DNA of 57,547 nt, taken from the NCBI RefSeq assembly GCF_001275675.1, contig NZ_LITM01000002.1, positions 119,322 through 176,868 on the forward strand. Direction: 5' to 3'. The position numbers and the translations under genes are program-made. The stretch comes from Lysinibacillus sp. FJAT-14745 (lineage in GTDB: Bacteria > Bacillota > Bacilli > Bacillales_A > Planococcaceae). Below, one piece after another: positions 1-57,547 of this stretch (position 1 is its first letter; each line of letters starts with the position of its first letter). The notes under the pieces are model-generated. The model was not told the DNA's origin. It saw only the letters and a program-made list of their open reading frames with translations, and did no database searches.

Positions 1-43
1 ACGGCTGGGGTTTTTTTCTTGTCCATAGCTAGAAGCTCTTTAG

Positions 44-70
44 AACCCCTCGCATAGCAAGGGGTTTTCA
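44..70 (+). terminator. Probable terminator of a gene left of the window
   Basis: A 7-bp stem (AACCCCT at 44-50 with AGGGGTT at 60-66) and a 9-nt loop are followed by a short T stretch. The position at the window edge suggests it ends a plus-strand gene that lies outside. Confidence 0.4.
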
Positions 71-77
71 AAAGATA

Positions 78-116
78 CAAAAAAAAGGAAGAACCTCTAA
101 ATAACGGGCTCTTCCT
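78..116 (-). terminator. Terminator of the MerR gene
   Basis: GGAAGAACC (87-95) pairs with GGCTCTTCC (107-115) with one mismatch. Read on the minus strand, the stem is followed by a run of eight T. It lies about 50 bp beyond the stop of the minus-strand MerR gene. Confidence 0.6.
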
Positions 117-166
117 TCATGAAATTATGTTGAATAAAGTATGCCTCCTCAGCAAAGCGAGGGGTT

Positions 167-961
167 TCACTTGATAGGTGCATAAATCTCTAAAAATACA
201 CGTTCAAGCCCATCTTCATAAGTGGTCAGTAATAGATTTATATAAACTTGCCCCAAAAGTTCATACCCTTTTTCTAGTGCTTCGTTTCTTAAACTCGCTT
301 CCACGTTATGATCAATACTTTTTCCAGCAGTTGACCATCTGCCATCTTCAATAATTGTATACATACATTTTGGATGGGATAGAATTTCACCTTCTATTTC
401 TTCATCAGGGTCTTCCACTTTTCTGACAATGATAAACTTATCTTCTATAATACCGTCTTCATTGAAATTAATGACTCTTCTTAAAGATGTGAGCGTAACT
501 GCTTTTTTTAAGCTGTCTGTATTCTTTTTTAAAGTGTCATATTCATCATATGCAGTAAAATGTTCTATCTCCCCCTTTATTTCTAGAGGCCTCATTTCCT
601 TGATTATGTATTGTCCTGAAAACTGTTTAATTTTTTCACAATCTTCTTTTACTATTTGAAGCTTTTTTAATAGTAGTTTTTTATATTCTATTTCCAGTAA
701 AACCTCTTGTTCTTTCTCTTCTAATAATGATTGTATTCCATCAATACTTTTACTTTTTCTTAATTCCTGGATTTTTTTTATTTCAATATCAATTTCTCTA
801 TAGAAATTTACTGTTGTTATATCATAAATATCCAAATGATTATACTTTCGATAGCCATTCTCCATATTTTGCTTTGGCTTTACTAATTCCTTTTCCTCGT
901 AAAATTTCAAGGTATCTCTAGATACGCCTAAAAAATTTGCTACTTGCCCAATTGTGTACAT
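167..961 (-). CDS. MerR-family transcriptional regulator
   Basis: This is a cytoplasmic DNA-binding regulator of 264 residues. The N-terminus (YTIGQVANFLGVSRDTLKFYEE) is a typical MerR winged helix-turn-helix, followed by the GYRKY wing. Residues about 75-115 form a glutamate/lysine-rich coiled coil used for dimerisation. The remaining ~150 residues look like an effector-binding domain of the GyrI-like kind, although I see no diagnostic motif. The ATG at 961 is chosen because AAGGAGAG lies six bases upstream; a longer reading frame exists but has no ribosome site. No partner gene is adjacent, so the ligand cannot be inferred. Confidence 0.85.
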   Translation of the reverse strand: MYTIGQVANFLGVSRDTLKFYEEKELVKPKQNMENGYRKYNHLDIYDITTVNFYREIDIEIKKIQELRKSKSIDGIQSLLEEKEQEVLLEIEYKKLLLKKLQIVKEDCEKIKQFSGQYIIKEMRPLEIKGEIEHFTAYDEYDTLKKNTDSLKKAVTLTSLRRVINFNEDGIIEDKFIIVRKVEDPDEEIEGEILSHPKCMYTIIEDGRWSTAGKSIDHNVEASLRNEALEKGYELLGQVYINLLLTTYEDGLERVFLEIYAPIK

Positions 962-1111
962 GTTACTCTCCTTCTCATTGTTGCAAATTCTGCATGTCAA
1001 TAACCATATAATACCTCCTCCTGGATAAGGAATGCCAGATAATACTATAACAACGAATTTTCAGAGTAAGTCCATCAGCATTCATATTCGTTAGAAGATC
1101 TTCCTCTTATA

Positions 1112-1140
1112 TATAAAAAAAGAGCTGCCGATACAGCTCA
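1112..1140 (-). terminator. Terminator of the AraC-type gene
   Basis: GAGCTG (1122-1127) and CAGCTC (1134-1139) form a hairpin. On the minus strand it is followed by seven T residues, 36 bp beyond the regulator's stop codon. Confidence 0.7.
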
Positions 1141-1175
1141 AAATATATTAGAGTAAAGTAAATATATGTCTAGAT

Positions 1176-2051
1176 TTATTCTTCAAATGATAGATTTGTC
1201 GGTTCTTCTAAAAGATGGTTATCAAAACTAATATGGGTTGTAGGAGTATCTTTATCAACTACCTCAAAACTAAGCCCGTCCAGCCAAACTTCCCCTGTTC
1301 CTGCTAGTAAAATACCGAACGCTATTATTGCACTGTTTTCTGGTACATCAAGAACTATAGAATATCGATTCCAACTATTTGTACCAATGATTGGTCTATC
1401 ACTCATATTATCAAATTGCAAGCTGTCCTCCGATGCACTATCTACTCGCATCCATAGTCCCGAGAATTGTTTTACATTTTCAGTTTTTACAAACCCCGAG
1501 AGTTTAACTCTTTTATTTCTAAATTCATTTGCCTTAAATTGTTGCATCATTGTAGCAAATTCATCTGGTGCTTGAACCGTTTTTGATTTTAAATATCCCG
1601 ATGCCTTTCCTTGATGTACATTTTTCTGATCTATTCCTATCTCATAATTATATGGATGACTCCCACTAATGAACCAGCCTTTAATTTTCTCTTCCATTAT
1701 TGATTCCTCCTTGTTTTTTCTCATAGCTCTCATTACTTTTCTGTATTGCCCTGGTGGCAAACCATATAGTTTTTTGAACGCTCGTGTAAAAGATTCTTGT
1801 GACTCAAATTGATAATAGAACGCGATATCAATAATTCTTTCATTCGTATGAAGAAGTATACTTGCAGCATTTGCAAGTCGCCTCATTCGAATATATTCCG
1901 TGACAGACATTCCAACAGAGGTTTGAAAAACCCTGTGAAAATGATATCTTGATAATCCACTCACTGCATCAATATCATCTGCGGAAATTTGCTCATGTAA
2001 ATGTGATTCAACCCAATTTATTGTTTTTTGAATTAGCCAATCATTTTTCAA
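1176..2051 (-). CDS. AraC-family regulator with N-terminal HTH and C-terminal ligand-type domain
   Basis: The protein has 291 residues. The first ~105 carry the two helix-turn-helix motifs of the AraC/XylS family (ISADDIDAVSGLSRYHFHRVF, then the IDIAFYYQFESQESFTRAFKKLYG signature, which ends in GLPPGQYR). In most AraC proteins this domain is C-terminal; here it is N-terminal, as in SoxS/Rob-like proteins. The C-terminal ~170 residues are beta-rich (GLWMRVDS, AGTGEVWLDGLSFEVV) and resemble carbohydrate-binding or GyrI-like sensor modules, but I cannot assign a ligand. The start is TTG at 2051, with GGGGAGGTG eight bases upstream. It is a single-gene unit. Confidence 0.85.
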   Translation of the reverse strand: MKNDWLIQKTINWVESHLHEQISADDIDAVSGLSRYHFHRVFQTSVGMSVTEYIRMRRLANAASILLHTNERIIDIAFYYQFESQESFTRAFKKLYGLPPGQYRKVMRAMRKNKEESIMEEKIKGWFISGSHPYNYEIGIDQKNVHQGKASGYLKSKTVQAPDEFATMMQQFKANEFRNKRVKLSGFVKTENVKQFSGLWMRVDSASEDSLQFDNMSDRPIIGTNSWNRYSIVLDVPENSAIIAFGILLAGTGEVWLDGLSFEVVDKDTPTTHISFDNHLLEEPTNLSFEE

Positions 2052-2420
2052 CGGTATTTCACCTCCCCTTCACTTATCATCATAACGAATAAAAATTAAT
2101 GATTTTTGACTTTTTTTGCGATGTTCTTCCAAACCACAGATACTTTTACAAAACATTTCTAATTAAATTGATTTTCTACACTATTATCCAAGTGCTTTAT
2201 TATTTTTATTAGTGATAAAAGTCCAATACGGTATCTCTAAGTGGCTATTTTTCCCCTTTTACTATTTCACCTTTCAATATAGCTGTTCACCTAGAAAGGA
2301 TAAATGCTTAAACTTGCGAAAAGATCTCAAGCTGCTTTAACATAGTTAAGCAATGATATGTGACAGTATCCATTACTCTTACACAATCTTGAAAATATTT
2401 TTACTTAAGGAGTGGTAGAA
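2052..2420. other. Gene-free gap between the divergent AraC and glycosyltransferase genes
   Basis: This AT-rich 370-bp spacer must carry the promoters for both flanking genes. I see no convincing -35/-10 pair, dyad or small ORF apart from the two ribosome sites at its ends. Confidence 0.5.
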
Positions 2421-3623
2421 TTGGCACGTGTTTTATTTATTAACGGTGGATCAGAAGGACATATCAATCCAACTATCGGTGTTGTGCAGGAGCTAATTGC
2501 GCAAGGAGAAGAGGTCGTGTTCTTTACGATAGAAGCTTTTCGAGAACCTATTGAGAAGACTGGAGCAACCGTGCGCACATTTGACGGTCAAAAATTTATC
2601 AAAGCCTTTATTTCAGGTGGAAGAAATCATTTACTTGAGAGAGTCAACGGGCTTTTACTTACTGCAGATATCGTCATACCTAGCGTTCTTGAACAGATTA
2701 AAGGAGAGCATTTTGATTACATCATCCACGATTCTATGTTCGGTTGTGGCCATTTACTTGCCAAAATCCTTAAGCTTCCGGCAATCAATTCATGTACATC
2801 CTTTGCGCAGACTAAAGAATCATTTGATAAAACAATAGAACATCTTTCGCAAAATGTTCCAACTGAAGTTTTAACAAGGATCAATGATGATTTTCAACTC
2901 CTAACAACAAAAATTAAAGAAAAATATGATGTTGACATCAATTCACCTTATGAAGTTTTTTGTAATCCCGCACCGCTTACAATCGTTTATACAACTAGGG
3001 AATTTCAACCTTTTGGAGAAACATTTGACCAAACCTATAAATTTGTAGGTCCATCCATCTCTTCACGATTAATACAAGAAGACTTTGACCTTACTGCCAT
3101 CAAAGAAAAAAGTCCCATTTACATTTCACTCGGTACTGTTTTAAATCAAGCCATTGATTTCTATAAGCTTTGTTTTAAGGCATTCGGGAATACGGAGCAT
3201 ACCGTTGTCATGTCTATTGGAGGTCAAACTCAACTTGATGAATTAGGAAAGATTCCTGAAAACTTCATTGTAAAAAATTATGTTCCACAAACCGAATTGC
3301 TAAAATACACCAAATTATTTATCACACACGGTGGCATGAACAGTACGAATGAAGCTCTCTATAACGGGGTTCCGCTAATCGTTATCCCACTAAGCGCGGA
3401 TCAGCCGATAATTGCTCAGCAAGTTACTAACATCGGAGCAGGTATTCAATTACAAATGCAAAGTTTGACAGCAAATCAACTAAATGAAGCGGTCAATCAT
3501 GTGTTAAACTCCCCTTCATTCCATAAAGCTATTGCAAACATTAGAGAATCCTTCCAAAAATCAGGTGGGTATCGCAAAGCTGTTGATGAGATTTTCAAGT
3601 TTAAAAGTCAAAACGGTATTTAA
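2421..3623 (+). CDS. Macrolide-type UDP-glycosyltransferase (MGT family)
   Basis: This is a cytoplasmic GT1-fold glycosyltransferase of 400 residues, close to the family's usual ~390-400. The N-terminal Rossmann half begins VLFINGGSEGHINPT, where the acceptor-site His is conserved. The C-terminal half has the donor-nucleotide signature HGGMNSTNEALYNGVPLI followed by PLSADQPI. Relatives in Bacillus (YjiC, YojK) and the macrolide-inactivating MGT enzymes move glucose from UDP-glucose to hydrophobic acceptors such as flavonoids or macrolides. TTG at 2421 is preferred over GTG at 2412 because TAAGGAG (2406-2412) is correctly spaced from it. Substrate cannot be read from the sequence. Confidence 0.9.
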   Translation: MARVLFINGGSEGHINPTIGVVQELIAQGEEVVFFTIEAFREPIEKTGATVRTFDGQKFIKAFISGGRNHLLERVNGLLLTADIVIPSVLEQIKGEHFDYIIHDSMFGCGHLLAKILKLPAINSCTSFAQTKESFDKTIEHLSQNVPTEVLTRINDDFQLLTTKIKEKYDVDINSPYEVFCNPAPLTIVYTTREFQPFGETFDQTYKFVGPSISSRLIQEDFDLTAIKEKSPIYISLGTVLNQAIDFYKLCFKAFGNTEHTVVMSIGGQTQLDELGKIPENFIVKNYVPQTELLKYTKLFITHGGMNSTNEALYNGVPLIVIPLSADQPIIAQQVTNIGAGIQLQMQSLTANQLNEAVNHVLNSPSFHKAIANIRESFQKSGGYRKAVDEIFKFKSQNGI

Positions 3624-3656
3624 AAGCTGCCATTATTAGTGGCTTAAAAGGAGAAA

Positions 3657-3690
3657 AGGAGAAAAACGAAGTCGCTTTTCTCCTCTTTTT
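3657..3690. terminator. Bidirectional terminator
   Basis: A 9-bp stem (AGGAGAAAA, 3657-3665, with TTTTCTCCT, 3676-3684) is followed by five T on the plus strand. It separates the converging glycosyltransferase and small membrane gene. Confidence 0.65.
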
Positions 3691-3704
3691 ATATAAAAAC
3701 TCTA

Positions 3705-4007
3705 CTATGCCTCTCCTTGCACCACTAACCAATTCACAATTGCCGTTATTTGGAATGCAATGATTGCCGTTAAAATGGCAAGTATAGGTGCGATACTAAT
3801 TGTTTGTGCTACATACATCAGATACATAACTGGTGCCAGCAATAAAATACTCGGGACTTCCCATCCGGCAACCGTTACATAATTATACACACCCTTCGCC
3901 CAATTAAATTTTAATATGATTGGTAAAATCAACAGTAAACTAATAATCGCTGGAATCGTAAATGCGTAACTAATACCTTTGAAAGTTAGACTAGTCATTA
4001 CAGCCAA
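3705..4007 (-). CDS. Small membrane protein of unknown function
   Basis: About 100 residues with three or four hydrophobic segments (ISYAFTIPAIISLLLILPII, then WEVPSILLLAPVMYLMYVA, then IAPILAILTAIIAFQITAIV). I do not recognise the family. The start is uncertain: TTG at 4007 and ATG at 3998 are in frame, but neither has a recognisable ribosome site. The gene may be 5'-truncated or weakly translated. Reading frame and membrane pattern support coding. Confidence 0.45.
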   Translation of the reverse strand: MAVMTSLTFKGISYAFTIPAIISLLLILPIILKFNWAKGVYNYVTVAGWEVPSILLLAPVMYLMYVAQTISIAPILAILTAIIAFQITAIVNWLVVQGEA

Positions 4008-4078
4008 TAAAGTTGGGATTATAAATTATAATGATATGTAAAATTCAAAGGAAATAATTATGAAATAAGCACCATTTT

Positions 4079-4127
4079 AAACGGCCCACATATTGAACAG
4101 AATCGTTCAACATGTGAGCCGTTTTTT
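4079..4127. terminator. Strong terminator hairpin
   Basis: A stem of about 20 bp with two wobbles runs from AAACGGCCCACAT (4079-) to ATGTGAGCCGTTT (to about 4124), with T runs on the plus side. On the minus strand it lies just beyond the stop of the SDR gene. Confidence 0.75.
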
Positions 4128-4135
4128 ATACTGAA

Positions 4136-4858
4136 TTATACATTCATATCTGTAATAGCAGGAATATTTATTTCCTTCACACATGAAACTGGTGATAAAT
4201 TAATAACACATTGAACAATGGCTACAATATCTTGTACAGGAATACGTGTACCTTTATACAACTTAATTGCTTTTTCAGCCCCTTCTTCAAAAGGTACTTC
4301 AGCAGCCAGTTCTCCTGGATTAATACACGTTACAGTGATCTTATCTTTTCTAATATGCTCGCGTAAAGCATTTGTAATGCCTCGTAAGCCGAATTTAGAT
4401 GTAACAAACGAAACTTGTGCATTATTCGTATGATCTAAACCTGCTGTCGATCCTATTAAAAATATTTTTCCATTTCCCGCCTGTCTTAAATTAGGTAATA
4501 GTGCTTGGATATATGTAATTGTGGAAGTTAAATTAACATTAATTATATTTGCAATATCCCCAACTTCATCGTGATCAAACGTATAGTCATCTTCAAAACC
4601 ACGCTTTTCCCATACTCCAACATTGTAAATTAATACATCAATAGCAACGCCTTGTAAAGCTTCTTTTAAAGCAGGAATATGTTGTTGACTAGATAAATCA
4701 ATAGTCAACCACTTACGATTTACACCATCATTTATATCTAGGCTACTTGGTCGTGTTCGAGACACCACCCATACTGTATCCCCTTTTGTTGGTAACCCCT
4801 TTACAAATGCATCACCTAATCCTTGACTTGCTCCAAATATAATAAAGTTCTTACTCAT
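4136..4858 (-). CDS. Short-chain dehydrogenase/reductase-like protein lacking the catalytic tyrosine
   Basis: A 240-residue classical SDR fold. The nucleotide-binding loop is GASQGLG near residue 9, the structural motif NVGVWEK replaces NNAG, and the catalytic Ser lies in IGSTAGL. The active-site YxxxK reads FVTSK: Tyr is replaced by Phe while Lys is kept. This is seen directly in the codon TTT at about 4408-4410. NAD(P) binding is therefore likely, but normal hydride transfer is doubtful. It may be a regulator-like SDR or act by another mechanism. The ATG at 4858 has AAAGGGTGA upstream. Monocistronic, with its own terminator. Confidence 0.85.
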   Translation of the reverse strand: MSKNFIIFGASQGLGDAFVKGLPTKGDTVWVVSRTRPSSLDINDGVNRKWLTIDLSSQQHIPALKEALQGVAIDVLIYNVGVWEKRGFEDDYTFDHDEVGDIANIINVNLTSTITYIQALLPNLRQAGNGKIFLIGSTAGLDHTNNAQVSFVTSKFGLRGITNALREHIRKDKITVTCINPGELAAEVPFEEGAEKAIKLYKGTRIPVQDIVAIVQCVINLSPVSCVKEINIPAITDMNV

Positions 4859-4969
4859 CCAATCACCCTTTCTATATGACTACAACGTAAGTATAGTTAA
4901 TATAAAAATTAGTAACAACTAATGTGATTTATAGGAATATTTAGGTTATTAGATTTATCTCTGTTCATT

Positions 4970-5704
4970 TTAAACCTCTTTCACCCAATACGTCGTACAA
5001 TCGTCACTTCGATCTAGGAAACCATATTCAATTAAGTATCTTCTTATGGATACATAATCGCTATAAATTGGTTTTAATATCTCATTTACTTCTTTTTCGC
5101 TATATTTACGCCCTACCGCAAACTTCGTTACAATGTATTGTAATAAAATTATTTTTCGTTTTTCCTTACTTGGAAAACTTTCAATAGGACCATCTAAACC
5201 ATTTTTAAAATACGTCGCTAACACTTTTTCTTTCTCGTCTACTGTTATCGCATAACGCTCATCCACCTGTGTTGCCCCCTTATGAATTGGTTCGTATACT
5301 TTTGTTGTTTCTAAAGCCTGCATAATTGCCAGAAAAACTTTAGCTTGTTTTTCTTTTTCTTTCAATTTAAATCGATGTTGTCGTATCGTTGAAATGCTAT
5401 TTGCAGAAGTGCTATTAATAATGTCCTTATCTGGCGCCCCTGTTGCAAATAGCATCAGCAATTCGGTTTGGATATCTGATAGCCCTGTATACTTCTTATC
5501 TAATTGCAGTAACGCTTCAAACACTGAGTTATGTTCATTCTCGATATGGAGTTGTATAGCTTTTTTAGCCGTAAAAAAACGATTATCTATTTGGAACACT
5601 TCTTCGACATCAAATATTTCTTTACAAAAGATACATTCATAGCCATCACCTGTATTTACATATCCCTTCGATAATTCCTCTATTGTCACATCACTTATAT
5701 TCAT
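4970..5704 (-). CDS. DUF2087-domain putative transcriptional regulator
   Basis: 244 residues. An N-terminal segment with a CxxC pair (YECIFCKEIF) and a later HIENEH could form a small zinc site. The middle (GLSDIQTELLMLFATGAPDKDI...SISTIRQHRFKLKEK) resembles a LuxR/sigma-region-4 helix-turn-helix. The C-terminal ~85 residues (LATYFKNGLDGPIESFPSKEKRK...Y.SDYVSIRRYLIEYGFLDR) match the DUF2087 domain, common at the end of Bacillus regulators. The ATG at 5704 is chosen over TTG at 5710 because GGAGAG is nine bases upstream of the former. Target genes unknown. Confidence 0.8.
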   Translation of the reverse strand: MNISDVTIEELSKGYVNTGDGYECIFCKEIFDVEEVFQIDNRFFTAKKAIQLHIENEHNSVFEALLQLDKKYTGLSDIQTELLMLFATGAPDKDIINSTSANSISTIRQHRFKLKEKEKQAKVFLAIMQALETTKVYEPIHKGATQVDERYAITVDEKEKVLATYFKNGLDGPIESFPSKEKRKIILLQYIVTKFAVGRKYSEKEVNEILKPIYSDYVSIRRYLIEYGFLDRSDDCTTYWVKEV

Positions 5705-5818
5705 AAACAAAACCTCTCCGCGTTTATTATTTAATAAACAATATACAATAAGTTTATATATTTGTAAACGCTAATGCCATTTGTTTATACGAAAACAAAA
5801 AGAAGAATCCATTTTGAC

Positions 5819-6076
5819 CAGGCGTGTTGATTAGGAAAAAATAAGTTTATTATTGAGCGATAAAAGGATTTTTTCGTTACCGCTTTGCCAATATATTTCC
5901 ATTTTAACTGATTGTAGCGTAGGGCTACTCGACTCCCGCGGGAAAGCGAGACAGACGAGACCCTGCACGGAGCGAAGCGGAGGAAGCGACTCGACGCTCG
6001 CCCGCAGGAAAGCGAGTAGCCCGTAGCGGAAATCAGCCTCTTTGGATGTATAAAAATAGTTAATCAACACACCTGC
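5819..6076 (-). mobile_element. MITE-like element, family 1, copy 1 (258 bp, with target duplication)
   Basis: The ends are inverted repeats: CAGGCGTGTTGATTAGG at 5819 and its counterpart ending AATCAACACACCTG at 6076. The element is flanked by a perfect 9-bp direct duplication, CATTTTGAC, at 5810-5818 and 6077-6085. Inside, GGGCTACTCG-type sequence near one end is complementary to GCGAGTAGCCC near the other, so the element can fold into a long hairpin. It has no credible gene; an 88-codon open frame across it is a by-product of the palindromic GC-rich core. It is nearly the reverse complement of 52990-53246 and related to 57240-57547. Confidence 0.85.
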
Positions 6077-6317
6077 ATTTTGACAATAATCAATCAAAAT
6101 AGATTCCTCTTAGTAGATAAAATATCTATCTAGCTAGAAAACATAGGCATATTCTTTTCAGTTTGTCTACAAAAAAATATATTTAAATTTAACATAGCCT
6201 ATTAATTAAAAACATCTTTGACTTATAATGGATTACAATACATATATAGAATTTCTCAATTAGAGGTACATAAAGGTTCCGTTGGAGTAACTATATTTAT
6301 ATTGGGAGGTTATCATT

Positions 6318-6782
6318 TTGCAAGAAATTGAACGCAAGTTTTTAATCGGTGAACTTCCGAAGGGAATGAGTCCGTTTGAAACAAAGACAGTTTATCAAAA
6401 TTACCTAACAGTGCACGGAATTGAAGAAGTAAGAATTCGAAAACAGGTGGAAGGGGGTATCGAGAAATTTGATATGTCCTACAAAAGCGGAAGTGGTATG
6501 ATTCGAAATGAAATCAAATTCGATATCAGCAAAGAAGTTTTCGTTGATTTAGATAACCTAGCATTAAAGCCTGGTGTAGAAAAGTACCGAAGATTCTTCG
6601 ATTACAAAGGATACGATTTAATGATCGATATCTTCGTAAATCCAGAGTTAGTTGTAGCCGAAATAGAATTCGAAAGCGAGCAACAAGCGAAAGAATTCAC
6701 ACCTCCATCATGGTTCGGAGAAGAAGTTACACACTTAAAAGAATATAAAACCAAAAATATCTGGAGAGGCCTTATTCAATAA
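6318..6782 (+). CDS. CYTH-domain protein (triphosphate tunnel enzyme family)
   Basis: 154 residues forming one CYTH domain. EIERKF at residues 3-8 is the defining ExExK motif. Later basic and acidic residues (VRIRKQ, KYRRFFDY, MIDIF, VAEIEFES) fit the beta-tunnel that binds triphosphate and metal. Members hydrolyse inorganic triphosphate, thiamine triphosphate or act as class IV adenylate cyclases; short bacterial ones such as this are most often triphosphatases. The start is TTG at 6318 with GGGAGGT seven bases upstream. Stands alone with its own terminator overlapping the stop. Confidence 0.85.
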   Translation: MQEIERKFLIGELPKGMSPFETKTVYQNYLTVHGIEEVRIRKQVEGGIEKFDMSYKSGSGMIRNEIKFDISKEVFVDLDNLALKPGVEKYRRFFDYKGYDLMIDIFVNPELVVAEIEFESEQQAKEFTPPSWFGEEVTHLKEYKTKNIWRGLIQ

Positions 6783-6793
6783 GGTCTTTTTTC
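6768..6793 (+). terminator. Terminator overlapping the CYTH stop codon
   Basis: AGGCCTTA and TAAGGTCT form an 8-bp stem (one G-T) with a 5-nt loop, followed by six T. The stop codon TAA is inside the stem. Confidence 0.7.
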
Positions 6794-6948
6794 AGTTATA
6801 TAACTTACTTTTTCATTCGAATTCAGAGCACGAATTATACATTCACTCCGCCTTGGATGATTTGGCTGCGTTATAACCCTATATATTAACCTTTTATCAT
6901 ATAGTCACTATTACTCCTGAAAACCCCATCAAAGTTATATCCCGTCAA

Positions 6949-6988
6949 CAAAAAATCACCTCTAAGAATTACTAAGAGGTGATTTTTT
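6949..6988. terminator. Terminator of the ABC exporter operon
   Basis: AAAAATCACCTCT (6951-) pairs with AGAGGTGATTTTT (to 6988) around a 10-nt loop. T-rich on both strands; it lies just beyond the stop of the second exporter gene. Confidence 0.8.
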
Positions 6989-6999
6989 CGTTCTTTATT

Positions 7000-8829
7000 T
7001 TAAGAAGCATCTTCAAACTGACTATTATATAGATCCGCATAGAATCCTTTTTCTGCAATGAGTTCTTCATGATTACCACTTTCAATAATATCTCCGTCTT
7101 TCATAACTAAAATCAAATCGGCGTTTTTAATTGTTGAAAGTCTATGTGCAATAACAAATGAGGTTCTGCCCACCATCAATTTATCCATTGCTTTTTGAAT
7201 AAGCGCTTCAGTACGAGTGTCAACGGAACTAGTAGCTTCATCTAAAATAAGTAATGGTGCTTTTTTAACCATTGCCCTAGCAATCGTAATAAGCTGTTTC
7301 TGTCCTACAGATAAACTTGTATTATCATTTAAAACTGTCTCATAACCTTTCGGCAACGTTTTAATAAAGTGGTCCAAACCTACTGCCTTACAAGCAGCAA
7401 CCACTTCTTCATCGGTTACATGCTCTTTGTTATAAACGATATTTTCCTTAATGGTACCTTCGAAAAGCCAAGTATCTTGCAGCACCATACAAAATAAGTC
7501 GTGAACATTCTTACGAGAAATCGACTTTGTCGGTACGTCCTCAATCATGATTTCCCCACTATCTATTTCATAGAAACGCATGAGTAAATTAACAAGTGTT
7601 GTTTTCCCAGCCCCAGTAGGTCCGACAATGGCCACTTTTTGACCGGCTTCTATATGAGCAGAAAAATCTTTAATAATAAGTTTCTCTTTCGTATAGCCAA
7701 ACTTAACGTTTTTAAATTCTACATTTCCTTTGACATCTTTGGCATCTAAAGTGACTTTCTTATCACTTTCGTCTTCAAGTTCCTCTTCTTGTAAGAACTC
7801 AAATACACGTTCGCTTGCTGCGGCAGTTGATTGCAAACTTGTAGCTGCTTGTGCTAACTGAGACAATGGCTGCGTAAATAAGCGGATATATACCATAAAT
7901 GAAACAATAACACCAAATGTAATAGAACCTTTCACTGTTAATGCAGCACCTACTACACACACAACAACATAACCTAAATTTCCAATAAAGATCATGAGCG
8001 GCATCATCATCCCTGACATAAACTGTGCTCGCCAAGCGCTATTAAAAAGACTTTCATTGATTTCATTAAATTCTTGCGTGGCCGCTTTTTCACCGTTATA
8101 AACCTTCATGACATTATGCCCTGAATAGATTTCTTCAATATGGCCATTTATTCTACCAAGGTCCTGCTGCTGGCGTATGAAGTACTTTCGGGATTTGGAT
8201 ATAATAAATGACATGAATACAAATCCAACGAAAGTTGCAGCAATGGCAGAAAGAGCCATCGTAACATTAATATAGAACATCATAATCAAAGATCCAAAGA
8301 ACATAACTCCCGCAGTCACTAACGAACCAATACTTTGGTTCAAAGACTGTCCAATCATATCCACATCATTCGTGACACGACTTAACACATCTCCGTAGGT
8401 TGTAGAGTCAAAGTATTTCAATGGTAATCTATCGATTTTGTTCGAAATATCTGAACGTAACCTTTTGGAAACTCGCTGCGTAATAGTAGCCATAATAAAC
8501 GCCTGAATATAATTGAATACAAAGCTCAATCCATACAAAATAGCAAGTAATAGACCAATTTTTCCTATTGCCGTAATATCAATCTCACTAGTCATGCCAT
8601 TCATTATCAAATCGGTGATCTCACTCAGCTTATTAGGTCCAATGATCGTGAAAATTGTTCCTGCAACTGCCAATACAATGGCAAAGATGATCACTGGTAA
8701 ATAAGGTTTACAATAAACAATCAACTTTCCCATAGGCTTTTTAAAGTTCTTTGGCTTTTCTCCAGGAGCCATCATATGACCTGGACCACCGGGACCTCTT
8801 TGGGGCTTATTTGTTTGTGTATTACTCAT
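7000..8829 (-). CDS. ABC exporter half-transporter (second subunit, catalytically complete)
   Basis: A 609-residue fusion of six membrane helices and an ATPase domain. A Gly/Pro/Met-rich cytosolic N-terminus precedes the helices. The nucleotide domain has Walker A GPTGAGKTT, a signature LSVGQKQL (the second Gly is Val) and Walker B LLILDEATSSVD with its catalytic Glu. It pairs with the upstream gene, whose Walker B Glu is Asp, the pattern of asymmetric heterodimeric exporters such as BmrCD, LmrCD and YfiBC. The ATG at 8829 has AAGGAGGAG upstream. The upstream stop overlaps by eight bases (ATGAGTAA), implying translational coupling and one-to-one synthesis. Substrate probably drugs or lipids. 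Confidence 0.93.
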   Translation of the reverse strand: MSNTQTNKPQRGPGGPGHMMAPGEKPKNFKKPMGKLIVYCKPYLPVIIFAIVLAVAGTIFTIIGPNKLSEITDLIMNGMTSEIDITAIGKIGLLLAILYGLSFVFNYIQAFIMATITQRVSKRLRSDISNKIDRLPLKYFDSTTYGDVLSRVTNDVDMIGQSLNQSIGSLVTAGVMFFGSLIMMFYINVTMALSAIAATFVGFVFMSFIISKSRKYFIRQQQDLGRINGHIEEIYSGHNVMKVYNGEKAATQEFNEINESLFNSAWRAQFMSGMMMPLMIFIGNLGYVVVCVVGAALTVKGSITFGVIVSFMVYIRLFTQPLSQLAQAATSLQSTAAASERVFEFLQEEELEDESDKKVTLDAKDVKGNVEFKNVKFGYTKEKLIIKDFSAHIEAGQKVAIVGPTGAGKTTLVNLLMRFYEIDSGEIMIEDVPTKSISRKNVHDLFCMVLQDTWLFEGTIKENIVYNKEHVTDEEVVAACKAVGLDHFIKTLPKGYETVLNDNTSLSVGQKQLITIARAMVKKAPLLILDEATSSVDTRTEALIQKAMDKLMVGRTSFVIAHRLSTIKNADLILVMKDGDIIESGNHEELIAEKGFYADLYNSQFEDAS

Positions 8830-10585
8830 TTTCCAACTCCTCCTTCGATAGCTGCGAATAGGCAATTTCCTGATAAGTGTTGCAAGTTTTCAATAATTCA
8901 CTATGTTTCCCCATACCGACGATTTTACCTTCATCAAGAACAATGATTTTATCAGCATCTTTAATCGTTCCAATTCGCTGTGCCACAATCAAAGAGGTTG
9001 CACCTTTCGTCTCTTTTTTCAGGGTAGAACGAAGTTGACGATCTGTTTTGTAATCTAGGGCAGAGAACGAATCGTCAAAAATAAAGATTTCTGGATTTCT
9101 ATTCACTGCTCTTGCAATAGAAAGACGTTGTTTTTGCCCCCCTGAAAGATTTGTACCACCTTGGGCAATAGTCGCATCATATTCGCCATCCATTTTCTCC
9201 ACAAACTCTTGCCCTTGGGCAATTTCCACCGCTTTTTTGATGTCCTCATCTGTGGATGAAGCCTGGCCGTTATCACCGTAGGCAACATTAGATTTTACCG
9301 TACCTGAAAATAATACGGCTTTTTGAGAGACGTAGCCAAGCTTATTATAAAGAGCTTCTTGTGCATATTCTTTCACATTAATGCCGTCGACTAATACCTC
9401 TCCCTCCGTAGCATCGTAAAATCTTGGGATTAAATTAATTAGCGTACTCTTACCACTACCCGTAGAACCGATAAAAGCAACAGTTTCGCCTTTCTGTGCT
9501 GTAAAGCTAATATCCTTTAAAACATAGTCTTCTGCATCAGGATATTTAAAACTAACATTACGCAGTTCGATTTCACCTTCATTTCCCTTCGGCGACGATT
9601 GTATTTCTCCATCAATAATTGTCTGCGGTGTATTTAGTACTTCATTAATACGTGCTGCAGATACCGCTGCTCTCGGCAGTAAAATGAACGTCATAGATAA
9701 TAGCATAAATGCCATAACTACCTGCATCGCATAAGATGAAAATACGACCATGTCACTGAACAAACCGATTCGATCCGTACCCCCTGCATTCGAAATCAAA
9801 TGAGCTCCAATCCAGTAGATAGAAAGCGTTAAACCTGACATAATCAGACTCATCCCCGGCTGCATAATGGCCATAAGGCGGTTCACAAAAAGATTTGTAT
9901 CCGTTAAATTGTTATTTACTTGTTCAAATTTTTCTTCCTGATACTGTTGTGCGTTATAGGCATGAACAACACGAATACCAGTTAAACTTTCTCTTGTTAC
10001 TCGGTTAAGATTATCTGTCAGTTTTTGAACAACTTTAAATTTCGGTAGCACAAAGATGATCAGGTTGCCTATCATAATAAGTAAAACAATGACAGCCACA
10101 CCTGTTGCCACCGACCACTCCCAGCTCTTCCCGGTAATCTTCAAAATCGCCCATGTTGCAAGGATAGGAGCCTTGATCATAACTTGAAGACCCATTGCAA
10201 CAGTTTGCTGTATTTGCGTTATATCATTAGTAGAACGAGTAATTAGGCTTGCGATTGAAAAACCATTAATTTCCTCCATAGAGAAAGATAGAGTTTTGTT
10301 AAATACTCCTTTTCGCAATTCCTTTGAAAGAGACGTTGCTACCCTTGCCGCAAAATAGCCAACAATGACTGCCAATATCATACTGCCAAGGGCACATAAA
10401 AGCATCTTCCCTCCAGCTGTCCATATCTCGCTCGTTTCGCTGCCCTCCGTTTGTACAAGGGTCGTAATTTTAGACATATAATCCGGCAACTTCAAATCCA
10501 GCCACACTTGCCCTACAATGAACACAATGCTGGCTACAATTAGCGTCCATTCTTTTGGTTTTAAATATTTAAATATTTTCAACAT
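8822..10585 (-). CDS. ABC exporter half-transporter (first subunit, degenerate ATP site)
   Basis: 587 residues with six membrane helices (first near residues 15-37) and an ATPase domain. Walker A is GSTGSGKST, the signature is a canonical LSGGQKQR, and Walker B is IFIFDDSFSALD. The residue after the Walker B Asp is Asp, not the catalytic Glu, so this half contributes the slow or non-hydrolysing site in a heterodimer with the next gene. The ATG at 10585 is chosen for GAGGAGGA eight bases upstream. A MarR-family gene precedes it with a 71-bp gap that holds a palindromic operator, so this is a MarR-controlled efflux operon. Confidence 0.93.
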   Translation of the reverse strand: MLKIFKYLKPKEWTLIVASIVFIVGQVWLDLKLPDYMSKITTLVQTEGSETSEIWTAGGKMLLCALGSMILAVIVGYFAARVATSLSKELRKGVFNKTLSFSMEEINGFSIASLITRSTNDITQIQQTVAMGLQVMIKAPILATWAILKITGKSWEWSVATGVAVIVLLIMIGNLIIFVLPKFKVVQKLTDNLNRVTRESLTGIRVVHAYNAQQYQEEKFEQVNNNLTDTNLFVNRLMAIMQPGMSLIMSGLTLSIYWIGAHLISNAGGTDRIGLFSDMVVFSSYAMQVVMAFMLLSMTFILLPRAAVSAARINEVLNTPQTIIDGEIQSSPKGNEGEIELRNVSFKYPDAEDYVLKDISFTAQKGETVAFIGSTGSGKSTLINLIPRFYDATEGEVLVDGINVKEYAQEALYNKLGYVSQKAVLFSGTVKSNVAYGDNGQASSTDEDIKKAVEIAQGQEFVEKMDGEYDATIAQGGTNLSGGQKQRLSIARAVNRNPEIFIFDDSFSALDYKTDRQLRSTLKKETKGATSLIVAQRIGTIKDADKIIVLDEGKIVGMGKHSELLKTCNTYQEIAYSQLSKEELENE

Positions 10586-10607
10586 GTTTGCAGTCCTCCT
10601 CAATTTA

Positions 10608-10621
10608 GTTAGCATGCTAAC
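10608..10621. promoter_or_regulatory. Palindromic MarR operator 1
   Basis: GTTAGCATGCTAAC is a perfect 14-bp palindrome (16 bp with the flanking A/T), 22 bp upstream of the exporter start and just beyond the regulator's stop. It shares the pattern GTTA-N6-TAAC with the site upstream of the MarR gene. Confidence 0.7.
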
Positions 10622-10656
10622 TATATAGTGAAAAATAATTCAAAATAGCATCTTCT

Positions 10657-11100
10657 TCAAGATTCAATATTCTCTTTCATAGCATCCATTACTTCAAAAA
10701 AAACGTCAAGTTTCTCTTCCGGGATACCTGTTAGTAATTTTTGTTCAAGCATTGCTCTACGTGTCATGATACGGTCATGTATTTTCAACGCATCTTCTGT
10801 TAAGACAATTTTTTTGAGTCTTGAATCATACGGAACAGTTTGCCTTGTAATCAAACCATTACTTTCCATGGATTTTAATATTCTAGACGCAGTTGATTTG
10901 CGAATAGAAAATTCTCGTTCAAAATCTTTTTGAAACACATCTGTATCTCGATTTTTATAAAGATAACTAATCGTCCAACCGTGCATGGCAGTAAGATTAT
11001 CTCTTTCCGGTAGCATCGTACATGTAGTTTGATCTAATTGCCTTCTCATTAAAAGTGATAATGTGCGCAACTCTAATCCAACTGATCTCCTATTACTCAA
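10657..11100 (-). CDS. MarR-family repressor of the ABC exporter
   Basis: 147 residues with a winged helix: helices up to DFEREFSIRKSTASRILKSMESNGLITR, then the wing TVPYDSRLKKIVLTEDA, then C-terminal dimer helices. In this family (for example LadR beside LmrCD) the protein represses its own gene and the exporter until a drug binds. TTG at 11100 is taken as the start because GGAGGAAG lies correctly upstream; TTG at 11115 would overlap the ribosome site. Two GTTA-N6-TAAC sites, one before the gene and one after it, support autoregulation and a second control point for the exporter. Confidence 0.85.
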   Translation of the reverse strand: MSNRRSVGLELRTLSLLMRRQLDQTTCTMLPERDNLTAMHGWTISYLYKNRDTDVFQKDFEREFSIRKSTASRILKSMESNGLITRQTVPYDSRLKKIVLTEDALKIHDRIMTRRAMLEQKLLTGIPEEKLDVFFEVMDAMKENIES

Positions 11101-11118
11101 TTTTTCTTCCTCCAATAT

Positions 11119-11132
11119 GTTAACATCTTAAC
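11119..11132. promoter_or_regulatory. MarR operator 2, upstream of the marR-type gene
   Basis: GTTAACATCTTAAC has the same half-sites and spacing (GTTA-N6-TAAC) as operator 1. It sits between the ribosome site and the AT-rich presumed promoter of the regulator gene, where binding would block transcription. Confidence 0.6.
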
Positions 11133-11468
11133 TATAGTATTTAAAAACTTGTTTAGTATCCCAGGTAGAGCATGGCGTACTTAACTCAATACATAATTTT
11201 ATTCGTAAGATGCTTATACTCTTAGAAAGATGGATCATGCTCAGATTTATCTTCGTATTCAGTTTGCCATATTGTCTGCAAAAAATTCAACAAAAAAGCA
11301 AACCACTTACAAGTTATAAAAAAGTGGTTTTGCTTTCAACTTAAACGCGATTGATTGCTTTGAAATGTCAAAATAACAATGTACATTTTGTTAGTCTAAC
11401 TAGGTGAAAAAACATGGCAATAAAATTAAATACTTTTAGACCCGCCAACAATCATACTATTAATTAAA
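11133..11468. other. Intergenic region before the MarR operon, with a terminator near 11300
   Basis: The 335-bp gap holds the regulator promoter on its left and the minus-strand terminator described separately. I see no gene in it. Confidence 0.5.
11297..11337 (-). terminator. Terminator of the topB / zinc-ribbon operon
   Basis: AGCAAA-CCACTT (from 11298) pairs with AAGTGGTTTTGCT (to about 11334), one bulge. On the minus strand it is followed by six T. Confidence 0.65.
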
Positions 11469-11660
11469 TTATTTCAATGGCCATTTATTATGACAATCTG
11501 GACATTGCCAATACAAAATTCTGTCAGCTTCTAACGTTGTCATCCCAATTTTCCTCGTGAAATGTGTGGTATTATACGATGTTTGTTGTTCTTTTGGTAT
11601 CTCCTCGCCTTGTAAGCTAACACCACAGTGAGGACAACATTCTACACGATCCACTAACAA
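11469..11660 (-). CDS. Small zinc-ribbon protein
   Basis: 63 residues with two Cys pairs, CCPHCG near the N-terminus and CPDCH near the C-terminus, arranged like a zinc ribbon. The middle contains TTHFTRKIGM and YWQCPDCHNKW. Family function is unknown to me. TTG at 11660 fits GAGGAG eight bases upstream; GTG at 11669 would overlap it. It follows topoisomerase III on the same strand after 62 bp and shares its terminator, so the two may be co-transcribed. Confidence 0.7.
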   Translation of the reverse strand: MLVDRVECCPHCGVSLQGEEIPKEQQTSYNTTHFTRKIGMTTLEADRILYWQCPDCHNKWPLK

Positions 11661-11722
11661 ATCTTTCACTCCTCGAACTTACTCTAAATTTTTTAAAAAA
11701 AGAATCAACAATATACTTAATT

Positions 11723-13891
11723 TTAAGCCTTTTTTTCCGCAAACTCCATTTTCCAACTAAAATATTCGTTGTCTATATTTTTTTCATATTTTAAGTGAGC
11801 ATCGAATTTAGACCCTTTTTTACTCGTTAAGCCTTTTACCAATACCGTTCCTTCTGCTAGCAATTTCTTCACCATTGTTTTGGTAGGCTTTTTCTTCATC
11901 GTGGCTAAAAATTTATCGTTTTTCCAGATGACAAATTTACAGCCCTTTTTCCAGTTACTGCAGCCGAAGCCTTTTTGCCCTTCGATTACGCTATGACCAC
12001 ATAATGGGCATTTCCCCACTACTTCAAATTTCTTCTTTGCTCGTGTTACTTTGCTGAGTGTCACATCTTCACTATTTTTAATCGTCTGAACGGCATTGAC
12101 AGTAAAATTAACAATTAAATGGAGGAACTGTTCCTTCGTAAACTTTCTCTTTTCAATTTCCGATAATGTTTTTTCTAATCGACCCGTAAACTCTAAATCA
12201 AATAAATCTTTGACAGGGAATGTTTCTACTAAGTTTTTACCAAGCTCCGTACACACTAAATTTTTATTTTCCATAGTAATATAGCCGACTGTAATCAGTT
12301 TCTTTATCGTCTCCGCCCGAGTAGCCGGAGTACCAATGCTATAACCGCTTAAAATAGCCGCCATGATTTCATTACTATCTTCATTTTCAATCCCTTTACC
12401 ACACGTCTCCATTACTCTAAGTAATGTTTTTTCAGTATGTTGTTTAGGTGGCGTTGTTGTATGAGCTGTAATCTTATGCTCTACAATATTTACTAGTTCA
12501 TTTATATTTATTAAAGGAAGAATGACATCATTCGATTTAATGTCTTCAACCTTTTTCCACCCTTCTACTAATTGAACCTTTCCTTTAGTTGCGAACATCC
12601 CTTTTATATCACTACTATTAACCTTCGTCGTAATGCGAGTTTCTTCATATTCTGCAATAGGCATAAACTGCATAATGAAACGATTTTTTATTGCATGATA
12701 AACAATGGCTTCATCATTTGATAAAGTTTTAGGTATTACATACGTCGGTATAATCGCACTATGGCTTTCTACTTTAGAGTTGTCGAAAACACGCTTCTTT
12801 TTGGAAAACTGGATTTCATGTTCATACGGTAATCCTGTTTTCAATTTATCCAATACTTTTGCAGTCTTCTCTACTAAACTTTCCTCTAAGACGACACTTG
12901 CTGTACGAGGATACGTAATATATTTCTTTTCATAAAGGGATTGTGCCACCTTTAACACTTTATCGGAAGTCCAACCTTTAAATTTGCTTGTGATAAACCC
13001 TTGTAAATTAGAAAGGTTAAATAAATACGGCGGATATTCTTTTTTCAGTTCCACCTTTTTATCCACGATCACTGCTTTTCTATTGATTAGCGCTTGCTGT
13101 ACCGCTTCTAAATCTGCCCTATTTTTAAATTTTTCTATTTTATTTTCAATATAAATACCTTCATATACGCGTCCATCATCTGTGCTAAACGTAGCAGCTA
13201 GCTTAAAGTAGTCCTCCGGAACAAAATGTTCGATTTCTTTATCCCGATCATAAATTATTTTTAAAGTAGGCAACAATACTCGCCCAATATTCAAAGCTTT
13301 TCCCGAGCCTTTTTGGTATTTCAATGTAGCTACAGAGGTTAAATTAATGCCGATCATCCAGTCAGCCCATTGGCGGCTAATACCTGCATCTTGAAGGGGT
13401 TTCATCTCACTATTAGGCATAATTTTTTCTAACCCTTTAAGAACCTCCTCAGCCGTCCATTCATTTAAAAGAAGACGGTACACCGGCTTTTGACTATTAA
13501 GCTGATAAATGATACTATCTCCAATAATTTGTCCCTCTCTATCAAAGTCACACGCAGAAATGACCATTTGAACATCTTGTCGCTTCATTAAACTATTAAT
13601 GATTCTCAGCTGTTTTCTCGCTCCAAAATCTTCTTTCCCTCTTTTTTTAGGATCCGTCTTCACCTTGTAACGAAAATTCTCGGGGATAAATGGAAAGTTC
13701 TCCATCTGCCACTTTTCCATCTTTTTATCATAATCTTTGGCATCAAAAAGCTGCAAAAGATGGCCGAAAGCCCATGTAATTACATAACCATTTCCTTCAA
13801 AGAAACCATCTTTTTTGTTTTTAATTTTTAAAGCATCTGCAATGTTCTTCGCTACGGATGGCTTTTCTGCAATAATTAATCTAAGTCCCAT
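11723..13891 (-). CDS. topB: DNA topoisomerase III (type IA)
   Basis: A 722-residue type IA topoisomerase that relaxes or decatenates DNA by single-strand passage. The Toprim domain starts at the N-terminus (IIAEKPSVAKNIADAL) and contains the metal site ACDFDREGQ. The catalytic Tyr is Tyr327 in YITYPRTAS. The domain-end motif SGYSIGTPATRAETIKKL lies at about 510-530. The C-terminus has a zinc-finger-like repeat (CPLCGH...GFGCSNWKKGCKFVIWK) typical of Bacillus TopB. The ATG at 13891 has GGAGGTTG upstream. Length matches Bacillus TopB (~727). Confidence 0.96.
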   Translation of the reverse strand: MGLRLIIAEKPSVAKNIADALKIKNKKDGFFEGNGYVITWAFGHLLQLFDAKDYDKKMEKWQMENFPFIPENFRYKVKTDPKKRGKEDFGARKQLRIINSLMKRQDVQMVISACDFDREGQIIGDSIIYQLNSQKPVYRLLLNEWTAEEVLKGLEKIMPNSEMKPLQDAGISRQWADWMIGINLTSVATLKYQKGSGKALNIGRVLLPTLKIIYDRDKEIEHFVPEDYFKLAATFSTDDGRVYEGIYIENKIEKFKNRADLEAVQQALINRKAVIVDKKVELKKEYPPYLFNLSNLQGFITSKFKGWTSDKVLKVAQSLYEKKYITYPRTASVVLEESLVEKTAKVLDKLKTGLPYEHEIQFSKKKRVFDNSKVESHSAIIPTYVIPKTLSNDEAIVYHAIKNRFIMQFMPIAEYEETRITTKVNSSDIKGMFATKGKVQLVEGWKKVEDIKSNDVILPLININELVNIVEHKITAHTTTPPKQHTEKTLLRVMETCGKGIENEDSNEIMAAILSGYSIGTPATRAETIKKLITVGYITMENKNLVCTELGKNLVETFPVKDLFDLEFTGRLEKTLSEIEKRKFTKEQFLHLIVNFTVNAVQTIKNSEDVTLSKVTRAKKKFEVVGKCPLCGHSVIEGQKGFGCSNWKKGCKFVIWKNDKFLATMKKKPTKTMVKKLLAEGTVLVKGLTSKKGSKFDAHLKYEKNIDNEYFSWKMEFAEKKA

Positions 13892-13965
13892 TTATGGCTC
13901 AACCTCCCTTGTTTTTTATGTATGTGGTAAAGTCTTGCTCGACTTTTTATTTAAGTTAAACAAGT

Positions 13966-14014
13966 AAGCGTCAAATAATATCACATCATAAAATGCGAAA
14001 ATTGTTTGACGCTT
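13966..14014. repeat. Perfect 10-bp inverted repeat with 29-bp spacer
   Basis: AAGCGTCAAA (13966-13975) and TTTGACGCTT (14005-14014) are exact reverse complements. No T run follows on either strand, so it is not a typical terminator. It lies in the spacer before topB and could be a regulator site or a transcribed hairpin. Confidence 0.45.
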
Positions 14015-14146
14015 TGTCATTTGGTTTGTTTGAATATACCTGGCAGTGTTAAAGTTTAATGTTGATTTTTTGATATAATATCGAGAAGTCATCAGTGAAG
14101 GTTTCCCGAACACTAAATACCTATTTTATTTATCTTTTCGGGACTT

Positions 14147-14503
14147 TTAATGATATAGGAATAACACCAAAATAAGAGTTCCTTTTTCACTTTCCCAAAG
14201 TTCAACAAAAAAGCAGTATCCATTAGGGAAATCACCTAAATACACTTCATCATCAAGGCTGATATTATTTTTATACTTTGTATTCCATTCAGACTTAACA
14301 TCATTTATCGATAATTGCTCTAATTTGCTTAGTTGTTCTGTTTGATAATTACAGATAAATATCTTATCTACTAAGTCATTAAAAATCATTTGTCCCATTT
14401 CTTGTAACATAGGAGTATCAGAGTAAATTTCACTTGAAACTAATGCTTCATCGTTATAAATCTGATTTTTGACTTTGTCTATGAAATAGCCTTTTCCTTT
14501 CAC
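14147..14503 (-). CDS. Hypothetical protein
   Basis: 118 residues, acidic, soluble, ending in a hydrophobic [12 protein letters not shown] recognise no motif. GTG at 14503 is taken as the start because AAAGGG lies nine bases upstream; TTG at 14512 would abut it. It is a single gene on the minus strand with ~550 bp of apparently empty sequence upstream. Confidence 0.55.
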
Positions 14504-14512
14504 AATGCTCAA

Positions 14513-15064
14513 CCCTTTTAGCTTATTGTTGTTCTAAATAGATTACACGTACACTATCATAAGTTCTGTCATTTTAAGTAAGATCAAGGTCTTACTACAA
14601 ATGAAACACTAATTATTTTTCTATGTTTGACAAATTGCCGATATACTTTTATTTAATTACTGAATGTTTTGCACAACCTCACTACACACCAAACATTCGT
14701 TCTCTAATTGATTATACTAAGATTTCTGGTAGGTTTCAAATATCAATTTACGTATCAATATTTATATTTACAGAGCCTAATTAAAATCTTCTTTTATCTT
14801 AAAGAAGTTTTTCATATAAAATGTAAATTGGTTTATGATTTCCGCCTCCAATAATCATTACTAACAAAAAGCATATAATCAACAAATTGGATAAAAATGG
14901 ATCAATCTGAACAAACATACCTGAACAGAAGAAGAAAAACCAAAGTTCTTCTTCCACTAAACTTCAGCGTTAGCCTGCAAAAATCAACTCTACACCACAG
15001 AAGATCAGAAAATACTCTACCCCTTATTGAAGTAAAGCCTAGTTAGTTCAATTAGTAACATTAA
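14513..15064. other. Gene-free region
   Basis: About 550 bp of AT-rich sequence without a supported gene, strong hairpin or repeat that I can identify. Confidence 0.45.
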
Positions 15065-15451
15065 TTATTCAAAACTATTTTCATAAATATCCAAGAATTT
15101 CGCTATCATTACACCTTGTTGAACAACGGTTTCATCTTTAGTTTCAAGTTGCCAAGCATAGGTCATATAATCTTTATAATTTTTTTGGCTAATAGGCTTT
15201 AAATCATATTCTTTGGCAGTGGCAGCAAACCCTTTTTTATAATCAATTTGAGCTTGTTGTAATGCTCTCTTATGATTTTTAAAAACGGGCATTCCATCAG
15301 CATTAGCTCCTATTTCATAAGCTTCATCGTCACCAAAATCAGCACTTAATTGGCTTGTATCATAGTCATCAACTACTTTTGAAGAAGAGGAATTACAGGC
15401 TGTTAAAATTATAAGTAAAACTATACTAATAATGATCAATGTTTTTTTCAT
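15065..15451 (-). CDS. Small lipoprotein of unknown function
   Basis: 128 residues. The N-terminus MKKTLIIISIVLLIILTACNS is a lipoprotein signal with lipobox LTAC, so the mature protein is anchored at Cys19 on the outer face of the membrane. The mature part is hydrophilic, with an acidic stretch (DFGDDEAYEIG) and a helical C-terminus. I do not recognise a named domain with certainty. The ATG at 15451 has TAGGAGGAG upstream. Upstream lies the group II intron relic. Confidence 0.75.
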   Translation of the reverse strand: MKKTLIIISIVLLIILTACNSSSSKVVDDYDTSQLSADFGDDEAYEIGANADGMPVFKNHKRALQQAQIDYKKGFAATAKEYDLKPISQKNYKDYMTYAWQLETKDETVVQQGVMIAKFLDIYENSFE

Positions 15452-15521
15452 TTTTCTCCTCCTAAGAACATAGATCTTATATTTTATTATTCTTTTTATT
15501 GATTGAATGTCCTTCTAAATA

Positions 15522-15785
15522 CAGCTAGGTAAGCCTTTGAAGTTATCGCTGGCTTTTCCCCCTGTTCACACCGTATGTGCGACTTTCATCGCATACGGCG
15601 TTCTAACTAATCCACGTTGTTAATAAAGCGATGATGTTCTCTCGAATCAGATTCCTAGTAAAACCTTAAATTCCAGGTCGCCAAACGAAAAATTATCAAT
15701 GCGATTTTACAGGAACGTTCCTCCCAAATTTGGAGATGAGGAACGAGTTCATGCACTGCGCAATCGGATCGATAGTCTCTCGCAC
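15522..15785 (-). mobile_element. Heavily deleted group IIC intron
   Basis: Read on the minus strand, the sequence begins GTGCGAGAGAC at 15785 (group II introns start GUGYG). It contains GGCGACCTGGAAT (15682-15670), as in domain I of group IIC introns, then a domain V hairpin at 15602-15566. That hairpin reads GCCGTA-TGCGA-(TGAAAG)-TCGCA-CA-TACGGT: lower helix, two-base CA bulge, upper helix and GAAA loop, with the CGC triad typical of class C. A domain-VI-like stem AAGCC/GGCTT follows, ending near 15525. No reverse-transcriptase ORF is left and much of domains I-IV is missing, so splicing is unlikely. Confidence 0.7.
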
Positions 15786-15793
15786 GCTTTAAA

Positions 15794-16175
15794 TTCCTGT
15801 CTACCATTAGTTAGACAATGTATACTCGTATACAAATAAATAGTAGACCAAATTTAGATAACTGATTGGAATGGTGATTGGTTAGCGCCATTTTTTTGGT
15901 TTTTGAGTTAAAAAAGATCACCCTACAATTGCCAAAACAACGTTGCCCCACGGGATAATAAAACATATGCATTGCAGATGTGTTTGAGATAGTGGATAGG
16001 CTATACTTACTCGGACAAATTTGATAAGGGGTTAAGGGGCGATTACCAATCATTGCAACGAAGAAGAACTTGATATGGAGAGATGGGCATGATAGCCTCG
16101 TTTGGCGAAGCAAGCCCTATTTAGCTGGCTTTTTGGCGTAAAGAATTATGCTCATAGAGGCTCCTTGTCAAGCTA
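15794..16175. other. Unexplained region, possible mobile-element debris
   Basis: This 380-bp stretch lies between the intron relic and a strong hairpin. Its base composition is less AT-rich than the surrounding spacers. A 100-codon frame on the minus strand has no ribosome site and unusual composition (many Cys, His, Met), so I do not call it a gene. Its origin is unknown. Confidence 0.35.
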
Positions 16176-16181
16176 CTTATA

Positions 16182-16212
16182 CGCCCCTTATACTGGCCGA
16201 GTATAAGGGGCG
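16182..16212. terminator. Strong perfect hairpin
   Basis: CGCCCCTTATACT (16182-16194) and AGTATAAGGGGCG (16200-16212) form a perfect 13-bp stem with a 5-nt loop. T tracts are weak on both sides. It may be a terminator; group IIC introns favour such targets, though the relic is ~400 bp away. Confidence 0.5.
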
Positions 16213-16429
16213 AAATAAAAAACACAAGTAAAACAGGAAATAAATTCCTAATTTAAATTGTGCTTTGAAGAACCTGGAATTCGTCCTTTCAGAGTTTTCA
16301 TTCCAAGTGAATACTGCATATTTTTCAAATCTATATTCTCTATGTATGATAGAGTTTCTATCTATATTTTTATGCACATTAAAGGTTTATCTATTAGAGG
16401 TTTATCTATAGATTTTTCAAAATAATTAT

Positions 16430-17548
16430 CTATTCGTTTATTTCTTTTTCTTTCTTTTTCAATCCTTTTCGTATTGCATATACGACTATCAACAAAAGAG
16501 GTAAAAACAGTCCGATTGATAATGTTAAAGAATTACCCGTTGTATCGTCAAAATGTTTTTGATAAATAATATTCGGATAAATCACGAGAGAAAGGATAAC
16601 GGCAATCATGCCTAACGGCAATGTTAAAGGGCGGTAATCTTTCATATTCAGGATTTGTGCCATCCCTAAAACGGAACTGTAAAAATAAAGGGTCGTCTTA
16701 AAATAGAGAGTGATAATCCAAAGTGATGCCATTAATCCCTCAATACGCTGTATAAAATTCCCGATATTTATCTTTTTGGTCAATTCATAGCTTGGATAAA
16801 TCTCTCCTGCAGTTTTCTCAACACCTAATACTGTAACACATAAAAATGTAATAACGATGATGACGATGCCGCCTATTAAGTTTCCAATTAAAAAAGATTT
16901 TTTACCTTGTTTCATTTTGTTAATAAAGGAAGGGAAAATCATTAAGAGAACAACGGCATCAACTGAAGAAACTATAACATAAAACATGGATGATTGAACG
17001 ATCTTTTTTGTCCCCATCTCATATACAGGCTGTATGTTTTCAAACTTTATTTCAGGTGAAATACACACTACTAAAATGAAAAAAAAGACGAAGAACACGA
17101 CAATTAGGATTTCTGCAGTACGAGCGAAGGTTTCCAATCCAAGACGGACGCCCATCACCACAATCCCTGCCATAAGAATATTAAGGACTACCATTGGAGT
17201 ATTCGGCAGCATATGGATGTTTAGAAATATCCCAAAATAATACAAAAGCTCTGAAGCAAAAAGAAGAGAAATAAATACAAAAAAAGCAGCAAAGGCTTTA
17301 CCTATCCATTTTCCAAATAACTTTTCAATGATTTGGACATAGGTGAGGTGAGGGAACCAATTTGCTATAGTGATGAATAGCCATATGACTAATAAACCGA
17401 TTCCCGTACCAATAATAGTGGAAATCCAGGCGTCTTGCTTTGCGTCGGTTGCTAATGCTGATGGTACAGTTAAGATGCTCGTACCAATCGTAAATAAAAT
17501 AACTAAAACTAGAAATTGGTACGAATTTATTTTAACGTCTTGCTTCAT
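16430..17548 (-). CDS. Spore germination receptor B subunit (GerAB/GerKB permease family)
   Basis: 372 residues with about ten membrane helices, of the amino acid/polyamine-organocation transporter superfamily. The opening INSYQFLVLVILFTIGTSIL is typical of GerAB/GerKB proteins. In spores this inner-membrane subunit senses or binds the germinant together with the A and C subunits. It is last in an A-C-D-B operon, 33 bp after the D gene. The ATG at 17548 is used; the ribosome site (GGGGAAGG) is rather far upstream. Forespore sigma-G control is expected for the family, but I could not define the promoter. Confidence 0.9.
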   Translation of the reverse strand: MKQDVKINSYQFLVLVILFTIGTSILTVPSALATDAKQDAWISTIIGTGIGLLVIWLFITIANWFPHLTYVQIIEKLFGKWIGKAFAAFFVFISLLFASELLYYFGIFLNIHMLPNTPMVVLNILMAGIVVMGVRLGLETFARTAEILIVVFFVFFFILVVCISPEIKFENIQPVYEMGTKKIVQSSMFYVIVSSVDAVVLLMIFPSFINKMKQGKKSFLIGNLIGGIVIIVITFLCVTVLGVEKTAGEIYPSYELTKKINIGNFIQRIEGLMASLWIITLYFKTTLYFYSSVLGMAQILNMKDYRPLTLPLGMIAVILSLVIYPNIIYQKHFDDTTGNSLTLSIGLFLPLLLIVVYAIRKGLKKKEKEINE

Positions 17549-17581
17549 CTCATATCATGCCTTCCCCTCTACACTGTGCTT

Positions 17582-17818
17582 TTATTTCAACAAAAGAGAA
17601 ATTAAGTCATTAAGTGGTTTAAAAATAAAAGTGAGTAAATCAAATGGATTTGGAATAGATTTTTCAAATCCAAAAAGTGTAATACTTAGACCTACCCCAA
17701 TTGCAAGAAGAATTAAAAATACAAGTAACTCTTTTTTATATTTTTTTTCTAAGAGAGGTGGAACTTCAATCCACAGAATAACTGCTGCAATCAGAAATAT
17801 TCCCATAGTTTTTATCAT
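17582..17818 (-). CDS. Small two-helix germination D subunit
   Basis: 78 residues with two hydrophobic helices (MGIFLIAAVILWIEVPPLL and ELLVFLILLAIGVGLSITLFGF). Its location inside a gerA-type operon and its size match the 'D subunit' genes reported with some GerA-family receptors in Bacillus, which modulate receptor activity. Start ATG 17818 lies two bases after the stop of the C gene, implying coupling. Assignment rests on context and topology rather than on a motif. Confidence 0.7.
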   Translation of the reverse strand: MIKTMGIFLIAAVILWIEVPPLLEKKYKKELLVFLILLAIGVGLSITLFGFEKSIPNPFDLLTFIFKPLNDLISLLLK

Positions 17819-17820
17819 GA

Positions 17821-19014
17821 TTATTTAACCTCTATCTTTTTTAAGAAGGAATTACCTTCTGTACCCGTGTGCACAAGTTTTACGTCTACTTTAACATTCG
17901 CTGTCATCTCAGAGAATTCCTCATCCCACTGCTTTTTGATCTTTTTCCATTCTTTCGGATTAGATCGATGAATGGCTTCACCAAATCCAAATATGTCTGA
18001 CTTATATTGTTTTTGTGCCGTTTCAATGGTCAGGTTAATGGTCTTTTCTAACTGTTTTTCAGTATTCTTCTCTAGCTCAGCAATTGTTTCTTGGTCATTT
18101 AGATTAATTTGACACTCTACTTCCTCAACATTTCCTTTTACTTTAATATCGATATCCACTTCAGGCTTACCTTTGTTTATTTTGCCTTTTATTTTAGCAT
18201 CCGATTGAATAATCTCTAAAGTGGCTTTTCCCCCTTTAGGACAAGATATAGCAGATACAGAATTATGCACTTTGTTGAGGATGGCATTATACCCTCTGCT
18301 TTCGCGTTCAGTTAACCAGCCCACCAGTTTATCTTTTTTAAACACTGCTAAATCATCATATTTAATTTGCACAGAAGGAGTAATCGATTCCACATTCTGT
18401 TTATTTGATCCCTTTTCTAGTTCTCCTTTTACTAGAACCCCTGTTAATACAGATTCCTTTCCAGCACTTGTAAGACTAGCTATCAACTCATCTAATGTGA
18501 AGCCGTTTGTTGAAGTCGAGGTAGCTTCTGGCGTTTTAAGCGTGTTAAACATTTCATTGGCGGGTATATTTTCAATCGTTGTTCTGACATTCAGCAATTC
18601 CTCTGCGGTCTTATCCTTAGCAATAGCAACATAGAAATCAGATCGAAGTTCCCAATATCTTGACAATAACTCTATGGATTTGGCGATGCCTTCTTCAGCT
18701 AAATCCTCACCAAGCACAAGCATTCGAAGATGTCCAGTATACATTTCCCGGGGCGATTCCTTTGTAATTTTTTGTAAGGCTTCATATACCGTTTCTCCGT
18801 TCTCCTGATACAGGATGACTGGTGTACGCCCAGTACTTGTTTTCATGGATACTTCCGAAGGTACAACCACTTGAGCAGTTACTCTGTATTCATCTTCTAC
18901 TTTATCGATTCCCATTGCCAACATAATGCCAAGCTCATTTAATTCCCTCTTGTCCCAACACCCCGTAAGAATGGGGCTAAGAATTATCAGGAAAATAAAC
19001 ATGCACTTTTTCAT
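17821..19014 (-). CDS. Spore germination receptor C subunit, Ger(x)C lipoprotein
   Basis: 397 residues. The N-terminus has a lipoprotein signal with lipobox LTGC followed by WDKRELNELGIMLAMGID, the hallmark of the Ger(x)C family. The mature protein is anchored to the outer face of the spore inner membrane and has the usual three-domain alpha/beta layout; the C-terminus holds the basic helix AQKQYKSDIFGFGEAIHR. The ATG at 19014 starts three bases after the gerA stop, with AAGGGGG inside the gerA end. Works in a complex with the A and B subunits. Confidence 0.93.
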   Translation of the reverse strand: MKKCMFIFLIILSPILTGCWDKRELNELGIMLAMGIDKVEDEYRVTAQVVVPSEVSMKTSTGRTPVILYQENGETVYEALQKITKESPREMYTGHLRMLVLGEDLAEEGIAKSIELLSRYWELRSDFYVAIAKDKTAEELLNVRTTIENIPANEMFNTLKTPEATSTSTNGFTLDELIASLTSAGKESVLTGVLVKGELEKGSNKQNVESITPSVQIKYDDLAVFKKDKLVGWLTERESRGYNAILNKVHNSVSAISCPKGGKATLEIIQSDAKIKGKINKGKPEVDIDIKVKGNVEEVECQINLNDQETIAELEKNTEKQLEKTINLTIETAQKQYKSDIFGFGEAIHRSNPKEWKKIKKQWDEEFSEMTANVKVDVKLVHTGTEGNSFLKKIEVK

Positions 19015-19017
19015 CGT

Positions 19018-20637
19018 TTAACCCCCTTCAGACTCCTTATTTTTTGGTGGTTCTGGTTTTGCAGAGGCTAAATCTTGTTGCCTATCGATATTTTGTTGAT
19101 TGATTAGAAGAGGTCGAGTAAACATTTTCCATATAGGCAAGCGAATAAACGTATCCTTTTGATCGGAAAGATTAAATGGACCTAGTGAAGACATATAAGG
19201 CACACCAAAAGAACGCAAACTACATAAATGCAGAAGTAGTGCGATTAAACCAATCGTTATTCCTAATAAACCAAAAGAAGCAGCTATTGCCATAAACCCA
19301 AAGCGTAGTATCCTGCCAGAGATAGCTATGTTGTAAGCTGGCGAAACGAAACTAGAAATGGCGGTTATTGAAACCACGATTACCATCGCAGCAGAGATTA
19401 TGCCTGCTTCAACCGCTGCTGTTCCAATTACAAATGCCCCTACAATAGAAATGGCTGAACCGATGCTTCGTGGCATTCTTAAACCTGCTTCACGCAAGAT
19501 TTCAAAGGTGACTTCCATTATGATTGCTTCCACAAATGCCGGAAATGGAGCACCTTCTCGTTGGGCTGCCAGACTTATAAGGAATCCAGTAGGTAGCATT
19601 ACATGATTAAAAGTTGTGACCGCAATAAATAATGCAGGTGCAAGCATTGATATCCCAAATGCAAAAAAACGAAGGATTCGAATAAGACTTGAAATACCCG
19701 CACTTTGATAGTAGTCTTCTGAAGATTGAAAAAATTGTATGAATAATGCTGGAACAATAAGGACAAATGGTGTTCCATCTACCAAAATGGCTATGCGTCC
19801 TTCCAATAATGCTGCAGCTACTGTATCCGGACGTTCTGTATTGTATATGGTTGGAAAAGGTGAATAAGGTGTATCCTGAATCAATTCCTCGATATTTCCA
19901 CTTTCAAGAATTCCATCAATATCTATTTTATCCAAACGTAAACGGACTTCTTTCACTATTTTGTCATTCGCAATTCCTTTAATATACATCATGGCAACAT
20001 TCGTTTTCGTGCGTTTTCCAATAACTTTTGATTCCATCCAGAGATTTGGGTCTTTCAGTCTTCTACGGACTAAGGCGGTATTGACACGCAAATTTTCGGA
20101 GAATCCTTCGCGGGGTCCTCTTACTACCACCTGGGCTGTTGCTTCCGTTACTCCCCGTTCAACCCAATGCTTATTGGAAATGATTAAACCTTGGGCATAT
20201 CCATCGATTAAAATAATCGTATCCCCCGATAAGAGTCCAGTAAAAAGTGCTTCAAAATTTGTTAGTTCTTTAATTTCTCCTACTGTCATAGCAGAATCTT
20301 TTAATACGCTAATCAAATTTTCATCAGGAGACAGCTTTTTCTGTAATTCGGTCCCTTCGATATCTAGCATGAGCGTTTCTAAAATAAAATTTTGTAATGA
20401 GGTAGTATCGGTTAATCCATCTGTATAGATAATACCGGCTTTAATAGTTTCTTCTTTTCCAAATCGAATTTCTCGAATGATAATATCCGAGCTTTTCCCA
20501 AGGGAATCTTTTATTCTTTGTATATTTTCTTGAAGATTTGTTTTTAATACATTTGTTGAACCTGTCTTCAGCATTTGGCTAGTTGAAATAGAATTGGAAT
20601 GTAATTTAGAATTACTTTTCTTTTTGAAAAAGCCCAT
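19018..20637 (-). CDS. Spore germination receptor A subunit (GerAA/GerKA family)
   Basis: 539 residues. A soluble N-terminal region of ~290 residues precedes membrane helices in the C-terminal part (for example FVLIVPALFIQFF, ISMLAPALFIAV, AISIVGAFVIGTAAVEAGI). Family-typical strings include YTDGLTD, VRGPREGFSENLRVNTALVRRR and ERPDTVAAALLEGRIAILVDGTPF. A subunits assemble into an oligomeric ion channel opened on germinant sensing. First gene of the A-C-D-B operon. The ATG at 20637 has a GAGGTAG ribosome site. A decayed MITE end lies ~70 bp upstream in the promoter region. Confidence 0.95.
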   Translation of the reverse strand: MGFFKKKSNSKLHSNSISTSQMLKTGSTNVLKTNLQENIQRIKDSLGKSSDIIIREIRFGKEETIKAGIIYTDGLTDTTSLQNFILETLMLDIEGTELQKKLSPDENLISVLKDSAMTVGEIKELTNFEALFTGLLSGDTIILIDGYAQGLIISNKHWVERGVTEATAQVVVRGPREGFSENLRVNTALVRRRLKDPNLWMESKVIGKRTKTNVAMMYIKGIANDKIVKEVRLRLDKIDIDGILESGNIEELIQDTPYSPFPTIYNTERPDTVAAALLEGRIAILVDGTPFVLIVPALFIQFFQSSEDYYQSAGISSLIRILRFFAFGISMLAPALFIAVTTFNHVMLPTGFLISLAAQREGAPFPAFVEAIIMEVTFEILREAGLRMPRSIGSAISIVGAFVIGTAAVEAGIISAAMVIVVSITAISSFVSPAYNIAISGRILRFGFMAIAASFGLLGITIGLIALLLHLCSLRSFGVPYMSSLGPFNLSDQKDTFIRLPIWKMFTRPLLINQQNIDRQQDLASAKPEPPKNKESEGG

Positions 20638-20704
20638 AGACTACCTCACTTACTGTTTATTTTTTTTACGCACTTTCAGATAATTTTGTTTATTACTTTG
20701 CCAA

Positions 20705-20793
20705 TTAGGAAAATATCGCTTGATCCGTTAACTTTTCTATTAAATCCTTTTTTTGCTCAATATAAACCTATTTTTCCCCAATCAACACGCCTA
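20705..20793 (+). repeat. Decayed end of a family 1 MITE upstream of the germination operon
   Basis: The end CCCCAATCAACACGCCTA matches the right end of the MITE (CCTAATCAACACGCCTG). Inward similarity continues through AAATCCTTTTTTTGCTCAATATAAACCTA and GGAAAATATCGC with mismatches and small gaps. The rest of the element is gone. It lies where the promoter or leader of gerA should be. Confidence 0.65.
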
Positions 20794-21224
20794 CTATTTT
20801 TATGAATTATACTACTTTTAATGAATAGCAAAATGATTTCGACAAAACTTCTAATTAAGGGACAAAAAAAGTAAATGGGAAGATGCACTTCCCAAATCTA
20901 ACTATTAATAAAAATGGATTAATATAGCTTTGGTCGACACTTGTACACCCAAGTGCAACACTTTGGTCTCAATGATTAGTGACAATAGTTTTCAATAATC
21001 ATTCCCGGTCATTACAACAATTGAAAGAGTCGTATGGGAGCGTTCAACCTTGCACAAGAACGGATCTATCTACAATTTAATTCTTCTCTTACTACAAAAA
21101 AACAGAAACTAGACAAACTAATCGAACATGTAACTAATAACAGATTATATGGGCTCTTCACTAAAAGTTGTGGATGACATTTGTTAAGACGTGTGTCTAT
21201 TCCCCAAGTAGTTAAAACAACCCC
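20794..21224. other. Intergenic region between the germination operon and the GNAT gene
   Basis: About 430 bp without a credible gene. A 74-codon minus-strand frame here lacks a ribosome site and runs through a terminator hairpin. The left part presumably holds the gerA promoter. Confidence 0.4.
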
Positions 21225-21263
21225 AAACAAGCGCACACCTGTCATACGGTGTACGCTTGTTTT
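21225..21263 (-). terminator. Terminator of the GNAT gene
   Basis: AAACAAGCG-CACACC (21225-21239) pairs with GGTGTA-CGCTTGTTT (21248-21262) with one internal mismatch pair. It lies ~35 bp beyond the stop of the minus-strand acetyltransferase. Confidence 0.65.
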
Positions 21264-21295
21264 ATGCTTAATGTAGTTTCTATGGTACATGACAA

Positions 21296-21976
21296 CTATT
21301 TAGCATTGGTCCCAAGCACATTGTCCAGCTCCTTATCGCTATTAGTTAAAAATCTGTAACCATATAAAAATACGTTAAGTTTTTCTCCCGTTGAATCAAA
21401 TTGAATTTCTCTTTCATCTATACGATCGAAGTTTTGACTATCATAATATCCATAGTTACATCTAGTATCTGTATATAAATATAAAGATTTCACATCCATA
21501 CTTTCCATATAATTAAACAAATGATTCATTAGAGCCTTTCCAACCCCAAGACCTCTAGATTCCCCCGAAACAATAAATAATTCTATACAACCTTGAAAAT
21601 CATTTTCTATTCCGTTTATAAGTTCTTTATATGCCTCTTGAACCTTTCCAAACTCTTTCATGAATTTTTTATTTTCCTTATTAGCCATGAGTGCTTTAAG
21701 CATGGAAGAGGCAAGACTGAAAATATTATGAGCTTTCTTTAAACGGTTTTTGTCTTTTTTTGAATCACCCAAAATAATACCAATCACCTTATTGTCTTTT
21801 TCTGCTACTTTGCTAAATGAGCTTTCTAAAATACAACCTTGTAGATAGATGGTTAATACAGTATCTAAAAATTTCTTATCCTTAATTAATTCATTGAAAC
21901 CAAATGCTTCACCAATCAAATCTTTAACGGATTCATAATCTTCTTTAACTAGACTTCTGTATATTACTTTTTCCAT
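21296..21976 (-). CDS. GNAT acetyltransferase under MerR control
   Basis: 226 residues of the GCN5-related N-acetyltransferase superfamily. The acetyl-CoA binding loop is SGESRGLGVGKALMNHL (R-x-x-G-x-G/A), followed by a YLYTDTRCNYGYYDSQNF segment typical of GNAT strand 5/helix 4. The N-terminal part has a family-specific helical insertion rich in Lys. ATG 21976 has AGGGAG upstream. Its promoter has the 19-bp spacer and dyad of MerR-activated promoters and it is divergent from a MerR gene, which suggests drug or toxic-metabolite acetylation. Substrate not inferable. Confidence 0.85.
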   Translation of the reverse strand: MEKVIYRSLVKEDYESVKDLIGEAFGFNELIKDKKFLDTVLTIYLQGCILESSFSKVAEKDNKVIGIILGDSKKDKNRLKKAHNIFSLASSMLKALMANKENKKFMKEFGKVQEAYKELINGIENDFQGCIELFIVSGESRGLGVGKALMNHLFNYMESMDVKSLYLYTDTRCNYGYYDSQNFDRIDEREIQFDSTGEKLNVFLYGYRFLTNSDKELDNVLGTNAK

Positions 21977-22039
21977 GTTTAAAAACTCCCTGTTTTATAA
22001 GTAAATTTATTTAGTATTTCTTGTGAATACCTTATTATG

Positions 22040-22070
22040 ATCATAAGGTCTCCCCTAAGAGGAGAGTCAA
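22040..22070 (-). promoter_or_regulatory. MerR-type promoter with 19-bp spacer
   Basis: On the minus strand, TTGACT (22070-22065) and TATGAT (22045-22040) are separated by exactly 19 bp. The spacer holds the near-palindrome CTCTCCTCTTAGGGGAGA, very like the operators of BmrR/BltR-class MerR activators. The long spacer is the classical reason such promoters need MerR-induced DNA untwisting. It drives the GNAT gene. Confidence 0.8.
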
Positions 22071-22107
22071 CAATTCTGTAAGGAAATATATAAAGGAAGT
22101 GATTTCG

Positions 22108-22926
22108 GTGCAACATTTATTTTCTATTGGTGAAGTTTCGAAAATGAAAGATATTACAATAAAAGCATTAAGATATTATCACAAAATGGGGATTCTCATT
22201 CCAAAAAATATTGATGAAACAACCGGTTATAGATATTATTCTATAGATCAATTTATTCATATAGATATTATTAAAAGCTGCAGAGAGTTGAACACAAGTA
22301 TCGTCGAACTTCAAGATATTTTTAAGAACTGTGATACTAATGAATTACTAGCATTTTTACAATTAAAAAAATATGAAGCAGAAGAAAAAATAAAGAAAAT
22401 GCAGGAAGTCATCAAAACCATTGATAACTTAAATATGAAGGTAGAGACTTCTAAGGAAATATTAATTAATGACGAGATCTCTATTCAGTTCTTTGAACAA
22501 CGTTCTGTAGTTGTAGCACCTTGTAATGAAGTAGGAAGTTTACAGGAATTACTATACTATTCAGACTTAGAGAAAAGCATTCAAGATAAAGGCGGAAAAA
22601 TGTCACTTGAAAGAGGGATCCTCTACAACGTTAATGCAGAGTCTTATGTAGTACCAATGTATGTTTTTAGTAAACTTCAAGGAAATGCCACTTTAAAAGC
22701 TGCACATAATACGAAAATATTACCAAAAGGAAAGTATTTAACGATAGCTTATAGTAAAGAAAACGAAGAGGAGCGTAGAAATAAAATAATTAAATATGTA
22801 AAAGACAATAATTTAAAGGTAAAAAGCTTCATTGAAGTGGAGTTATATAACGATTTCTTTAATACAGAATCTTATAGTTGTCAAATTCAAATATGTATAG
22901 AAAAAAATGAAACATTTGATTGTTAG
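22108..22926 (+). CDS. MerR-family multidrug-type activator
   Basis: 272 residues. The DNA-binding domain reads LFSIGEVSKMKDITIKALRYYHKMGIL with the GYRYYS wing, as in BmrR/BltR. A coiled coil follows at about 75-115, then a C-terminal GyrI-like effector domain (ending in CQIQICIEKNETFDC). GTG at 22108 fits AAAGGAAG upstream; GTG at 22099 would overlap it. Divergent from the GNAT gene, and almost certainly its activator through the operator between them. Confidence 0.87.
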   Translation: MQHLFSIGEVSKMKDITIKALRYYHKMGILIPKNIDETTGYRYYSIDQFIHIDIIKSCRELNTSIVELQDIFKNCDTNELLAFLQLKKYEAEEKIKKMQEVIKTIDNLNMKVETSKEILINDEISIQFFEQRSVVVAPCNEVGSLQELLYYSDLEKSIQDKGGKMSLERGILYNVNAESYVVPMYVFSKLQGNATLKAAHNTKILPKGKYLTIAYSKENEEERRNKIIKYVKDNNLKVKSFIEVELYNDFFNTESYSCQIQICIEKNETFDC

Positions 22927-23070
22927 GATAATTTACTGGAGATGGCAGCATCTATTGGTATTAGTGAGTTTACTGTCCAAGATTATGTTCGTTCTGCCAT
23001 TCGCAAACTTGATGCATTCAATCGTGTCCAAGGAGTTGCCGAAGCATTACGTAGAGGCCTCATTCAATAA
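22927..23070 (+). pseudogene. C-terminal relic of a LuxR/GerE-type regulator
   Basis: Directly after the MerR stop codon, one frame reads MAASIGISEFTVQDYVRS and then AIRKLDAFNRVQGVAEALRRGLIQ-stop. This is the recognition helix and dimer helix of a LuxR-type HTH domain as found at the end of quorum-sensing and GerE-like regulators. There is no start codon, ribosome site or upstream half; the frame is closed by TAG at 22924. It is a 48-codon gene fragment left by a deletion or recombination. Confidence 0.65.
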
Positions 23071-23184
23071 CATCATTTTGCACAAAAGTTATGATGTACT
23101 GAGAACTTTCTCTTTTTATGTTGTTGAAAACTATTATGCCAATAAAATTATTAAATAAAGTATGGCTCTTCGGCAAAACGAGGG

Positions 23185-23256
23185 GTTGATTTCCGTTCCG
23201 ACTGAGCGCTTTCTTGGGGGCGTCCAATGAGCCGCTCAGTCTCCACTCCAATCAAC
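23185..23256. repeat. Family 2 stem-loop repeat, copy A (72 bp)
   Basis: The ends GTTGATT and AATCAAC pair. Further in, GACTGAGCG (23200-23208) pairs with CGCTCAGTC (23233-23241). The loop holds TTGGGGGCGTCCAATGAGC. This is the shortest copy, without inner modules. It sits ~120 bp beyond the end of the ugpC-type gene. Confidence 0.8.
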
Positions 23257-23299
23257 TTACTTCACAAAGATTTCCTTGACCATTTTATTTTTCAACATA

Positions 23300-23340
23300 A
23301 CAAAAAGAGATTTAGAAATAAGCCTAAATCTCTTTTTTTA
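23300..23340. terminator. Bidirectional terminator of the ugp-type operon
   Basis: AAAAGAGATTTAG and CTAAATCTCTTTT form a 13-bp stem (about 23303-23337) with T runs on both strands, just beyond the last operon gene. Confidence 0.85.
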
Positions 23341-23378
23341 TATCCTTCTATAGAAATCTATCTTCAATATTGGAGGCT

Positions 23379-24479
23379 CTATAAAATTATTCTTTTTTCA
23401 GTTTGTGCATCAAAATAATGAGCTTTCTCCATATTCACCATAAGGTCTATCTTTGATTGGCTATGCACATCTGTTGAGGAGTCAACACGTGCAACGAAGG
23501 ATTGACCATCATTTTTCGAATAGAGATAAGTTTCTGATCCCATTAATTCTGATACTTCAATATTGACCGTTACTTTCGTTTGATAGGATACGTCTAAAGG
23601 GGTTTGACCATTATAGAAGTTTTCTGGTCGTATACCTAAGATGATTTCTTTATTCATATAGCCGTTATTTCTAAAGTACTCTAGCTTCTCTTCTGGTACC
23701 TGAAGCTGCCAATCGCCAACTATAAATGCACTTTCTGTTAATGTTCCTTTAAAGAAATTCATTCCCGGAGAGCCAATAAAACCTCCTACAAATACGTTTG
23801 CAGGCCTATCATAAACTTCTTTAGGTGTACCCACTTGTTGGATGATGCCGTCCTTTAACACAACAATACGTGAAGCCATCGTCATCGCTTCGATTTGGTC
23901 ATGGGTAACATATATAGTTGTTGTTTGCAACTGATGGTGCAATTTCGAAATTTCGGCACGCATTTGAACACGGAGCTTGGCATCTAAGTTTGACAACGGT
24001 TCATCCATTAAAAAAACTTTTGCATTCCGAACAATCGCACGTCCTAATGCCACACGCTGACGTTGTCCACCGGAAAGTGCTTTAGGTTTTCGCTCTAAAT
24101 ATTGCTCAAGCCCAAGGATTTCCGCTGCATGTTTTACACGTTCCTCAATCTCCTTTTTGCTATACTTTCTAAGTTTTAAACCGAATGCCATATTATCGAA
24201 TACCGTCATATGTGGATAAAGAGCGTAATTTTGGAAGACCATTGCGATATCTCGATCTTTAGGTGCAACATCATTCATCCGCTTTCCATCGATATAAAAG
24301 TCTCCATCTGTAATCTCTTCAAGCCCTGCAATCATACGTAATGTCGTCGATTTTCCACACCCTGAAGGCCCTACAAAAACGATAAATTCTCCATCATTCA
24401 CTTCTAAGTTAAAATCTTTTACGATTGTTGTATCATTATCATATTTTTTATAAATATGCTCGAATAATAGTTGAGCCAT
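23379..24479 (-). CDS. ugpC: ABC importer ATPase, UgpC/MsmX type
   Basis: 366 residues, one nucleotide-binding domain with the C-terminal TOBE/MOI regulatory domain of carbohydrate importers. Walker A is GPSGCGKST, the signature LSGGQRQRVALGRAIVR, Walker B VFLMDEPLSNLDAKLR, and the switch His lies in TIYVTHDQIEAM. It would power the permeases encoded upstream, though in Bacillus one such ATPase often serves several importers. ATG 24479 is preferred over 24482 for spacing from AGGAGG. A structured family 2 repeat separates it from the rest of the operon, so its expression may be uncoupled or post-transcriptionally altered. Confidence 0.92.
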   Translation of the reverse strand: MAQLLFEHIYKKYDNDTTIVKDFNLEVNDGEFIVFVGPSGCGKSTTLRMIAGLEEITDGDFYIDGKRMNDVAPKDRDIAMVFQNYALYPHMTVFDNMAFGLKLRKYSKKEIEERVKHAAEILGLEQYLERKPKALSGGQRQRVALGRAIVRNAKVFLMDEPLSNLDAKLRVQMRAEISKLHHQLQTTTIYVTHDQIEAMTMASRIVVLKDGIIQQVGTPKEVYDRPANVFVGGFIGSPGMNFFKGTLTESAFIVGDWQLQVPEEKLEYFRNNGYMNKEIILGIRPENFYNGQTPLDVSYQTKVTVNIEVSELMGSETYLYSKNDGQSFVARVDSSTDVHSQSKIDLMVNMEKAHYFDAQTEKRIIL

Positions 24480-24537
24480 CATTGCCTCCTAATATTGTAA
24501 TTTTCAAGTTAAAATTAGCTCATTACCATAATGTTGG

Positions 24538-24737
24538 GTTGATTTCCGTTCCAGCTGGGCGCTTTGTTGTTGCTGTCGCTACGCTTTCGCACAGTGCAAA
24601 GCTTCCTGGGGGCGTCCGATGAGCCGCTTGGGCCTACACGATGTGGGTCACGAAGGCGTTATCACAGGAAGTGATGGTTTTAGCCTTCGTTCCTTTATTA
24701 CTTATCCCAAAGGAGTCGCCCAGCCGTAACGAAGATC
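24538..24737. repeat. Family 2 stem-loop repeat, copy B, with modules U and M
   Basis: Outer arms GATTTCCGTT and AACGAAGATC pair, as do GCTGGGCG (24554-24561) and CGCCCAGC (24717-24724). That pairing differs in sequence from the other copies but is maintained. Inside is one U module (TTGTTGCTGTCGCTACGCTT...CGCACAG) and one M module at about 24630-24697. In M, CGAAGGC (24651) pairs with GCCTTCG (24683) and ATCAC with GTGAT; the first hairpin is CCTAC/GTGGG. The repeat lies inside the importer operon, between the isomerase and ATPase genes. Confidence 0.8.
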
Positions 24738-24809
24738 TACTTATAGACATTGCATTTGTTTTAACAAATATGATTCCAAATTTTTTGGTGATGTGCCTAA
24801 AAATTAACG

Positions 24810-25772
24810 TTATCTACAATACTTATCTCTAAACTCTAATGCATGTTTAATCGATTGTTCAGCACCTTGAATTTGTTTTTCAATCAGCTCTTCTAAATGT
24901 TCTTCAGGAGGGTAGTAATAATTTTCTGGCTCGATCACATTTCGATCAAATGGAGGATTCTCCACTTTAAACGCACCTTCTCCTACTTCAAAAACACCTC
25001 CTGTACCTTTTTCCCTTTTAAATCGAGCTACATACGGATAGCACATTTCGATATTAATTCTTGTTAATGGAGAATGCTCCACCATAATTTTAAAGATTTC
25101 GTCTAAATCGATATTTCCTTGTCCTGCCGGAACGCCGCACACTTTATAACCATCTTTTGCTTCGATGATAATATGATCTTTAAAGTGAGTTGTATACGTA
25201 TACGGAGCAAGCTTTCTTGCTGCTTCCACTGGGTCTTCCCATGCCATCATTGAATTTCCAAAATCACAATGAGCTCCTACCCAATAGCTGTTTACTTCAT
25301 TTACAATCTGTATAATTTCGTCAGCTATTTCTTCCTCATGGTTTTCAACAGCTAATTTAATGCGATATTTTTTTAAAAGTGGCACAACCTTTTTTATATT
25401 GCTTGGGGCTTGATCTAGTAATTCTTTCTCATATATCCCTGGACAGCAATACGTCCGAATCACATCCGCTCCAATTTTATGTGCTACTTCAATAACCTTT
25501 GATAAATGCTCTGGTTCTGTTCCTCTTGCGTCCATCTCTGCGTACAATCCATATTTTTCAATTTCCTTACGCACCTTCTCTAAATGATCAGGTTCAGCGC
25601 CGCCAAGAGCACCCCACTTAGGATGTAAATATTTATCGCCGGGATAAGCAATGACATTAATCATTACCCCATCCAAACCGTGTTCCGCTGTTGTTCTAAT
25701 AAAATCAAAAATATCCATTCGACCATTTTGAAAAAGTAAATGATAGGTTTCCGTTTCTAATCCTAATTTCAT
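24810..25772 (-). CDS. Sugar phosphate isomerase/epimerase-like TIM-barrel protein
   Basis: 320 residues of the AP-endonuclease-2/xylose-isomerase-like TIM-barrel family. Metal-binding type residues are visible in VENHEEE, GAHCDFGNSM, THFKDHI and INIEMCY, the usual Glu-Asp-His-Glu pattern. Such enzymes isomerise or epimerise sugars or inositol derivatives. ATG 25772 is chosen for GAAGGTGA upstream; an upstream in-frame ATG has none. Its place between importer and HAD phosphatase genes suggests it processes the imported compound. Exact substrate unknown. Confidence 0.85.
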   Translation of the reverse strand: MKLGLETETYHLLFQNGRMDIFDFIRTTAEHGLDGVMINVIAYPGDKYLHPKWGALGGAEPDHLEKVRKEIEKYGLYAEMDARGTEPEHLSKVIEVAHKIGADVIRTYCCPGIYEKELLDQAPSNIKKVVPLLKKYRIKLAVENHEEEIADEIIQIVNEVNSYWVGAHCDFGNSMMAWEDPVEAARKLAPYTYTTHFKDHIIIEAKDGYKVCGVPAGQGNIDLDEIFKIMVEHSPLTRINIEMCYPYVARFKREKGTGGVFEVGEGAFKVENPPFDRNVIEPENYYYPPEEHLEELIEKQIQGAEQSIKHALEFRDKYCR

Positions 25773-25847
25773 CCGTTTCACCTTCTGCGTAATCAATTTA
25801 ATCATTGCTTGTAGCTAGCTAGCTCTCTCTCAATAAATAACAATGTA

Positions 25848-26555
25848 TTATAAAATTTTCTGAATGTCTTTAACACTATCGATAATATAGTCTGCTTTTC
25901 CTTCTAGATCTTCCTTACTGCATGCACCAGAAAGAACCCCCGCTACTTCAATATGGCTGTTTCGTGCAAATCGAATATCAGTTAACGTGTCACCTACCAT
26001 TAAAACTTCTTCATCATTCAGTAGGAATTTATCTTTGAAAATATGATAACAATCACTATTAGGTTTAGGTTTATTGATTCCATCCTCTGCACTTAAAAAA
26101 TCTATATACTCATATAGATTAGTCATTTTAAGCGAATGAACAGCTGCATCAACATCGTCTGCAGTCACAATACCGATAATATAATCATGATCTTTTAAAT
26201 ACTTTAATGTTTCTTGTGCACCTTCTACTTCTGTGAATACGAGGTCATCTGATGTAGAATGCTTTTTGAATGATGCACAAACATCGTGTATAAATTCCCC
26301 TTTTTTAATATTTTTTTCTCTCAATATTGAAAACCATGCAGCAGCAATAAAAGAATTTGTTTGACTAGCTAGTAAACTCGTACTCTCAAAATTATTATTG
26401 TCCATTCCAATAATCTGCATATATTCATCTCGTCTATTCTTTTCATTCGGAAACTTTTGAAATATATCATTAAGTACACAATCAACGATTTTGTACCAAA
26501 CAGTATCGAGCTGTATTAATGTTCCATCCTTATCGAAAATGATTCCTTTCTTCAT
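25848..26555 (-). CDS. HAD-family phosphatase (phosphoglycolate phosphatase-like)
   Basis: 235 residues. Motif I is DKDGT near residue 8 (nucleophile Asp), motif II is the Thr in IGIVTADD, and motif IV is MVGDTLTDIRFA. The helical cap between motifs I and II places it with subfamily I phosphatases. ATG 26555 has TTAGGAGGCG upstream. It lies downstream of the solute-binding protein after a partial terminator. It may remove phosphate from an imported phospho-compound or its product; this is inference from context. Confidence 0.87.
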   Translation of the reverse strand: MKKGIIFDKDGTLIQLDTVWYKIVDCVLNDIFQKFPNEKNRRDEYMQIIGMDNNNFESTSLLASQTNSFIAAAWFSILREKNIKKGEFIHDVCASFKKHSTSDDLVFTEVEGAQETLKYLKDHDYIIGIVTADDVDAAVHSLKMTNLYEYIDFLSAEDGINKPKPNSDCYHIFKDKFLLNDEEVLMVGDTLTDIRFARNSHIEVAGVLSGACSKEDLEGKADYIIDSVKDIQKIL

Positions 26556-26616
26556 CTTCTTCGCCTCCTAAAAGCCTATTATTCTCTTTCTATTAGACCA
26601 TTTCACGAAATAAAGA

Positions 26617-26648
26617 AGGTACTTCTTTTATTCAAAAGAGAAGTACCT
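26617..26648 (-). terminator. Intra-operon attenuator hairpin
   Basis: AGGTACTTCTTTT pairs with AAAAGAGAAGTACCT, with a small bulge. On the minus strand the following tract is only partly T. It lies in the 115-bp gap between binding-protein and phosphatase genes and would let the binding protein be made in excess. Confidence 0.55.
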
Positions 26649-26670
26649 CCATTTCTCTTCGAATAGTTTA

Positions 26671-28029
26671 TTATTTCTTTTTAACTTTATCTAATTCTTC
26701 CTGAGCAATTTTCGCTGCTTCATCTAATGCTTCCTTTGCAGAGATTCCTTCGATTTCTACTTTATCTTTCGCTATATCTAATGCATCATAGATTTTTCCA
26801 CCAGTTGGATCGATAAATGGCGAAACACCATATTTATTCGCTTGCTCTAACGGAACTAACGCCTGCGGTTGTTTTTTCACGAAATCAGCATAAGGCTTAT
26901 AATCAGTAACATTGTTTTGAACAGGGATATAACCTGTTTCCATTGACCATTCAGCTGTTTTCTCAGTACTTGTCGCAAATTTCATAAACTCATATGCACC
27001 TTGTGCTACTTCTGGATCGGTATTTCTAGTTACTGTTAAAAAATAAGCTTCTAATTTAGGTGCTGGCTTATGGTCACCCCAGCCTGGTTGTGGAACTGCT
27101 CCAAATGTAGCTAGTCTTTCGGCTTCATTCATTCCCTCACCTAGCGATTTATAGACAAATCCTTGGTCACCAGATGAACCTGTATATCCTAACGTTCTAC
27201 CTTCAACAAAATCAATAATTGTGTTATCCCAATATTCCCATCCAGTACCACCTGTATGAATGTTCATGATTTTATCTTCATGAAGCCACTTACGGTATTG
27301 ATCCCATACTTTTACCCATGTTTCATCATTAATTAAAACTTTTGTTCCGTCTTCACTTAATACGTTTCCTCCTGCACTTCGAACCGAATCAATTAAGTTT
27401 GTCGTACCCCAAATTGGCATCCACCCTGCGTATTTAACGTTTCCATTTTCATCACGTTTTGATACTTTTTTGGCTACCTTTTCTACTCCTTCCCATGTCT
27501 TTAAGTCATCTGTAGTAAAACCATTTTCCTCTAATCCTTTTTTATTATAATAAAGAATCTGTGTTGTACCATATAGAGGAATTCCATATAATTTCCCACC
27601 AACTGTTGCTTGACTAACAAACCCATTACCATAATCGTCTATTTTTAATTCTTTATCATTGTTTATAAATGTATCGATTGGTACAACTAGCTCTTTGTTA
27701 ATATAGTTTTGAATAACGTCTGAACCTAGTAAAGCAATAGCTTCTTGATTGTTTGCCGCAAATCCACTTTGAAGCTTTTGATAAGACTCATCGTAGCTAC
27801 CTGCTTTTGTCGTTTTTACAACGTACTTGTCCTGACTTTGATTGAAATCCATCACAATTTTATCTAAACGATCAGCAAGTGATCCCCCAACTCCGTTAAT
27901 GAATGGGACAACGATTTTATCCCCTTCTTTAGTTACCTTAACTGTATTTCCTTCTCCTCCAGAACAACCTGCAAGTACACCAACAAATAATGCTACAACC
28001 ATAAAGAGCGCTATTAATTTCTTCATCAT
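26671..28029 (-). CDS. Extracellular solute-binding lipoprotein, UgpB-like
   Basis: 452 residues. Signal MKKLIALFMVVALFVGVLAGCSG has the lipobox LAGC, so the protein is tethered outside the membrane. The mature part has the two-lobed family 1 sugar-binding fold: early FINGVGGSLADRLDKIVMDFN, LYGIPLYGTTQILYYNKKGL, and aromatic residues around TGGTGWEYWDN. Similar proteins bind glycerol-3-phosphate, glycerophosphodiesters or sugars. AAAGGAGG precedes the start; ATG 28029 and 28026 are both possible. Partner permeases are encoded just upstream. Confidence 0.9.
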   Translation of the reverse strand: MMKKLIALFMVVALFVGVLAGCSGGEGNTVKVTKEGDKIVVPFINGVGGSLADRLDKIVMDFNQSQDKYVVKTTKAGSYDESYQKLQSGFAANNQEAIALLGSDVIQNYINKELVVPIDTFINNDKELKIDDYGNGFVSQATVGGKLYGIPLYGTTQILYYNKKGLEENGFTTDDLKTWEGVEKVAKKVSKRDENGNVKYAGWMPIWGTTNLIDSVRSAGGNVLSEDGTKVLINDETWVKVWDQYRKWLHEDKIMNIHTGGTGWEYWDNTIIDFVEGRTLGYTGSSGDQGFVYKSLGEGMNEAERLATFGAVPQPGWGDHKPAPKLEAYFLTVTRNTDPEVAQGAYEFMKFATSTEKTAEWSMETGYIPVQNNVTDYKPYADFVKKQPQALVPLEQANKYGVSPFIDPTGGKIYDALDIAKDKVEIEGISAKEALDEAAKIAQEELDKVKKK

Positions 28030-28051
28030 GAACTGCCTCCTTTAAAATTAG

Positions 28052-28879
28052 TTAACCCTTTATTCCAGAATCAGAAACACCTGAGAGGAACCATTTTTGT
28101 AATACTAAAAATACAAGTAAGAGTGGGACTGTTGCGATTGTACTTGCAACCATAATGTGTGACCAATCCCTGCCTAATGAGCTATTGATGAAGAAATCAG
28201 CAATCCCGTTAGTGATCAATTTTTTATCGTTATCTTTTAATACTAGCGCTGGCCAAATATAATTATTATAGTTTTCAATAAATGTCACTAAACCTAGTGT
28301 CACAAATGAAGATCGTGTCATCGGGAAGACAATCTTCCAAAGAATCTTCCAATCACTTGCTCCATCAATCTTGGCTGCTTCTACGATTTCATGACCCACT
28401 TTAAGGAACGCTTGTCTTAAATAAAAAATCCCAAATACACTAACCGATAAAGAAATAATGTATCCAAAATGAGTATTTAACATTCCCATTTTTGCTAACA
28501 TCACATACACAGGAACATACGATACAGCGCCTGGAATCATATATGTTGCCATGACTACGCCAAACGTTAATTCTTTCCCTTTAAATTTATAAAATGCCGA
28601 CATATAGGCAAAGAGCGCTGACGAAATAAGAACATAGATTGTAATAATCAACGAAGTATAGAAACTGTTAAATATATACGTGTGAAAAGGAATGACTCCT
28701 AATACTTCTTGATAATTTTCCCAATGAAATTCTTTTGGCCAAAAACCACCTTGTAGTACTTCACTGGATGTTTTAAACGAACTAAGGATCATCCAAATAA
28801 AAGGAAAGACAAACAACATGCTCGATAAAGCTAAAAAGAGATGCTTTAAAATAATCGGTGTCTTTTTATGATTACTCAT
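28052..28879 (-). CDS. ABC importer permease, UgpE-like (MalG family)
   Basis: 275 residues with six membrane helices. The cytoplasmic EAA loop EAAKIDGASDWKILWKIVFPM, which docks the ATPase, is near residue 175. The C-terminus ends WFLSGVSDSGIKG, typical of the MalG/UgpE branch (FVxGLtxGAvKG). The ATG at 28879 follows the stop of the first permease by three bases, so translation is coupled. Confidence 0.92.
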   Translation of the reverse strand: MSNHKKTPIILKHLFLALSSMLFVFPFIWMILSSFKTSSEVLQGGFWPKEFHWENYQEVLGVIPFHTYIFNSFYTSLIITIYVLISSALFAYMSAFYKFKGKELTFGVVMATYMIPGAVSYVPVYVMLAKMGMLNTHFGYIISLSVSVFGIFYLRQAFLKVGHEIVEAAKIDGASDWKILWKIVFPMTRSSFVTLGLVTFIENYNNYIWPALVLKDNDKKLITNGIADFFINSSLGRDWSHIMVASTIATVPLLLVFLVLQKWFLSGVSDSGIKG

Positions 28880-28882
28880 GTC

Positions 28883-29749
28883 TTAATAATTCACCCACTT
28901 GTCACCTATTATCTTGTTTATAAACGATAGTAGGATTGTAATAATTAATATGATAAATGCGATGGCTGTCGCGTATCCCATATCAAATTGTTCAAACGCT
29001 TGTTGGAAGAATAAATAGAGTAATGTTCTTGTCGAACCACTCGGTCCACCTTGTGTTAAGATTTTAATTTGATCATATGCTTGCAGCGATACAATCGTAT
29101 TCACAACAATTAAGAAAAAAGTTGTTGGTGAAACCATCGGAAGTGTTACATGTCGAAACTTCTGCCATGCATTAGCTCCATCAATACTTGCCGCTTCATA
29201 TAAGCTATCAGGTACCTTCTCGAGCGCTCCAATATAGAAAATCATTGTCCATCCAACTAGTTTCCAAACCGTTACAATAATGACTGCTAGCATTGCGGTT
29301 TCACTACTCTTAAGCCAATCCAATCCAGGTATCCCTACCAAGCCTAGCACCGTATTGATAACACCTAATTTCGGTTCATAAAGAAGTGACCATACAATCG
29401 ATACAGCTACTGTTGGTGTTACCCATGGCGAAAAAATCATCAATTTGTAAATGGCAGAGCCTCTGAAATTTTTTCTAAAGAACAAAGCAAAACCTAATCC
29501 TAATACAATCGTTGGAATAACTGTCCCAATTCCAAAATATAGAGTGTTCAGCAATGCCTGCTTAAACGATGACTGGGTAAACAAATTGAAATAGTTATCT
29601 AAACCAACAAAATGAAAATCGTTTGTCATGAAATCCCAGTCTGTAAAACTAATACCTAAACTAAACAAATTCGGAATAATCCAAAAGAGTGTAAGAGGTA
29701 TTCCAACCGGTAATAAAAAGAACACAGCCTTTGAAAATTTTATTTGCAT
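28883..29749 (-). CDS. ABC importer permease, UgpA-like (MalF family)
   Basis: 288 residues, six membrane helices, with the EAA loop EAASIDGANAWQKFRHVTLPM and the early FSLGISFTDWDFM and FVGLDNY strings typical of MalF/UgpA proteins. First gene of the operon. ATG 29749 has AGGAGGTGAC eight bases upstream; another ATG four bases earlier is in a different frame. The region upstream holds two 11-bp direct repeats, a likely regulator site. Confidence 0.92.
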   Translation of the reverse strand: MQIKFSKAVFFLLPVGIPLTLFWIIPNLFSLGISFTDWDFMTNDFHFVGLDNYFNLFTQSSFKQALLNTLYFGIGTVIPTIVLGLGFALFFRKNFRGSAIYKLMIFSPWVTPTVAVSIVWSLLYEPKLGVINTVLGLVGIPGLDWLKSSETAMLAVIIVTVWKLVGWTMIFYIGALEKVPDSLYEAASIDGANAWQKFRHVTLPMVSPTTFFLIVVNTIVSLQAYDQIKILTQGGPSGSTRTLLYLFFQQAFEQFDMGYATAIAFIILIITILLSFINKIIGDKWVNY

Positions 29750-29828
29750 TCATGTCACCTCCTGATACACATTGTAATGCCCAATTATTAATTAGATGTT
29801 GTATTTTCATTAATAAGTTGTAAAAATA

Positions 29829-29860
29829 AACATATAAACAAAACAAAACAACATATAAAC
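29829..29860. promoter_or_regulatory. Direct-repeat operator candidate upstream of the ugp-type operon
   Basis: AACATATAAAC occurs at 29829-29839 and 29850-29860, a 21-bp period (two helical turns), separated by CAAAACAAAA. This could be bound by a DeoR/GlpR-type repressor such as the one encoded at 33329-34117. Confidence 0.5.
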
Positions 29861-29869
29861 CAAAATATT

Positions 29870-29911
29870 ATCATAAAAAAACTATTTCTCGTTGTCATTG
29901 AGAAATAGTTT
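29870..29911 (-). terminator. Perfect hairpin with T run, possibly a leader terminator
   Basis: AAACTATTTCTC (29879-29890) and GAGAAATAGTTT (29900-29911) form a perfect 12-bp stem. On the minus strand it is followed by seven T. No minus-strand gene lies upstream, so it either attenuates the importer operon's leader or is left from a lost gene. Confidence 0.6.
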
Positions 29912-29924
29912 GATTAAAGTTTGA

Positions 29925-30050
29925 CAAATGTGTTGATTAATCATTTTTATACATTCGAAGAGGCTGTTTTCCGTTACGGGCTACTCGCTTTCCCGCGGGC
30001 GAGCGTCGAGTCACTTCCTCGGCTGCGATCCGTGCAAACTCTGCAGCCTT
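29925..30050 (+). repeat. Left-half fragment of a family 1 MITE
   Basis: TGTGTTGATTAATCATTTTTATACAT, GGGCTACTCGCTTTCCCGCGGGCGAGCGTCGAG and CTTCCTC match the left half of the complete copies with several substitutions. After the word GATCCGTGCA similarity is lost and the right half is absent. It lies between the divergent importer operon and MFS gene. Confidence 0.75.
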
Positions 30051-30183
30051 GTCGATTCTGGTAATCCATTAACCTCTATTTGATGAAGAAAGGTTTTTTC
30101 TCACAAAAAAATTTATGGTATGATGTTCAGGTTGTGTATCTACTATGTGACACATTTACATTCATCTAAGAAAAGAGGTATTT

Positions 30184-31374
30184 ATGCACCCCACAAAATT
30201 ATCCAAGCGACATTGGTTGCTTATCTTAACACTTTCTTTATTAACATTTGTTCTTGGGACAAGCGAATTTGTTATTGTCGGAATTTTAACAGATATTTCT
30301 TCAAGCCTACATATGACAAATGCAAAAGCAGGCACACTCGTTTCTGCGTTTGCCATTACGTTTGCCATCGCCACACCACTAGTGATGTCAGCAACAAGTC
30401 ATTTTCCAAAGCGTCAATGGATGTTGTTTTTGATAGGAGCTTTCATCATCCTGAATGCTTTGTGCGTCATTTCGACGAGCTACATCATGCTCCTTGCCCT
30501 TCGAATTATGACAGCGATTGTAACAGGGGTATTAATCTCCTTAGCTATGATTGTTGCAAGTGAAACCATGCCGATTAATAAACGCGGACTTGCTATTTCA
30601 TTCGTTTTTGGTGGTTTCACACTTGCAAATGTCATTGGAGTGCCAATTGGTATTGTAATCGCCGAATGGTATGGCTGGAATGCCACTTTCATGTTAACCA
30701 CTTTCCTTGGAGTATTGTCGTTTTTGGCCTCCTTTTTTGTCTTACCAAATAATCTCAGCCAAGTACGCAGTTCGATACGGGATCAGTTTTCTTTAATGAC
30801 CAAGCCACGAATTTTGATGGCTTTTTTCATTCCTGCTCTCGGATTTGGCGCAACTTATGCCGTCTTTACTTACCTTGTTCCTATTTTAAAGGGAATGGGA
30901 GCACCAAATAATTCAATTAGTTTCATCTTATTTGGTTACGGATTTATCTCGATTTTCAGCAACATCCTTGCAGGTAAAATTGCCAACCACAATGCAATCG
31001 GTCGCCTTCGGATTGTTTTTCTCGTGCAAGCAGTTGTTCTGACAAGTTTATTTTGGACTACAAATCATTTTATTTTAGGACTGATAAACATTGGCCTAAT
31101 GTCGTTAATGGCCATCCTCTTAACTACATCTACTCAGCTATATTTAATAGACCTCGCCGGAATTTATCAGCCAAATGCTACAGGACTCGCTGCTTCACTT
31201 ATGCCAGTGGCAAGCAACGTAGGCATCGCTTTTGGTTCTGCATTAGGAGGAATTGTATACCATCAAGGGAATTTATTGAATGTAACATGGGTCGGTGGAA
31301 TAGTTGCAGTCTGTGCAAGTCTATTAACTTTCTTTTGTCATCTTTTAGACCAAAAACAAAAGAAATCAGCATAA
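30184..31374 (+). CDS. MFS efflux transporter (DHA1 family)
   Basis: 396 residues, twelve predicted membrane helices. The first helix LTFVLGTSEFVIVGILTDIS and the loop-2/3 region fit drug:H+ antiporter family 1 members such as AraJ/Cmr/PbuE-like exporters; helix 5 carries GGFTLANVIGVPIG (motif C-like). Substrate could be drugs, sugars or purines. ATG 30184 has AGAGGT upstream. Single gene, divergent from the ugp-type operon. Confidence 0.88.
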   Translation: MHPTKLSKRHWLLILTLSLLTFVLGTSEFVIVGILTDISSSLHMTNAKAGTLVSAFAITFAIATPLVMSATSHFPKRQWMLFLIGAFIILNALCVISTSYIMLLALRIMTAIVTGVLISLAMIVASETMPINKRGLAISFVFGGFTLANVIGVPIGIVIAEWYGWNATFMLTTFLGVLSFLASFFVLPNNLSQVRSSIRDQFSLMTKPRILMAFFIPALGFGATYAVFTYLVPILKGMGAPNNSISFILFGYGFISIFSNILAGKIANHNAIGRLRIVFLVQAVVLTSLFWTTNHFILGLINIGLMSLMAILLTTSTQLYLIDLAGIYQPNATGLAASLMPVASNVGIAFGSALGGIVYHQGNLLNVTWVGGIVAVCASLLTFFCHLLDQKQKKSA

Positions 31375-31381
31375 AAATATA

Positions 31382-31726
31382 ATGAGCAATTATTTATTCA
31401 TGAGTGAACTTTATGCTACAACGATTATCGCAGGGCTGGATCTACTTATTTTACTCAGTATACTTACACACTTCCTTATGAAAAAACGAGCACATAAACC
31501 AAGAGAATTATCAAACTGCTGAGGGTATTGTGAAATTGCATTTTTTGAGGAAAGTGTTAGTCGTTTTGGTTTACATTCAAGCTACTATAATATTTACATT
31601 GACGGTAGCAATATTTCGGCAGTTGGCGATGAATTTTCTTACTTAAAACAGTGGCCTGTAAAGATACTACTTAAATGCAACAAATACTTTAGTAAAAATA
31701 CAAATCAGACAGGCACATTCGCATGA
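31382..31726 (+). pseudogene. Possible small membrane gene with in-frame TGA
   Basis: From ATG 31382 the frame gives 46 residues with one membrane helix (TTIIAGLDLLILLSILTHFL) then TGA at 31520. The same frame continues open for 67 codons with protein-like composition (SSYYNIYIDGSNISAVGDEFSYLKQW) up to a terminator. There is no ribosome site before the ATG. Either a decayed gene with a nonsense mutation or chance; I do not recognise it. Confidence 0.3.
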
Positions 31727-31746
31727 AGAGAATGTGCCTGTTTTAA
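31710..31746 (+). terminator. Terminator downstream of the MFS region
   Basis: CAGGCACATTC (31710-31720) and GAATGTGCCTG (31730-31740) form a perfect 11-bp stem followed by TTTT. Confidence 0.8.
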
Positions 31747-32027
31747 AAAACCGCGCTTATTTGTGATAAGGTTCATTCCCCCCCCAAAGATGAATGTTGC
31801 TATAACAACTTTTTAATAGTTCTTGAACTAACCTCATTTACTTATGATACGGTTCTCCGCAACGCATCCATATGAGGTTTTACACAAAATATTGCCAGGA
31901 AGTACTGATATAATTATCTTTGTGCATACACGTCGCTTACACCATTTTTACAATTCATTATACATGCCGTCACAATACATGTCTCTTCCCCGTATAATGT
32001 TACTAAATGAAAAATGAGGTGATTTTG

Positions 32028-32807
32028 TTGTTTATCGGAATGGGAAAATTGTACCAATTCAATTTATTTTCCAATAATTCGCTAACCTCCGGTGTTATTC
32101 CTAATACAAAAGTTTACAATGCTGAAAACCTTTTGGAGTTTTTAAACCTATATGAATCTGTATTTTTAAAACATGACAGAGGCGGACGAGGAAAGGGAAT
32201 TTACAAAGTTTATAAGGACGAAGATGGGAAGTATTGTTTTAACGGTTTTACACCAAAAGGCGAGGAATTAAAAATTTCTGTTGCTGCAATTGAAGATTTT
32301 AAGCCTGAAAGTTATCCATATATGGGGTTTGGCGGACGTCTAGATTACTCCTATGTTGTTCAGGAGGGAATTGACAGCATTACCTTACATGGGAATCCAC
32401 TTGCAATTCGTGTCCATATTCAAAAATTAAAAGGAGAATGGTTAGTTAGCGGAATGTACGGGACAATTGCCACAGCGGAAACATATGAAAATGGTATTAT
32501 CAATGCACATCGAGGATCCAAGGTGATGACCGTTTCCGAGTTATTATCAGAACATCTTGGAATGGGCAAACAAGACAAGAGTAGAATGATTCAATCCATC
32601 GAAGAAATCTCCATCACTGCGGCAAAATTAGTTTCCCGCGAATTTCCCCATTTAGAATATGGTATTGATTTTGGGATTAATGCGGATGCAAAGCCCATTT
32701 TATTTGAAGTAAACACCTATCCTGGTACAGGGAGTTTCGCGAAAATTGAGAATGGGAGGATCCTAAAAAAAATACGGGCTATAAGGGAAATGCAAAAAGA
32801 AGAGTAA
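32028..32807 (+). CDS. YheC/YheD-family ATP-grasp, spore coat-associated
   Basis: 259 residues with the ATP-grasp fold: ATP-binding FLKHDRGGRGKGIYKV, the middle AIRVHIQKL, and metal-binding ILFEVNTYPGTG near the C-terminus. YheC and YheD of B. subtilis are spore-coat associated proteins of this family (~360-450 residues); this member lacks most of their N-terminal part, which is common for short homologues. TTG at 32028 is preferred because GAGGTGA is five bases upstream; an upstream ATG at 32007 overlaps the promoter-like TATAAT. Substrate of the presumed ligase unknown. Confidence 0.85.
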   Translation: MFIGMGKLYQFNLFSNNSLTSGVIPNTKVYNAENLLEFLNLYESVFLKHDRGGRGKGIYKVYKDEDGKYCFNGFTPKGEELKISVAAIEDFKPESYPYMGFGGRLDYSYVVQEGIDSITLHGNPLAIRVHIQKLKGEWLVSGMYGTIATAETYENGIINAHRGSKVMTVSELLSEHLGMGKQDKSRMIQSIEEISITAAKLVSREFPHLEYGIDFGINADAKPILFEVNTYPGTGSFAKIENGRILKKIRAIREMQKEE

Positions 32808-33328
32808 GTTTGAATGTAATAAGCCCCAATTTATGTCTCCACTATTAATACTGAGAAATTAGGATTTTTAATGCTTCCAACCACTCCCGATGGCTATCCC
32901 GATTGATCACTCATGGAGAATTAAATGAAAACACTCCTATATAGTAATACAATTTAAAAAGTGGCAAAGCCACTTTTTTATTAAAACCTCATTTACTTAT
33001 AGTACGGTTCATCGAAACTAATGTTAAATTATATTACTTGTTTCCCCTCGTACGTATCTCTATTGGTAAAGAATAAAACAAACATCTTCTTCACAATTTC
33101 CAAAACGGTTTTAACTTAAATGTCTAATAAAAAAAAGTTTGATCAATTAGGTGAGCCTTATTGAAAACTAACCTGCTCGGAATTTTAATAGATGAACGAT
33201 TCCACTTTGTCAACCTTGTTCCCTTCTAATTGGTATGTGACACCGAATATTTCGCCCTTCCGTTGTAATTTATTACAATATCGATATCGTGATGTAATTT
33301 CGGTTCTTGGGAATTGGATTTTTTTCTT
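32808..33328. other. Intergenic region between YheC/D and DeoR genes
   Basis: 520 bp with a terminator at about 32955 and no convincing gene. CTCATTTACTTATAGTACGGTTC near 32990 is a near repeat of sequence at about 31842. Confidence 0.45.
32955..32980. terminator. Bidirectional terminator
   Basis: AAAAAGTGGC and GCCACTTTTT pair around AAA, with T on both strands. Confidence 0.75.
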
Positions 33329-34117
33329 CTATACGGTTATTATTTCTACACCTTTTGCTGCTAAAGCACTTTGCCATTCTGTTTCGAGTTTAGCATTCGT
33401 AAATAATAGATCGATATCATCAAAACTCCCACTTTTATAAAACTTCATTAAGTTGAATTTAGATTCATCTGCCATCATGACAACTTGTCTTGCATTTTTC
33501 TTTAAACGGTTAAATATTTGAGCGTCTTCAATATACGTACATGTTAATTCCTTTTCTAATGAGATTCCATCACAAGAAGCAAACAATTTATTAACCGTAA
33601 AATGATCCAGGAAGTTTAACGTCATATCACCAGACAATGCTAATGAATTTGTATTTAACATTCCACCAGCTACTATAAGTTTGCAATCAAATGACTCATA
33701 CTGTTCCTTTAGCTCAATAATTTTATTAGCTGCAGGTATAGAGTTTGTTAAAATGGTTATGTTTCTTTTGTCATATATATAGTCCAATATTTGCAGCGTA
33801 GTTGTGCCAACTTCAATGGCAATAATATCATTATCCTCTACCAATTTACTTGCTGCCATTGCTATTCTTCGTTTTTCATCAATGTTTTCATTGCGACGTT
33901 TATTAAAAAATAATTCCACGGTATGATCGTTTTTCTTTAAAGCCCCACCATGTATTTTCGTTAACTTGCCTTCTTTATGCAACAAGTCTAAATCTCTTCG
34001 GATGGTTTCTGTCGTTACATTTAACACTTTTGCTAAATCATTGACCATCACACGATTGTATTGATCTAACTCATCTAATATGTATTTTCTTCGTTCAAAT
34101 TGTGTATAAGATTTCAT
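33329..34117 (-). CDS. DeoR/GlpR-family transcriptional repressor
   Basis: 262 residues. The N-terminal winged helix reads RRKYILDELDQYNRVMVNDLAKVLNVTTETIRRDLDLLHKEGKLTKIHGGA, the DeoR signature. The C-terminal sensor has the ISOCOT fold that binds phospho-sugars or similar ligands (IAIEVGTTTLQIL, LTNSIPAANKI, VAGGMLN). ATG 34117 has AGAGGTG upstream. Proteins like this often control carbohydrate-uptake operons; the Ugp-type operon 3.5 kb away is a candidate target. Confidence 0.88.
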   Translation of the reverse strand: MKSYTQFERRKYILDELDQYNRVMVNDLAKVLNVTTETIRRDLDLLHKEGKLTKIHGGALKKNDHTVELFFNKRRNENIDEKRRIAMAASKLVEDNDIIAIEVGTTTLQILDYIYDKRNITILTNSIPAANKIIELKEQYESFDCKLIVAGGMLNTNSLALSGDMTLNFLDHFTVNKLFASCDGISLEKELTCTYIEDAQIFNRLKKNARQVVMMADESKFNLMKFYKSGSFDDIDLLFTNAKLETEWQSALAAKGVEIITV

Positions 34118-34141
34118 ATTAAACACCTCTTTGTATTCCAC

Positions 34142-34763
34142 AAATATACTTTAACCTTAAGATTCTTTACCGAAATATGTACTGTTATACCAACCTACTT
34201 TTTCAATCAAGAACAGACTTCAGTATTGATCCTTAGTCATATTGTAATTAAGTTACCAAGCAAATGGAAGTTTTCCTATTAACACTTAACCTTTTAAACA
34301 TTCCATTTACATTTCAAATACTATTTATTCTTTAAGTGAAGTCTGAGAAAAGTTGACACCGTTTTTTCGAACTAAATTAAACTGAATCTTGATAACTCTA
34401 CATCAAAATAGTTAGCATTTTGTAATGAAGGTCGCTTTTGTTACCTCATTAGCTTGCTCCCCTACTCTAATTATAATAATCATATCAACTCCACCTTTTC
34501 AAATGTAAAGCTGACTAAATAAAAGAGCCGCATAAAAATACAACTCTCTCAATCTCTGCCCGTTTCACTTTCGTTACATAAAACATTTGTAACTGCCGTT
34601 TCACTTTCGTTACATAAAACATTTGCTGAAAGAAGTAAAAAAGCACATTGTGAAGAGTCGCACTTAAAGTAACGGGGCATAAGTAAAGAAGAAATATTTA
34701 ATTATAAAATCAATTTTAGTTATTCCATTAGGGCGCTATTTCATAATAAAGAGTAAACAAAAT
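34142..34763. other. Gene-free region upstream of the DeoR gene
   Basis: 620 bp of AT-rich sequence with a 36-bp tandem repeat (reported separately) and scattered hairpins resembling the bcrC terminator. No supported gene. Confidence 0.45.
34560..34631. repeat. Two-copy tandem repeat related to module U flanks
   Basis: CGTTTCACTTTCGTTACATA followed by AAACATTTG occurs twice with a 36-bp period. The second copy continues into GCTGAAAGAAGT, a string also found at 47630-47642 beside a family 3 repeat, so it is probably a fragment of that repeat system. Confidence 0.6.
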
Positions 34764-34792
34764 AAAGAGCCGCATGTAAAATGCGACTCATC
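34764..34792 (-). terminator. Terminator of bcrC
   Basis: GAGCCGCAT (34767-34775) and ATGCGACTC (34781-34789) pair with one wobble, followed on the minus strand by TTTATTTTG. Confidence 0.65.
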
Positions 34793-34800
34793 TTAGTTTT

Positions 34801-35412
34801 TTATTTTCCCTGACTTAGATTTTCATGGCCGAATTTCGCTAAAAAAGGGATATGTTTCGTTAGTTTGTTATAAATAGTGAATAGGACTTGTACGACCGGA
34901 TCCAATTTCTTGGAGAACTTAATAATGACAAAGCTTACCCCTAATGACAGAAGGGCTCCGCCAATTATGTCCGCTGGATAATGAACGCCGACGAAGATTC
35001 GTGAAATCCCTACTAGGATGGCCCATACTAATACAGGATACTTCCACGAATCTTTTCGTAAAAGCAATGTACATGCTACAGAGAATACTAATACGGCATG
35101 ATCACTTACAAACGAAGAGTCATTAGCATGCGGTACTAACTGATGAACATTATACGTTATGAATGGTCGTGGATGATTGTAGACAAAGTGGATGAGTGCG
35201 TTTAGACCCAATCCAAGTAAACATGTAAAGACAATGTATATTGCAGTATATTGTTTTTCTGCCCTTTTTTCCTTGTTTGCAGTAAACCATAAAAATAACA
35301 TAAATACGATTACGACATAAGGAACGCTATCAGTGATGAAAATCATCGCTTTATCAAGAAAAGGATAGCGACCAGCTATATCATTAATCCAGTGAAAAAT
35401 TTCATAATTCAT
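34801..35412 (-). CDS. bcrC: Undecaprenyl-diphosphatase, BcrC type (PAP2 family)
   Basis: 203 residues, about five membrane helices. The three PAP2 phosphatase motifs are visible: NHPRPF (motif 1), SFVSDHAVL (motif 2, usually PSDH) and SRIFVGVHYPADIIGG (motif 3). The N-terminus NYEIFHWIND and the order match BcrC/YwoA, which recycles undecaprenyl diphosphate to the monophosphate carrier for cell-wall synthesis and protects against bacitracin. The Pro of motif 2 is Val here. ATG 35412 has AAGGAG upstream. In Bacillus this gene is often controlled by ECF sigma factors; I did not identify such a promoter. Confidence 0.9.
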   Translation of the reverse strand: MNYEIFHWINDIAGRYPFLDKAMIFITDSVPYVVIVFMLFLWFTANKEKRAEKQYTAIYIVFTCLLGLGLNALIHFVYNHPRPFITYNVHQLVPHANDSSFVSDHAVLVFSVACTLLLRKDSWKYPVLVWAILVGISRIFVGVHYPADIIGGALLSLGVSFVIIKFSKKLDPVVQVLFTIYNKLTKHIPFLAKFGHENLSQGK

Positions 35413-35480
35413 TTCGTGAATCTCCTTGATTGTAATTTTGATTTCTCTGTAAAAAAGTAAAGTGCCTCCAATTCATTTAT

Positions 35481-35637
35481 CAATTATGCCTCGACATAAT
35501 TGCGTCCGGAATCGGCTTTGTGCTTAGGCCTGCGTGAGGGCCAACACGATGTTGGTCACTCAGGCGTTTTCACAGGATGTGAAGGTTTTAGCCTGAGTTC
35601 CTCTCTTTCAGCGGATGTATGGACACCCGTTGAAAGA
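35481..35637. repeat. Family 3 structured repeat, copy 1, with module M
   Basis: It opens with hairpin CAATTATG/CATAATTG, followed by GCGTCCGGAATCGGCTTTGT. Module M occupies about 35539-35603: CCAAC/GTTGG, ACTCAGGC (35558) with GCCTGAGT (35591), TTCAC with GTGAA. It ends with TTTCAGCGG pairing roughly with CCGTTGAAA. It lies upstream of bcrC. Confidence 0.8.
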
Positions 35638-35958
35638 AGTTAAAAATGTAGCAAGTAATGTCCTCTATTAAAAAGTAGGTAAACGTGAGCTTAGTGTTAT
35701 AGTAGTCCAAAAGTAAAGACTTAATTCAAATAATTCCAGTTTAATTACCTGCTTACTTTCATAAATGACGTCATTATAAGCCTCATAGTTTCTTTTATTT
35801 ACAAAATTCATCAACAAACTTCACACGAGCTGAGGAAATCCAATCTCTCCCTAAAACATTTTCTATAAGATTAAATCATAAACTAGAAAATATTATTGTA
35901 AGCTAGCAAAAATCAGTATAAAGATGATAAAATGTTTTTATAAAGGGGGGCTTCAAAT
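35638..35958. other. Gene-free spacer
   Basis: About 320 bp, AT-rich, holding the promoter of the next gene; no further feature seen. Confidence 0.4.
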
Positions 35959-36357
35959 ATGGGGAAATTAAGCAAAAGGAACATACTGTGGATCGTGCCA
36001 ATCGGGATTTTAGGGGTGTTCTGGTATTTTTACGGTCCACAAAAGGACATTACAGATAATGAATATATTACATATGTTAAAAACTATTCATTCGAAAATA
36101 GTAATAAAACTTTAGAATCCAGCTTTGCCAACGCCTGTGAAAATCCATATTGGGTGTATTTTGAAACCCAAAAAGGACAGGACGTTGTAGAATTTAAAGG
36201 AGACTGCCCTGTCAATAATAAAACCGCAAAAGTGAATGTTCAATTTTTAGTTGATCGTGATAGGACAAATGTGAGAAACGGTGCGATGCTTGTCGATAAT
36301 AAAATGCAGGAGGAAGCAGATCGAGACAAATACCTTCTTGCTTTAGTAGGCGAATAA
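35959..36357 (+). CDS. Membrane-anchored exported protein of unknown function
   Basis: 132 residues. A basic N-terminus and one helix (NILWIVPIGILGVFWYFYG) anchor it; the rest, probably extracytoplasmic, contains two Cys (NACENPYW and GDCPVNN) that could form a disulfide. The family is not known to me. ATG 35959 has AAAGGGGGG upstream. Single gene, converging on the methyltransferase. Confidence 0.7.
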   Translation: MGKLSKRNILWIVPIGILGVFWYFYGPQKDITDNEYITYVKNYSFENSNKTLESSFANACENPYWVYFETQKGQDVVEFKGDCPVNNKTAKVNVQFLVDRDRTNVRNGAMLVDNKMQEEADRDKYLLALVGE

Positions 36358-36360
36358 ATA

Positions 36361-36400
36361 GAAAAAAGCTCTCGTTTGAAAAAGAACGAGAGCTAGACTT
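36361..36400. terminator. Terminator hairpin at the methyltransferase end (duplicated at 39472)
   Basis: AGCTCTCGTT (36367-36376) pairs with AACGAGAGCT (36385-36394), with an A/T run (minus-strand T) at 36361-36366. It sits between two converging genes. Confidence 0.75.
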
Positions 36401-36466
36401 TAATGAATCAACGGATAGAAACGCCGAACTTATGGATAGCTCCTCTCTACATTTCATAAAGAATTA

Positions 36467-37243
36467 TCATTTCACAGCTTTCCAAATAGTCCATCTGTCC
36501 TTTTCAACTATAGAGCCCTCAGTTGAAATCGACTTGTCAATATAATTCACTAATTCATTTAATTCTTCATCGTCTAACTCGTGCAAAATACTTCTACCTG
36601 TTCTTTCCCGTAAATCTTTTAACAATTGCTCTTTCTGTTCATACACACTTCTTGTTTCCCATAGCTTTACTTCTTTAATCTCGCTAAATCCGATTCCCTT
36701 TAGTATCTCAAACACTAACTCACTACTATGTCTGCGTTTAATTTCTTGTTCCTTTAATTTTGGAAAACGCTCAAAGAAATAGCCTCTAATATGGTAGTCA
36801 TCACCTTTTAATAAACAATCTTCAGGTGTACGGTCTTGGATAATGTAAACCCCTTTATCCTCCAAAATTCTATATGCCTCTTGAAAACAAGCCTTTAAGT
36901 CCTGGATATGATGAATTAAAGCTCGTTCCAGTACTAACTGGAAGCTGTCATTGTCTAAGCCTGTAGCCAATGCATTTCCTTGCTTGAAAGTAATATTATG
37001 ATAGTCTTTACAATTTTCTTTTGCCCCAACGAGCATAGCTTGTGAAAAATCCACACCTATTACAGAAGCTACGCCCATATCTGCTAATGCTTTTGAGTAA
37101 ATTCCTCCGCCACAGCCAATATCTGCAGCCTTCGAAGTATTCTTGATAGGGACAAGTTCTTTCATTGCTTCCATCCACGAGTGGTCAGCCTGTCGAGTTG
37201 TATAAGTAGTTTGATTGTCCTTATTGTGAAAATCAATGCCCAT
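36467..37243 (-). CDS. Class I SAM-dependent methyltransferase
   Basis: 258 residues. The SAM-binding motif I is AADIGCGGGIYSKALADMG, with acidic loop VIGVDFSQAM after strand 2 and FKQGNALATGL after that; LERALIHHIQD is motif IV-like. It resembles UbiE/MenG-type small-molecule methyltransferases. ATG 37243 gives the best spacing from AGAGAG; other in-frame ATG/GTG codons lie just upstream. A truncated, frameshifted copy of its C-terminal part is at 39559-39764. Confidence 0.87.
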   Translation of the reverse strand: MGIDFHNKDNQTTYTTRQADHSWMEAMKELVPIKNTSKAADIGCGGGIYSKALADMGVASVIGVDFSQAMLVGAKENCKDYHNITFKQGNALATGLDNDSFQLVLERALIHHIQDLKACFQEAYRILEDKGVYIIQDRTPEDCLLKGDDYHIRGYFFERFPKLKEQEIKRRHSSELVFEILKGIGFSEIKEVKLWETRSVYEQKEQLLKDLRERTGRSILHELDDEELNELVNYIDKSISTEGSIVEKDRWTIWKAVK

Positions 37244-37444
37244 CTTCATCACTCTCTTTTCTGTTTTTTATACCAATCTTTATGGAGATTCTCGTTAACA
37301 TTATTTTACAACCATTCAATACATAAGTAAAATCAATGTTAATTATTAATTTCCATAAGTTTCTCTTATGCCAATTGGCAGTGATACTGAAAATAGCGTT
37401 GAGTTTTCAATGATTTAAATCTTAGCAAAATTCAAGGGACTTCT

Positions 37445-38074
37445 TTATCTCCCCAACTCACTTTCTTTTTCAATAATTGAACGCATTCCACTAGCTTCAA
37501 GAGTTCCTTTTAATATTGTTTCTATCAACATCGTAGCTACTTCCTCTGGTGATTGTTGTATATCGTGTTGTAGCCAGTACGTAATTACTCCCAAAATTGC
37601 ATTTGAGTTATACGCTAATGTTAATTCAATTGGGAACTTCCATTTGCTTTTATCAGTAAGATTACCAAGATAAGCATTGAAATATCTCACAAAAAACTGT
37701 CTCATTTTTTCATAGTAAAATGGATCACCATTTGGACCTAATATTAATTTTAAGGAATCAGCTTCTTCATAAAACACATGTAAAATTTGGGTCATTACAG
37801 GCAATCGCTCTTGTTTAAACTGGTTGATATCTATAACTAAAATTGTAGTTTCATCTAAAATTGCGTTGAATTTTTCGAAAATTTCGTTTTCGTACTGTTC
37901 TAATAAATTGTATTTATCTACGTAATGTAGATAAAAAGTTCCGCGATTAATATTGGCACGCTCTGTAATATTTCGAACTGTGATAGCTTCAAAGTTCTTT
38001 TCAGAAAGTAAAGAGAAAAATGCTTGTTTAATTTCATTTTTCGTGCGAATAATTCGTCGATCCGTTTTTGTCAC
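37445..38074 (-). CDS. TetR/AcrR-family repressor
   Basis: 209 residues. N-terminal HTH: RTKNEIKQAFFSLLSEKNFEAITVRNITERANINRGTFYLHYVDKYNLL, typical TetR. The C-terminal all-helical domain resembles TetR_C regulators next to YhgE/ABC-type genes. GTG 38074 has GGGAGGA eight bases upstream; a longer frame starts without a ribosome site. Divergent from the membrane-protein pseudogene at 38229, its probable target. Confidence 0.87.
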   Translation of the reverse strand: MTKTDRRIIRTKNEIKQAFFSLLSEKNFEAITVRNITERANINRGTFYLHYVDKYNLLEQYENEIFEKFNAILDETTILVIDINQFKQERLPVMTQILHVFYEEADSLKLILGPNGDPFYYEKMRQFFVRYFNAYLGNLTDKSKWKFPIELTLAYNSNAILGVITYWLQHDIQQSPEEVATMLIETILKGTLEASGMRSIIEKESELGR

Positions 38075-38228
38075 GGAATCATTCCTCCCTTTTAATGAAC
38101 ACATTTTTTTATATGTTTAGTATTGAACACTTTGGCTGCTTTTGATTATAGGAAGTGATTTTTTTAGAGTATATAATCAAACTAAGAAATAATCAACACG
38201 ATGTACATTATCTGAAAGGAGAATACCT

Positions 38229-39392
38229 ATGAAAGAAAATAAGTTTTTCGGTATAGCGTTTATTGCTGTACTCTTATTATCCTTCATTTTTGTAGCAACA
38301 CAAATTCCTGGAGCCCATTCATCACCTAAAGATCTTCCAATCGGTCTTGTTCTTGAGGATGAGGGCAACATGGGGCAAACTTTTGTCGAGATGATTCAGA
38401 AAAATTCACAAGCAACAAAGGAATCACCCTTTAAATGGGTTGTATTAAAAAATGAACAAGAAATGCAAGAAAAATTAGCGAATCAAGAATTGTATGGTGC
38501 TATTTATATCCCTAAAGACTTTTCAGAAAAGTATGCTTCATTCCAAACACCAACACCTACATCTGCATTGCTAAAAATTTATATAAACCAAGGAAAAAAT
38601 GCCAACGTTGCAAATATAGTTACACAGGCTTTATCTACAATGGTTGGAAAAATGAATGACAATGTTAGTGCCCAATTATTAGCGGTTACTGATAAAAATA
38701 ATATTCCGTTAAATGCTAATCAAGCACGCACTTATTCAACGCCTATCCAAGGTGAAATAGTCAATGTGCATGAAACCGGTAAATTAAGCAATGCTCCACT
38801 TTCATTCTTTCAACCTATTTGGATTAGTAGTTTATTCAGTGCTATTCTTTTATGGTTTACTGGAAGAAATCGCAAGTTTAATTCTGTATTGGAGCAACTT
38901 AAATTCCGAGGATTCCAGGCTTTGATTGCCATAATCATTGGTTTATTTGGCGGTTATTTATTAACTTGGTACTCCACTTGGATGCTGGATTATAAGTTTG
39001 CAGATTTTAACCATGTTGCTCTATTTTTATCACTGACTTGCGCCACATTTATATTATTAATACTAGCTATCACTACATGGATTCAATTTGCGAGTTTACC
39101 AATTTTCGTTCTTTTAATGTTCTTTGGTTTACCGCTTCTACAAATCGCCCCAGAAATGTTGCCTAGTTTTTAGGCTGATTGGATCTATCCATGGTTACCG
39201 TTCCGCTTTATGTTTGAAGGATTAAAGGAGATTCTTTTCTTCAGTGGAGAACTTTGGAGCACTCCAGCAGTTACTTTATGCTGGATGGCTGTTGTAAGTA
39301 TTTTAGTATTACTTCTATCTGTAGTAAAACGTAGTTCCTATAAAGAGGATAATTCAGCTGAAGATATGGAAGCTGATGGAGTAGAAGTTTAA
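38229..39392 (+). pseudogene. YhgE/Pip-like (ABC-2 type) membrane protein interrupted by an amber codon
   Basis: From ATG 38229 (GAAAGGAG upstream) the frame codes 314 residues: one N-terminal helix, a ~180-residue extracellular domain (DLPIGLVLEDEGNMGQTFVEM...), then four helices. It stops at TAG (39171-39173), but the same frame continues without interruption as ADWIYPWLPFRFMFEGLKE and a last helix up to 39392 (387 codons in all). Such a continuation matches the last helices of YhgE/Pip-like transporters, so a single nonsense change has split the gene. The truncated protein may still be inserted. Confidence 0.75.
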
Positions 39393-39465
39393 GGTCTATC
39401 TTATTTCAGAAAGAAGAAGTTTAAGTACCCATTATACAAAAGGGTATACGTGTGCCACAAAAAAT

Positions 39466-39505
39466 AATTATAGCTCTCGTTTGATAAAGTAAACGAGAGC
39501 TATTA
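39466..39505. terminator. Hairpin, copy of the one at 36367
   Basis: AGCTCTCGTTT (39472-) pairs with AAACGAGAGCT (to 39501). Followed by sequence similar to that after the 36367 hairpin, it marks the start of a duplicated block. Confidence 0.7.
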
Positions 39506-39558
39506 TTATCGAATCCACGTATAGAATGGCTGAGCTGACAGACAGAATCACTCAATCA

Positions 39559-39764
39559 ATCATCGTCTAACTCGTGGAAAATATTCTCCTGTTCATTCCC
39601 GTAAATCTTTTAATAATTGTTCTTTCTGTTCATACATATCTTGGTTCCCATAGCTTTACTTCTTTAATCTCGCTAAATCCAATCTCCTTTAGTGTTTCAT
39701 CCACTAATTCACTACTATGTCTGCGTTTAATTACTTGTTCCTTTACTTTTGGAAAATACTCAAC
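39559..39764 (-). pseudogene. Fragment of a duplicated SAM methyltransferase gene
   Basis: On the minus strand it reads FPKVKEQVIKRRHSSELVDE and LKEIGFSEIKEVKLWEPR, matching the C-terminal third of the methyltransferase at 36467 (FPKLKEQEIKRRHSSELVFE...). A frameshift follows, then YEQKEQLLKDLRE-stop in another frame. No start or SAM motif remains. With the preceding terminator it is a decayed partial duplication of 36361-36780. Confidence 0.8.
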
Positions 39765-40200
39765 CCTTTTATATTTCCCTTTTAGCTAATGTTTTAAATT
39801 TTCGTATACATAAAGCTGCAAAGATGTTTTCTTACAGTCTCAAAATGAAGAACCCTAGTGCTAACACCTCCTTCTAACATAAACAATCATTATTAAATTT
39901 GATTATTTACCGATATAATCCTATTTACAAAATAGTTACTTATGGTGTAAAATTACACTATAAGTGACCTGTGATCTTAAGGATGGTTATTTAATTAAGA
40001 ACTTGTAATTGATTTCTATCTTTGATTGGACGAATGTAATACTAGCTCACGAAAGTAGGAATATCCAAAAGAACAAACATTAGGAGAAAAAATAGTTTGG
40101 TAATACGAACCATTATCGTTGGAAATAACGTTTAAGAGGACGAATTCATGAATCATTTTCACGAATTAACAAATAAATAAACAATTTAGGAGTAATTAAA
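39765..40200. other. Gene-free spacer
   Basis: 435 bp, AT-rich; no gene seen. The right end carries the promoter and TAGGAG ribosome site of the next gene. Confidence 0.4.
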
Positions 40201-40569
40201 ATGGAGAATAACAAGAAAATCATTGTAATAAACAGCCTATTAGTAGGATCTATCTTTTTAAACCTTTTTATATTCACTTCACGAATGAGCTTTTTCCCTT
40301 GGTTTATTGAAGATGCAATAGGCTATTTAGGCGTATTCCTTACAGCACCAATGTTAATAGGTATTTATTTCATCCTAAGACATTATCATAAGCTACAATT
40401 AATCACAAATATCAATATGGTAATTCCATTATTTGTCGCAGTAACATCATTGATTATTGTATTTATGCCGACAATTGACCTTTTAAATATTGTAGCTCTT
40501 GTCATTAACGTAGCAATGGTATGTTTAACAGCAATTTTCCTATTCAATCAAAAAGAAAAGGCGCTTTAA
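40201..40569 (+). CDS. Four-helix membrane protein of unknown function
   Basis: 122 residues with four hydrophobic helices, short cytosolic termini and a basic C-terminus (NQKEKAL). Family not recognised. ATG 40201 has TTAGGAG upstream and a strong terminator follows, which supports a real single-gene unit. Confidence 0.65.
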   Translation: MENNKKIIVINSLLVGSIFLNLFIFTSRMSFFPWFIEDAIGYLGVFLTAPMLIGIYFILRHYHKLQLITNINMVIPLFVAVTSLIIVFMPTIDLLNIVALVINVAMVCLTAIFLFNQKEKAL

Positions 40570-40598
40570 ACAAAATTTAGACCTTAATAAGCACAAAA

Positions 40599-40635
40599 AA
40601 CAGGTACTCATTAATAAAATGAGTCCTGTTTTTTT
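40599..40635 (+). terminator. Terminator
   Basis: AACAGG-CTCATT and AATGAG-CCTGTT pair with a small internal mismatch, followed by seven T. Confidence 0.8.
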
Positions 40636-40676
40636 GCTTACATGTAATAAATTGAACGGTTGGTAGTCTTTTTGGA

Positions 40677-40892
40677 TTACCCGAGCACTAAAGCCGCAAT
40701 GCCAATTATTATACAAACAATTCCACCTAAAAATTGACCGATTCCAGAAGCTTCCCCCATTAATAACAGATTAAAAATATTTTTGCTTTTTTGGCTCTTC
40801 CCAAAGAGACCATCATCTGTTTTCATTCGATAAATTCCCCAAGCAGTTAAAGCAATCCCAAAAATAATAAAAATACTTACTAAACCTAACAT
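40677..40892 (-). CDS. Small two-helix membrane protein
   Basis: 71 residues: helix LGLVSIFIIFGIALTAWGIY, a Lys/Ser-rich loop, and a Gly-rich helix FLGGIVCIIIGIAALVLG. Unknown family. Last gene in a three-gene set with an XRE regulator and a DUF2178-like protein; AAGGAG is present upstream of ATG 40892, and the gap to the regulator is only 15 bp. Confidence 0.6.
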   Translation of the reverse strand: MLGLVSIFIIFGIALTAWGIYRMKTDDGLFGKSQKSKNIFNLLLMGEASGIGQFLGGIVCIIIGIAALVLG

Positions 40893-40907
40893 ATTTAAAT
40901 AATCTCC

Positions 40908-41111
40908 TTATTTGTCATTTTCATCAAAAATAAAAACTTCCTCAATCGTTTTATTAAAAATCGATGCAATTTTATAAGCAAGTAGTACAGAAGGATTATA
41001 CTTCTGATTCTCAAGTGAAATAATCGTTCTCGACGATACACTTACTCGATCAGCCAATTCTTGTTGAGTTAAATTATGCTGTTTTCTTAAATCTCGTACT
41101 ATATTTTCCAT
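40908..41111 (-). CDS. Small XRE-family (Cro/CI-type) regulator
   Basis: 67 residues, a single helix-turn-helix: LRKQHNLTQQELADRVSVSSRTIISLENQKYNPSVLLAYKIASIFNKTIEEVF. These minimal regulators are commonly encoded with small membrane proteins such as the preceding gene. ATG 41111 has AAAGGAGGAC upstream. Its likely operator is the double palindrome at 41538-41568. Confidence 0.85.
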   Translation of the reverse strand: MENIVRDLRKQHNLTQQELADRVSVSSRTIISLENQKYNPSVLLAYKIASIFNKTIEEVFIFDENDK

Positions 41112-41129
41112 TTCCGTCCTCCTTTAAAA

Positions 41130-41516
41130 TTAAAGGACTCGTTCATAGAAAAACTTAGTTACAGTATTTAAAATGAAAAGAGCGAGTATTAATAGTAAAA
41201 GAACCGCTTTTACAGATAATACAATAAAATTACTCAAAAACAGCAAAAGTATTATTAATGAACTTATACATTGCATAGTTATATTGGAAGCTTGTCCTTC
41301 AATAAGAGCATCTCTTTCATCATACTCTTTCGATAAATCATCCTCTTTTTCCGATTTTCTAAAATAGATTGTAATCGATACAATCAAAATAATAATACCA
41401 ACAACGAAAAGATAGATTGCCGACATTTTTTCTGTTGGATTCATCAAAAGACTAATAACACCTAATATTATTGCAAGGAATGATGTTAATAATCTTTGAA
41501 ATAACTTTCGTTTCAA
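41130..41516 (-). CDS. DUF2178-like four-helix membrane protein
   Basis: 128 residues, four membrane helices in two pairs separated by a charged loop containing YDERDALIEGQASNIT. That loop, with DERD followed by an Ala/Ser-Thr helix, is characteristic of small membrane proteins paired with XRE regulators (DUF2178/DUF3796-like). TTG 41516 has AGGGGAG upstream. First gene of the operon; a role in stress or immunity to a peptide is possible but unproven. Confidence 0.7.
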   Translation of the reverse strand: MKRKLFQRLLTSFLAIILGVISLLMNPTEKMSAIYLFVVGIIILIVSITIYFRKSEKEDDLSKEYDERDALIEGQASNITMQCISSLIILLLFLSNFIVLSVKAVLLLLILALFILNTVTKFFYERVL

Positions 41517-41537
41517 TACAATACTCCCCTCTTGAAT

Positions 41538-41568
41538 ATGAAGTTTACTTCATGTGAAGTTAACTTCA
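41538..41568. promoter_or_regulatory. Double palindrome, probable XRE operator
   Basis: ATGAAGTTTACTTCAT (41538-41553, near-perfect) and TGAAGTTAACTTCA (41555-41568, perfect) lie side by side, sharing half-site GAAGT, directly upstream of the operon's ribosome site. Confidence 0.65.
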
Positions 41569-41809
41569 TATTAACCTCTTCTTAAAATAAATTCAAGTTA
41601 AATATTTGCTAAATGATAAATATTTTATTAAAAACCCTAAAAAGATTACTAAATCGACAATGCATCGTGTTTAACAATAAACGTCAAAAGGAGAAAACAA
41701 CGTTTAGTTTTCAACGTTTTTGAATATATATTAGAGCGCGTTCATAAACAAAAAAATACCAATCACTTCAAAAATCTTCTATCTTTGCGACTTGAAGCCC
41801 AACGAAAAA

Positions 41810-41838
41810 ACTCATGCAATTATTTTTGCATGAGTTAA
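41810..41838 (-). terminator. Terminator of the 69-residue gene
   Basis: ACTCATGCAA and TTGCATGAGT form a 10-bp stem; on the minus strand six T follow. Confidence 0.8.
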
Positions 41839-41852
41839 TTTATTTAATCTTT

Positions 41853-42062
41853 TTAATCTACGGACTGGATAATATTTAGCTCAAGGATTCGAATTTCCTT
41901 GTTTAGCTTAGCGATTGCTGCTTCTATTTGTTCAAAGCGTTCTAAATGACTTTTACTGACATTGTGCGTGGGTAGCGTTTCTTTTAACGCTGCCTGCCCC
42001 GCATATAGAATTTCAAGTAAATCTAACTTTTCAAAATAAGTTGTGCTATATTGTATTCCCAT
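41853..42062 (-). CDS. Small helical protein of unknown function
   Basis: 69 residues, mostly helical, charged, with heptad-like LERFEQIEAAIAKLNKEIRILELNI suggesting a coiled coil. ATG 42062 has AAGGGG upstream, and a strong terminator follows. No family recognised. Confidence 0.6.
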   Translation of the reverse strand: MGIQYSTTYFEKLDLLEILYAGQAALKETLPTHNVSKSHLERFEQIEAAIAKLNKEIRILELNIIQSVD

Positions 42063-42256
42063 TTCACAAAGCCCCTTACTGTTACTTTTTCACCACTAAT
42101 AAAAATACTAGCCTTTACTAGCACTATAACCGAAAAAAGCAAGTGCAAAACCATATCTCAGTTACCATTTATTCACCAATAAAAGGTATGTAAAGATGCC
42201 GTAAATATATTTTCGTAGGTTAATAAAATTTATTCTAGAGAAAAAGCATTACTTAT

Positions 42257-42784
42257 CTATTTTTTTAATATGGAATAGACAAATGTATCATGTGCCTGAC
42301 CATTTTGATACATATAATCTCTAAGAATTCCTTCCTTTTGAAAGCCCACTTTGGTTAGTAGCTTATTCGAGGCATCATTTTCTAAAAATACAACAGCACC
42401 AATACGAGTCAGCCCCATATGCTCAAAGCCATACGACACAATTTCGGTAACCGCTTCTTGGGTATATCCTTTTCTCCAATAATCAGGATGAATTTCATAA
42501 CCGATTTCTGCTCGTCTATGGATAGGCGACCAAGCGTGAAAACCAATTGTCCCGATTATACCCTTTATCCCCTTCCTTTCAATTCCCCATCTTATTCCTT
42601 TTTTCTCTGCAAAGCTCTTTGAAAATAATTCTACTAAATTTTCAGCTTGTTGTTTCTCTTTAAATGGCTCTTGTCCATAATAGCGAGTGACTTCTTCATT
42701 TGAAAAACAATTAAAAACACTTTCAGAATCGTCCAGTGTCAACTCTCTTAAAATAAGTCTTTCTGTCTCTAAATTAGGAAACAT
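42257..42784 (-). CDS. RimJ/RimL-type GNAT acetyltransferase
   Basis: 175 residues. The start LETERLILRELTLDDSE and the loop YEIHPDYWRKGYTQEAVTEIVSYGF (acetyl-CoA binding R/Q-x-x-G-x-A/G) followed by GAVVFLENDASNKLLTKVGFQKEGILRDY are diagnostic of the RimJ/RimL branch that acetylates N-termini of ribosomal proteins or small molecules. ATG 42784 is selected for GGGGGAGA upstream. Confidence 0.9.
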   Translation of the reverse strand: MFPNLETERLILRELTLDDSESVFNCFSNEEVTRYYGQEPFKEKQQAENLVELFSKSFAEKKGIRWGIERKGIKGIIGTIGFHAWSPIHRRAEIGYEIHPDYWRKGYTQEAVTEIVSYGFEHMGLTRIGAVVFLENDASNKLLTKVGFQKEGILRDYMYQNGQAHDTFVYSILKK

Positions 42785-42875
42785 TGATTCTCCCCCTTTG
42801 ATATCTTGTATTCTCCATATTTCCATTAAAATCCTTTAAAAACATAAAAAGTGTGCTCACTTTGTTCAAGCGATT

Positions 42876-43739
42876 TTATCCAAAAATTTGCGCTGCTATG
42901 GCAAATAACGTATTATTTCTTATCGGCATTTTCTTGGCATGAAGAATCATAACTGGAGGTCTATTTGCCTCTATAAAGCCACTTTGCTCTAACCATTGTA
43001 TAAATTCAGTATGACCAGATGGTACATCAATTCTTACTTTCCCATTATGGTCTTTCGCTAAAACATTAATTATAAGTCTAGCAGTTTTAGAATCAGGTGC
43101 TATAATCGGACCTAATAGTAGATTGATTGGCCCTAAAATAGACAATCCAAAACCTATAATATTTGCATGACGATCTTTCACAACAATACAATGCTTAGAT
43201 TGCTTTATCCTAGTCCGAAGAAAATTACTTCTTTTATCTCCAAAAGCAGCTGCATCTAGGCTGACAATTTTAGCAAAATCACTCTCAGTAAAATCTTCAA
43301 TCGTATACTCATTAGAAGCTAAGTTATGGGCACCAACATAATTGTCAGTCAAATATTTATGTACATAATCTACTGTGGTAAAGCCCATTTTCTTATACAA
43401 CGGTTCACCGTCTTTCGTTGCGACGAGCAGTATTGCTGTATGTTCTGAAACACTTTCAATACATTTTTGAGTAGCTAATTTCCCTAAACCGAGCCCTCTG
43501 TAATTTTCATGCACAATGACCATACCTATTGACGCTAAATTTGTATCATATGTAATTATGGCAGCACTTGAAACAATTTTTCCCTCAGCATTTTTGTGCC
43601 CAAATATTTTACCTGACATCATCACCGTTCTAATTTCGAACTCATCGTAATCCCACCCGACAGAGTTAGAAAGTGCAATTAATCCTGGAATATCATTTGC
43701 ATCGAACAATACTAACTGTAATTGATTAAATGAAGTCAT
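42876..43739 (-). CDS. Double-GNAT acetyltransferase
   Basis: 287 residues. The first GNAT domain (about 1-135) contains VIVHENYRGLGLGKLATQKC and PLYKKMGF. The second half (about 150-287) lacks a clear acetyl-CoA loop and resembles the C-terminal domain of YitH/GNAT_18 proteins. ATG 43739 has GGAGGG upstream. It precedes the RimJ-like gene on the same strand by ~90 bp. Confidence 0.85.
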   Translation of the reverse strand: MTSFNQLQLVLFDANDIPGLIALSNSVGWDYDEFEIRTVMMSGKIFGHKNAEGKIVSSAAIITYDTNLASIGMVIVHENYRGLGLGKLATQKCIESVSEHTAILLVATKDGEPLYKKMGFTTVDYVHKYLTDNYVGAHNLASNEYTIEDFTESDFAKIVSLDAAAFGDKRSNFLRTRIKQSKHCIVVKDRHANIIGFGLSILGPINLLLGPIIAPDSKTARLIINVLAKDHNGKVRIDVPSGHTEFIQWLEQSGFIEANRPPVMILHAKKMPIRNNTLFAIAAQIFG

Positions 43740-43843
43740 TCTTTCCCTCCTCATATAAGAACATTTGTTTTTATTTTATATGCATTCTCTATTGTCTACA
43801 AGTGGAATTTTTTAAAAATTTAGATTTATCATCATAAAGTGAG

Positions 43844-43921
43844 GTTGATTTCCGTTCCGACTGAGCGCTTTGTTGCTGACGCTGATCCCCAAGGAGTCGC
43901 TCAGTCTTCACTCCAATCAAC
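43844..43921. repeat. Family 2 stem-loop repeat, copy C (78 bp)
   Basis: GTTGATT and AATCAAC ends pair; GACTGAGCG (43859-43867) pairs with CGCTCAGTC (43898-43906). The loop begins CTTTGTTGCTGACGCTGATC, a truncated U module, and ends CCCCAAGGAGT. No M module. Confidence 0.85.
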
Positions 43922-44200
43922 TTTTACACATATCAACGGTTTTAAACACATAGCACTCAAACCTTATACCATAATCACCCACCTAAATTTCGATAAATGT
44001 TGAAATAATTTCTATTTAAGTCTATTAAAAATAGCAAATATCTTTATAATAGAAGCTAGACTATGCACTCCTACTTTAAGCATATTTAGGTGATTGAAAA
44101 TGACATCTTATGAACGAATACTTATAATGGTCCCGCCGTTTCCCTAGCTACGTCTACTCTTTTCTAAAGAAGTAGATTTTGCTTGTAGGAGGGCAATAAG
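43922..44200. other. Promoter and leader region of the Bcr/CflA gene
   Basis: 280 bp without a gene. TTTATAATAG near 44042 and TTATAATGG near 44121 are -10-like. A hairpin with TTTT at 44153-44180 lies just before the ribosome site. Confidence 0.4.
44153..44180 (+). promoter_or_regulatory. Leader hairpin before the Bcr/CflA efflux gene
   Basis: TCTACT (44153-44158) pairs with AGTAGA (44171-44176), extended by TTT/AAA, followed by TTTT. It could be a leader attenuator of the efflux gene. Confidence 0.35.
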
Positions 44201-45373
44201 TTGAAAAAACATGTAGCACCATCTTTATTATTAATGATTGTTCTTGTAGCTTTTCCACAGATTAGCGAGACAATCTATACACCATCTCTACCTGATATTT
44301 CAGACGCATTCAATGCTTCCAATAGCTCTGTTCAGTTAACCTTAAGTATTTATTTTATAGGGTTTGCTATTGGTGTCTTTTGTTGGGGATGGATTTCTGA
44401 TTTTATTGGACGAAGACCGGCCATGCTTGGTGGTTTAATTTTTTATGGTATTGGAAGTTTCATGTGTTTTTACGCAGAAACTATCACTTTTCTATTAGTT
44501 AGTAGATTTATACAAGCTTTTGGGGCAGCGACAGGCTCCATTATTACGCAAACCATTTTGCGAGAAAGCGTATCTGGCAGTAAAAGACATGCGATGTTTG
44601 CGCAAATTTCTGCAGTGATTGCGTTTACTCCTGCAGTAGGGCCACTGATTGGTGGCTGGGTCGATCAAGCACTTGGTTTTAGAGCTGTTTTCTTTGTGCT
44701 CGTTGCTATGAGTATTTTGTTGTTTATCTACGCTTATTTCAGACTTCCTGAAACAACAGATAAATCAGCGAGAAAAAGAATTGCTATTTTCCCAGTTGTA
44801 AAACGTATTATTTCATCACCAAGGGTTCTTGTATTTGGATTGCTGATTGGTGGGATAAATGGCGTGTTATTCAGTTATTATGCTGAAGCTCCCTTTATCT
44901 TTATTGACCATTTCAATTTATCACCAGGACTTTATGGTTTTCTTGGCATAATTGTGGCTCTTGCCTCTATTATTGGTGCCATGATTTCCAAAAAACTCGT
45001 CAACAAATATCAGCCAGAAAAAGTAATTCATCTCGGTTGTTTTGTGATGACTGTCGGTGCTTTATTTCTACTAATCGTTAGTACATTACCATTGCCGAAT
45101 ATCGTCTTACTTATAGGCATTTTAGTAACCATTTTTATTACGTTATTAGGATCAGGGATTGCTCTACCTAATTGCTTAAGTCTCGCGCTTGTTAACTTTC
45201 AGGACGTTATCGGGACAGCTGGCGCGATTTTCAGCTTAGGCTATTACTTACTCGTAAGCTTCATAACGTCAGGTATGAGTTTCCTCCACAATGGTTCATT
45301 GATCATTATGCCACTATATTTCTTCATCCTATCGATGATACTGTTCATATTCGGAAGAAAATTTATTGATTAA
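44201..45373 (+). CDS. Bcr/CflA-family multidrug MFS exporter
   Basis: 390 residues, twelve helices. Motif A is WGWISDFIGRRPAMLGG after helix 2; the start IYTPSLPDISDAFNASNSSVQLTLSIYFIGFAIG and the helix 5 string FTPAVGPLIGGWVDQ are diagnostic of Bcr/CflA exporters, which expel bicyclomycin, chloramphenicol-type drugs or cysteine. TTG 44201 has TAGGAGGG upstream. Terminator follows at 45419. Confidence 0.92.
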   Translation: MKKHVAPSLLLMIVLVAFPQISETIYTPSLPDISDAFNASNSSVQLTLSIYFIGFAIGVFCWGWISDFIGRRPAMLGGLIFYGIGSFMCFYAETITFLLVSRFIQAFGAATGSIITQTILRESVSGSKRHAMFAQISAVIAFTPAVGPLIGGWVDQALGFRAVFFVLVAMSILLFIYAYFRLPETTDKSARKRIAIFPVVKRIISSPRVLVFGLLIGGINGVLFSYYAEAPFIFIDHFNLSPGLYGFLGIIVALASIIGAMISKKLVNKYQPEKVIHLGCFVMTVGALFLLIVSTLPLPNIVLLIGILVTIFITLLGSGIALPNCLSLALVNFQDVIGTAGAIFSLGYYLLVSFITSGMSFLHNGSLIIMPLYFFILSMILFIFGRKFID

Positions 45374-45418
45374 ATTATTGTAGCGGGAATATCGAAATCA
45401 ATAGTGCTTCCTTTACTG

Positions 45419-45452
45419 GCCACCCTATATATCTATTAGGGTGGCTTCTTAT
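45419..45452. terminator. Terminator of the Bcr/CflA gene
   Basis: GCCACCCTA (45419-45427) and TAGGGTGGC (45437-45445) form a perfect 9-bp stem followed by TTCTTATTT. Confidence 0.8.
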
Positions 45453-45959
45453 TTACTGAAAATAATAATTGACTACTTCTTCAGCCGAATGAAAAATGAT
45501 ATTGCTTTGCGTTTTGTAAATAAACTTAGGTGAAGTACAAGCTTTTTCGAGACTTTTTGCGTACTTTAATGTATCGGTCATTTGCTCGATAATCTCAGCG
45601 TAGCCATCGAGATTATTGGAGATTTTCGGCATCATTGTATCAGAAACGTCTAAAACAATGGCAACTTGATCCTCCGCAAAATTATTTAAATTTATGAAAA
45701 AGCACTCCTCCAAATCTTTCGAATGCTTGTCAACATTAATAACTGCCTCACTATATTTTGCGATGAGTCCAGTAGATGTCACTGTAATCGTAAAGCCTTG
45801 CTCGGTTAGTTTTTTATTAATGGCATCTAACAATTTATTGACTTCCGTATCCATTAAAGGCGTTACAGTTGTCTGTAATAATTGATCACAATTTTGATGA
45901 ATGGTATCAATTTCTGTTTGCTTATCAACAAGTAATTTAAAATTTGATATCGAGTACAC
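45453..45959 (-). CDS. Hypothetical cytoplasmic protein
   Basis: 168 residues, soluble and acidic, with an alpha/beta core (GFTITVTSTGLIAKYSEAVINV) and helical ends. No family recognised. GTG 45959 has AGGGGAGA upstream. Single gene converging on the Bcr/CflA gene and sharing its terminator region. Confidence 0.65.
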   Translation of the reverse strand: MYSISNFKLLVDKQTEIDTIHQNCDQLLQTTVTPLMDTEVNKLLDAINKKLTEQGFTITVTSTGLIAKYSEAVINVDKHSKDLEECFFINLNNFAEDQVAIVLDVSDTMMPKISNNLDGYAEIIEQMTDTLKYAKSLEKACTSPKFIYKTQSNIIFHSAEEVVNYYFQ

Positions 45960-46229
45960 ACTAATCTCCCCTTTATTATAAGTTTGACATTAGGGCGTTT
46001 TTTTAGTCATCTTTCAGCCATATATTTTTAGAACCATTATCCGAAAGTAGAGATTACGAATGCTCTTAAAGTCTTTAATAATGGCTATTTTCTCAAATAA
46101 TTGCTTCTGGTTTGTTTATCTTATTCAAATAATGCTCCCCGTTAGCCATCCATGTAGCGCAAAAACCAGCACTACACCATAGAAATTGAAAGATGATTAA
46201 GTTCTTTCATGGGAGTTGAAAAACACTTC

Positions 46230-46823
46230 TCAATATTGAGACCTTTCATAAAAGGTAACAAATAAATCAAAGTTATGTTTAAATTCTTCGCATAGATTAT
46301 GAAATTGAATTTTCAGTTCCCGTCTGGACAAGTAATTTTCATTTTTTAATTGAGTAATACTATCTTCTAATGATAATAGAGTTTCTATATTATTAACTAA
46401 ATATCCTCTTTCTTCACTTGTATAATCCGCTTGAACAACAAGTTCTAGCAAAACCTCTCTAACTTGTTTTACATCTAGAAGCATCCTGTCTAATTTCATT
46501 ACATCAAATGGGATAGAATCTTTACTAATTAACCAATCTTGTTCAAAAATAGGCAGGACATATTGTGTTCGATTTATCGTAAGATTTGGATATTTGTTAT
46601 CTAAATCTGCCTTTAAATCTTTGTTATAAGATTCTTTAAACTCATTCAGGATTGCTTCATAGCTTTTACCGCCATATAAAACCTTACCTGGATGGTACTC
46701 ATAACTTTTTTTAACACTGAAAGGGGAGTATGGATAAAACCAAGTCATTATAGCAATAAAACCAATAGTTAATACAACGAATCCTCCTAATACCCAACTG
46801 ATTCTTTTACCTTTTATACTAAT
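46230..46823 (-). CDS. Membrane-anchored protein of unknown function with probable ATT start
   Basis: The frame with ATG 46748 starts in the middle of a membrane helix. Extending upstream gives ISIKGKRISWVLGGFVVLTI-GFIAIMTWFYPYSP, a basic N-terminus and full helix. The only start-like codon is ATT at 46821-46823, with AGGAG (46833-46837) nine bases upstream; an in-frame TAG lies before that. The mature ~165 residues are extracellular, charged and helical toward the C-terminus. No family recognised. ATT starts are rare (infC is the classic case), so a frameshift is an alternative. Confidence 0.6.
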   Translation of the reverse strand: MSIKGKRISWVLGGFVVLTIGFIAIMTWFYPYSPFSVKKSYEYHPGKVLYGGKSYEAILNEFKESYNKDLKADLDNKYPNLTINRTQYVLPIFEQDWLISKDSIPFDVMKLDRMLLDVKQVREVLLELVVQADYTSEERGYLVNNIETLLSLEDSITQLKNENYLSRRELKIQFHNLCEEFKHNFDLFVTFYERSQY

Positions 46824-47184
46824 ATAAACCCACTCCTATTTTCTATAATTTTCATGTTTCATTAGCTTATAACAAAACTTGCAATCTCTATGTATTCAAG
46901 AGGCTCTTTTTTACTTGACACCCCCATATTTTCCCTCAATTCCTATACACAATGAACAATAATAAATCCTTCTTTTATTAACCTGCACCATTAGTTGAAT
47001 AATAACAATCTTTTCAAAAACAGCCTTAATAATTGAGAATGGCAAGCCTGAAGTAGTTGCAATAACTCGAAGAAAGTTATTGAATTGATTAGTTGTCCAG
47101 TTCATATTGGGGGTTCGTGGATACCAAGGATATAACAAAAGGGCGTCGCAAAGAGCTAATCAGAGAGCCTTTCTAAACTTCAAG

Positions 47185-47552
47185 CAATTATGCCTCTGCA
47201 TAATTGCGTCTGTATTCGGCTTTGTGCTTAGGCCGGCAAATGTTTTTTGTGCGAAAGCGTAGCGGCAGCAACAGATGTTTTTTGCGCGAAAGCGTAGCGG
47301 CAGCAAAAGGTTTTCATCTGTGCGAAAGCAAAGCGACAGCAACAGCACCGATGCAGGTCAGTTAGCCGTTATCGCATGGATGCGATGGTTTTAGGCTAAC
47401 ATCCCCTAAGCACTCCTTTCCAATTCCGTGACATTCGCCGGAGGCTTTGGGCCAACGTGATGTTGGTCACTCAGTCGTTGCCACAGGACGTGGCGTTCTT
47501 AGAATGAGTTCCTCTATTTCAGCGGCTGTTTGGACACCCTCTGAAAAGTAGC
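47185..47552. repeat. Family 3 structured repeat, copy 2, with two M modules and tandem U modules
   Basis: It opens with CAATTATG/CATAATTG as in copy 1. Then come three reverse-oriented U units at about 47242-47343 (each with a GCGAAAGCGTAGCGGCAGCA core). First M: GTTAGCC (47361) with GGCTAAC (47394), inner ATCGCA/TGCGAT. Second M at about 47450: CCAAC/GTTGG, ACTCAGTC (47469) with GAATGAGT (one mismatch), inner GCCAC/GTGGC. It ends TTTCAGCGG ... CTGAAA. This is the most elaborate repeat in the window. Confidence 0.8.
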
Positions 47553-47643
47553 TTAAATCCGGATTCTCTCACCGTCTATAGAGGAGGGAGACTTTTGTAC
47601 CTGTCGCTGTGCTATCGGTACATAAAACATTTGCTGAAAGAAG

Positions 47644-48087
47644 TTAAACCAGGTTTTTTACCATTGTAAAATAGCTACTGCCAGGAGGATAATCTTTTAT
47701 TTCACCTACAACCTGATAACCCCTCGCTTCATAAAACGTACGCGCTTGAAAGTCATATGTAGTTAATAATGCTTTGGTAGCACCCATTTGCTTGGCTGTT
47801 TCTTCAGCTTTCGACAGTAGCTGTCCCCCATTACCTTTACCACGGTATTCTTGACTAAACCAAAACTTATTGATTTCTACCCAACCCCAATATACCGCAG
47901 CAGTGATGCCGCCAATCCATTGCTGTTGATGATCCGTAACGATTAAATTTAACGGACGAACAGAACCCTTTTGTCTACTTTCTTTATGGTAGGGTGAATG
48001 TTCATCGTTGTACTCTCTAATCTTTGTATTTAAAAACGTAGTAAAATCATCGTGATTTTCTAATAAAATCTCAACTTGATAATCCAT
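47644..48087 (-). CDS. GNAT acetyltransferase
   Basis: 147 residues with the GNAT core: INKFWFSQEYRGKGNGGQLLSKAEETAKQMGATKALLTTYDFQARTFYEARGYQVVGEIKDYPPG. The acetyl-CoA loop is RGKGNGGQLL. It resembles small-molecule N-acetyltransferases of the YafP/PhnO type; substrate unknown. ATG 48087 has AAAGGGG upstream. It follows the MazG-like gene by 25 bp, so the two may be co-transcribed. Confidence 0.87.
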   Translation of the reverse strand: MDYQVEILLENHDDFTTFLNTKIREYNDEHSPYHKESRQKGSVRPLNLIVTDHQQQWIGGITAAVYWGWVEINKFWFSQEYRGKGNGGQLLSKAEETAKQMGATKALLTTYDFQARTFYEARGYQVVGEIKDYPPGSSYFTMVKNLV

Positions 48088-48112
48088 ATGAATCCCCTTT
48101 CCATATGTATTT

Positions 48113-48430
48113 CTATGCTTTATAACGCTCCATCAGCTTTTCCTGATGAGCTGAAAAAATTTCTTCCAGTGAAATATCATATTTATTAGCGATAACAATA
48201 ATATTCCCTAAAACGTCTCCAAGCTCCTCTACTAATTCTTGCTTATTTTCTTCATATGATTGAATCTTTTCATCTGGTCTATCTCTACCAATCTCTAACG
48301 CTCGTATAGCTCTCGCTACTTCCCCAGTTTCTTCAGCTAGGAAGCCTATGCGCGTAAAAATACTTAAATCAGACCAACCACGTGTATCATAGTAATCCTT
48401 CAACCATTTTTGAAATTCATTTAATTCCAT
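48113..48430 (-). CDS. MazG-like nucleotide pyrophosphohydrolase
   Basis: 105 residues, an all-alpha NTP pyrophosphatase. The metal-binding motif EETGEVARAI and the second pair ELVEELGDVLGNIIVIAN give the EExxE...ExxD pattern of MazG/dUTPase-like enzymes that hydrolyse (d)NTPs to monophosphates. ATG 48430 has GGAGG eight bases upstream; ATG 48445 with AGGAAAG is an alternative. Confidence 0.85.
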   Translation of the reverse strand: MELNEFQKWLKDYYDTRGWSDLSIFTRIGFLAEETGEVARAIRALEIGRDRPDEKIQSYEENKQELVEELGDVLGNIIVIANKYDISLEEIFSAHQEKLMERYKA

Positions 48431-48571
48431 TTCTATTTCCTCCATTTCTTTCCTCTCAAAATTAAATTATACTATAAAAGTGAAACGTGAATCAGTGGGG
48501 TTTTTTCATCCCCCTTACAGTTCACTGCCCGTTAATGCGGAAAGAAACTTATCAGATATGGAGGAACAATG

Positions 48572-49147
48572 ATGGATAGTATTGCAGTATTTTGCGGATC
48601 GAGCATCGGTGCTTCTGAGGCATATAAAGAAGGAGCTATTCTTCTAGGAAAAGAATTAGCAAAACGTAATATTACCTTAATTTACGGTGGAGCGAGTGTA
48701 GGTGTAATGGGAACAGTTGCAGACACTGTACTTCGTGAAGGTGGCAAGGTCATTGGAGTTATTCCGACGTTGTTAGAGGAACGTGAAATTTCTCATAAGC
48801 ATTTAACAGAGCTTATTGTCGTCAATTCTATGCATGAACGCAAAAGTAAAATGATGGAACTAGCTGACGGCTTTATCGCTTTACCTGGAGGACCTGGCAC
48901 GTTAGAAGAATTTTTTGAAGTATTCACTTGGAATCAAATCGGCCTTCTTCAAAAGCCTTGTGGACTTTTAAATATCAATCATTATTACGATTTACTCATA
49001 GGGTTATTTGACCATATGCAAAACGAACAATTTTTACAAGCTCAATATCGAAATGCCCTACTTGTAGATGAAGACGTTGCGGGACTATTAGATAAATGTG
49101 CAGCCTATGTTCCACCTGCAGTTAAAACATATCAAGCTAATAAATGA
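48572..49147 (+). CDS. LOG-family nucleotide 5'-monophosphate phosphoribohydrolase
   Basis: 191 residues with a Rossmann-like fold. The diagnostic motif PGGPGTLEEFFEVFTWNQIG and the upstream MHERKSKMMELADGFIALPGG identify the LOG/YvdD family, which cleaves AMP or cytokinin ribotides to ribose-5-phosphate and base. The N-terminus IAVFCGSSIGASEAYKEGA is typical. ATG 48572 fits GGAGGA; ATG 48569 is adjacent. Divergent from MazG-like, single gene with a terminator. Confidence 0.92.
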   Translation: MDSIAVFCGSSIGASEAYKEGAILLGKELAKRNITLIYGGASVGVMGTVADTVLREGGKVIGVIPTLLEEREISHKHLTELIVVNSMHERKSKMMELADGFIALPGGPGTLEEFFEVFTWNQIGLLQKPCGLLNINHYYDLLIGLFDHMQNEQFLQAQYRNALLVDEDVAGLLDKCAAYVPPAVKTYQANK

Positions 49148-49227
49148 ATGCAGACTTCTTTAACCATGGACCTATAGGATATTGTACTGAAATTGTTAAA
49201 AATTCTTTACTATCTTACATACTTATA

Positions 49228-49262
49228 AAACAGCTGAAATATATGATTTCAGCTGTTTTTCA
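49228..49262 (+). terminator. Terminator of the LOG gene
   Basis: AACAGCTGAAAT and ATTTCAGCTGTT form a 12-bp stem followed by five T. Confidence 0.85.
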
Positions 49263-49310
49263 TTTATCTATGAGATTTAAATAAAATATGACTTTTCTGC
49301 ACAACGAGTG

Positions 49311-49579
49311 GTTGATTTCCGTTCCGACTGAGTGCTTTGTTGCTGACGCTTCGCTTTCGCACAGTTAAAACATTTGTTGCTGACGCTTCGCTTTCGCACA
49401 GTTAAAACATTTGTTGCTGACGCTTCGCTTTCGCACAGAAAACATCCGCTTGCGCTCCAGGGTCTCGGGCTAACAGGATGTTAGTCACGAAGGCGTTATC
49501 ACAGGACGTGATGCTTTTAGCCTTCGTTCCTCTATATCGCTAATCCCCAAGGAGTCACTCAGTCCCCACTCCAATCAAC
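49311..49579. repeat. Family 2 stem-loop repeat, copy D, with three tandem U units and one M
   Basis: GTTGATT/AATCAAC ends; GACTGAGTG (49326-49334) pairs with CACTCAGTC (49557-49565), a compensated change from GCG/CGC. The loop holds three 37-nt U units (starts 49337, 49374, 49411) each with TTGTTGCTGACGCTTCGCTT. Module M follows at about 49467-49535: CTAAC/GTTAG, CGAAGGC (49488) with GCCTTCG (49520), ATCAC/GTGAT. Confidence 0.85.
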
Positions 49580-49645
49580 CAATTCACATAACGTATTTCA
49601 ATTTGTAACAGATGCTTCCGTTACTTATGTATATTACTTCACAGT

Positions 49646-50302
49646 CTATTTTTCTAGTGTCTCAATCTTTAACTCCCTAGCCTGTATCATTAATTCTGAA
49701 AGTGGACAGTCAAATAATACGTGTAATTCAAACCCTGTATCAGTTTTATAGATTTCATCATATAGCCACCAAGAACCTTCTAGTTGTTCTGGAATCAAAC
49801 ATTTCTCGACATCACTAAAAGTTAGTTTTACATTTGTGCCATACCAACCTACTCCTGTTCCAGCTATAATAAGCGTAAATGTAGATTCAGTTAATGAGAA
49901 AGATAATACTTCTCCATCGTGTAATGACTTTGTATGTATTTCAAGAACTTGAGATGGTAGCTTCTCTTTTATTTCCTCAAATTGTTCCATATACTTTTTA
50001 CTTAAATCGTGACTACGACTTTGATAATTTTCATTCCACTCTTCAGCCATTTTTCGCAATTCTTTAGATGGATATTCAGTTTTTAGAGAGCCATCTAAAA
50101 TATATGGATGAAATGACGCCGGAAGAAATGTTAATAAATCATCTTTTCGCCATTCCAACTCTGCTTGTAAAATTTCAATATAGCTTGTCCCATCTTCGTA
50201 TTTCCAATTTAAACTTTCATCCCAATCTTCTTTAGAGTCAGGAAAAGTTAAAAAACCATAGACTTGCATTTCTCGATACCAATTTTGAGTGAAATATTTC
50301 AA
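49646..50302 (-). CDS. DUF4085-like hypothetical protein
   Basis: 218 residues, soluble. The opening MKYFTQNWYREMQ and later GWYGTNVKLTFSDVEK and GSWWLYDEIYKTDTGFELHVLFD resemble Bacillus DUF4085-family proteins of unknown function. TTG 50302 has GGGGGATA upstream. Single gene. Confidence 0.7.
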   Translation of the reverse strand: MKYFTQNWYREMQVYGFLTFPDSKEDWDESLNWKYEDGTSYIEILQAELEWRKDDLLTFLPASFHPYILDGSLKTEYPSKELRKMAEEWNENYQSRSHDLSKKYMEQFEEIKEKLPSQVLEIHTKSLHDGEVLSFSLTESTFTLIIAGTGVGWYGTNVKLTFSDVEKCLIPEQLEGSWWLYDEIYKTDTGFELHVLFDCPLSELMIQARELKIETLEK

Positions 50303-50495
50303 TTAAATATCCCCCGTTCGTTTAAGTACATTTCTTACTAATTTCTATCTTGATTTTTTGCTTCCACATGATTGATTTGAAAACATAGCAGCAGTAAAAG
50401 ACATACACTCATTTTCCTCAATTATTTTTTAACCTCCTGATTTCATTTCCCTTTACTTTCTCCTAAATCAGAAGGTATATGAATTTAAGTTTTTT

Positions 50496-51161
50496 TCATG
50501 TCTTTTGCAAAACCTTTAAGATATTTTGAATTTCTATTAAATGATCAATGATGTAATCCGCTTCAACGCTTTGCCATGCATCATTTCGTTTCCAAATAGC
50601 CATCATTCCTACTTTTTTAGCAGCTTCCACATCATTAAAAAGATGATCCCCAACGTAAATACTTTCATTAGCTGACACTTTTAGCTTAGATAACGCCCGA
50701 TCAAATATTTCTGCATCCGGCTTTTTAATGCCCTCCCATTCAGAGATAAGAATCACGTCAAAAACATCTTCAATACCTAACGCTCGTATATTATCTAATT
50801 GAAATTGCCCATAACCATTTGTGATCATACCAAGTTTTAAGCCTTGTTTCTTCAAATTGTGCAACATCCATTGCAAGTTTATAAATGGAACACAAGAATG
50901 CTTAAATTCCTGTAGATAATCCTCTAACATTGCTTTTGGAGATAACTCAATAGAAAATTCTTCGATTAATTGCTGATAGACTTTATCTTTCCATTCATAG
51001 CCATGATTATCTAGCTCAATAAAGCGTTTAACATAGTTTTCTTTTAAAATATGTGATAGATTTGGCTTTAATCGTTCGTATTGCTGTTCTACAAATGTAC
51101 GAACAGAACTATTACGATCTAACAATGTTCCATCTAAATCAAAAATCACCGCTTGAATCAT
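50496..51161 (-). CDS. HAD-family hydrolase
   Basis: 221 residues. Motif I is FDLDGTLLDRNSSVRTFV, motif II LGMITNGYGQFQ, motif III Lys in WEGIKKPDAEIF, motif IV YVGDHLFNDVEAAKKVGM, and the cap is helical: subfamily IA phosphatase, similar to YjjG/YsaA-like nucleotidases. ATG 51161 has GAGGGGGA upstream. It follows a small membrane gene by 16 bp. Confidence 0.9.
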   Translation of the reverse strand: MIQAVIFDLDGTLLDRNSSVRTFVEQQYERLKPNLSHILKENYVKRFIELDNHGYEWKDKVYQQLIEEFSIELSPKAMLEDYLQEFKHSCVPFINLQWMLHNLKKQGLKLGMITNGYGQFQLDNIRALGIEDVFDVILISEWEGIKKPDAEIFDRALSKLKVSANESIYVGDHLFNDVEAAKKVGMMAIWKRNDAWQSVEADYIIDHLIEIQNILKVLQKT

Positions 51162-51177
51162 ATCACTGCATCCCCCT

Positions 51178-51366
51178 CTACAACTCTTTACGTTTTTTCA
51201 CTGTCACTACCGCTATCATCACCATTACTAACTTCATCACCAAAATTAATGCGTAAACGCTAAAGGATATGATGGCTGGCAAAAGCACTAACCACCAAGA
51301 CCATGCGATGACATTCGTGAGCTTTAATACTATAAAGACAACTGTTAATACTTCAGCGATTCCCAT
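51178..51366 (-). CDS. Small two-helix membrane protein (TMEM185-like)
   Basis: 62 residues with two helices (VLTVVFIVLKLTNVIAWSWW and LLPAIISFSVYALILVMKLV). The WSWWLVLLP string occurs in small Bacillus proteins annotated as transmembrane Fragile-X-F-associated. ATG 51366 has GGTGG upstream. Probably co-transcribed with the HAD gene. Confidence 0.65.
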   Translation of the reverse strand: MGIAEVLTVVFIVLKLTNVIAWSWWLVLLPAIISFSVYALILVMKLVMVMIAVVTVKKRKEL

Positions 51367-51580
51367 ATTCACACCACCAGATATCTGATTTTCGTCATTC
51401 CGAATTTAGTTTCTTGTCGTTAACTCTTCTGAAGTCTTTACCTAAATTTGCCCCTACAACTATTTAATCACTTTACATGAAATGTTTAAAACTTTTTTTA
51501 AAATGACGAACCTTTCCATTTGGTAATTCGTCTAAATATTGGAAACTTTGAGTTCCAGAGAAAAAAAGGGAGAAATGATC

Positions 51581-52735
51581 ATGAAAAAACCGATTAAAAA
51601 AACTTGGATGATTGCATCAGCGCTAACAATAGGAATGGCTGTTCTGACACCACTTCAAGCAGGAGCTACTGCAGTAGAACCAGCAAATGGTGTTACTATT
51701 CAAATCGAACAACAAATTACAGGAGCGATTAAAGGAATCAATGATGACGGGATTTATCTAAAAGGTAGAGATGGTAAAAATTACCATATCAATTTCTTTA
51801 AATTTTCTGATGAACAAATAGCAAAAATGAACCTAGTAGAAGGACAGGAAATCACAGTTGAAGGCAGCGCAGTAGAGGATTATTCAGACTTCTATACATT
51901 CGAAGTTTATAAAAAAGAATTGCCTAAAGAGGTAACAAATGAAGATTTAACAAAATTAGAAAAAATGTTTAACGAAGCGAAGAAGCTGCAAAAAGAAGCT
52001 GCAAAAGCGGATGAAAATAAAGCGATTGAAGAGGCAGAAAAGAAATATGAAGAAATGCATAAAATTTATGTAGACATGGGTAAAATTATTAAGCCATATT
52101 ATTTAGCTACTTGGCAACCTGAACCATTTGAAGAGTATATAGAAAATTTCGGCTTTAGTGAAAAAAATATAGTTTTAGAAGAAAATGATAAAAAACAGCT
52201 TAAAGATATTTATGAAGAATGGATAAAGCTTGAAAAAGATAGTCAAGAGGAAAAGGCAAACGAAAAAATGAATGAGTTTCACAAAATCCTTCAACCGTAT
52301 TTTGATAAACTTTATCCAACTCCAACATTTGAAGCGTTTATCGAAAGATTTGAGTTAGATATCCCTGCTGAAGATTTTGCAAAACTAAAAAATGTTTATG
52401 ATAATGCTCAAAAAGCAGAAAAAGATAAAAACGCTGATGAGTCTGTAAAATTGTGGGAAGAATTCTATTACATCATTGATCAATTCATAAAGCCTCAAAC
52501 ATTTGAAGAATACATGGCTGACTATGAATTCAAAGTTAGCGAAGCGGATAGTAAGCAATTAAAACAGCTTTATGAAGAAATCTTAAAGCTAGATATAAAA
52601 GAAGACAAAGCAAAAATTGAAGAGAAATGGGAAGCATTTCACAATATTTTAGAACCATATTTCAAAGCAAATAAAGATATTCTAATTTCACCTTCTAAAC
52701 TAACAGTTAACGGTCAATACTATCTTCCACAATAA
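51581..52735 (+). CDS. Secreted helical-repeat protein, paralogue 1
   Basis: 384 residues. Signal peptide KKTWMIASALTIGMAVLTP, probably cut after LQAGATA. Residues ~45-100 form a small beta domain (ITGAIKGINDDGIYLKGRDG ... EGQEITVEGSA) resembling an OB-type fold. The rest is about four repeats of ~65-70 residues, each a helical pair with consensus FEEYxxxFxxSEx and LKxIYEEWxKLEK..., ending QPYFxKLYPTPTFE. No known family recognised. ATG 51581 is chosen because GGGAG is eight bases upstream. It is tandemly duplicated (53457-54602, roughly 75% identical by eye). Confidence 0.8.
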   Translation: MKKPIKKTWMIASALTIGMAVLTPLQAGATAVEPANGVTIQIEQQITGAIKGINDDGIYLKGRDGKNYHINFFKFSDEQIAKMNLVEGQEITVEGSAVEDYSDFYTFEVYKKELPKEVTNEDLTKLEKMFNEAKKLQKEAAKADENKAIEEAEKKYEEMHKIYVDMGKIIKPYYLATWQPEPFEEYIENFGFSEKNIVLEENDKKQLKDIYEEWIKLEKDSQEEKANEKMNEFHKILQPYFDKLYPTPTFEAFIERFELDIPAEDFAKLKNVYDNAQKAEKDKNADESVKLWEEFYYIIDQFIKPQTFEEYMADYEFKVSEADSKQLKQLYEEILKLDIKEDKAKIEEKWEAFHNILEPYFKANKDILISPSKLTVNGQYYLPQ

Positions 52736-52745
52736 GTAAAAGAAT

Positions 52746-52795
52746 CGAGGTGTCTCAACAATCATTTAAGATGATTGTTGGGATTCCTCTTTTTA
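52746..52795 (+). terminator. Terminator of paralogue 1
   Basis: CAACAATCAT pairs with ATGATTGTTG, with an outer GAGG/CCTC, followed by five T. The equivalent hairpin after paralogue 2 differs in sequence but keeps its pairing. Confidence 0.8.
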
Positions 52796-52846
52796 ATTCG
52801 ACAATAATATTTAGGGATTTTTTCCAAAGTTCAAACCATAGTGCAA

Positions 52847-53310
52847 TCAGTTTACTTCTATAGAAAAAATATAAGAAGATTTTCCTTTTACCCATCTTCC
52901 GATATAAGTCCCCTTCTCTTTTGAAACAGAGAAAACATTACCTTGTACTTTTACATCCCCTCAATAGGTTGTTTTTTTAATCTAATTTTCAGGTGTGTTG
53001 ATTAACCATTTTTATACATCCAAAGAGGCTGATTTCCGCTACGGGCTACTCGCTTTCCTGCGGGCGAGCGTCGAGCCGCTTCCTCCGCTTCGCTCCGTGC
53101 AGGGTCTCGTCTGTCTCGCTTTCCCGCGGGAGTCGAGTAGCCCTACGCTACAATCAGTTAAAATGGAAATATATTGGCAAAGTGGTAACGAAAAAATCCT
53201 TTTATCGCTCAATAATAAACTTATTTTTTCCTAATCAACACGCCTGATTCTTTATAAGACTTTTCCAGCAATATGTACCTTGTACTGTTGATGCTTTATA
53301 TAATCTGACT
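52847..53310 (-). pseudogene. Dead copy of the membrane-anchored partner gene, split by a MITE
   Basis: On the minus strand, sequence from about 53310 to 53247 reads VQGTYCWKSLIKN (intact gene: VQGTYCWQNIINN). Then the MITE interrupts. Beyond it come KIRLKKQPIEGM-stop and then KVQGNVFSVSKEKGTYI, GRWVKGKSSYIFSIEVN-stop, matching the C-terminus of the gene at 54676. The start and membrane anchor are gone, ~100 bp in the middle is deleted at the MITE edge, and there is an internal stop. Confidence 0.85.
52990..53246 (+). mobile_element. MITE-like element, family 1, copy 2 (257 bp)
   Basis: Ends CAGGTGTGTTGATTAA and CCTAATCAACACGCCTG. Nearly identical to the reverse complement of copy 1. The flanks (TCTAATTTT and ATTCTTTAT) show no direct duplication, consistent with a deletion next to one end. 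It splits the partner pseudogene between the two helical-repeat genes. Confidence 0.85.
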
Positions 53311-53456
53311 GCTCAAACTTTGGAGTTATATAACTATTTATGTACTTAACATGGAAATTTTTAAAATTTTTTTTAAAATAATGAACTTTTTCAACTGGAA
53401 ATACGTCTATATATTGGAAACGTTAAGTTCCAGAGTAAATAAAAGGGGAAATGATC

Positions 53457-54602
53457 ATGAAAAAACCGATTAAAAAAACTTGGATGATTGCTTCAGCACT
53501 AACAATAGGAATGGCTGTTCTGACGCCACTTCAAGCAGGTGCTACTTCAGTAGAACCAACAAATGGTGTTACTGTTCAAATCGAACAACAAATTACAGGA
53601 ACGATTAAAGGCATCTACGGAGATGGGATTGATCTAAAAGGTAGAGACGGTAAAAACTACTATATCGGCTTCTATAAATTTTCTGATGAACAACTAGAAA
53701 AAATGAACTTAGTAGAAGGACAGGAAATCACAGTTGAAGGTAGCGTAGCAGAGGATTATTTAGACTTCTATACATTTGAAGCTTATAAAAAAGAATTGCC
53801 TAAAGAGGTAACGAAAGAAGAGCTAACAAAATTAGAAAAATTGTTTAATGAAAAGAAAAAGCTGCAAAAAGAATTGTCAAATGAAATGAAAGAAGAAGAA
53901 GTCGAAAAGAAATTTGAAGAAATCGATAAAATTTACAAAGAAATGGATAAAATTACAAAACCATATATATTAGCTAAGTGGCAACCTCAAACATTCGAAG
54001 AGTATATAGCAGATTTCGGATTTAGTGAAAAAAATATAGTTATTGAAGAAAATGATAATAAACAGCTTAAAGTTATTTATGAAGAATGGGTAAAACTTGA
54101 AAAAGATGGTCAAGAGGAAAAGGCTAACGAAAAAATGAATGAATTTTACAAAACCCTTCAACCATATTTAGATAAACTTTATCCAACTCCGACATTTGAA
54201 GAATACATGGAAAGATTTAAGTTAGATATCCCAGCTGAAACTTTAGCGAAACTAAAAAATATTTATGATAATGCTCAAAAAGCAGGAAAAGATGACAATG
54301 CTGATTTGTCTGAAAAACTATGGGAGGATTTCTATGACATCATTGATCCATTCATAAAGCCTCAAACATTTGAAGAATATATGGCTGACTATGAATTCAA
54401 AGTTAGCGAAGCGGATAGCAAGCAATTAAAACAGATTTATGAAGAAATCTTAAAGCTAGATAAAAAAGAAGACAAAGCAAAAATTGAAGAGAAATGGGAA
54501 GCATTTAATAATATTTTAGAACCATATTTCAAAGCAAATAAAGAAATTCTAATCACTGCTTCTAAAATAATAATTAACGGCCAAGAATATCTTCCTCAAT
54601 AA
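53457..54602 (+). CDS. Secreted helical-repeat protein, paralogue 2
   Basis: 381 residues, with the same signal peptide, OB-like domain and about four helical repeats as paralogue 1. Differences cluster in the first repeat (KKLQKELSNEMKEEEVEKKF against KKLQKEAAKADENKAIEEAE). The last repeat is almost identical (FEEYMADYEFKVSEADSKQL). ATG 53457 is preferred over 53451 because AGGGGAA is eight bases upstream. Promoter-proximal sequence is also duplicated. It faces the intact membrane-anchored gene. Confidence 0.8.
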   Translation: MKKPIKKTWMIASALTIGMAVLTPLQAGATSVEPTNGVTVQIEQQITGTIKGIYGDGIDLKGRDGKNYYIGFYKFSDEQLEKMNLVEGQEITVEGSVAEDYLDFYTFEAYKKELPKEVTKEELTKLEKLFNEKKKLQKELSNEMKEEEVEKKFEEIDKIYKEMDKITKPYILAKWQPQTFEEYIADFGFSEKNIVIEENDNKQLKVIYEEWVKLEKDGQEEKANEKMNEFYKTLQPYLDKLYPTPTFEEYMERFKLDIPAETLAKLKNIYDNAQKAGKDDNADLSEKLWEDFYDIIDPFIKPQTFEEYMADYEFKVSEADSKQLKQIYEEILKLDKKEDKAKIEEKWEAFNNILEPYFKANKEILITASKIIINGQEYLPQ

Positions 54603-54617
54603 GGAGAAGAATTGAAG

Positions 54618-54662
54618 TGTCCCACTAATCATTGGAAATGATTGGTGGGATTCCTCTTTTTT
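54618..54662. terminator. Terminator of paralogue 2
   Basis: CCCACTAATCATT (54621-54633) pairs with AATGATTGGTGGG (54637-54649), followed by TTCCTCTTTTTT. Confidence 0.85.
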
Positions 54663-54675
54663 AGACTTAATTTAA

Positions 54676-55119
54676 TCATTTTACTTCTATAGCAAAAATA
54701 TAAGAAGAATTTCCTTTGTCCCATCTTCCTGAAATACTATATATATAAGTCCCCTTCTCTTTCGGTACAGAGAAAACATTATCATTTACCTTTACTAGCT
54801 CAATCTCATCGCTGCTATACCATTTGTCTACTTCTATCCCATCAATTGGTGGTTTCTTAAAACTAATTTTGATCTCACTTCGTGGTGGAACAGAAAACGG
54901 AACAATTTTTTTATTAGCAATAATTTCAGGTGGTGGAACTTTATCAACACATTCATTATTTATAATATTTTGCCAACAATACGTACCTTGTACAATTGGT
55001 ACTTCTTTACCTTCCGACAATACAGTAGGCTTCGGTGGTCCAGCATTAAGTAGCATAATCATCCATACAAATACGATAATAAATATTATACTTATTATTT
55101 TTATCTTTAGATTTCCCAT
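54676..55119 (-). CDS. Membrane-anchored exported protein (partner of the helical-repeat gene)
   Basis: 147 residues. One N-terminal helix (IISIIFIIVFVWMIMLLNAG) and an extracellular beta-rich domain with two Cys (GTYCWQN and NECVDK) and Pro-rich stretches (KVPPPEII, FSVPPRSEIKISFKKPP). The end GTYIYSISGRWDKGNSSYIFAIEV is typical of Ig-like small domains. No named family recognised. ATG 55119 has AGGAGGA upstream. It converges on paralogue 2; a dead copy sits in the same place after paralogue 1. Confidence 0.75.
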   Translation of the reverse strand: MGNLKIKIISIIFIIVFVWMIMLLNAGPPKPTVLSEGKEVPIVQGTYCWQNIINNECVDKVPPPEIIANKKIVPFSVPPRSEIKISFKKPPIDGIEVDKWYSSDEIELVKVNDNVFSVPKEKGTYIYSISGRWDKGNSSYIFAIEVK

Positions 55120-55278
55120 TTAAAATCCTCCTATTCAGCTTAACCAATATCACTTCGCTCTAATAGAAAATGAATTTCACTATTTTCCCGCCATTTAAAT
55201 TATGTATAACAAAAAAATGAATTAAGTGAATAATTAGCAAGCCTATATGACACATTACATATAGGAGGTGGAAGAGTA

Positions 55279-55524
55279 ATGTCTAAAATAATTGGTGTGG
55301 AACAAACATTAACAAACGTTGAAGACGCTTTAAAGGCAAAAGGTTATGAAGTTATTCAGCTTCGTACGGAAGAAGATGCAAAAAAATGTGATGCCTGTGT
55401 AATCACTGGGCAAGACAGAGATATTATGGGAATTAGCGATCCTATCATGGCAGGACCTATTATAGACGCTGATGGTCTTTCTGCTGACGAAGTACTTCAA
55501 CGTGTCGACAAATATTTCCACTAA
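55279..55524 (+). CDS. YkuS/UPF0180-family protein
   Basis: 81 residues. [40 protein letters not shown] and the C-terminal [12 protein letters not shown] match the UPF0180 (YkuS) family, small cytosolic proteins of unknown function in Bacillales. ATG 55279 has TAGGAGGTGG upstream. Confidence 0.9.
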
Positions 55525-55532
55525 TAAATGAC

Positions 55533-55578
55533 TTGGTGCTGTCGCTGTAGTTTTTTGACTATGGAGCAGCACCTTTTA
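55533..55578 (+). terminator. Possible terminator of the YkuS gene
   Basis: GGTGCTG (55535-55541) and CAGCACC (55567-55573) pair across a 25-nt loop, followed by TTTT. Confidence 0.55.
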
Positions 55579-55685
55579 ATATTATGGCGATCATAGAATG
55601 GTCAATTATATAAGTGACCCATTTTCACACGGAGTGATCATTTAGTTAAACTTTATTGGCAAACACCTAAAGGATTATCGTCTGG
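55579..55685. other. Spacer upstream of the IS200/IS605-type end
   Basis: About 105 bp without a gene, possibly the remains of the element's body or left flank; I cannot identify the left end. Confidence 0.3.
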
Positions 55686-55816
55686 ATCATAGGGAGGGGT
55701 AATGGGATACCCCAATCTTGAGAGCTGTTCAAAACAGAAATGGACTGCGAACGCTTAGTTACTCAGGAATCCCACTGACATTAGTCAGCTTGTCCCTTTA
55801 GGGGTGGGAATCTCAA
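55686..55816 (+). mobile_element. Solo IS200/IS605-type right end, omega-RNA-like scaffold
   Basis: GCGAACGCTTAGTTACTCAG, then GAATCCCAC ... CCCTTTAGGGG, then TGGGAATCTCAA at 55816, is the conserved right-end pattern of IS605-group elements carrying tnpB, whose transcript is the TnpB guide (omega/reRNA) scaffold. Upstream GGGGTAATGGGATACCCC and AGAGCTGTTC fit the same scaffold. The usual terminal hairpin contains an extra insertion with its own CTGAC/GTCAG stem. No tnpA or tnpB is present. The element ends exactly where the stop codon of the next gene begins. Confidence 0.65.
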
Positions 55817-56116
55817 TTATGTAGACCTTGGTGAAAAAACGTTTTTTATCGCACCTATTATTCCAGGCACGAGAAATACGATGCCAAAAAAGATAGTAAG
55901 TAAATTGAAATGTTGTGTTTCATAAAAAGTAAACCACTCTCTGAAAATTGAAGCTTCAGTAATTCTGCCAAATAACGTTCCACTCAAATCTCGATAATTA
56001 GGTATCCACCCTGTTACTTCAAATGTAATAAAGATGATCTGTGACAATACGAATACCCCAATAGAAGATACCCAAGGTCTTTTCAAAAATGGAATATGAT
56101 TTTGTTTTTTAGCCAT
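55817..56116 (-). CDS. YfzA-like membrane protein
   Basis: 99 residues, two membrane helices (WVSSIGVFVLSQIIFITFEV and LLTIFFGIVFLVPGIIGAI) joined by a ~40-residue loop with RDLSGTLFGR and FREWFTFYE. Resembles YfzA of Bacillus, function unknown. ATG 56116 has GGAGGAAGGGGG upstream. The stop codon (55817-55819) abuts the IS-type end, so the last residues may have been altered by the insertion. Confidence 0.7.
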   Translation of the reverse strand: MAKKQNHIPFLKRPWVSSIGVFVLSQIIFITFEVTGWIPNYRDLSGTLFGRITEASIFREWFTFYETQHFNLLTIFFGIVFLVPGIIGAIKNVFSPRST

Positions 56117-56240
56117 GTAATCCCCCTTCCTCCTTTAAATACTATTTATAAATTAACGTTAAATCAAGGATTTAATTCCAAAATTAAACATAATCCTAAA
56201 CCCACTTTGTGCTTGAATAATAACAGTTCTTTAAATATAT

Positions 56241-56384
56241 CTAGTATTTCTCTGAAAACCCATCTTTAAGGATTTCCATTATCTCTTGACCAAAAAACGA
56301 AACTGTCAATAGAATTAATACAAGGAAAATAGCTAAACAACCGAAAATTAACGAGAACACTATCCCCATTTTTTTATCATTCAA
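56241..56384 (-). CDS. Small one-helix membrane protein
   Basis: 47 residues, NDKKMG then helix IVFSLIFGCLAIFLVLILLTVSFFG and an acidic tail. TTG 56384 has AGGAGGGG eight bases upstream, which decides the start; the longer frame lacks a site. Family unknown; same strand as the YfzA-like gene. Confidence 0.55.
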   Translation of the reverse strand: MNDKKMGIVFSLIFGCLAIFLVLILLTVSFFGQEIMEILKDGFSEKY

Positions 56385-56429
56385 TAAAACCCCTCCTATT
56401 TCAGCTTTGTTCCTCGATAAAAAAGACAT

Positions 56430-56690
56430 CTTTTATTTAATAATACCTCAAATCAGATGTATTTGGATAAATATTTCCATTTACTTTAAATTAGTTATCA
56501 AGGCTGGTTCATATCGAACTATTGCTTACAGAGTGGTCTTTTATGTTTTTTAACTTAAGCACTACGAGCTACTGTTAATCGTTGAATTTTTGTTCCATTT
56601 GATTAAACGTTCTTCATCCTTCCACAAATGTTAAAAGCATCCATCTTCAAAAAGACATAACATAGCTTTTTCATCCTTTCAAAGCAAAAT
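56430..56690. other. Gene-free spacer
   Basis: 260 bp, AT-rich, nothing recognised. Confidence 0.4.
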
Positions 56691-56691
56691 A

Positions 56692-56724
56692 AAAAGCCAC
56701 ACCTTGTTAGAAGATGTGACTTCA
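56692..56724 (-). terminator. Terminator of the 75-residue gene
   Basis: AAGCCACACCTT and AAGATGTGACTT pair with wobbles; five T follow on the minus strand. A similar CCACACCT sequence near 57031 suggests a second diverged copy. Confidence 0.6.
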
Positions 56725-56733
56725 TATATTTGA

Positions 56734-56961
56734 TTAATCAAATTCTAAAATATTTTTTTCTACTACTACTTGATAAACTTCTTTAGTACTAATTAAAATC
56801 GTTTTATAATGTTCTGTTTCAGTAAATGAATACCAAGACTTCTCATTGAAACCATTAGAAAGTTCTTCTGTAAATGTTTCTTGTTCAATATTATTCTTGA
56901 TTTTATATTCTTCTTCACGGCCTTCGTCAAAGTAAAACTTTACTTTATATTCATACTCCAT
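56734..56961 (-). CDS. Small hypothetical protein
   Basis: 75 residues, soluble, alternating charged and aromatic residues (YEYKVKFYFDEGREEEYKIK, SWYSFTETEHYKTILI) suggesting a small beta-rich fold. Unknown family. ATG 56961 has GGGAGGTG upstream and a terminator follows. Confidence 0.65.
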   Translation of the reverse strand: MEYEYKVKFYFDEGREEEYKIKNNIEQETFTEELSNGFNEKSWYSFTETEHYKTILISTKEVYQVVVEKNILEFD

Positions 56962-57239
56962 AAATCAACACCTCCCATCTACTTATATAATGGGTTGAAA
57001 ATACAAAAAATATGAAACATAATAAAATGCCACACCTCGTTAGGTATGACATTCTATCTGCTTTATTTTCTGCTCAGCTCAAAGTCCACGGGTTCATTGG
57101 AGAAAATATCCGTTACATTGAACTTTCACTATGTTTCAAGTTAAATCAAAATCTTGATATACCTGTGTTTTTTTACCATTACATTATTCTCGCTGAATAT
57201 ACCATTTAGTTAATGATTGGTCATTTTTGAGTCACTGCC

Positions 57240-57547
57240 CCAGGTGTGTTGATTAACCATTACATCCAAAGAGGCTGATTTCCGCTACGGGCTACTCGCT
57301 TTCCTGCGGGCGAGCGTCGAGCCGCTTCCTCCGCTTCGCTCCGTGCAGGGTCTCGGGCCAACACGATGTTGGTCACGAAGGCGTTATCACAGGATGTGAT
57401 GGTTTTAGCCTTCGTTCCTCTATCGCTTTCCCGCGGGAGTCGAGTAGCCCTACGCTACTATCAGTTAAAAGGAAATATATTAGCAAAGTGGTAACGAAAA
57501 AATCCTTTTATCGCTCAATAATAAACTTATTTTTTCCTAATCAACAC
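57240..57547 (+). mobile_element. MITE-like element, family 1, copy 3, carrying module M (cut by window end)
   Basis: Starts CAGGTGTGTTGATTAACC and runs to the window end at TAATCAACAC, a few bases short of the expected CGCCTG. At the site where copy 2 reads TCTCG-TCTGTCT-CGCTTT, this copy reads TCTCG, then a 68-nt M module (57356-57423), then CGCTTT. M stems: CCAAC/GTTGG, CGAAGGC (57376) with GCCTTCG (57408), ATCAC/GTGAT. A deletion of ~12 nt near the left end shortens TTTTTATACATCC. Confidence 0.85.

Follow-up and report, generated by a model that had tools for sequence, protein, structure and literature searches.

Bacillaceae-1 hairpin modules in Lysinibacillus: a catalogued motif carried by larger repeats and present in stable-RNA operons of other Bacilli

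Module copies and their surroundings in the window

The window, a stretch of 57,547 nucleotides from Lysinibacillus sp. FJAT-14745 (hereafter the host), contains six copies of a short hairpin module, all of which lie on the minus strand when read as RF01690 in a covariance model search. Copies 1 (24633..24699, 75.4 bits) and 5 (49470..49536, 78.4 bits) are inside A-type frames, copy 6 (57358..57424, 76.0 bits) is inside a B-type frame, and copies 2 (35541..35607, 77.4 bits) and 4 (47452..47518, 68.6 bits) are in a C-type context, with copy 4 adjoined by copy 3 (47342..47410, 44.0 bits), the stems of which have diverged (type III). E-values ranged from 7.8e-13 to 8e-5, all six copies exceeded the RF01690 gathering score of 35, and no seventh copy at or above that score was found in the window with this model. 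The places given for the six copies in the initial annotation were thereby confirmed, and the constant layout that it described is right for the plus strand. It had recognised no described family, but comparison with Rfam, an outcome that it had itself named as refuting, identifies the module by covariance model and two-hairpin layout as RF01690, Bacillaceae-1, a catalogued motif of unexplained function (Weinberg et al., 2010), and a new RNA family is ruled out by this match. The motif is catalogued as an sRNA gene (Weinberg et al., 2010; PMC2864571), and after more than 10 years in Rfam neither was its function settled nor its strand agreed, as far as the available portion of a later report goes (PMC4333381).

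Module copies occur in three kinds of larger repeat, which agrees with their earlier assignment to different repeat families. The A-type palindromic frame around copy 1 (GTTGATTTCCG..., with a diverged right terminus) spans approximately 24538..24740, and that around copy 5 spans approximately 49311..49579 and includes three tandem 37-nt H units (family D10, 49336..49446) adjoining the module. Two further A-type frames, at approximately 23185..23256 and 43844..43921, are without a module. The B-type frame with copy 6 (57240..57547, left end approximate) is cut by the window end, while two other B-type frames are without a module, one at 52990..53246 with the inverted ends CAGGYGTGTTGATTA and one at 5819..6075, which is inverted and 99% complementary to the former.

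In the A and B frames, the module replaces ~8 nt (GGGTCTC|ATCTGTGA or GTCTGTCT|CGC), and insertion with target duplication was rejected, as the joints of these frames have no clear duplication. Filled and empty frames numbered 23 and 3 for type A and 13 and 3 for type B, among loci that were chosen for bearing the module. The orthologous repeat in L. xylanilyticus is without the module and genome G118 is without the entire repeat, a single orthologous locus being seen in three states (frame with module, frame alone, and neither). Judged from these comparisons, the module in the host is a passenger of larger repeats. The idea that the ~850-bp element of a second Lysinibacillus genome (G560) carries a transposase was also considered and discarded, with no open frame longer than 82 codons in seven aligned loci.

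Fold, loops, and strand

The module has an outer stem that contains a conserved internal loop, together with an inner hairpin and a further, second hairpin. In an alignment of 44 sequences from many genera, paired cells amounted to 96.3% compared to 69.3% in shuffles, and the covariation score was 0.737, which none of 500 shuffles reached, compared to 0.210 when shuffled and at most 0.121 with slid partners. Changes on both sides occurred in 13 of the 17 pairs, a count that 28 of the 500 shuffles also reached. The stems therefore vary yet stay paired, as had been claimed, and by this alignment the fold is kept by compensatory change, which supports the proposed selection for a fold. Conservation of the loops, internal loop, and tail is higher than that of the stems.

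RF01690 has two hairpins with the terminal-loop consensus RUCCU, which loop 2 fits in most host copies and loop 1 mostly does not. On the plus strand of the 67-nt host copies, loop 2 is GGA in 122/126, and loop 1 is CGA in 84/126 and GGA in 21/126, so that the loops are not always the AGGAN or TGGA of the initial annotation. Among 47 distinct copies from other genomes, loop 2 is GGA in 43 (or 44 if an out-of-register copy is included), whereas loop 1 is GGA in 31 and CGA in 16.

A published proposal is that the reverse complement of Bacillaceae-1 shows GGA loops that titrate CsrA (PMC4333381). The frequent GGA in loop 2, the presence of CsrA in the host genome, and the occurrence of the module in 140/179 csrA-positive compared to 6/21 csrA-negative genomes (Fisher, 8e-6) are consistent with such a sponge. 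Carriers among the csrA-negative genomes were 6/14 after one genus was left out (0.007), and within one genus, a set that includes one unlisted genome of unknown genus, the module was carried by 26/34 csrA-positive and 3/9 csrA-negative genomes (0.04). However, the carrier genomes are related and the association is therefore not independent, the strand needed is antisense in most operon copies, and the putative CsrA-binding strand does not have GGA in both loops throughout, since loop 1 falls short elsewhere and especially in the host. CsrA as a requirement for carriage is ruled out by two csrA-less genomes (G131 and G133) with 20 and 66 copies, while the association remains. A CsrA sponge is considered highly unlikely.

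On the minus strand, the loop-closing pair is kept as R-U in 42/44 and 40/44 sequences for the two loops, which tends to favor the Rfam strand. Stem wobble pairs are rare in other genomes (13 of 799 cells in the 47 distinct copies). Among 106 distinct host copies, stem wobbles favor the strand opposite to that of Rfam (45 versus 18), and the predicted RNA stability is higher on the plus strand in 91. The wobble bias was favored at first as proof of a sense strand on the window strand and was then dropped because of the loop-closing R-U pairs on the other strand and the mostly Rfam-strand sense of operon copies.

Dispersal and orientation in Lysinibacillus

The host genome has 147 matches to RF01690, and the module is therefore not a chance pattern. 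In distinction from a catalogued sRNA gene, these copies are dispersed and many are nested in palindromic repeats, with 38/146 contained in an open frame of at least 100 codons (start codon not required). No copy was located within 130 nt of a tRNA in the pieces of the draft host genome that were searched, adjacency to rRNA operons was not observed in that genome, and none of the 94 copies in G560 was within 500 nt of a 5S gene. Module orientation follows the regional GC skew in 81/104 host copies, including 27/37 in gaps between convergent or divergent genes, and this was replicated in G560 (68/94).

The large number of copies, their presence within palindromic frames and as tandem twins, their mostly intergenic and mosaic occurrence, and their skew-linked orientation are traits expected of REP/BIME-type repeats, and the rarity of stem wobbles elsewhere would also fit a palindrome handled purely as DNA, single-stranded or cruciform, at the replication fork and with no role as RNA. 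Nevertheless, the orientation bias arises mainly from C contexts (32/33) and 'other' contexts (18/20) rather than from A (27/42) or B frames (5/10), no mobilising enzyme was identified, and neither the R-U pairs that close the loops nor the nearly constant sense orientation of operon copies would be expected of such an element. A pure DNA element is accordingly considered unlikely.

Stable-RNA operons of other Bacilli

RF01690, a motif often adjacent to rRNA operons, occurs in rRNA and tRNA operons in several, although not all, other families of Bacilli, and nearly all of these copies are sense. Positions of tRNAs were determined by ARAGORN, and Rfam-based neighbors are those among the matches listed. 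Among the best 16 of 25 matches in G376, 15 are no more than 106 nt from a gene for tRNA or rRNA, and the remaining one, a twin, is at a distance of 223 nt. For the best 11 of 24 matches in G338, 10 were examined and each has a tRNA or 5S gene within ~40 nt, and for the best 21 of 32 in G348, 18 were examined, of which 16 are in operons and two are at contig ends where no RNA was observed. The genome G496 has eight matches for eight 5S genes, at distances of 4785–4968 nt, and the one that was read directly abuts 16S.

Of the 50 copies for which the distance to the mature 5′ end downstream was measured, 34 have a gap of −1 to +3 nt, and the gap is 0 in 10/10 copies before 5S, whereas the upstream gaps vary. 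By position, the module thus has a home in these operons, with its last hairpin often against the mature 5′ end of 5S, tRNA, or 16S. The gap count excludes copies preceding another copy [L282 (1501), L341 (657), L352 (971), and L358 (987)]; copies without downstream RNA in the sequence piece [two of L348, L359 (883), and L201]; L290, which scores the same as L283; L299, with a gapped 16S match (gap 14); L356 and L360 at contig ends; L284, a tandem where no RNA was observed; loci repeated in L297; weak or partial hits; and the antisense copies L192, L196, and L292 (1501). The latter are in two 16S leaders (L192 and L196) and one tRNA operon (L292). The tRNA-linked copies of G376 and G347 are 31–241 nt from the next tRNA, and abutment is therefore not required. 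Not every 5S carries a module, as tRNA-Ile is directly before 5S in L350 and L351, and in one set of 16 loci, eight are without rRNA or tRNA in the piece examined.

The module may alternatively be a dedicated stable-RNA signal bound by a protein, such as an RNase or, as an antitermination element, RNA polymerase, the dispersed copies being its escaped relatives. This would account for the one-to-one ratio to 5S genes in G496, the serial copies along tRNA clusters, the conservation of loops, internal loop, and tail above the stems, and the fact that no examined copy in G376, G338, or G348 was shown to lie outside operons (two being at contig ends). However, paralogous operons within a genome may either have or lack the module, the orientation is reversed in the two 16S leaders, and the 147 and 94 copies of the two Lysinibacillus genomes include none beside a stable RNA at the distances tested, which leaves a dedicated signal possible but doubtful.

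Comparison with other repeats

The BOX and RUP repeats of pneumococcus are modular. Like the present module, they are interspersed repeats (PMC3049150). It shares high copy number, palindromic structure, and mosaic, intergenic occurrence with REP/BIME and stem-loop repeat families but differs in its covarying three-stem fold and its stable-RNA operon habitat in other bacteria, as far as the available portions of these sources go (PMC2817692; PMC2267715). The same portions describe Bhal-1, a B. halodurans family with 36 copies of 74 nt, which could be the same module and is a lead (PMC2817692; PMC2267715). In a limited literature collection, nothing on the module was found under Lysinibacillus repeats or tRNA-operon hairpins. 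An earlier Bacillus study reportedly distinguished rRNA-cluster from intergenic copies and observed expression of the reverse complement upstream of 16S in B. subtilis; it is not known to deal with mosaic repeats, with orientation relative to replication, or with abutment to the 5′ ends of tRNA or 5S.

Proposed role and origin

The initial annotation had left open whether the fold acts as RNA or as a single-stranded DNA substrate. A role as RNA is favored because the module sits in rRNA and tRNA operons in several other families, and a DNA-level component is also present, given the dispersal, the presence or absence in orthologous frames, and the replication-linked orientation. In Lysinibacillus and some other lineages, the module is, by these sequence criteria, a dispersed, replication-oriented passenger that is present or absent in an orthologous repeat.

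The explanation we prefer, to which we would give an even chance, is that of a folded, transcribed spacer cassette that is cut away by RNA maturation and spreads as DNA with palindromic repeats. In stable-RNA operons, the module would be transcribed and fold at once, and ordinary 5′ maturation would cut it at the base of the last hairpin, probably by RNase P for tRNA and by rRNA nucleases for 5S and 16S; folding at once and being cut off in this way, it may act as punctuation or as a spacer that folds by itself and can be removed. The dispersed form would spread as DNA together with the palindromic repeats, and the two settings may represent two uses of one cassette, with both cleavage and mobility inferred. 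Observations that run counter to this spacer cassette are the antisense copies (L192, L196, and L292), the 31–241 nt gaps in G376 and G347, the 5S genes without a module (L350 and L351), the eight of 16 loci without rRNA or tRNA, and the plus-strand preference of host stem wobbles and predicted RNA stability.

It is also conceivable, though highly improbable, that the exact joins between the module 3′ terminus and the 5S, tRNA, and 16S mature 5′ ends arose at the RNA level. In this view, stable RNAs that were already processed would have received a copy of the cassette at their ends, for instance through a reverse transcriptase that switched templates end to end, and recombination would have returned the product to the chromosome. 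An RNA-hairpin parasite of stable-RNA operons would then have become a DNA passenger of palindromic repeats in Lysinibacillus.

The same fold thus occurs in two settings, in stable-RNA operons elsewhere and at more than 100 dispersed places in the host, many inside other repeats. As the module is a multi-copy passenger of Lysinibacillus mosaic palindromic repeats, its gain and loss may be traceable between close species, and its placement against the 5′ ends of mature 5S, tRNA, and 16S RNAs means that the putative cut can be mapped directly.

Identity and Distribution of the Module

The six copies of a ~68-nt hairpin module that the initial annotation reported in the window are real and correctly placed. 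They were not recognized there as a described family, but a scan with Rfam 15 names all six as RF01690 (Bacillaceae-1), on the minus strand and with scores of 44.0 to 78.4 bits (gathering score 35), and the module is therefore a known, catalogued one. The layout first described for it is the reverse complement of RF01690. The sole further Rfam 15 match in the window is a group II intron end (RF00029, 15519-15603, minus strand, 49.4 bits), beside which lie two short ORFs without a Pfam match (15065-15451 and 14147-14512). Two adjacent genes (51539-52735 and 53451-54602) resemble each other, with DNA stretches 87-91% identical and internal repeats, and also have no Pfam match. The source genome is Lysinibacillus-like: one window protein is 95% identical to its best named relative, from L. 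xylanilyticus, in a search that may omit the host's own records.

Within the order, 146 of the 200 genomes scanned contain a match to the module, and within the class 82 of 398 do; the number reported for any one genome in these two scans was limited to about 24 and 12, respectively. Counts per genome within the host genus range from 0 (with stricter filters) to 147. The source genome of the window (host genome) has 147 matches, and the surroundings of all were fetched. In earlier work, the module is listed as an RNA that is probably not cis-regulatory (Weinberg 2010, PMC2864571), eight are given for B. subtilis as previously unannotated (BSGatlas, PMC8208703), and 10 are counted in a Brevibacillus genome note (PMC5764928).

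Fold and Functional Strand

When 44 copies drawn from many genera are aligned (A5), the module folds into three helices with 17 pairs. In this alignment, which is biased in the structure's favor because the structure was taken from it and its sequences are mostly top-scoring matches, 96.3% of the cells in the structure are paired (69.3% in shuffles), the covariation score is 0.737 (0.210 shuffled; at most 0.121 with slid partners), and 204 cells are changed on both sides (54 in shuffles), values that 0 of 500 shuffles reach. Pairs with double changes (13 of 17, equalled by 28 of the 500 shuffles) and the number of pair types (matched by 182) are not distinctive. On the Rfam strand, A5 also contains a conserved 5' tail, AAGGA, which is complementary to the UCCU loops; judging from these sequences a tail-loop contact is possible, although covariation is no test of it because the bases are nearly invariant.

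The module is foldable on both strands. Stem wobbles favor the window strand (45 vs 18 among 106 distinct host copies; 12 vs 1 among 47 distinct non-host copies, with a single terminal pair accounting for 9 of the 12), on which the predicted energy is also lower for 91 of the 106 and 43 of the 47. On the Rfam strand, the two hairpins end in an R-U pair in 42 and 40 of the 44 copies of A5, and the Rfam strand is mostly sense in copies from stable-RNA operons. The functional strand leans toward the Rfam strand, for tRNA/5S operons only.

The opposite strand is the one that Gardner and colleagues consider in an article where the reverse complement of RF01690 matches a CsrA-binding motif and the discoverers of Bacillaceae-1 are reported to have been unsure of the strand (PMC4333381). 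A role of the reverse complement as a CsrA-binding RNA has been proposed but is unlikely. The csrA gene is present in 179 of 200 genomes, and the module is more frequent among them (140 of 179 vs 6 of 21 without csrA, from lists compared by eye and with one csrA-less genome deduced from a list gap). The association holds without one genus (p 0.007) and inside one genus (p 0.04), statistics for which the genomes are not independent. Two observations speak against a requirement for CsrA: the csrA-less genomes G131 and G133 carry 20 and 66 copies, and loop 1 is frequently not GGA.

Setting in Stable-RNA Operons

In several other families of Bacilli, the module lies within rRNA and tRNA operons. 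It is found directly before 16S (loci L193 and L194), directly before a 5S that lies between 16S and 23S (L207, L304, L346, L347 (G376)), between 23S and 5S (L300), and between tRNAs or tRNA and 5S (L204, L289, L291, L297, L305, L306, and others). The first scan covered 16 loci: at 7 the module lies no more than 3 nt from a stable RNA, in L201 it is ~130 nt downstream of a tRNA, and at the other 8 the fetched piece contains neither rRNA nor tRNA. In genome G376, which has 15 5S matches, 15 of the 16 copies listed (of 25 matches) are at most 106 nt from a tRNA or rRNA gene, and the remaining one is 223 nt away, beside its twin. The setting is shared by all examined copies of G338 (10 of 10; 11 listed of 24 matches) and G347 (6 of 6; 8 listed of 10 matches) and by 16 of 18 in G348, the other two being at contig ends (21 listed of 32 matches). 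All 8 matches of G496 lie 4785-4968 nt from its 8 5S genes. This setting is not general: no rRNA or tRNA was found at 12 loci of G329, G543, and G319, none of the 94 copies in the complete genome G560 is within 500 nt of 5S, and around the host copies neither a tRNA (within 130 nt) nor a 16S or 5S motif was found in the pieces fetched, which come from a draft assembly of the kind that often loses rRNA operons.

Of 50 copies for which the gap between the module and the following mature 5' end was measured, 34 have a gap of -1 to +3 nt, comprising 16 of 17 in G348, 9 of 11 in G338, 4 of 14 in G376 (all four before 5S), 0 of 3 in G347, and 5 of 5 single copies from four further genomes. Because these counts differ by genome, abutment, though typical for one genome family and for 5S, is no general rule. 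The upstream distance of operon copies is variable. Operon copies are nearly always sense; of the three that are antisense, two precede 16S (L192 and L196) and the third is a copy in L292.

Dispersed Copies in the Host Genome

The host copies form several types by outer stem (e.g., GAAGGC, TCAGTC, TCAGGC, and TTAGCC), and 38 of 146 lie within an open reading frame of 100 or more codons, counted whether or not a start codon is present. GTTGATT upstream and AATCAAC downstream, each at most 350 nt away, accompany 72 of the 147. The copies are surrounded by mosaics of smaller units, including a 37-nt unit (H), tandem and dispersed (window 49336-49446 and 47237-47342; elsewhere in the host, e.g., C29:428303), which occurs in tandem beside the module, within the larger repeats termed A and B frames, and between the arms of hairpin 1. 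The last arrangement was found by motif search in 13 of the 147 copies, eight of which share a 36-nt spacing. Twin modules 87-88 nt apart occupy two different places in one A frame (e.g., C28:165508/165596, C25:249864/249952, and C24:65712/65800).

Frames free of the module occur in the window, two of type B and two of type A. At one locus, that of the 24.6 kb copy, both module and frame are variable, since in L. xylanilyticus and G079 the A frame is shared but the module is missing and G118, with flanks ~95% identical, is without the frame. The first two may be one species, and thus one count, because their sequences are identical there. Separately, G560 harbors a non-coding element of ~850 bp (L229-L235; 7 aligned copies) with imperfect inverted ends (CATAGTGTTGAAAAA.../...TTTCAACAACATG) and two modules in two frames. 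In L230 and L232 this element is flanked on both sides by repeats of a ~30-nt terminator-like hairpin, which suggests insertion at terminator hairpins.

For 107 of 146 host copies, the Rfam strand is the strand of the coding majority nearby, and for 81 of 104 it matches the GC skew of the region (p about 1e-8; only copies with at least 3 neighboring pieces, one of the 147 skipped). The skew agreement persists in convergent or divergent gene gaps (27 of 37, p 0.008). Of 12 copies whose two neighboring genes are both oriented opposite to the region, 8 follow the region, a sample too small to be decisive (Fisher p 0.21). By context, agreement is 32 of 33 in C, 18 of 20 in other contexts, 27 of 42 in A, and 5 of 10 in B. 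In G560, 68 of 94 copies agree with the leading strand, as deduced from a terminus set at mid-chromosome rather than from annotation (57 to 71 with other positions), and the bias is uneven between the two sides (48:12 vs 20:14).

Possible Role of the Module

A 2022 paper in Gene reportedly describes two classes, rRNA-linked and intergenic, so the two-class division is not new here; the literature searched yielded no text on tRNA/5S abutment, mosaic nesting, or replication orientation of the module. The main rival explanation is that the module is a signal dedicated to processing or antitermination. The best fit, which accounts for most of the observations, is a removable folded spacer cassette. 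We infer both that the module is cut at its base and the manner in which it moves. Such a cassette would carry no cost where RNA maturation removes it, and the module may be carried as DNA within palindromic repeats.
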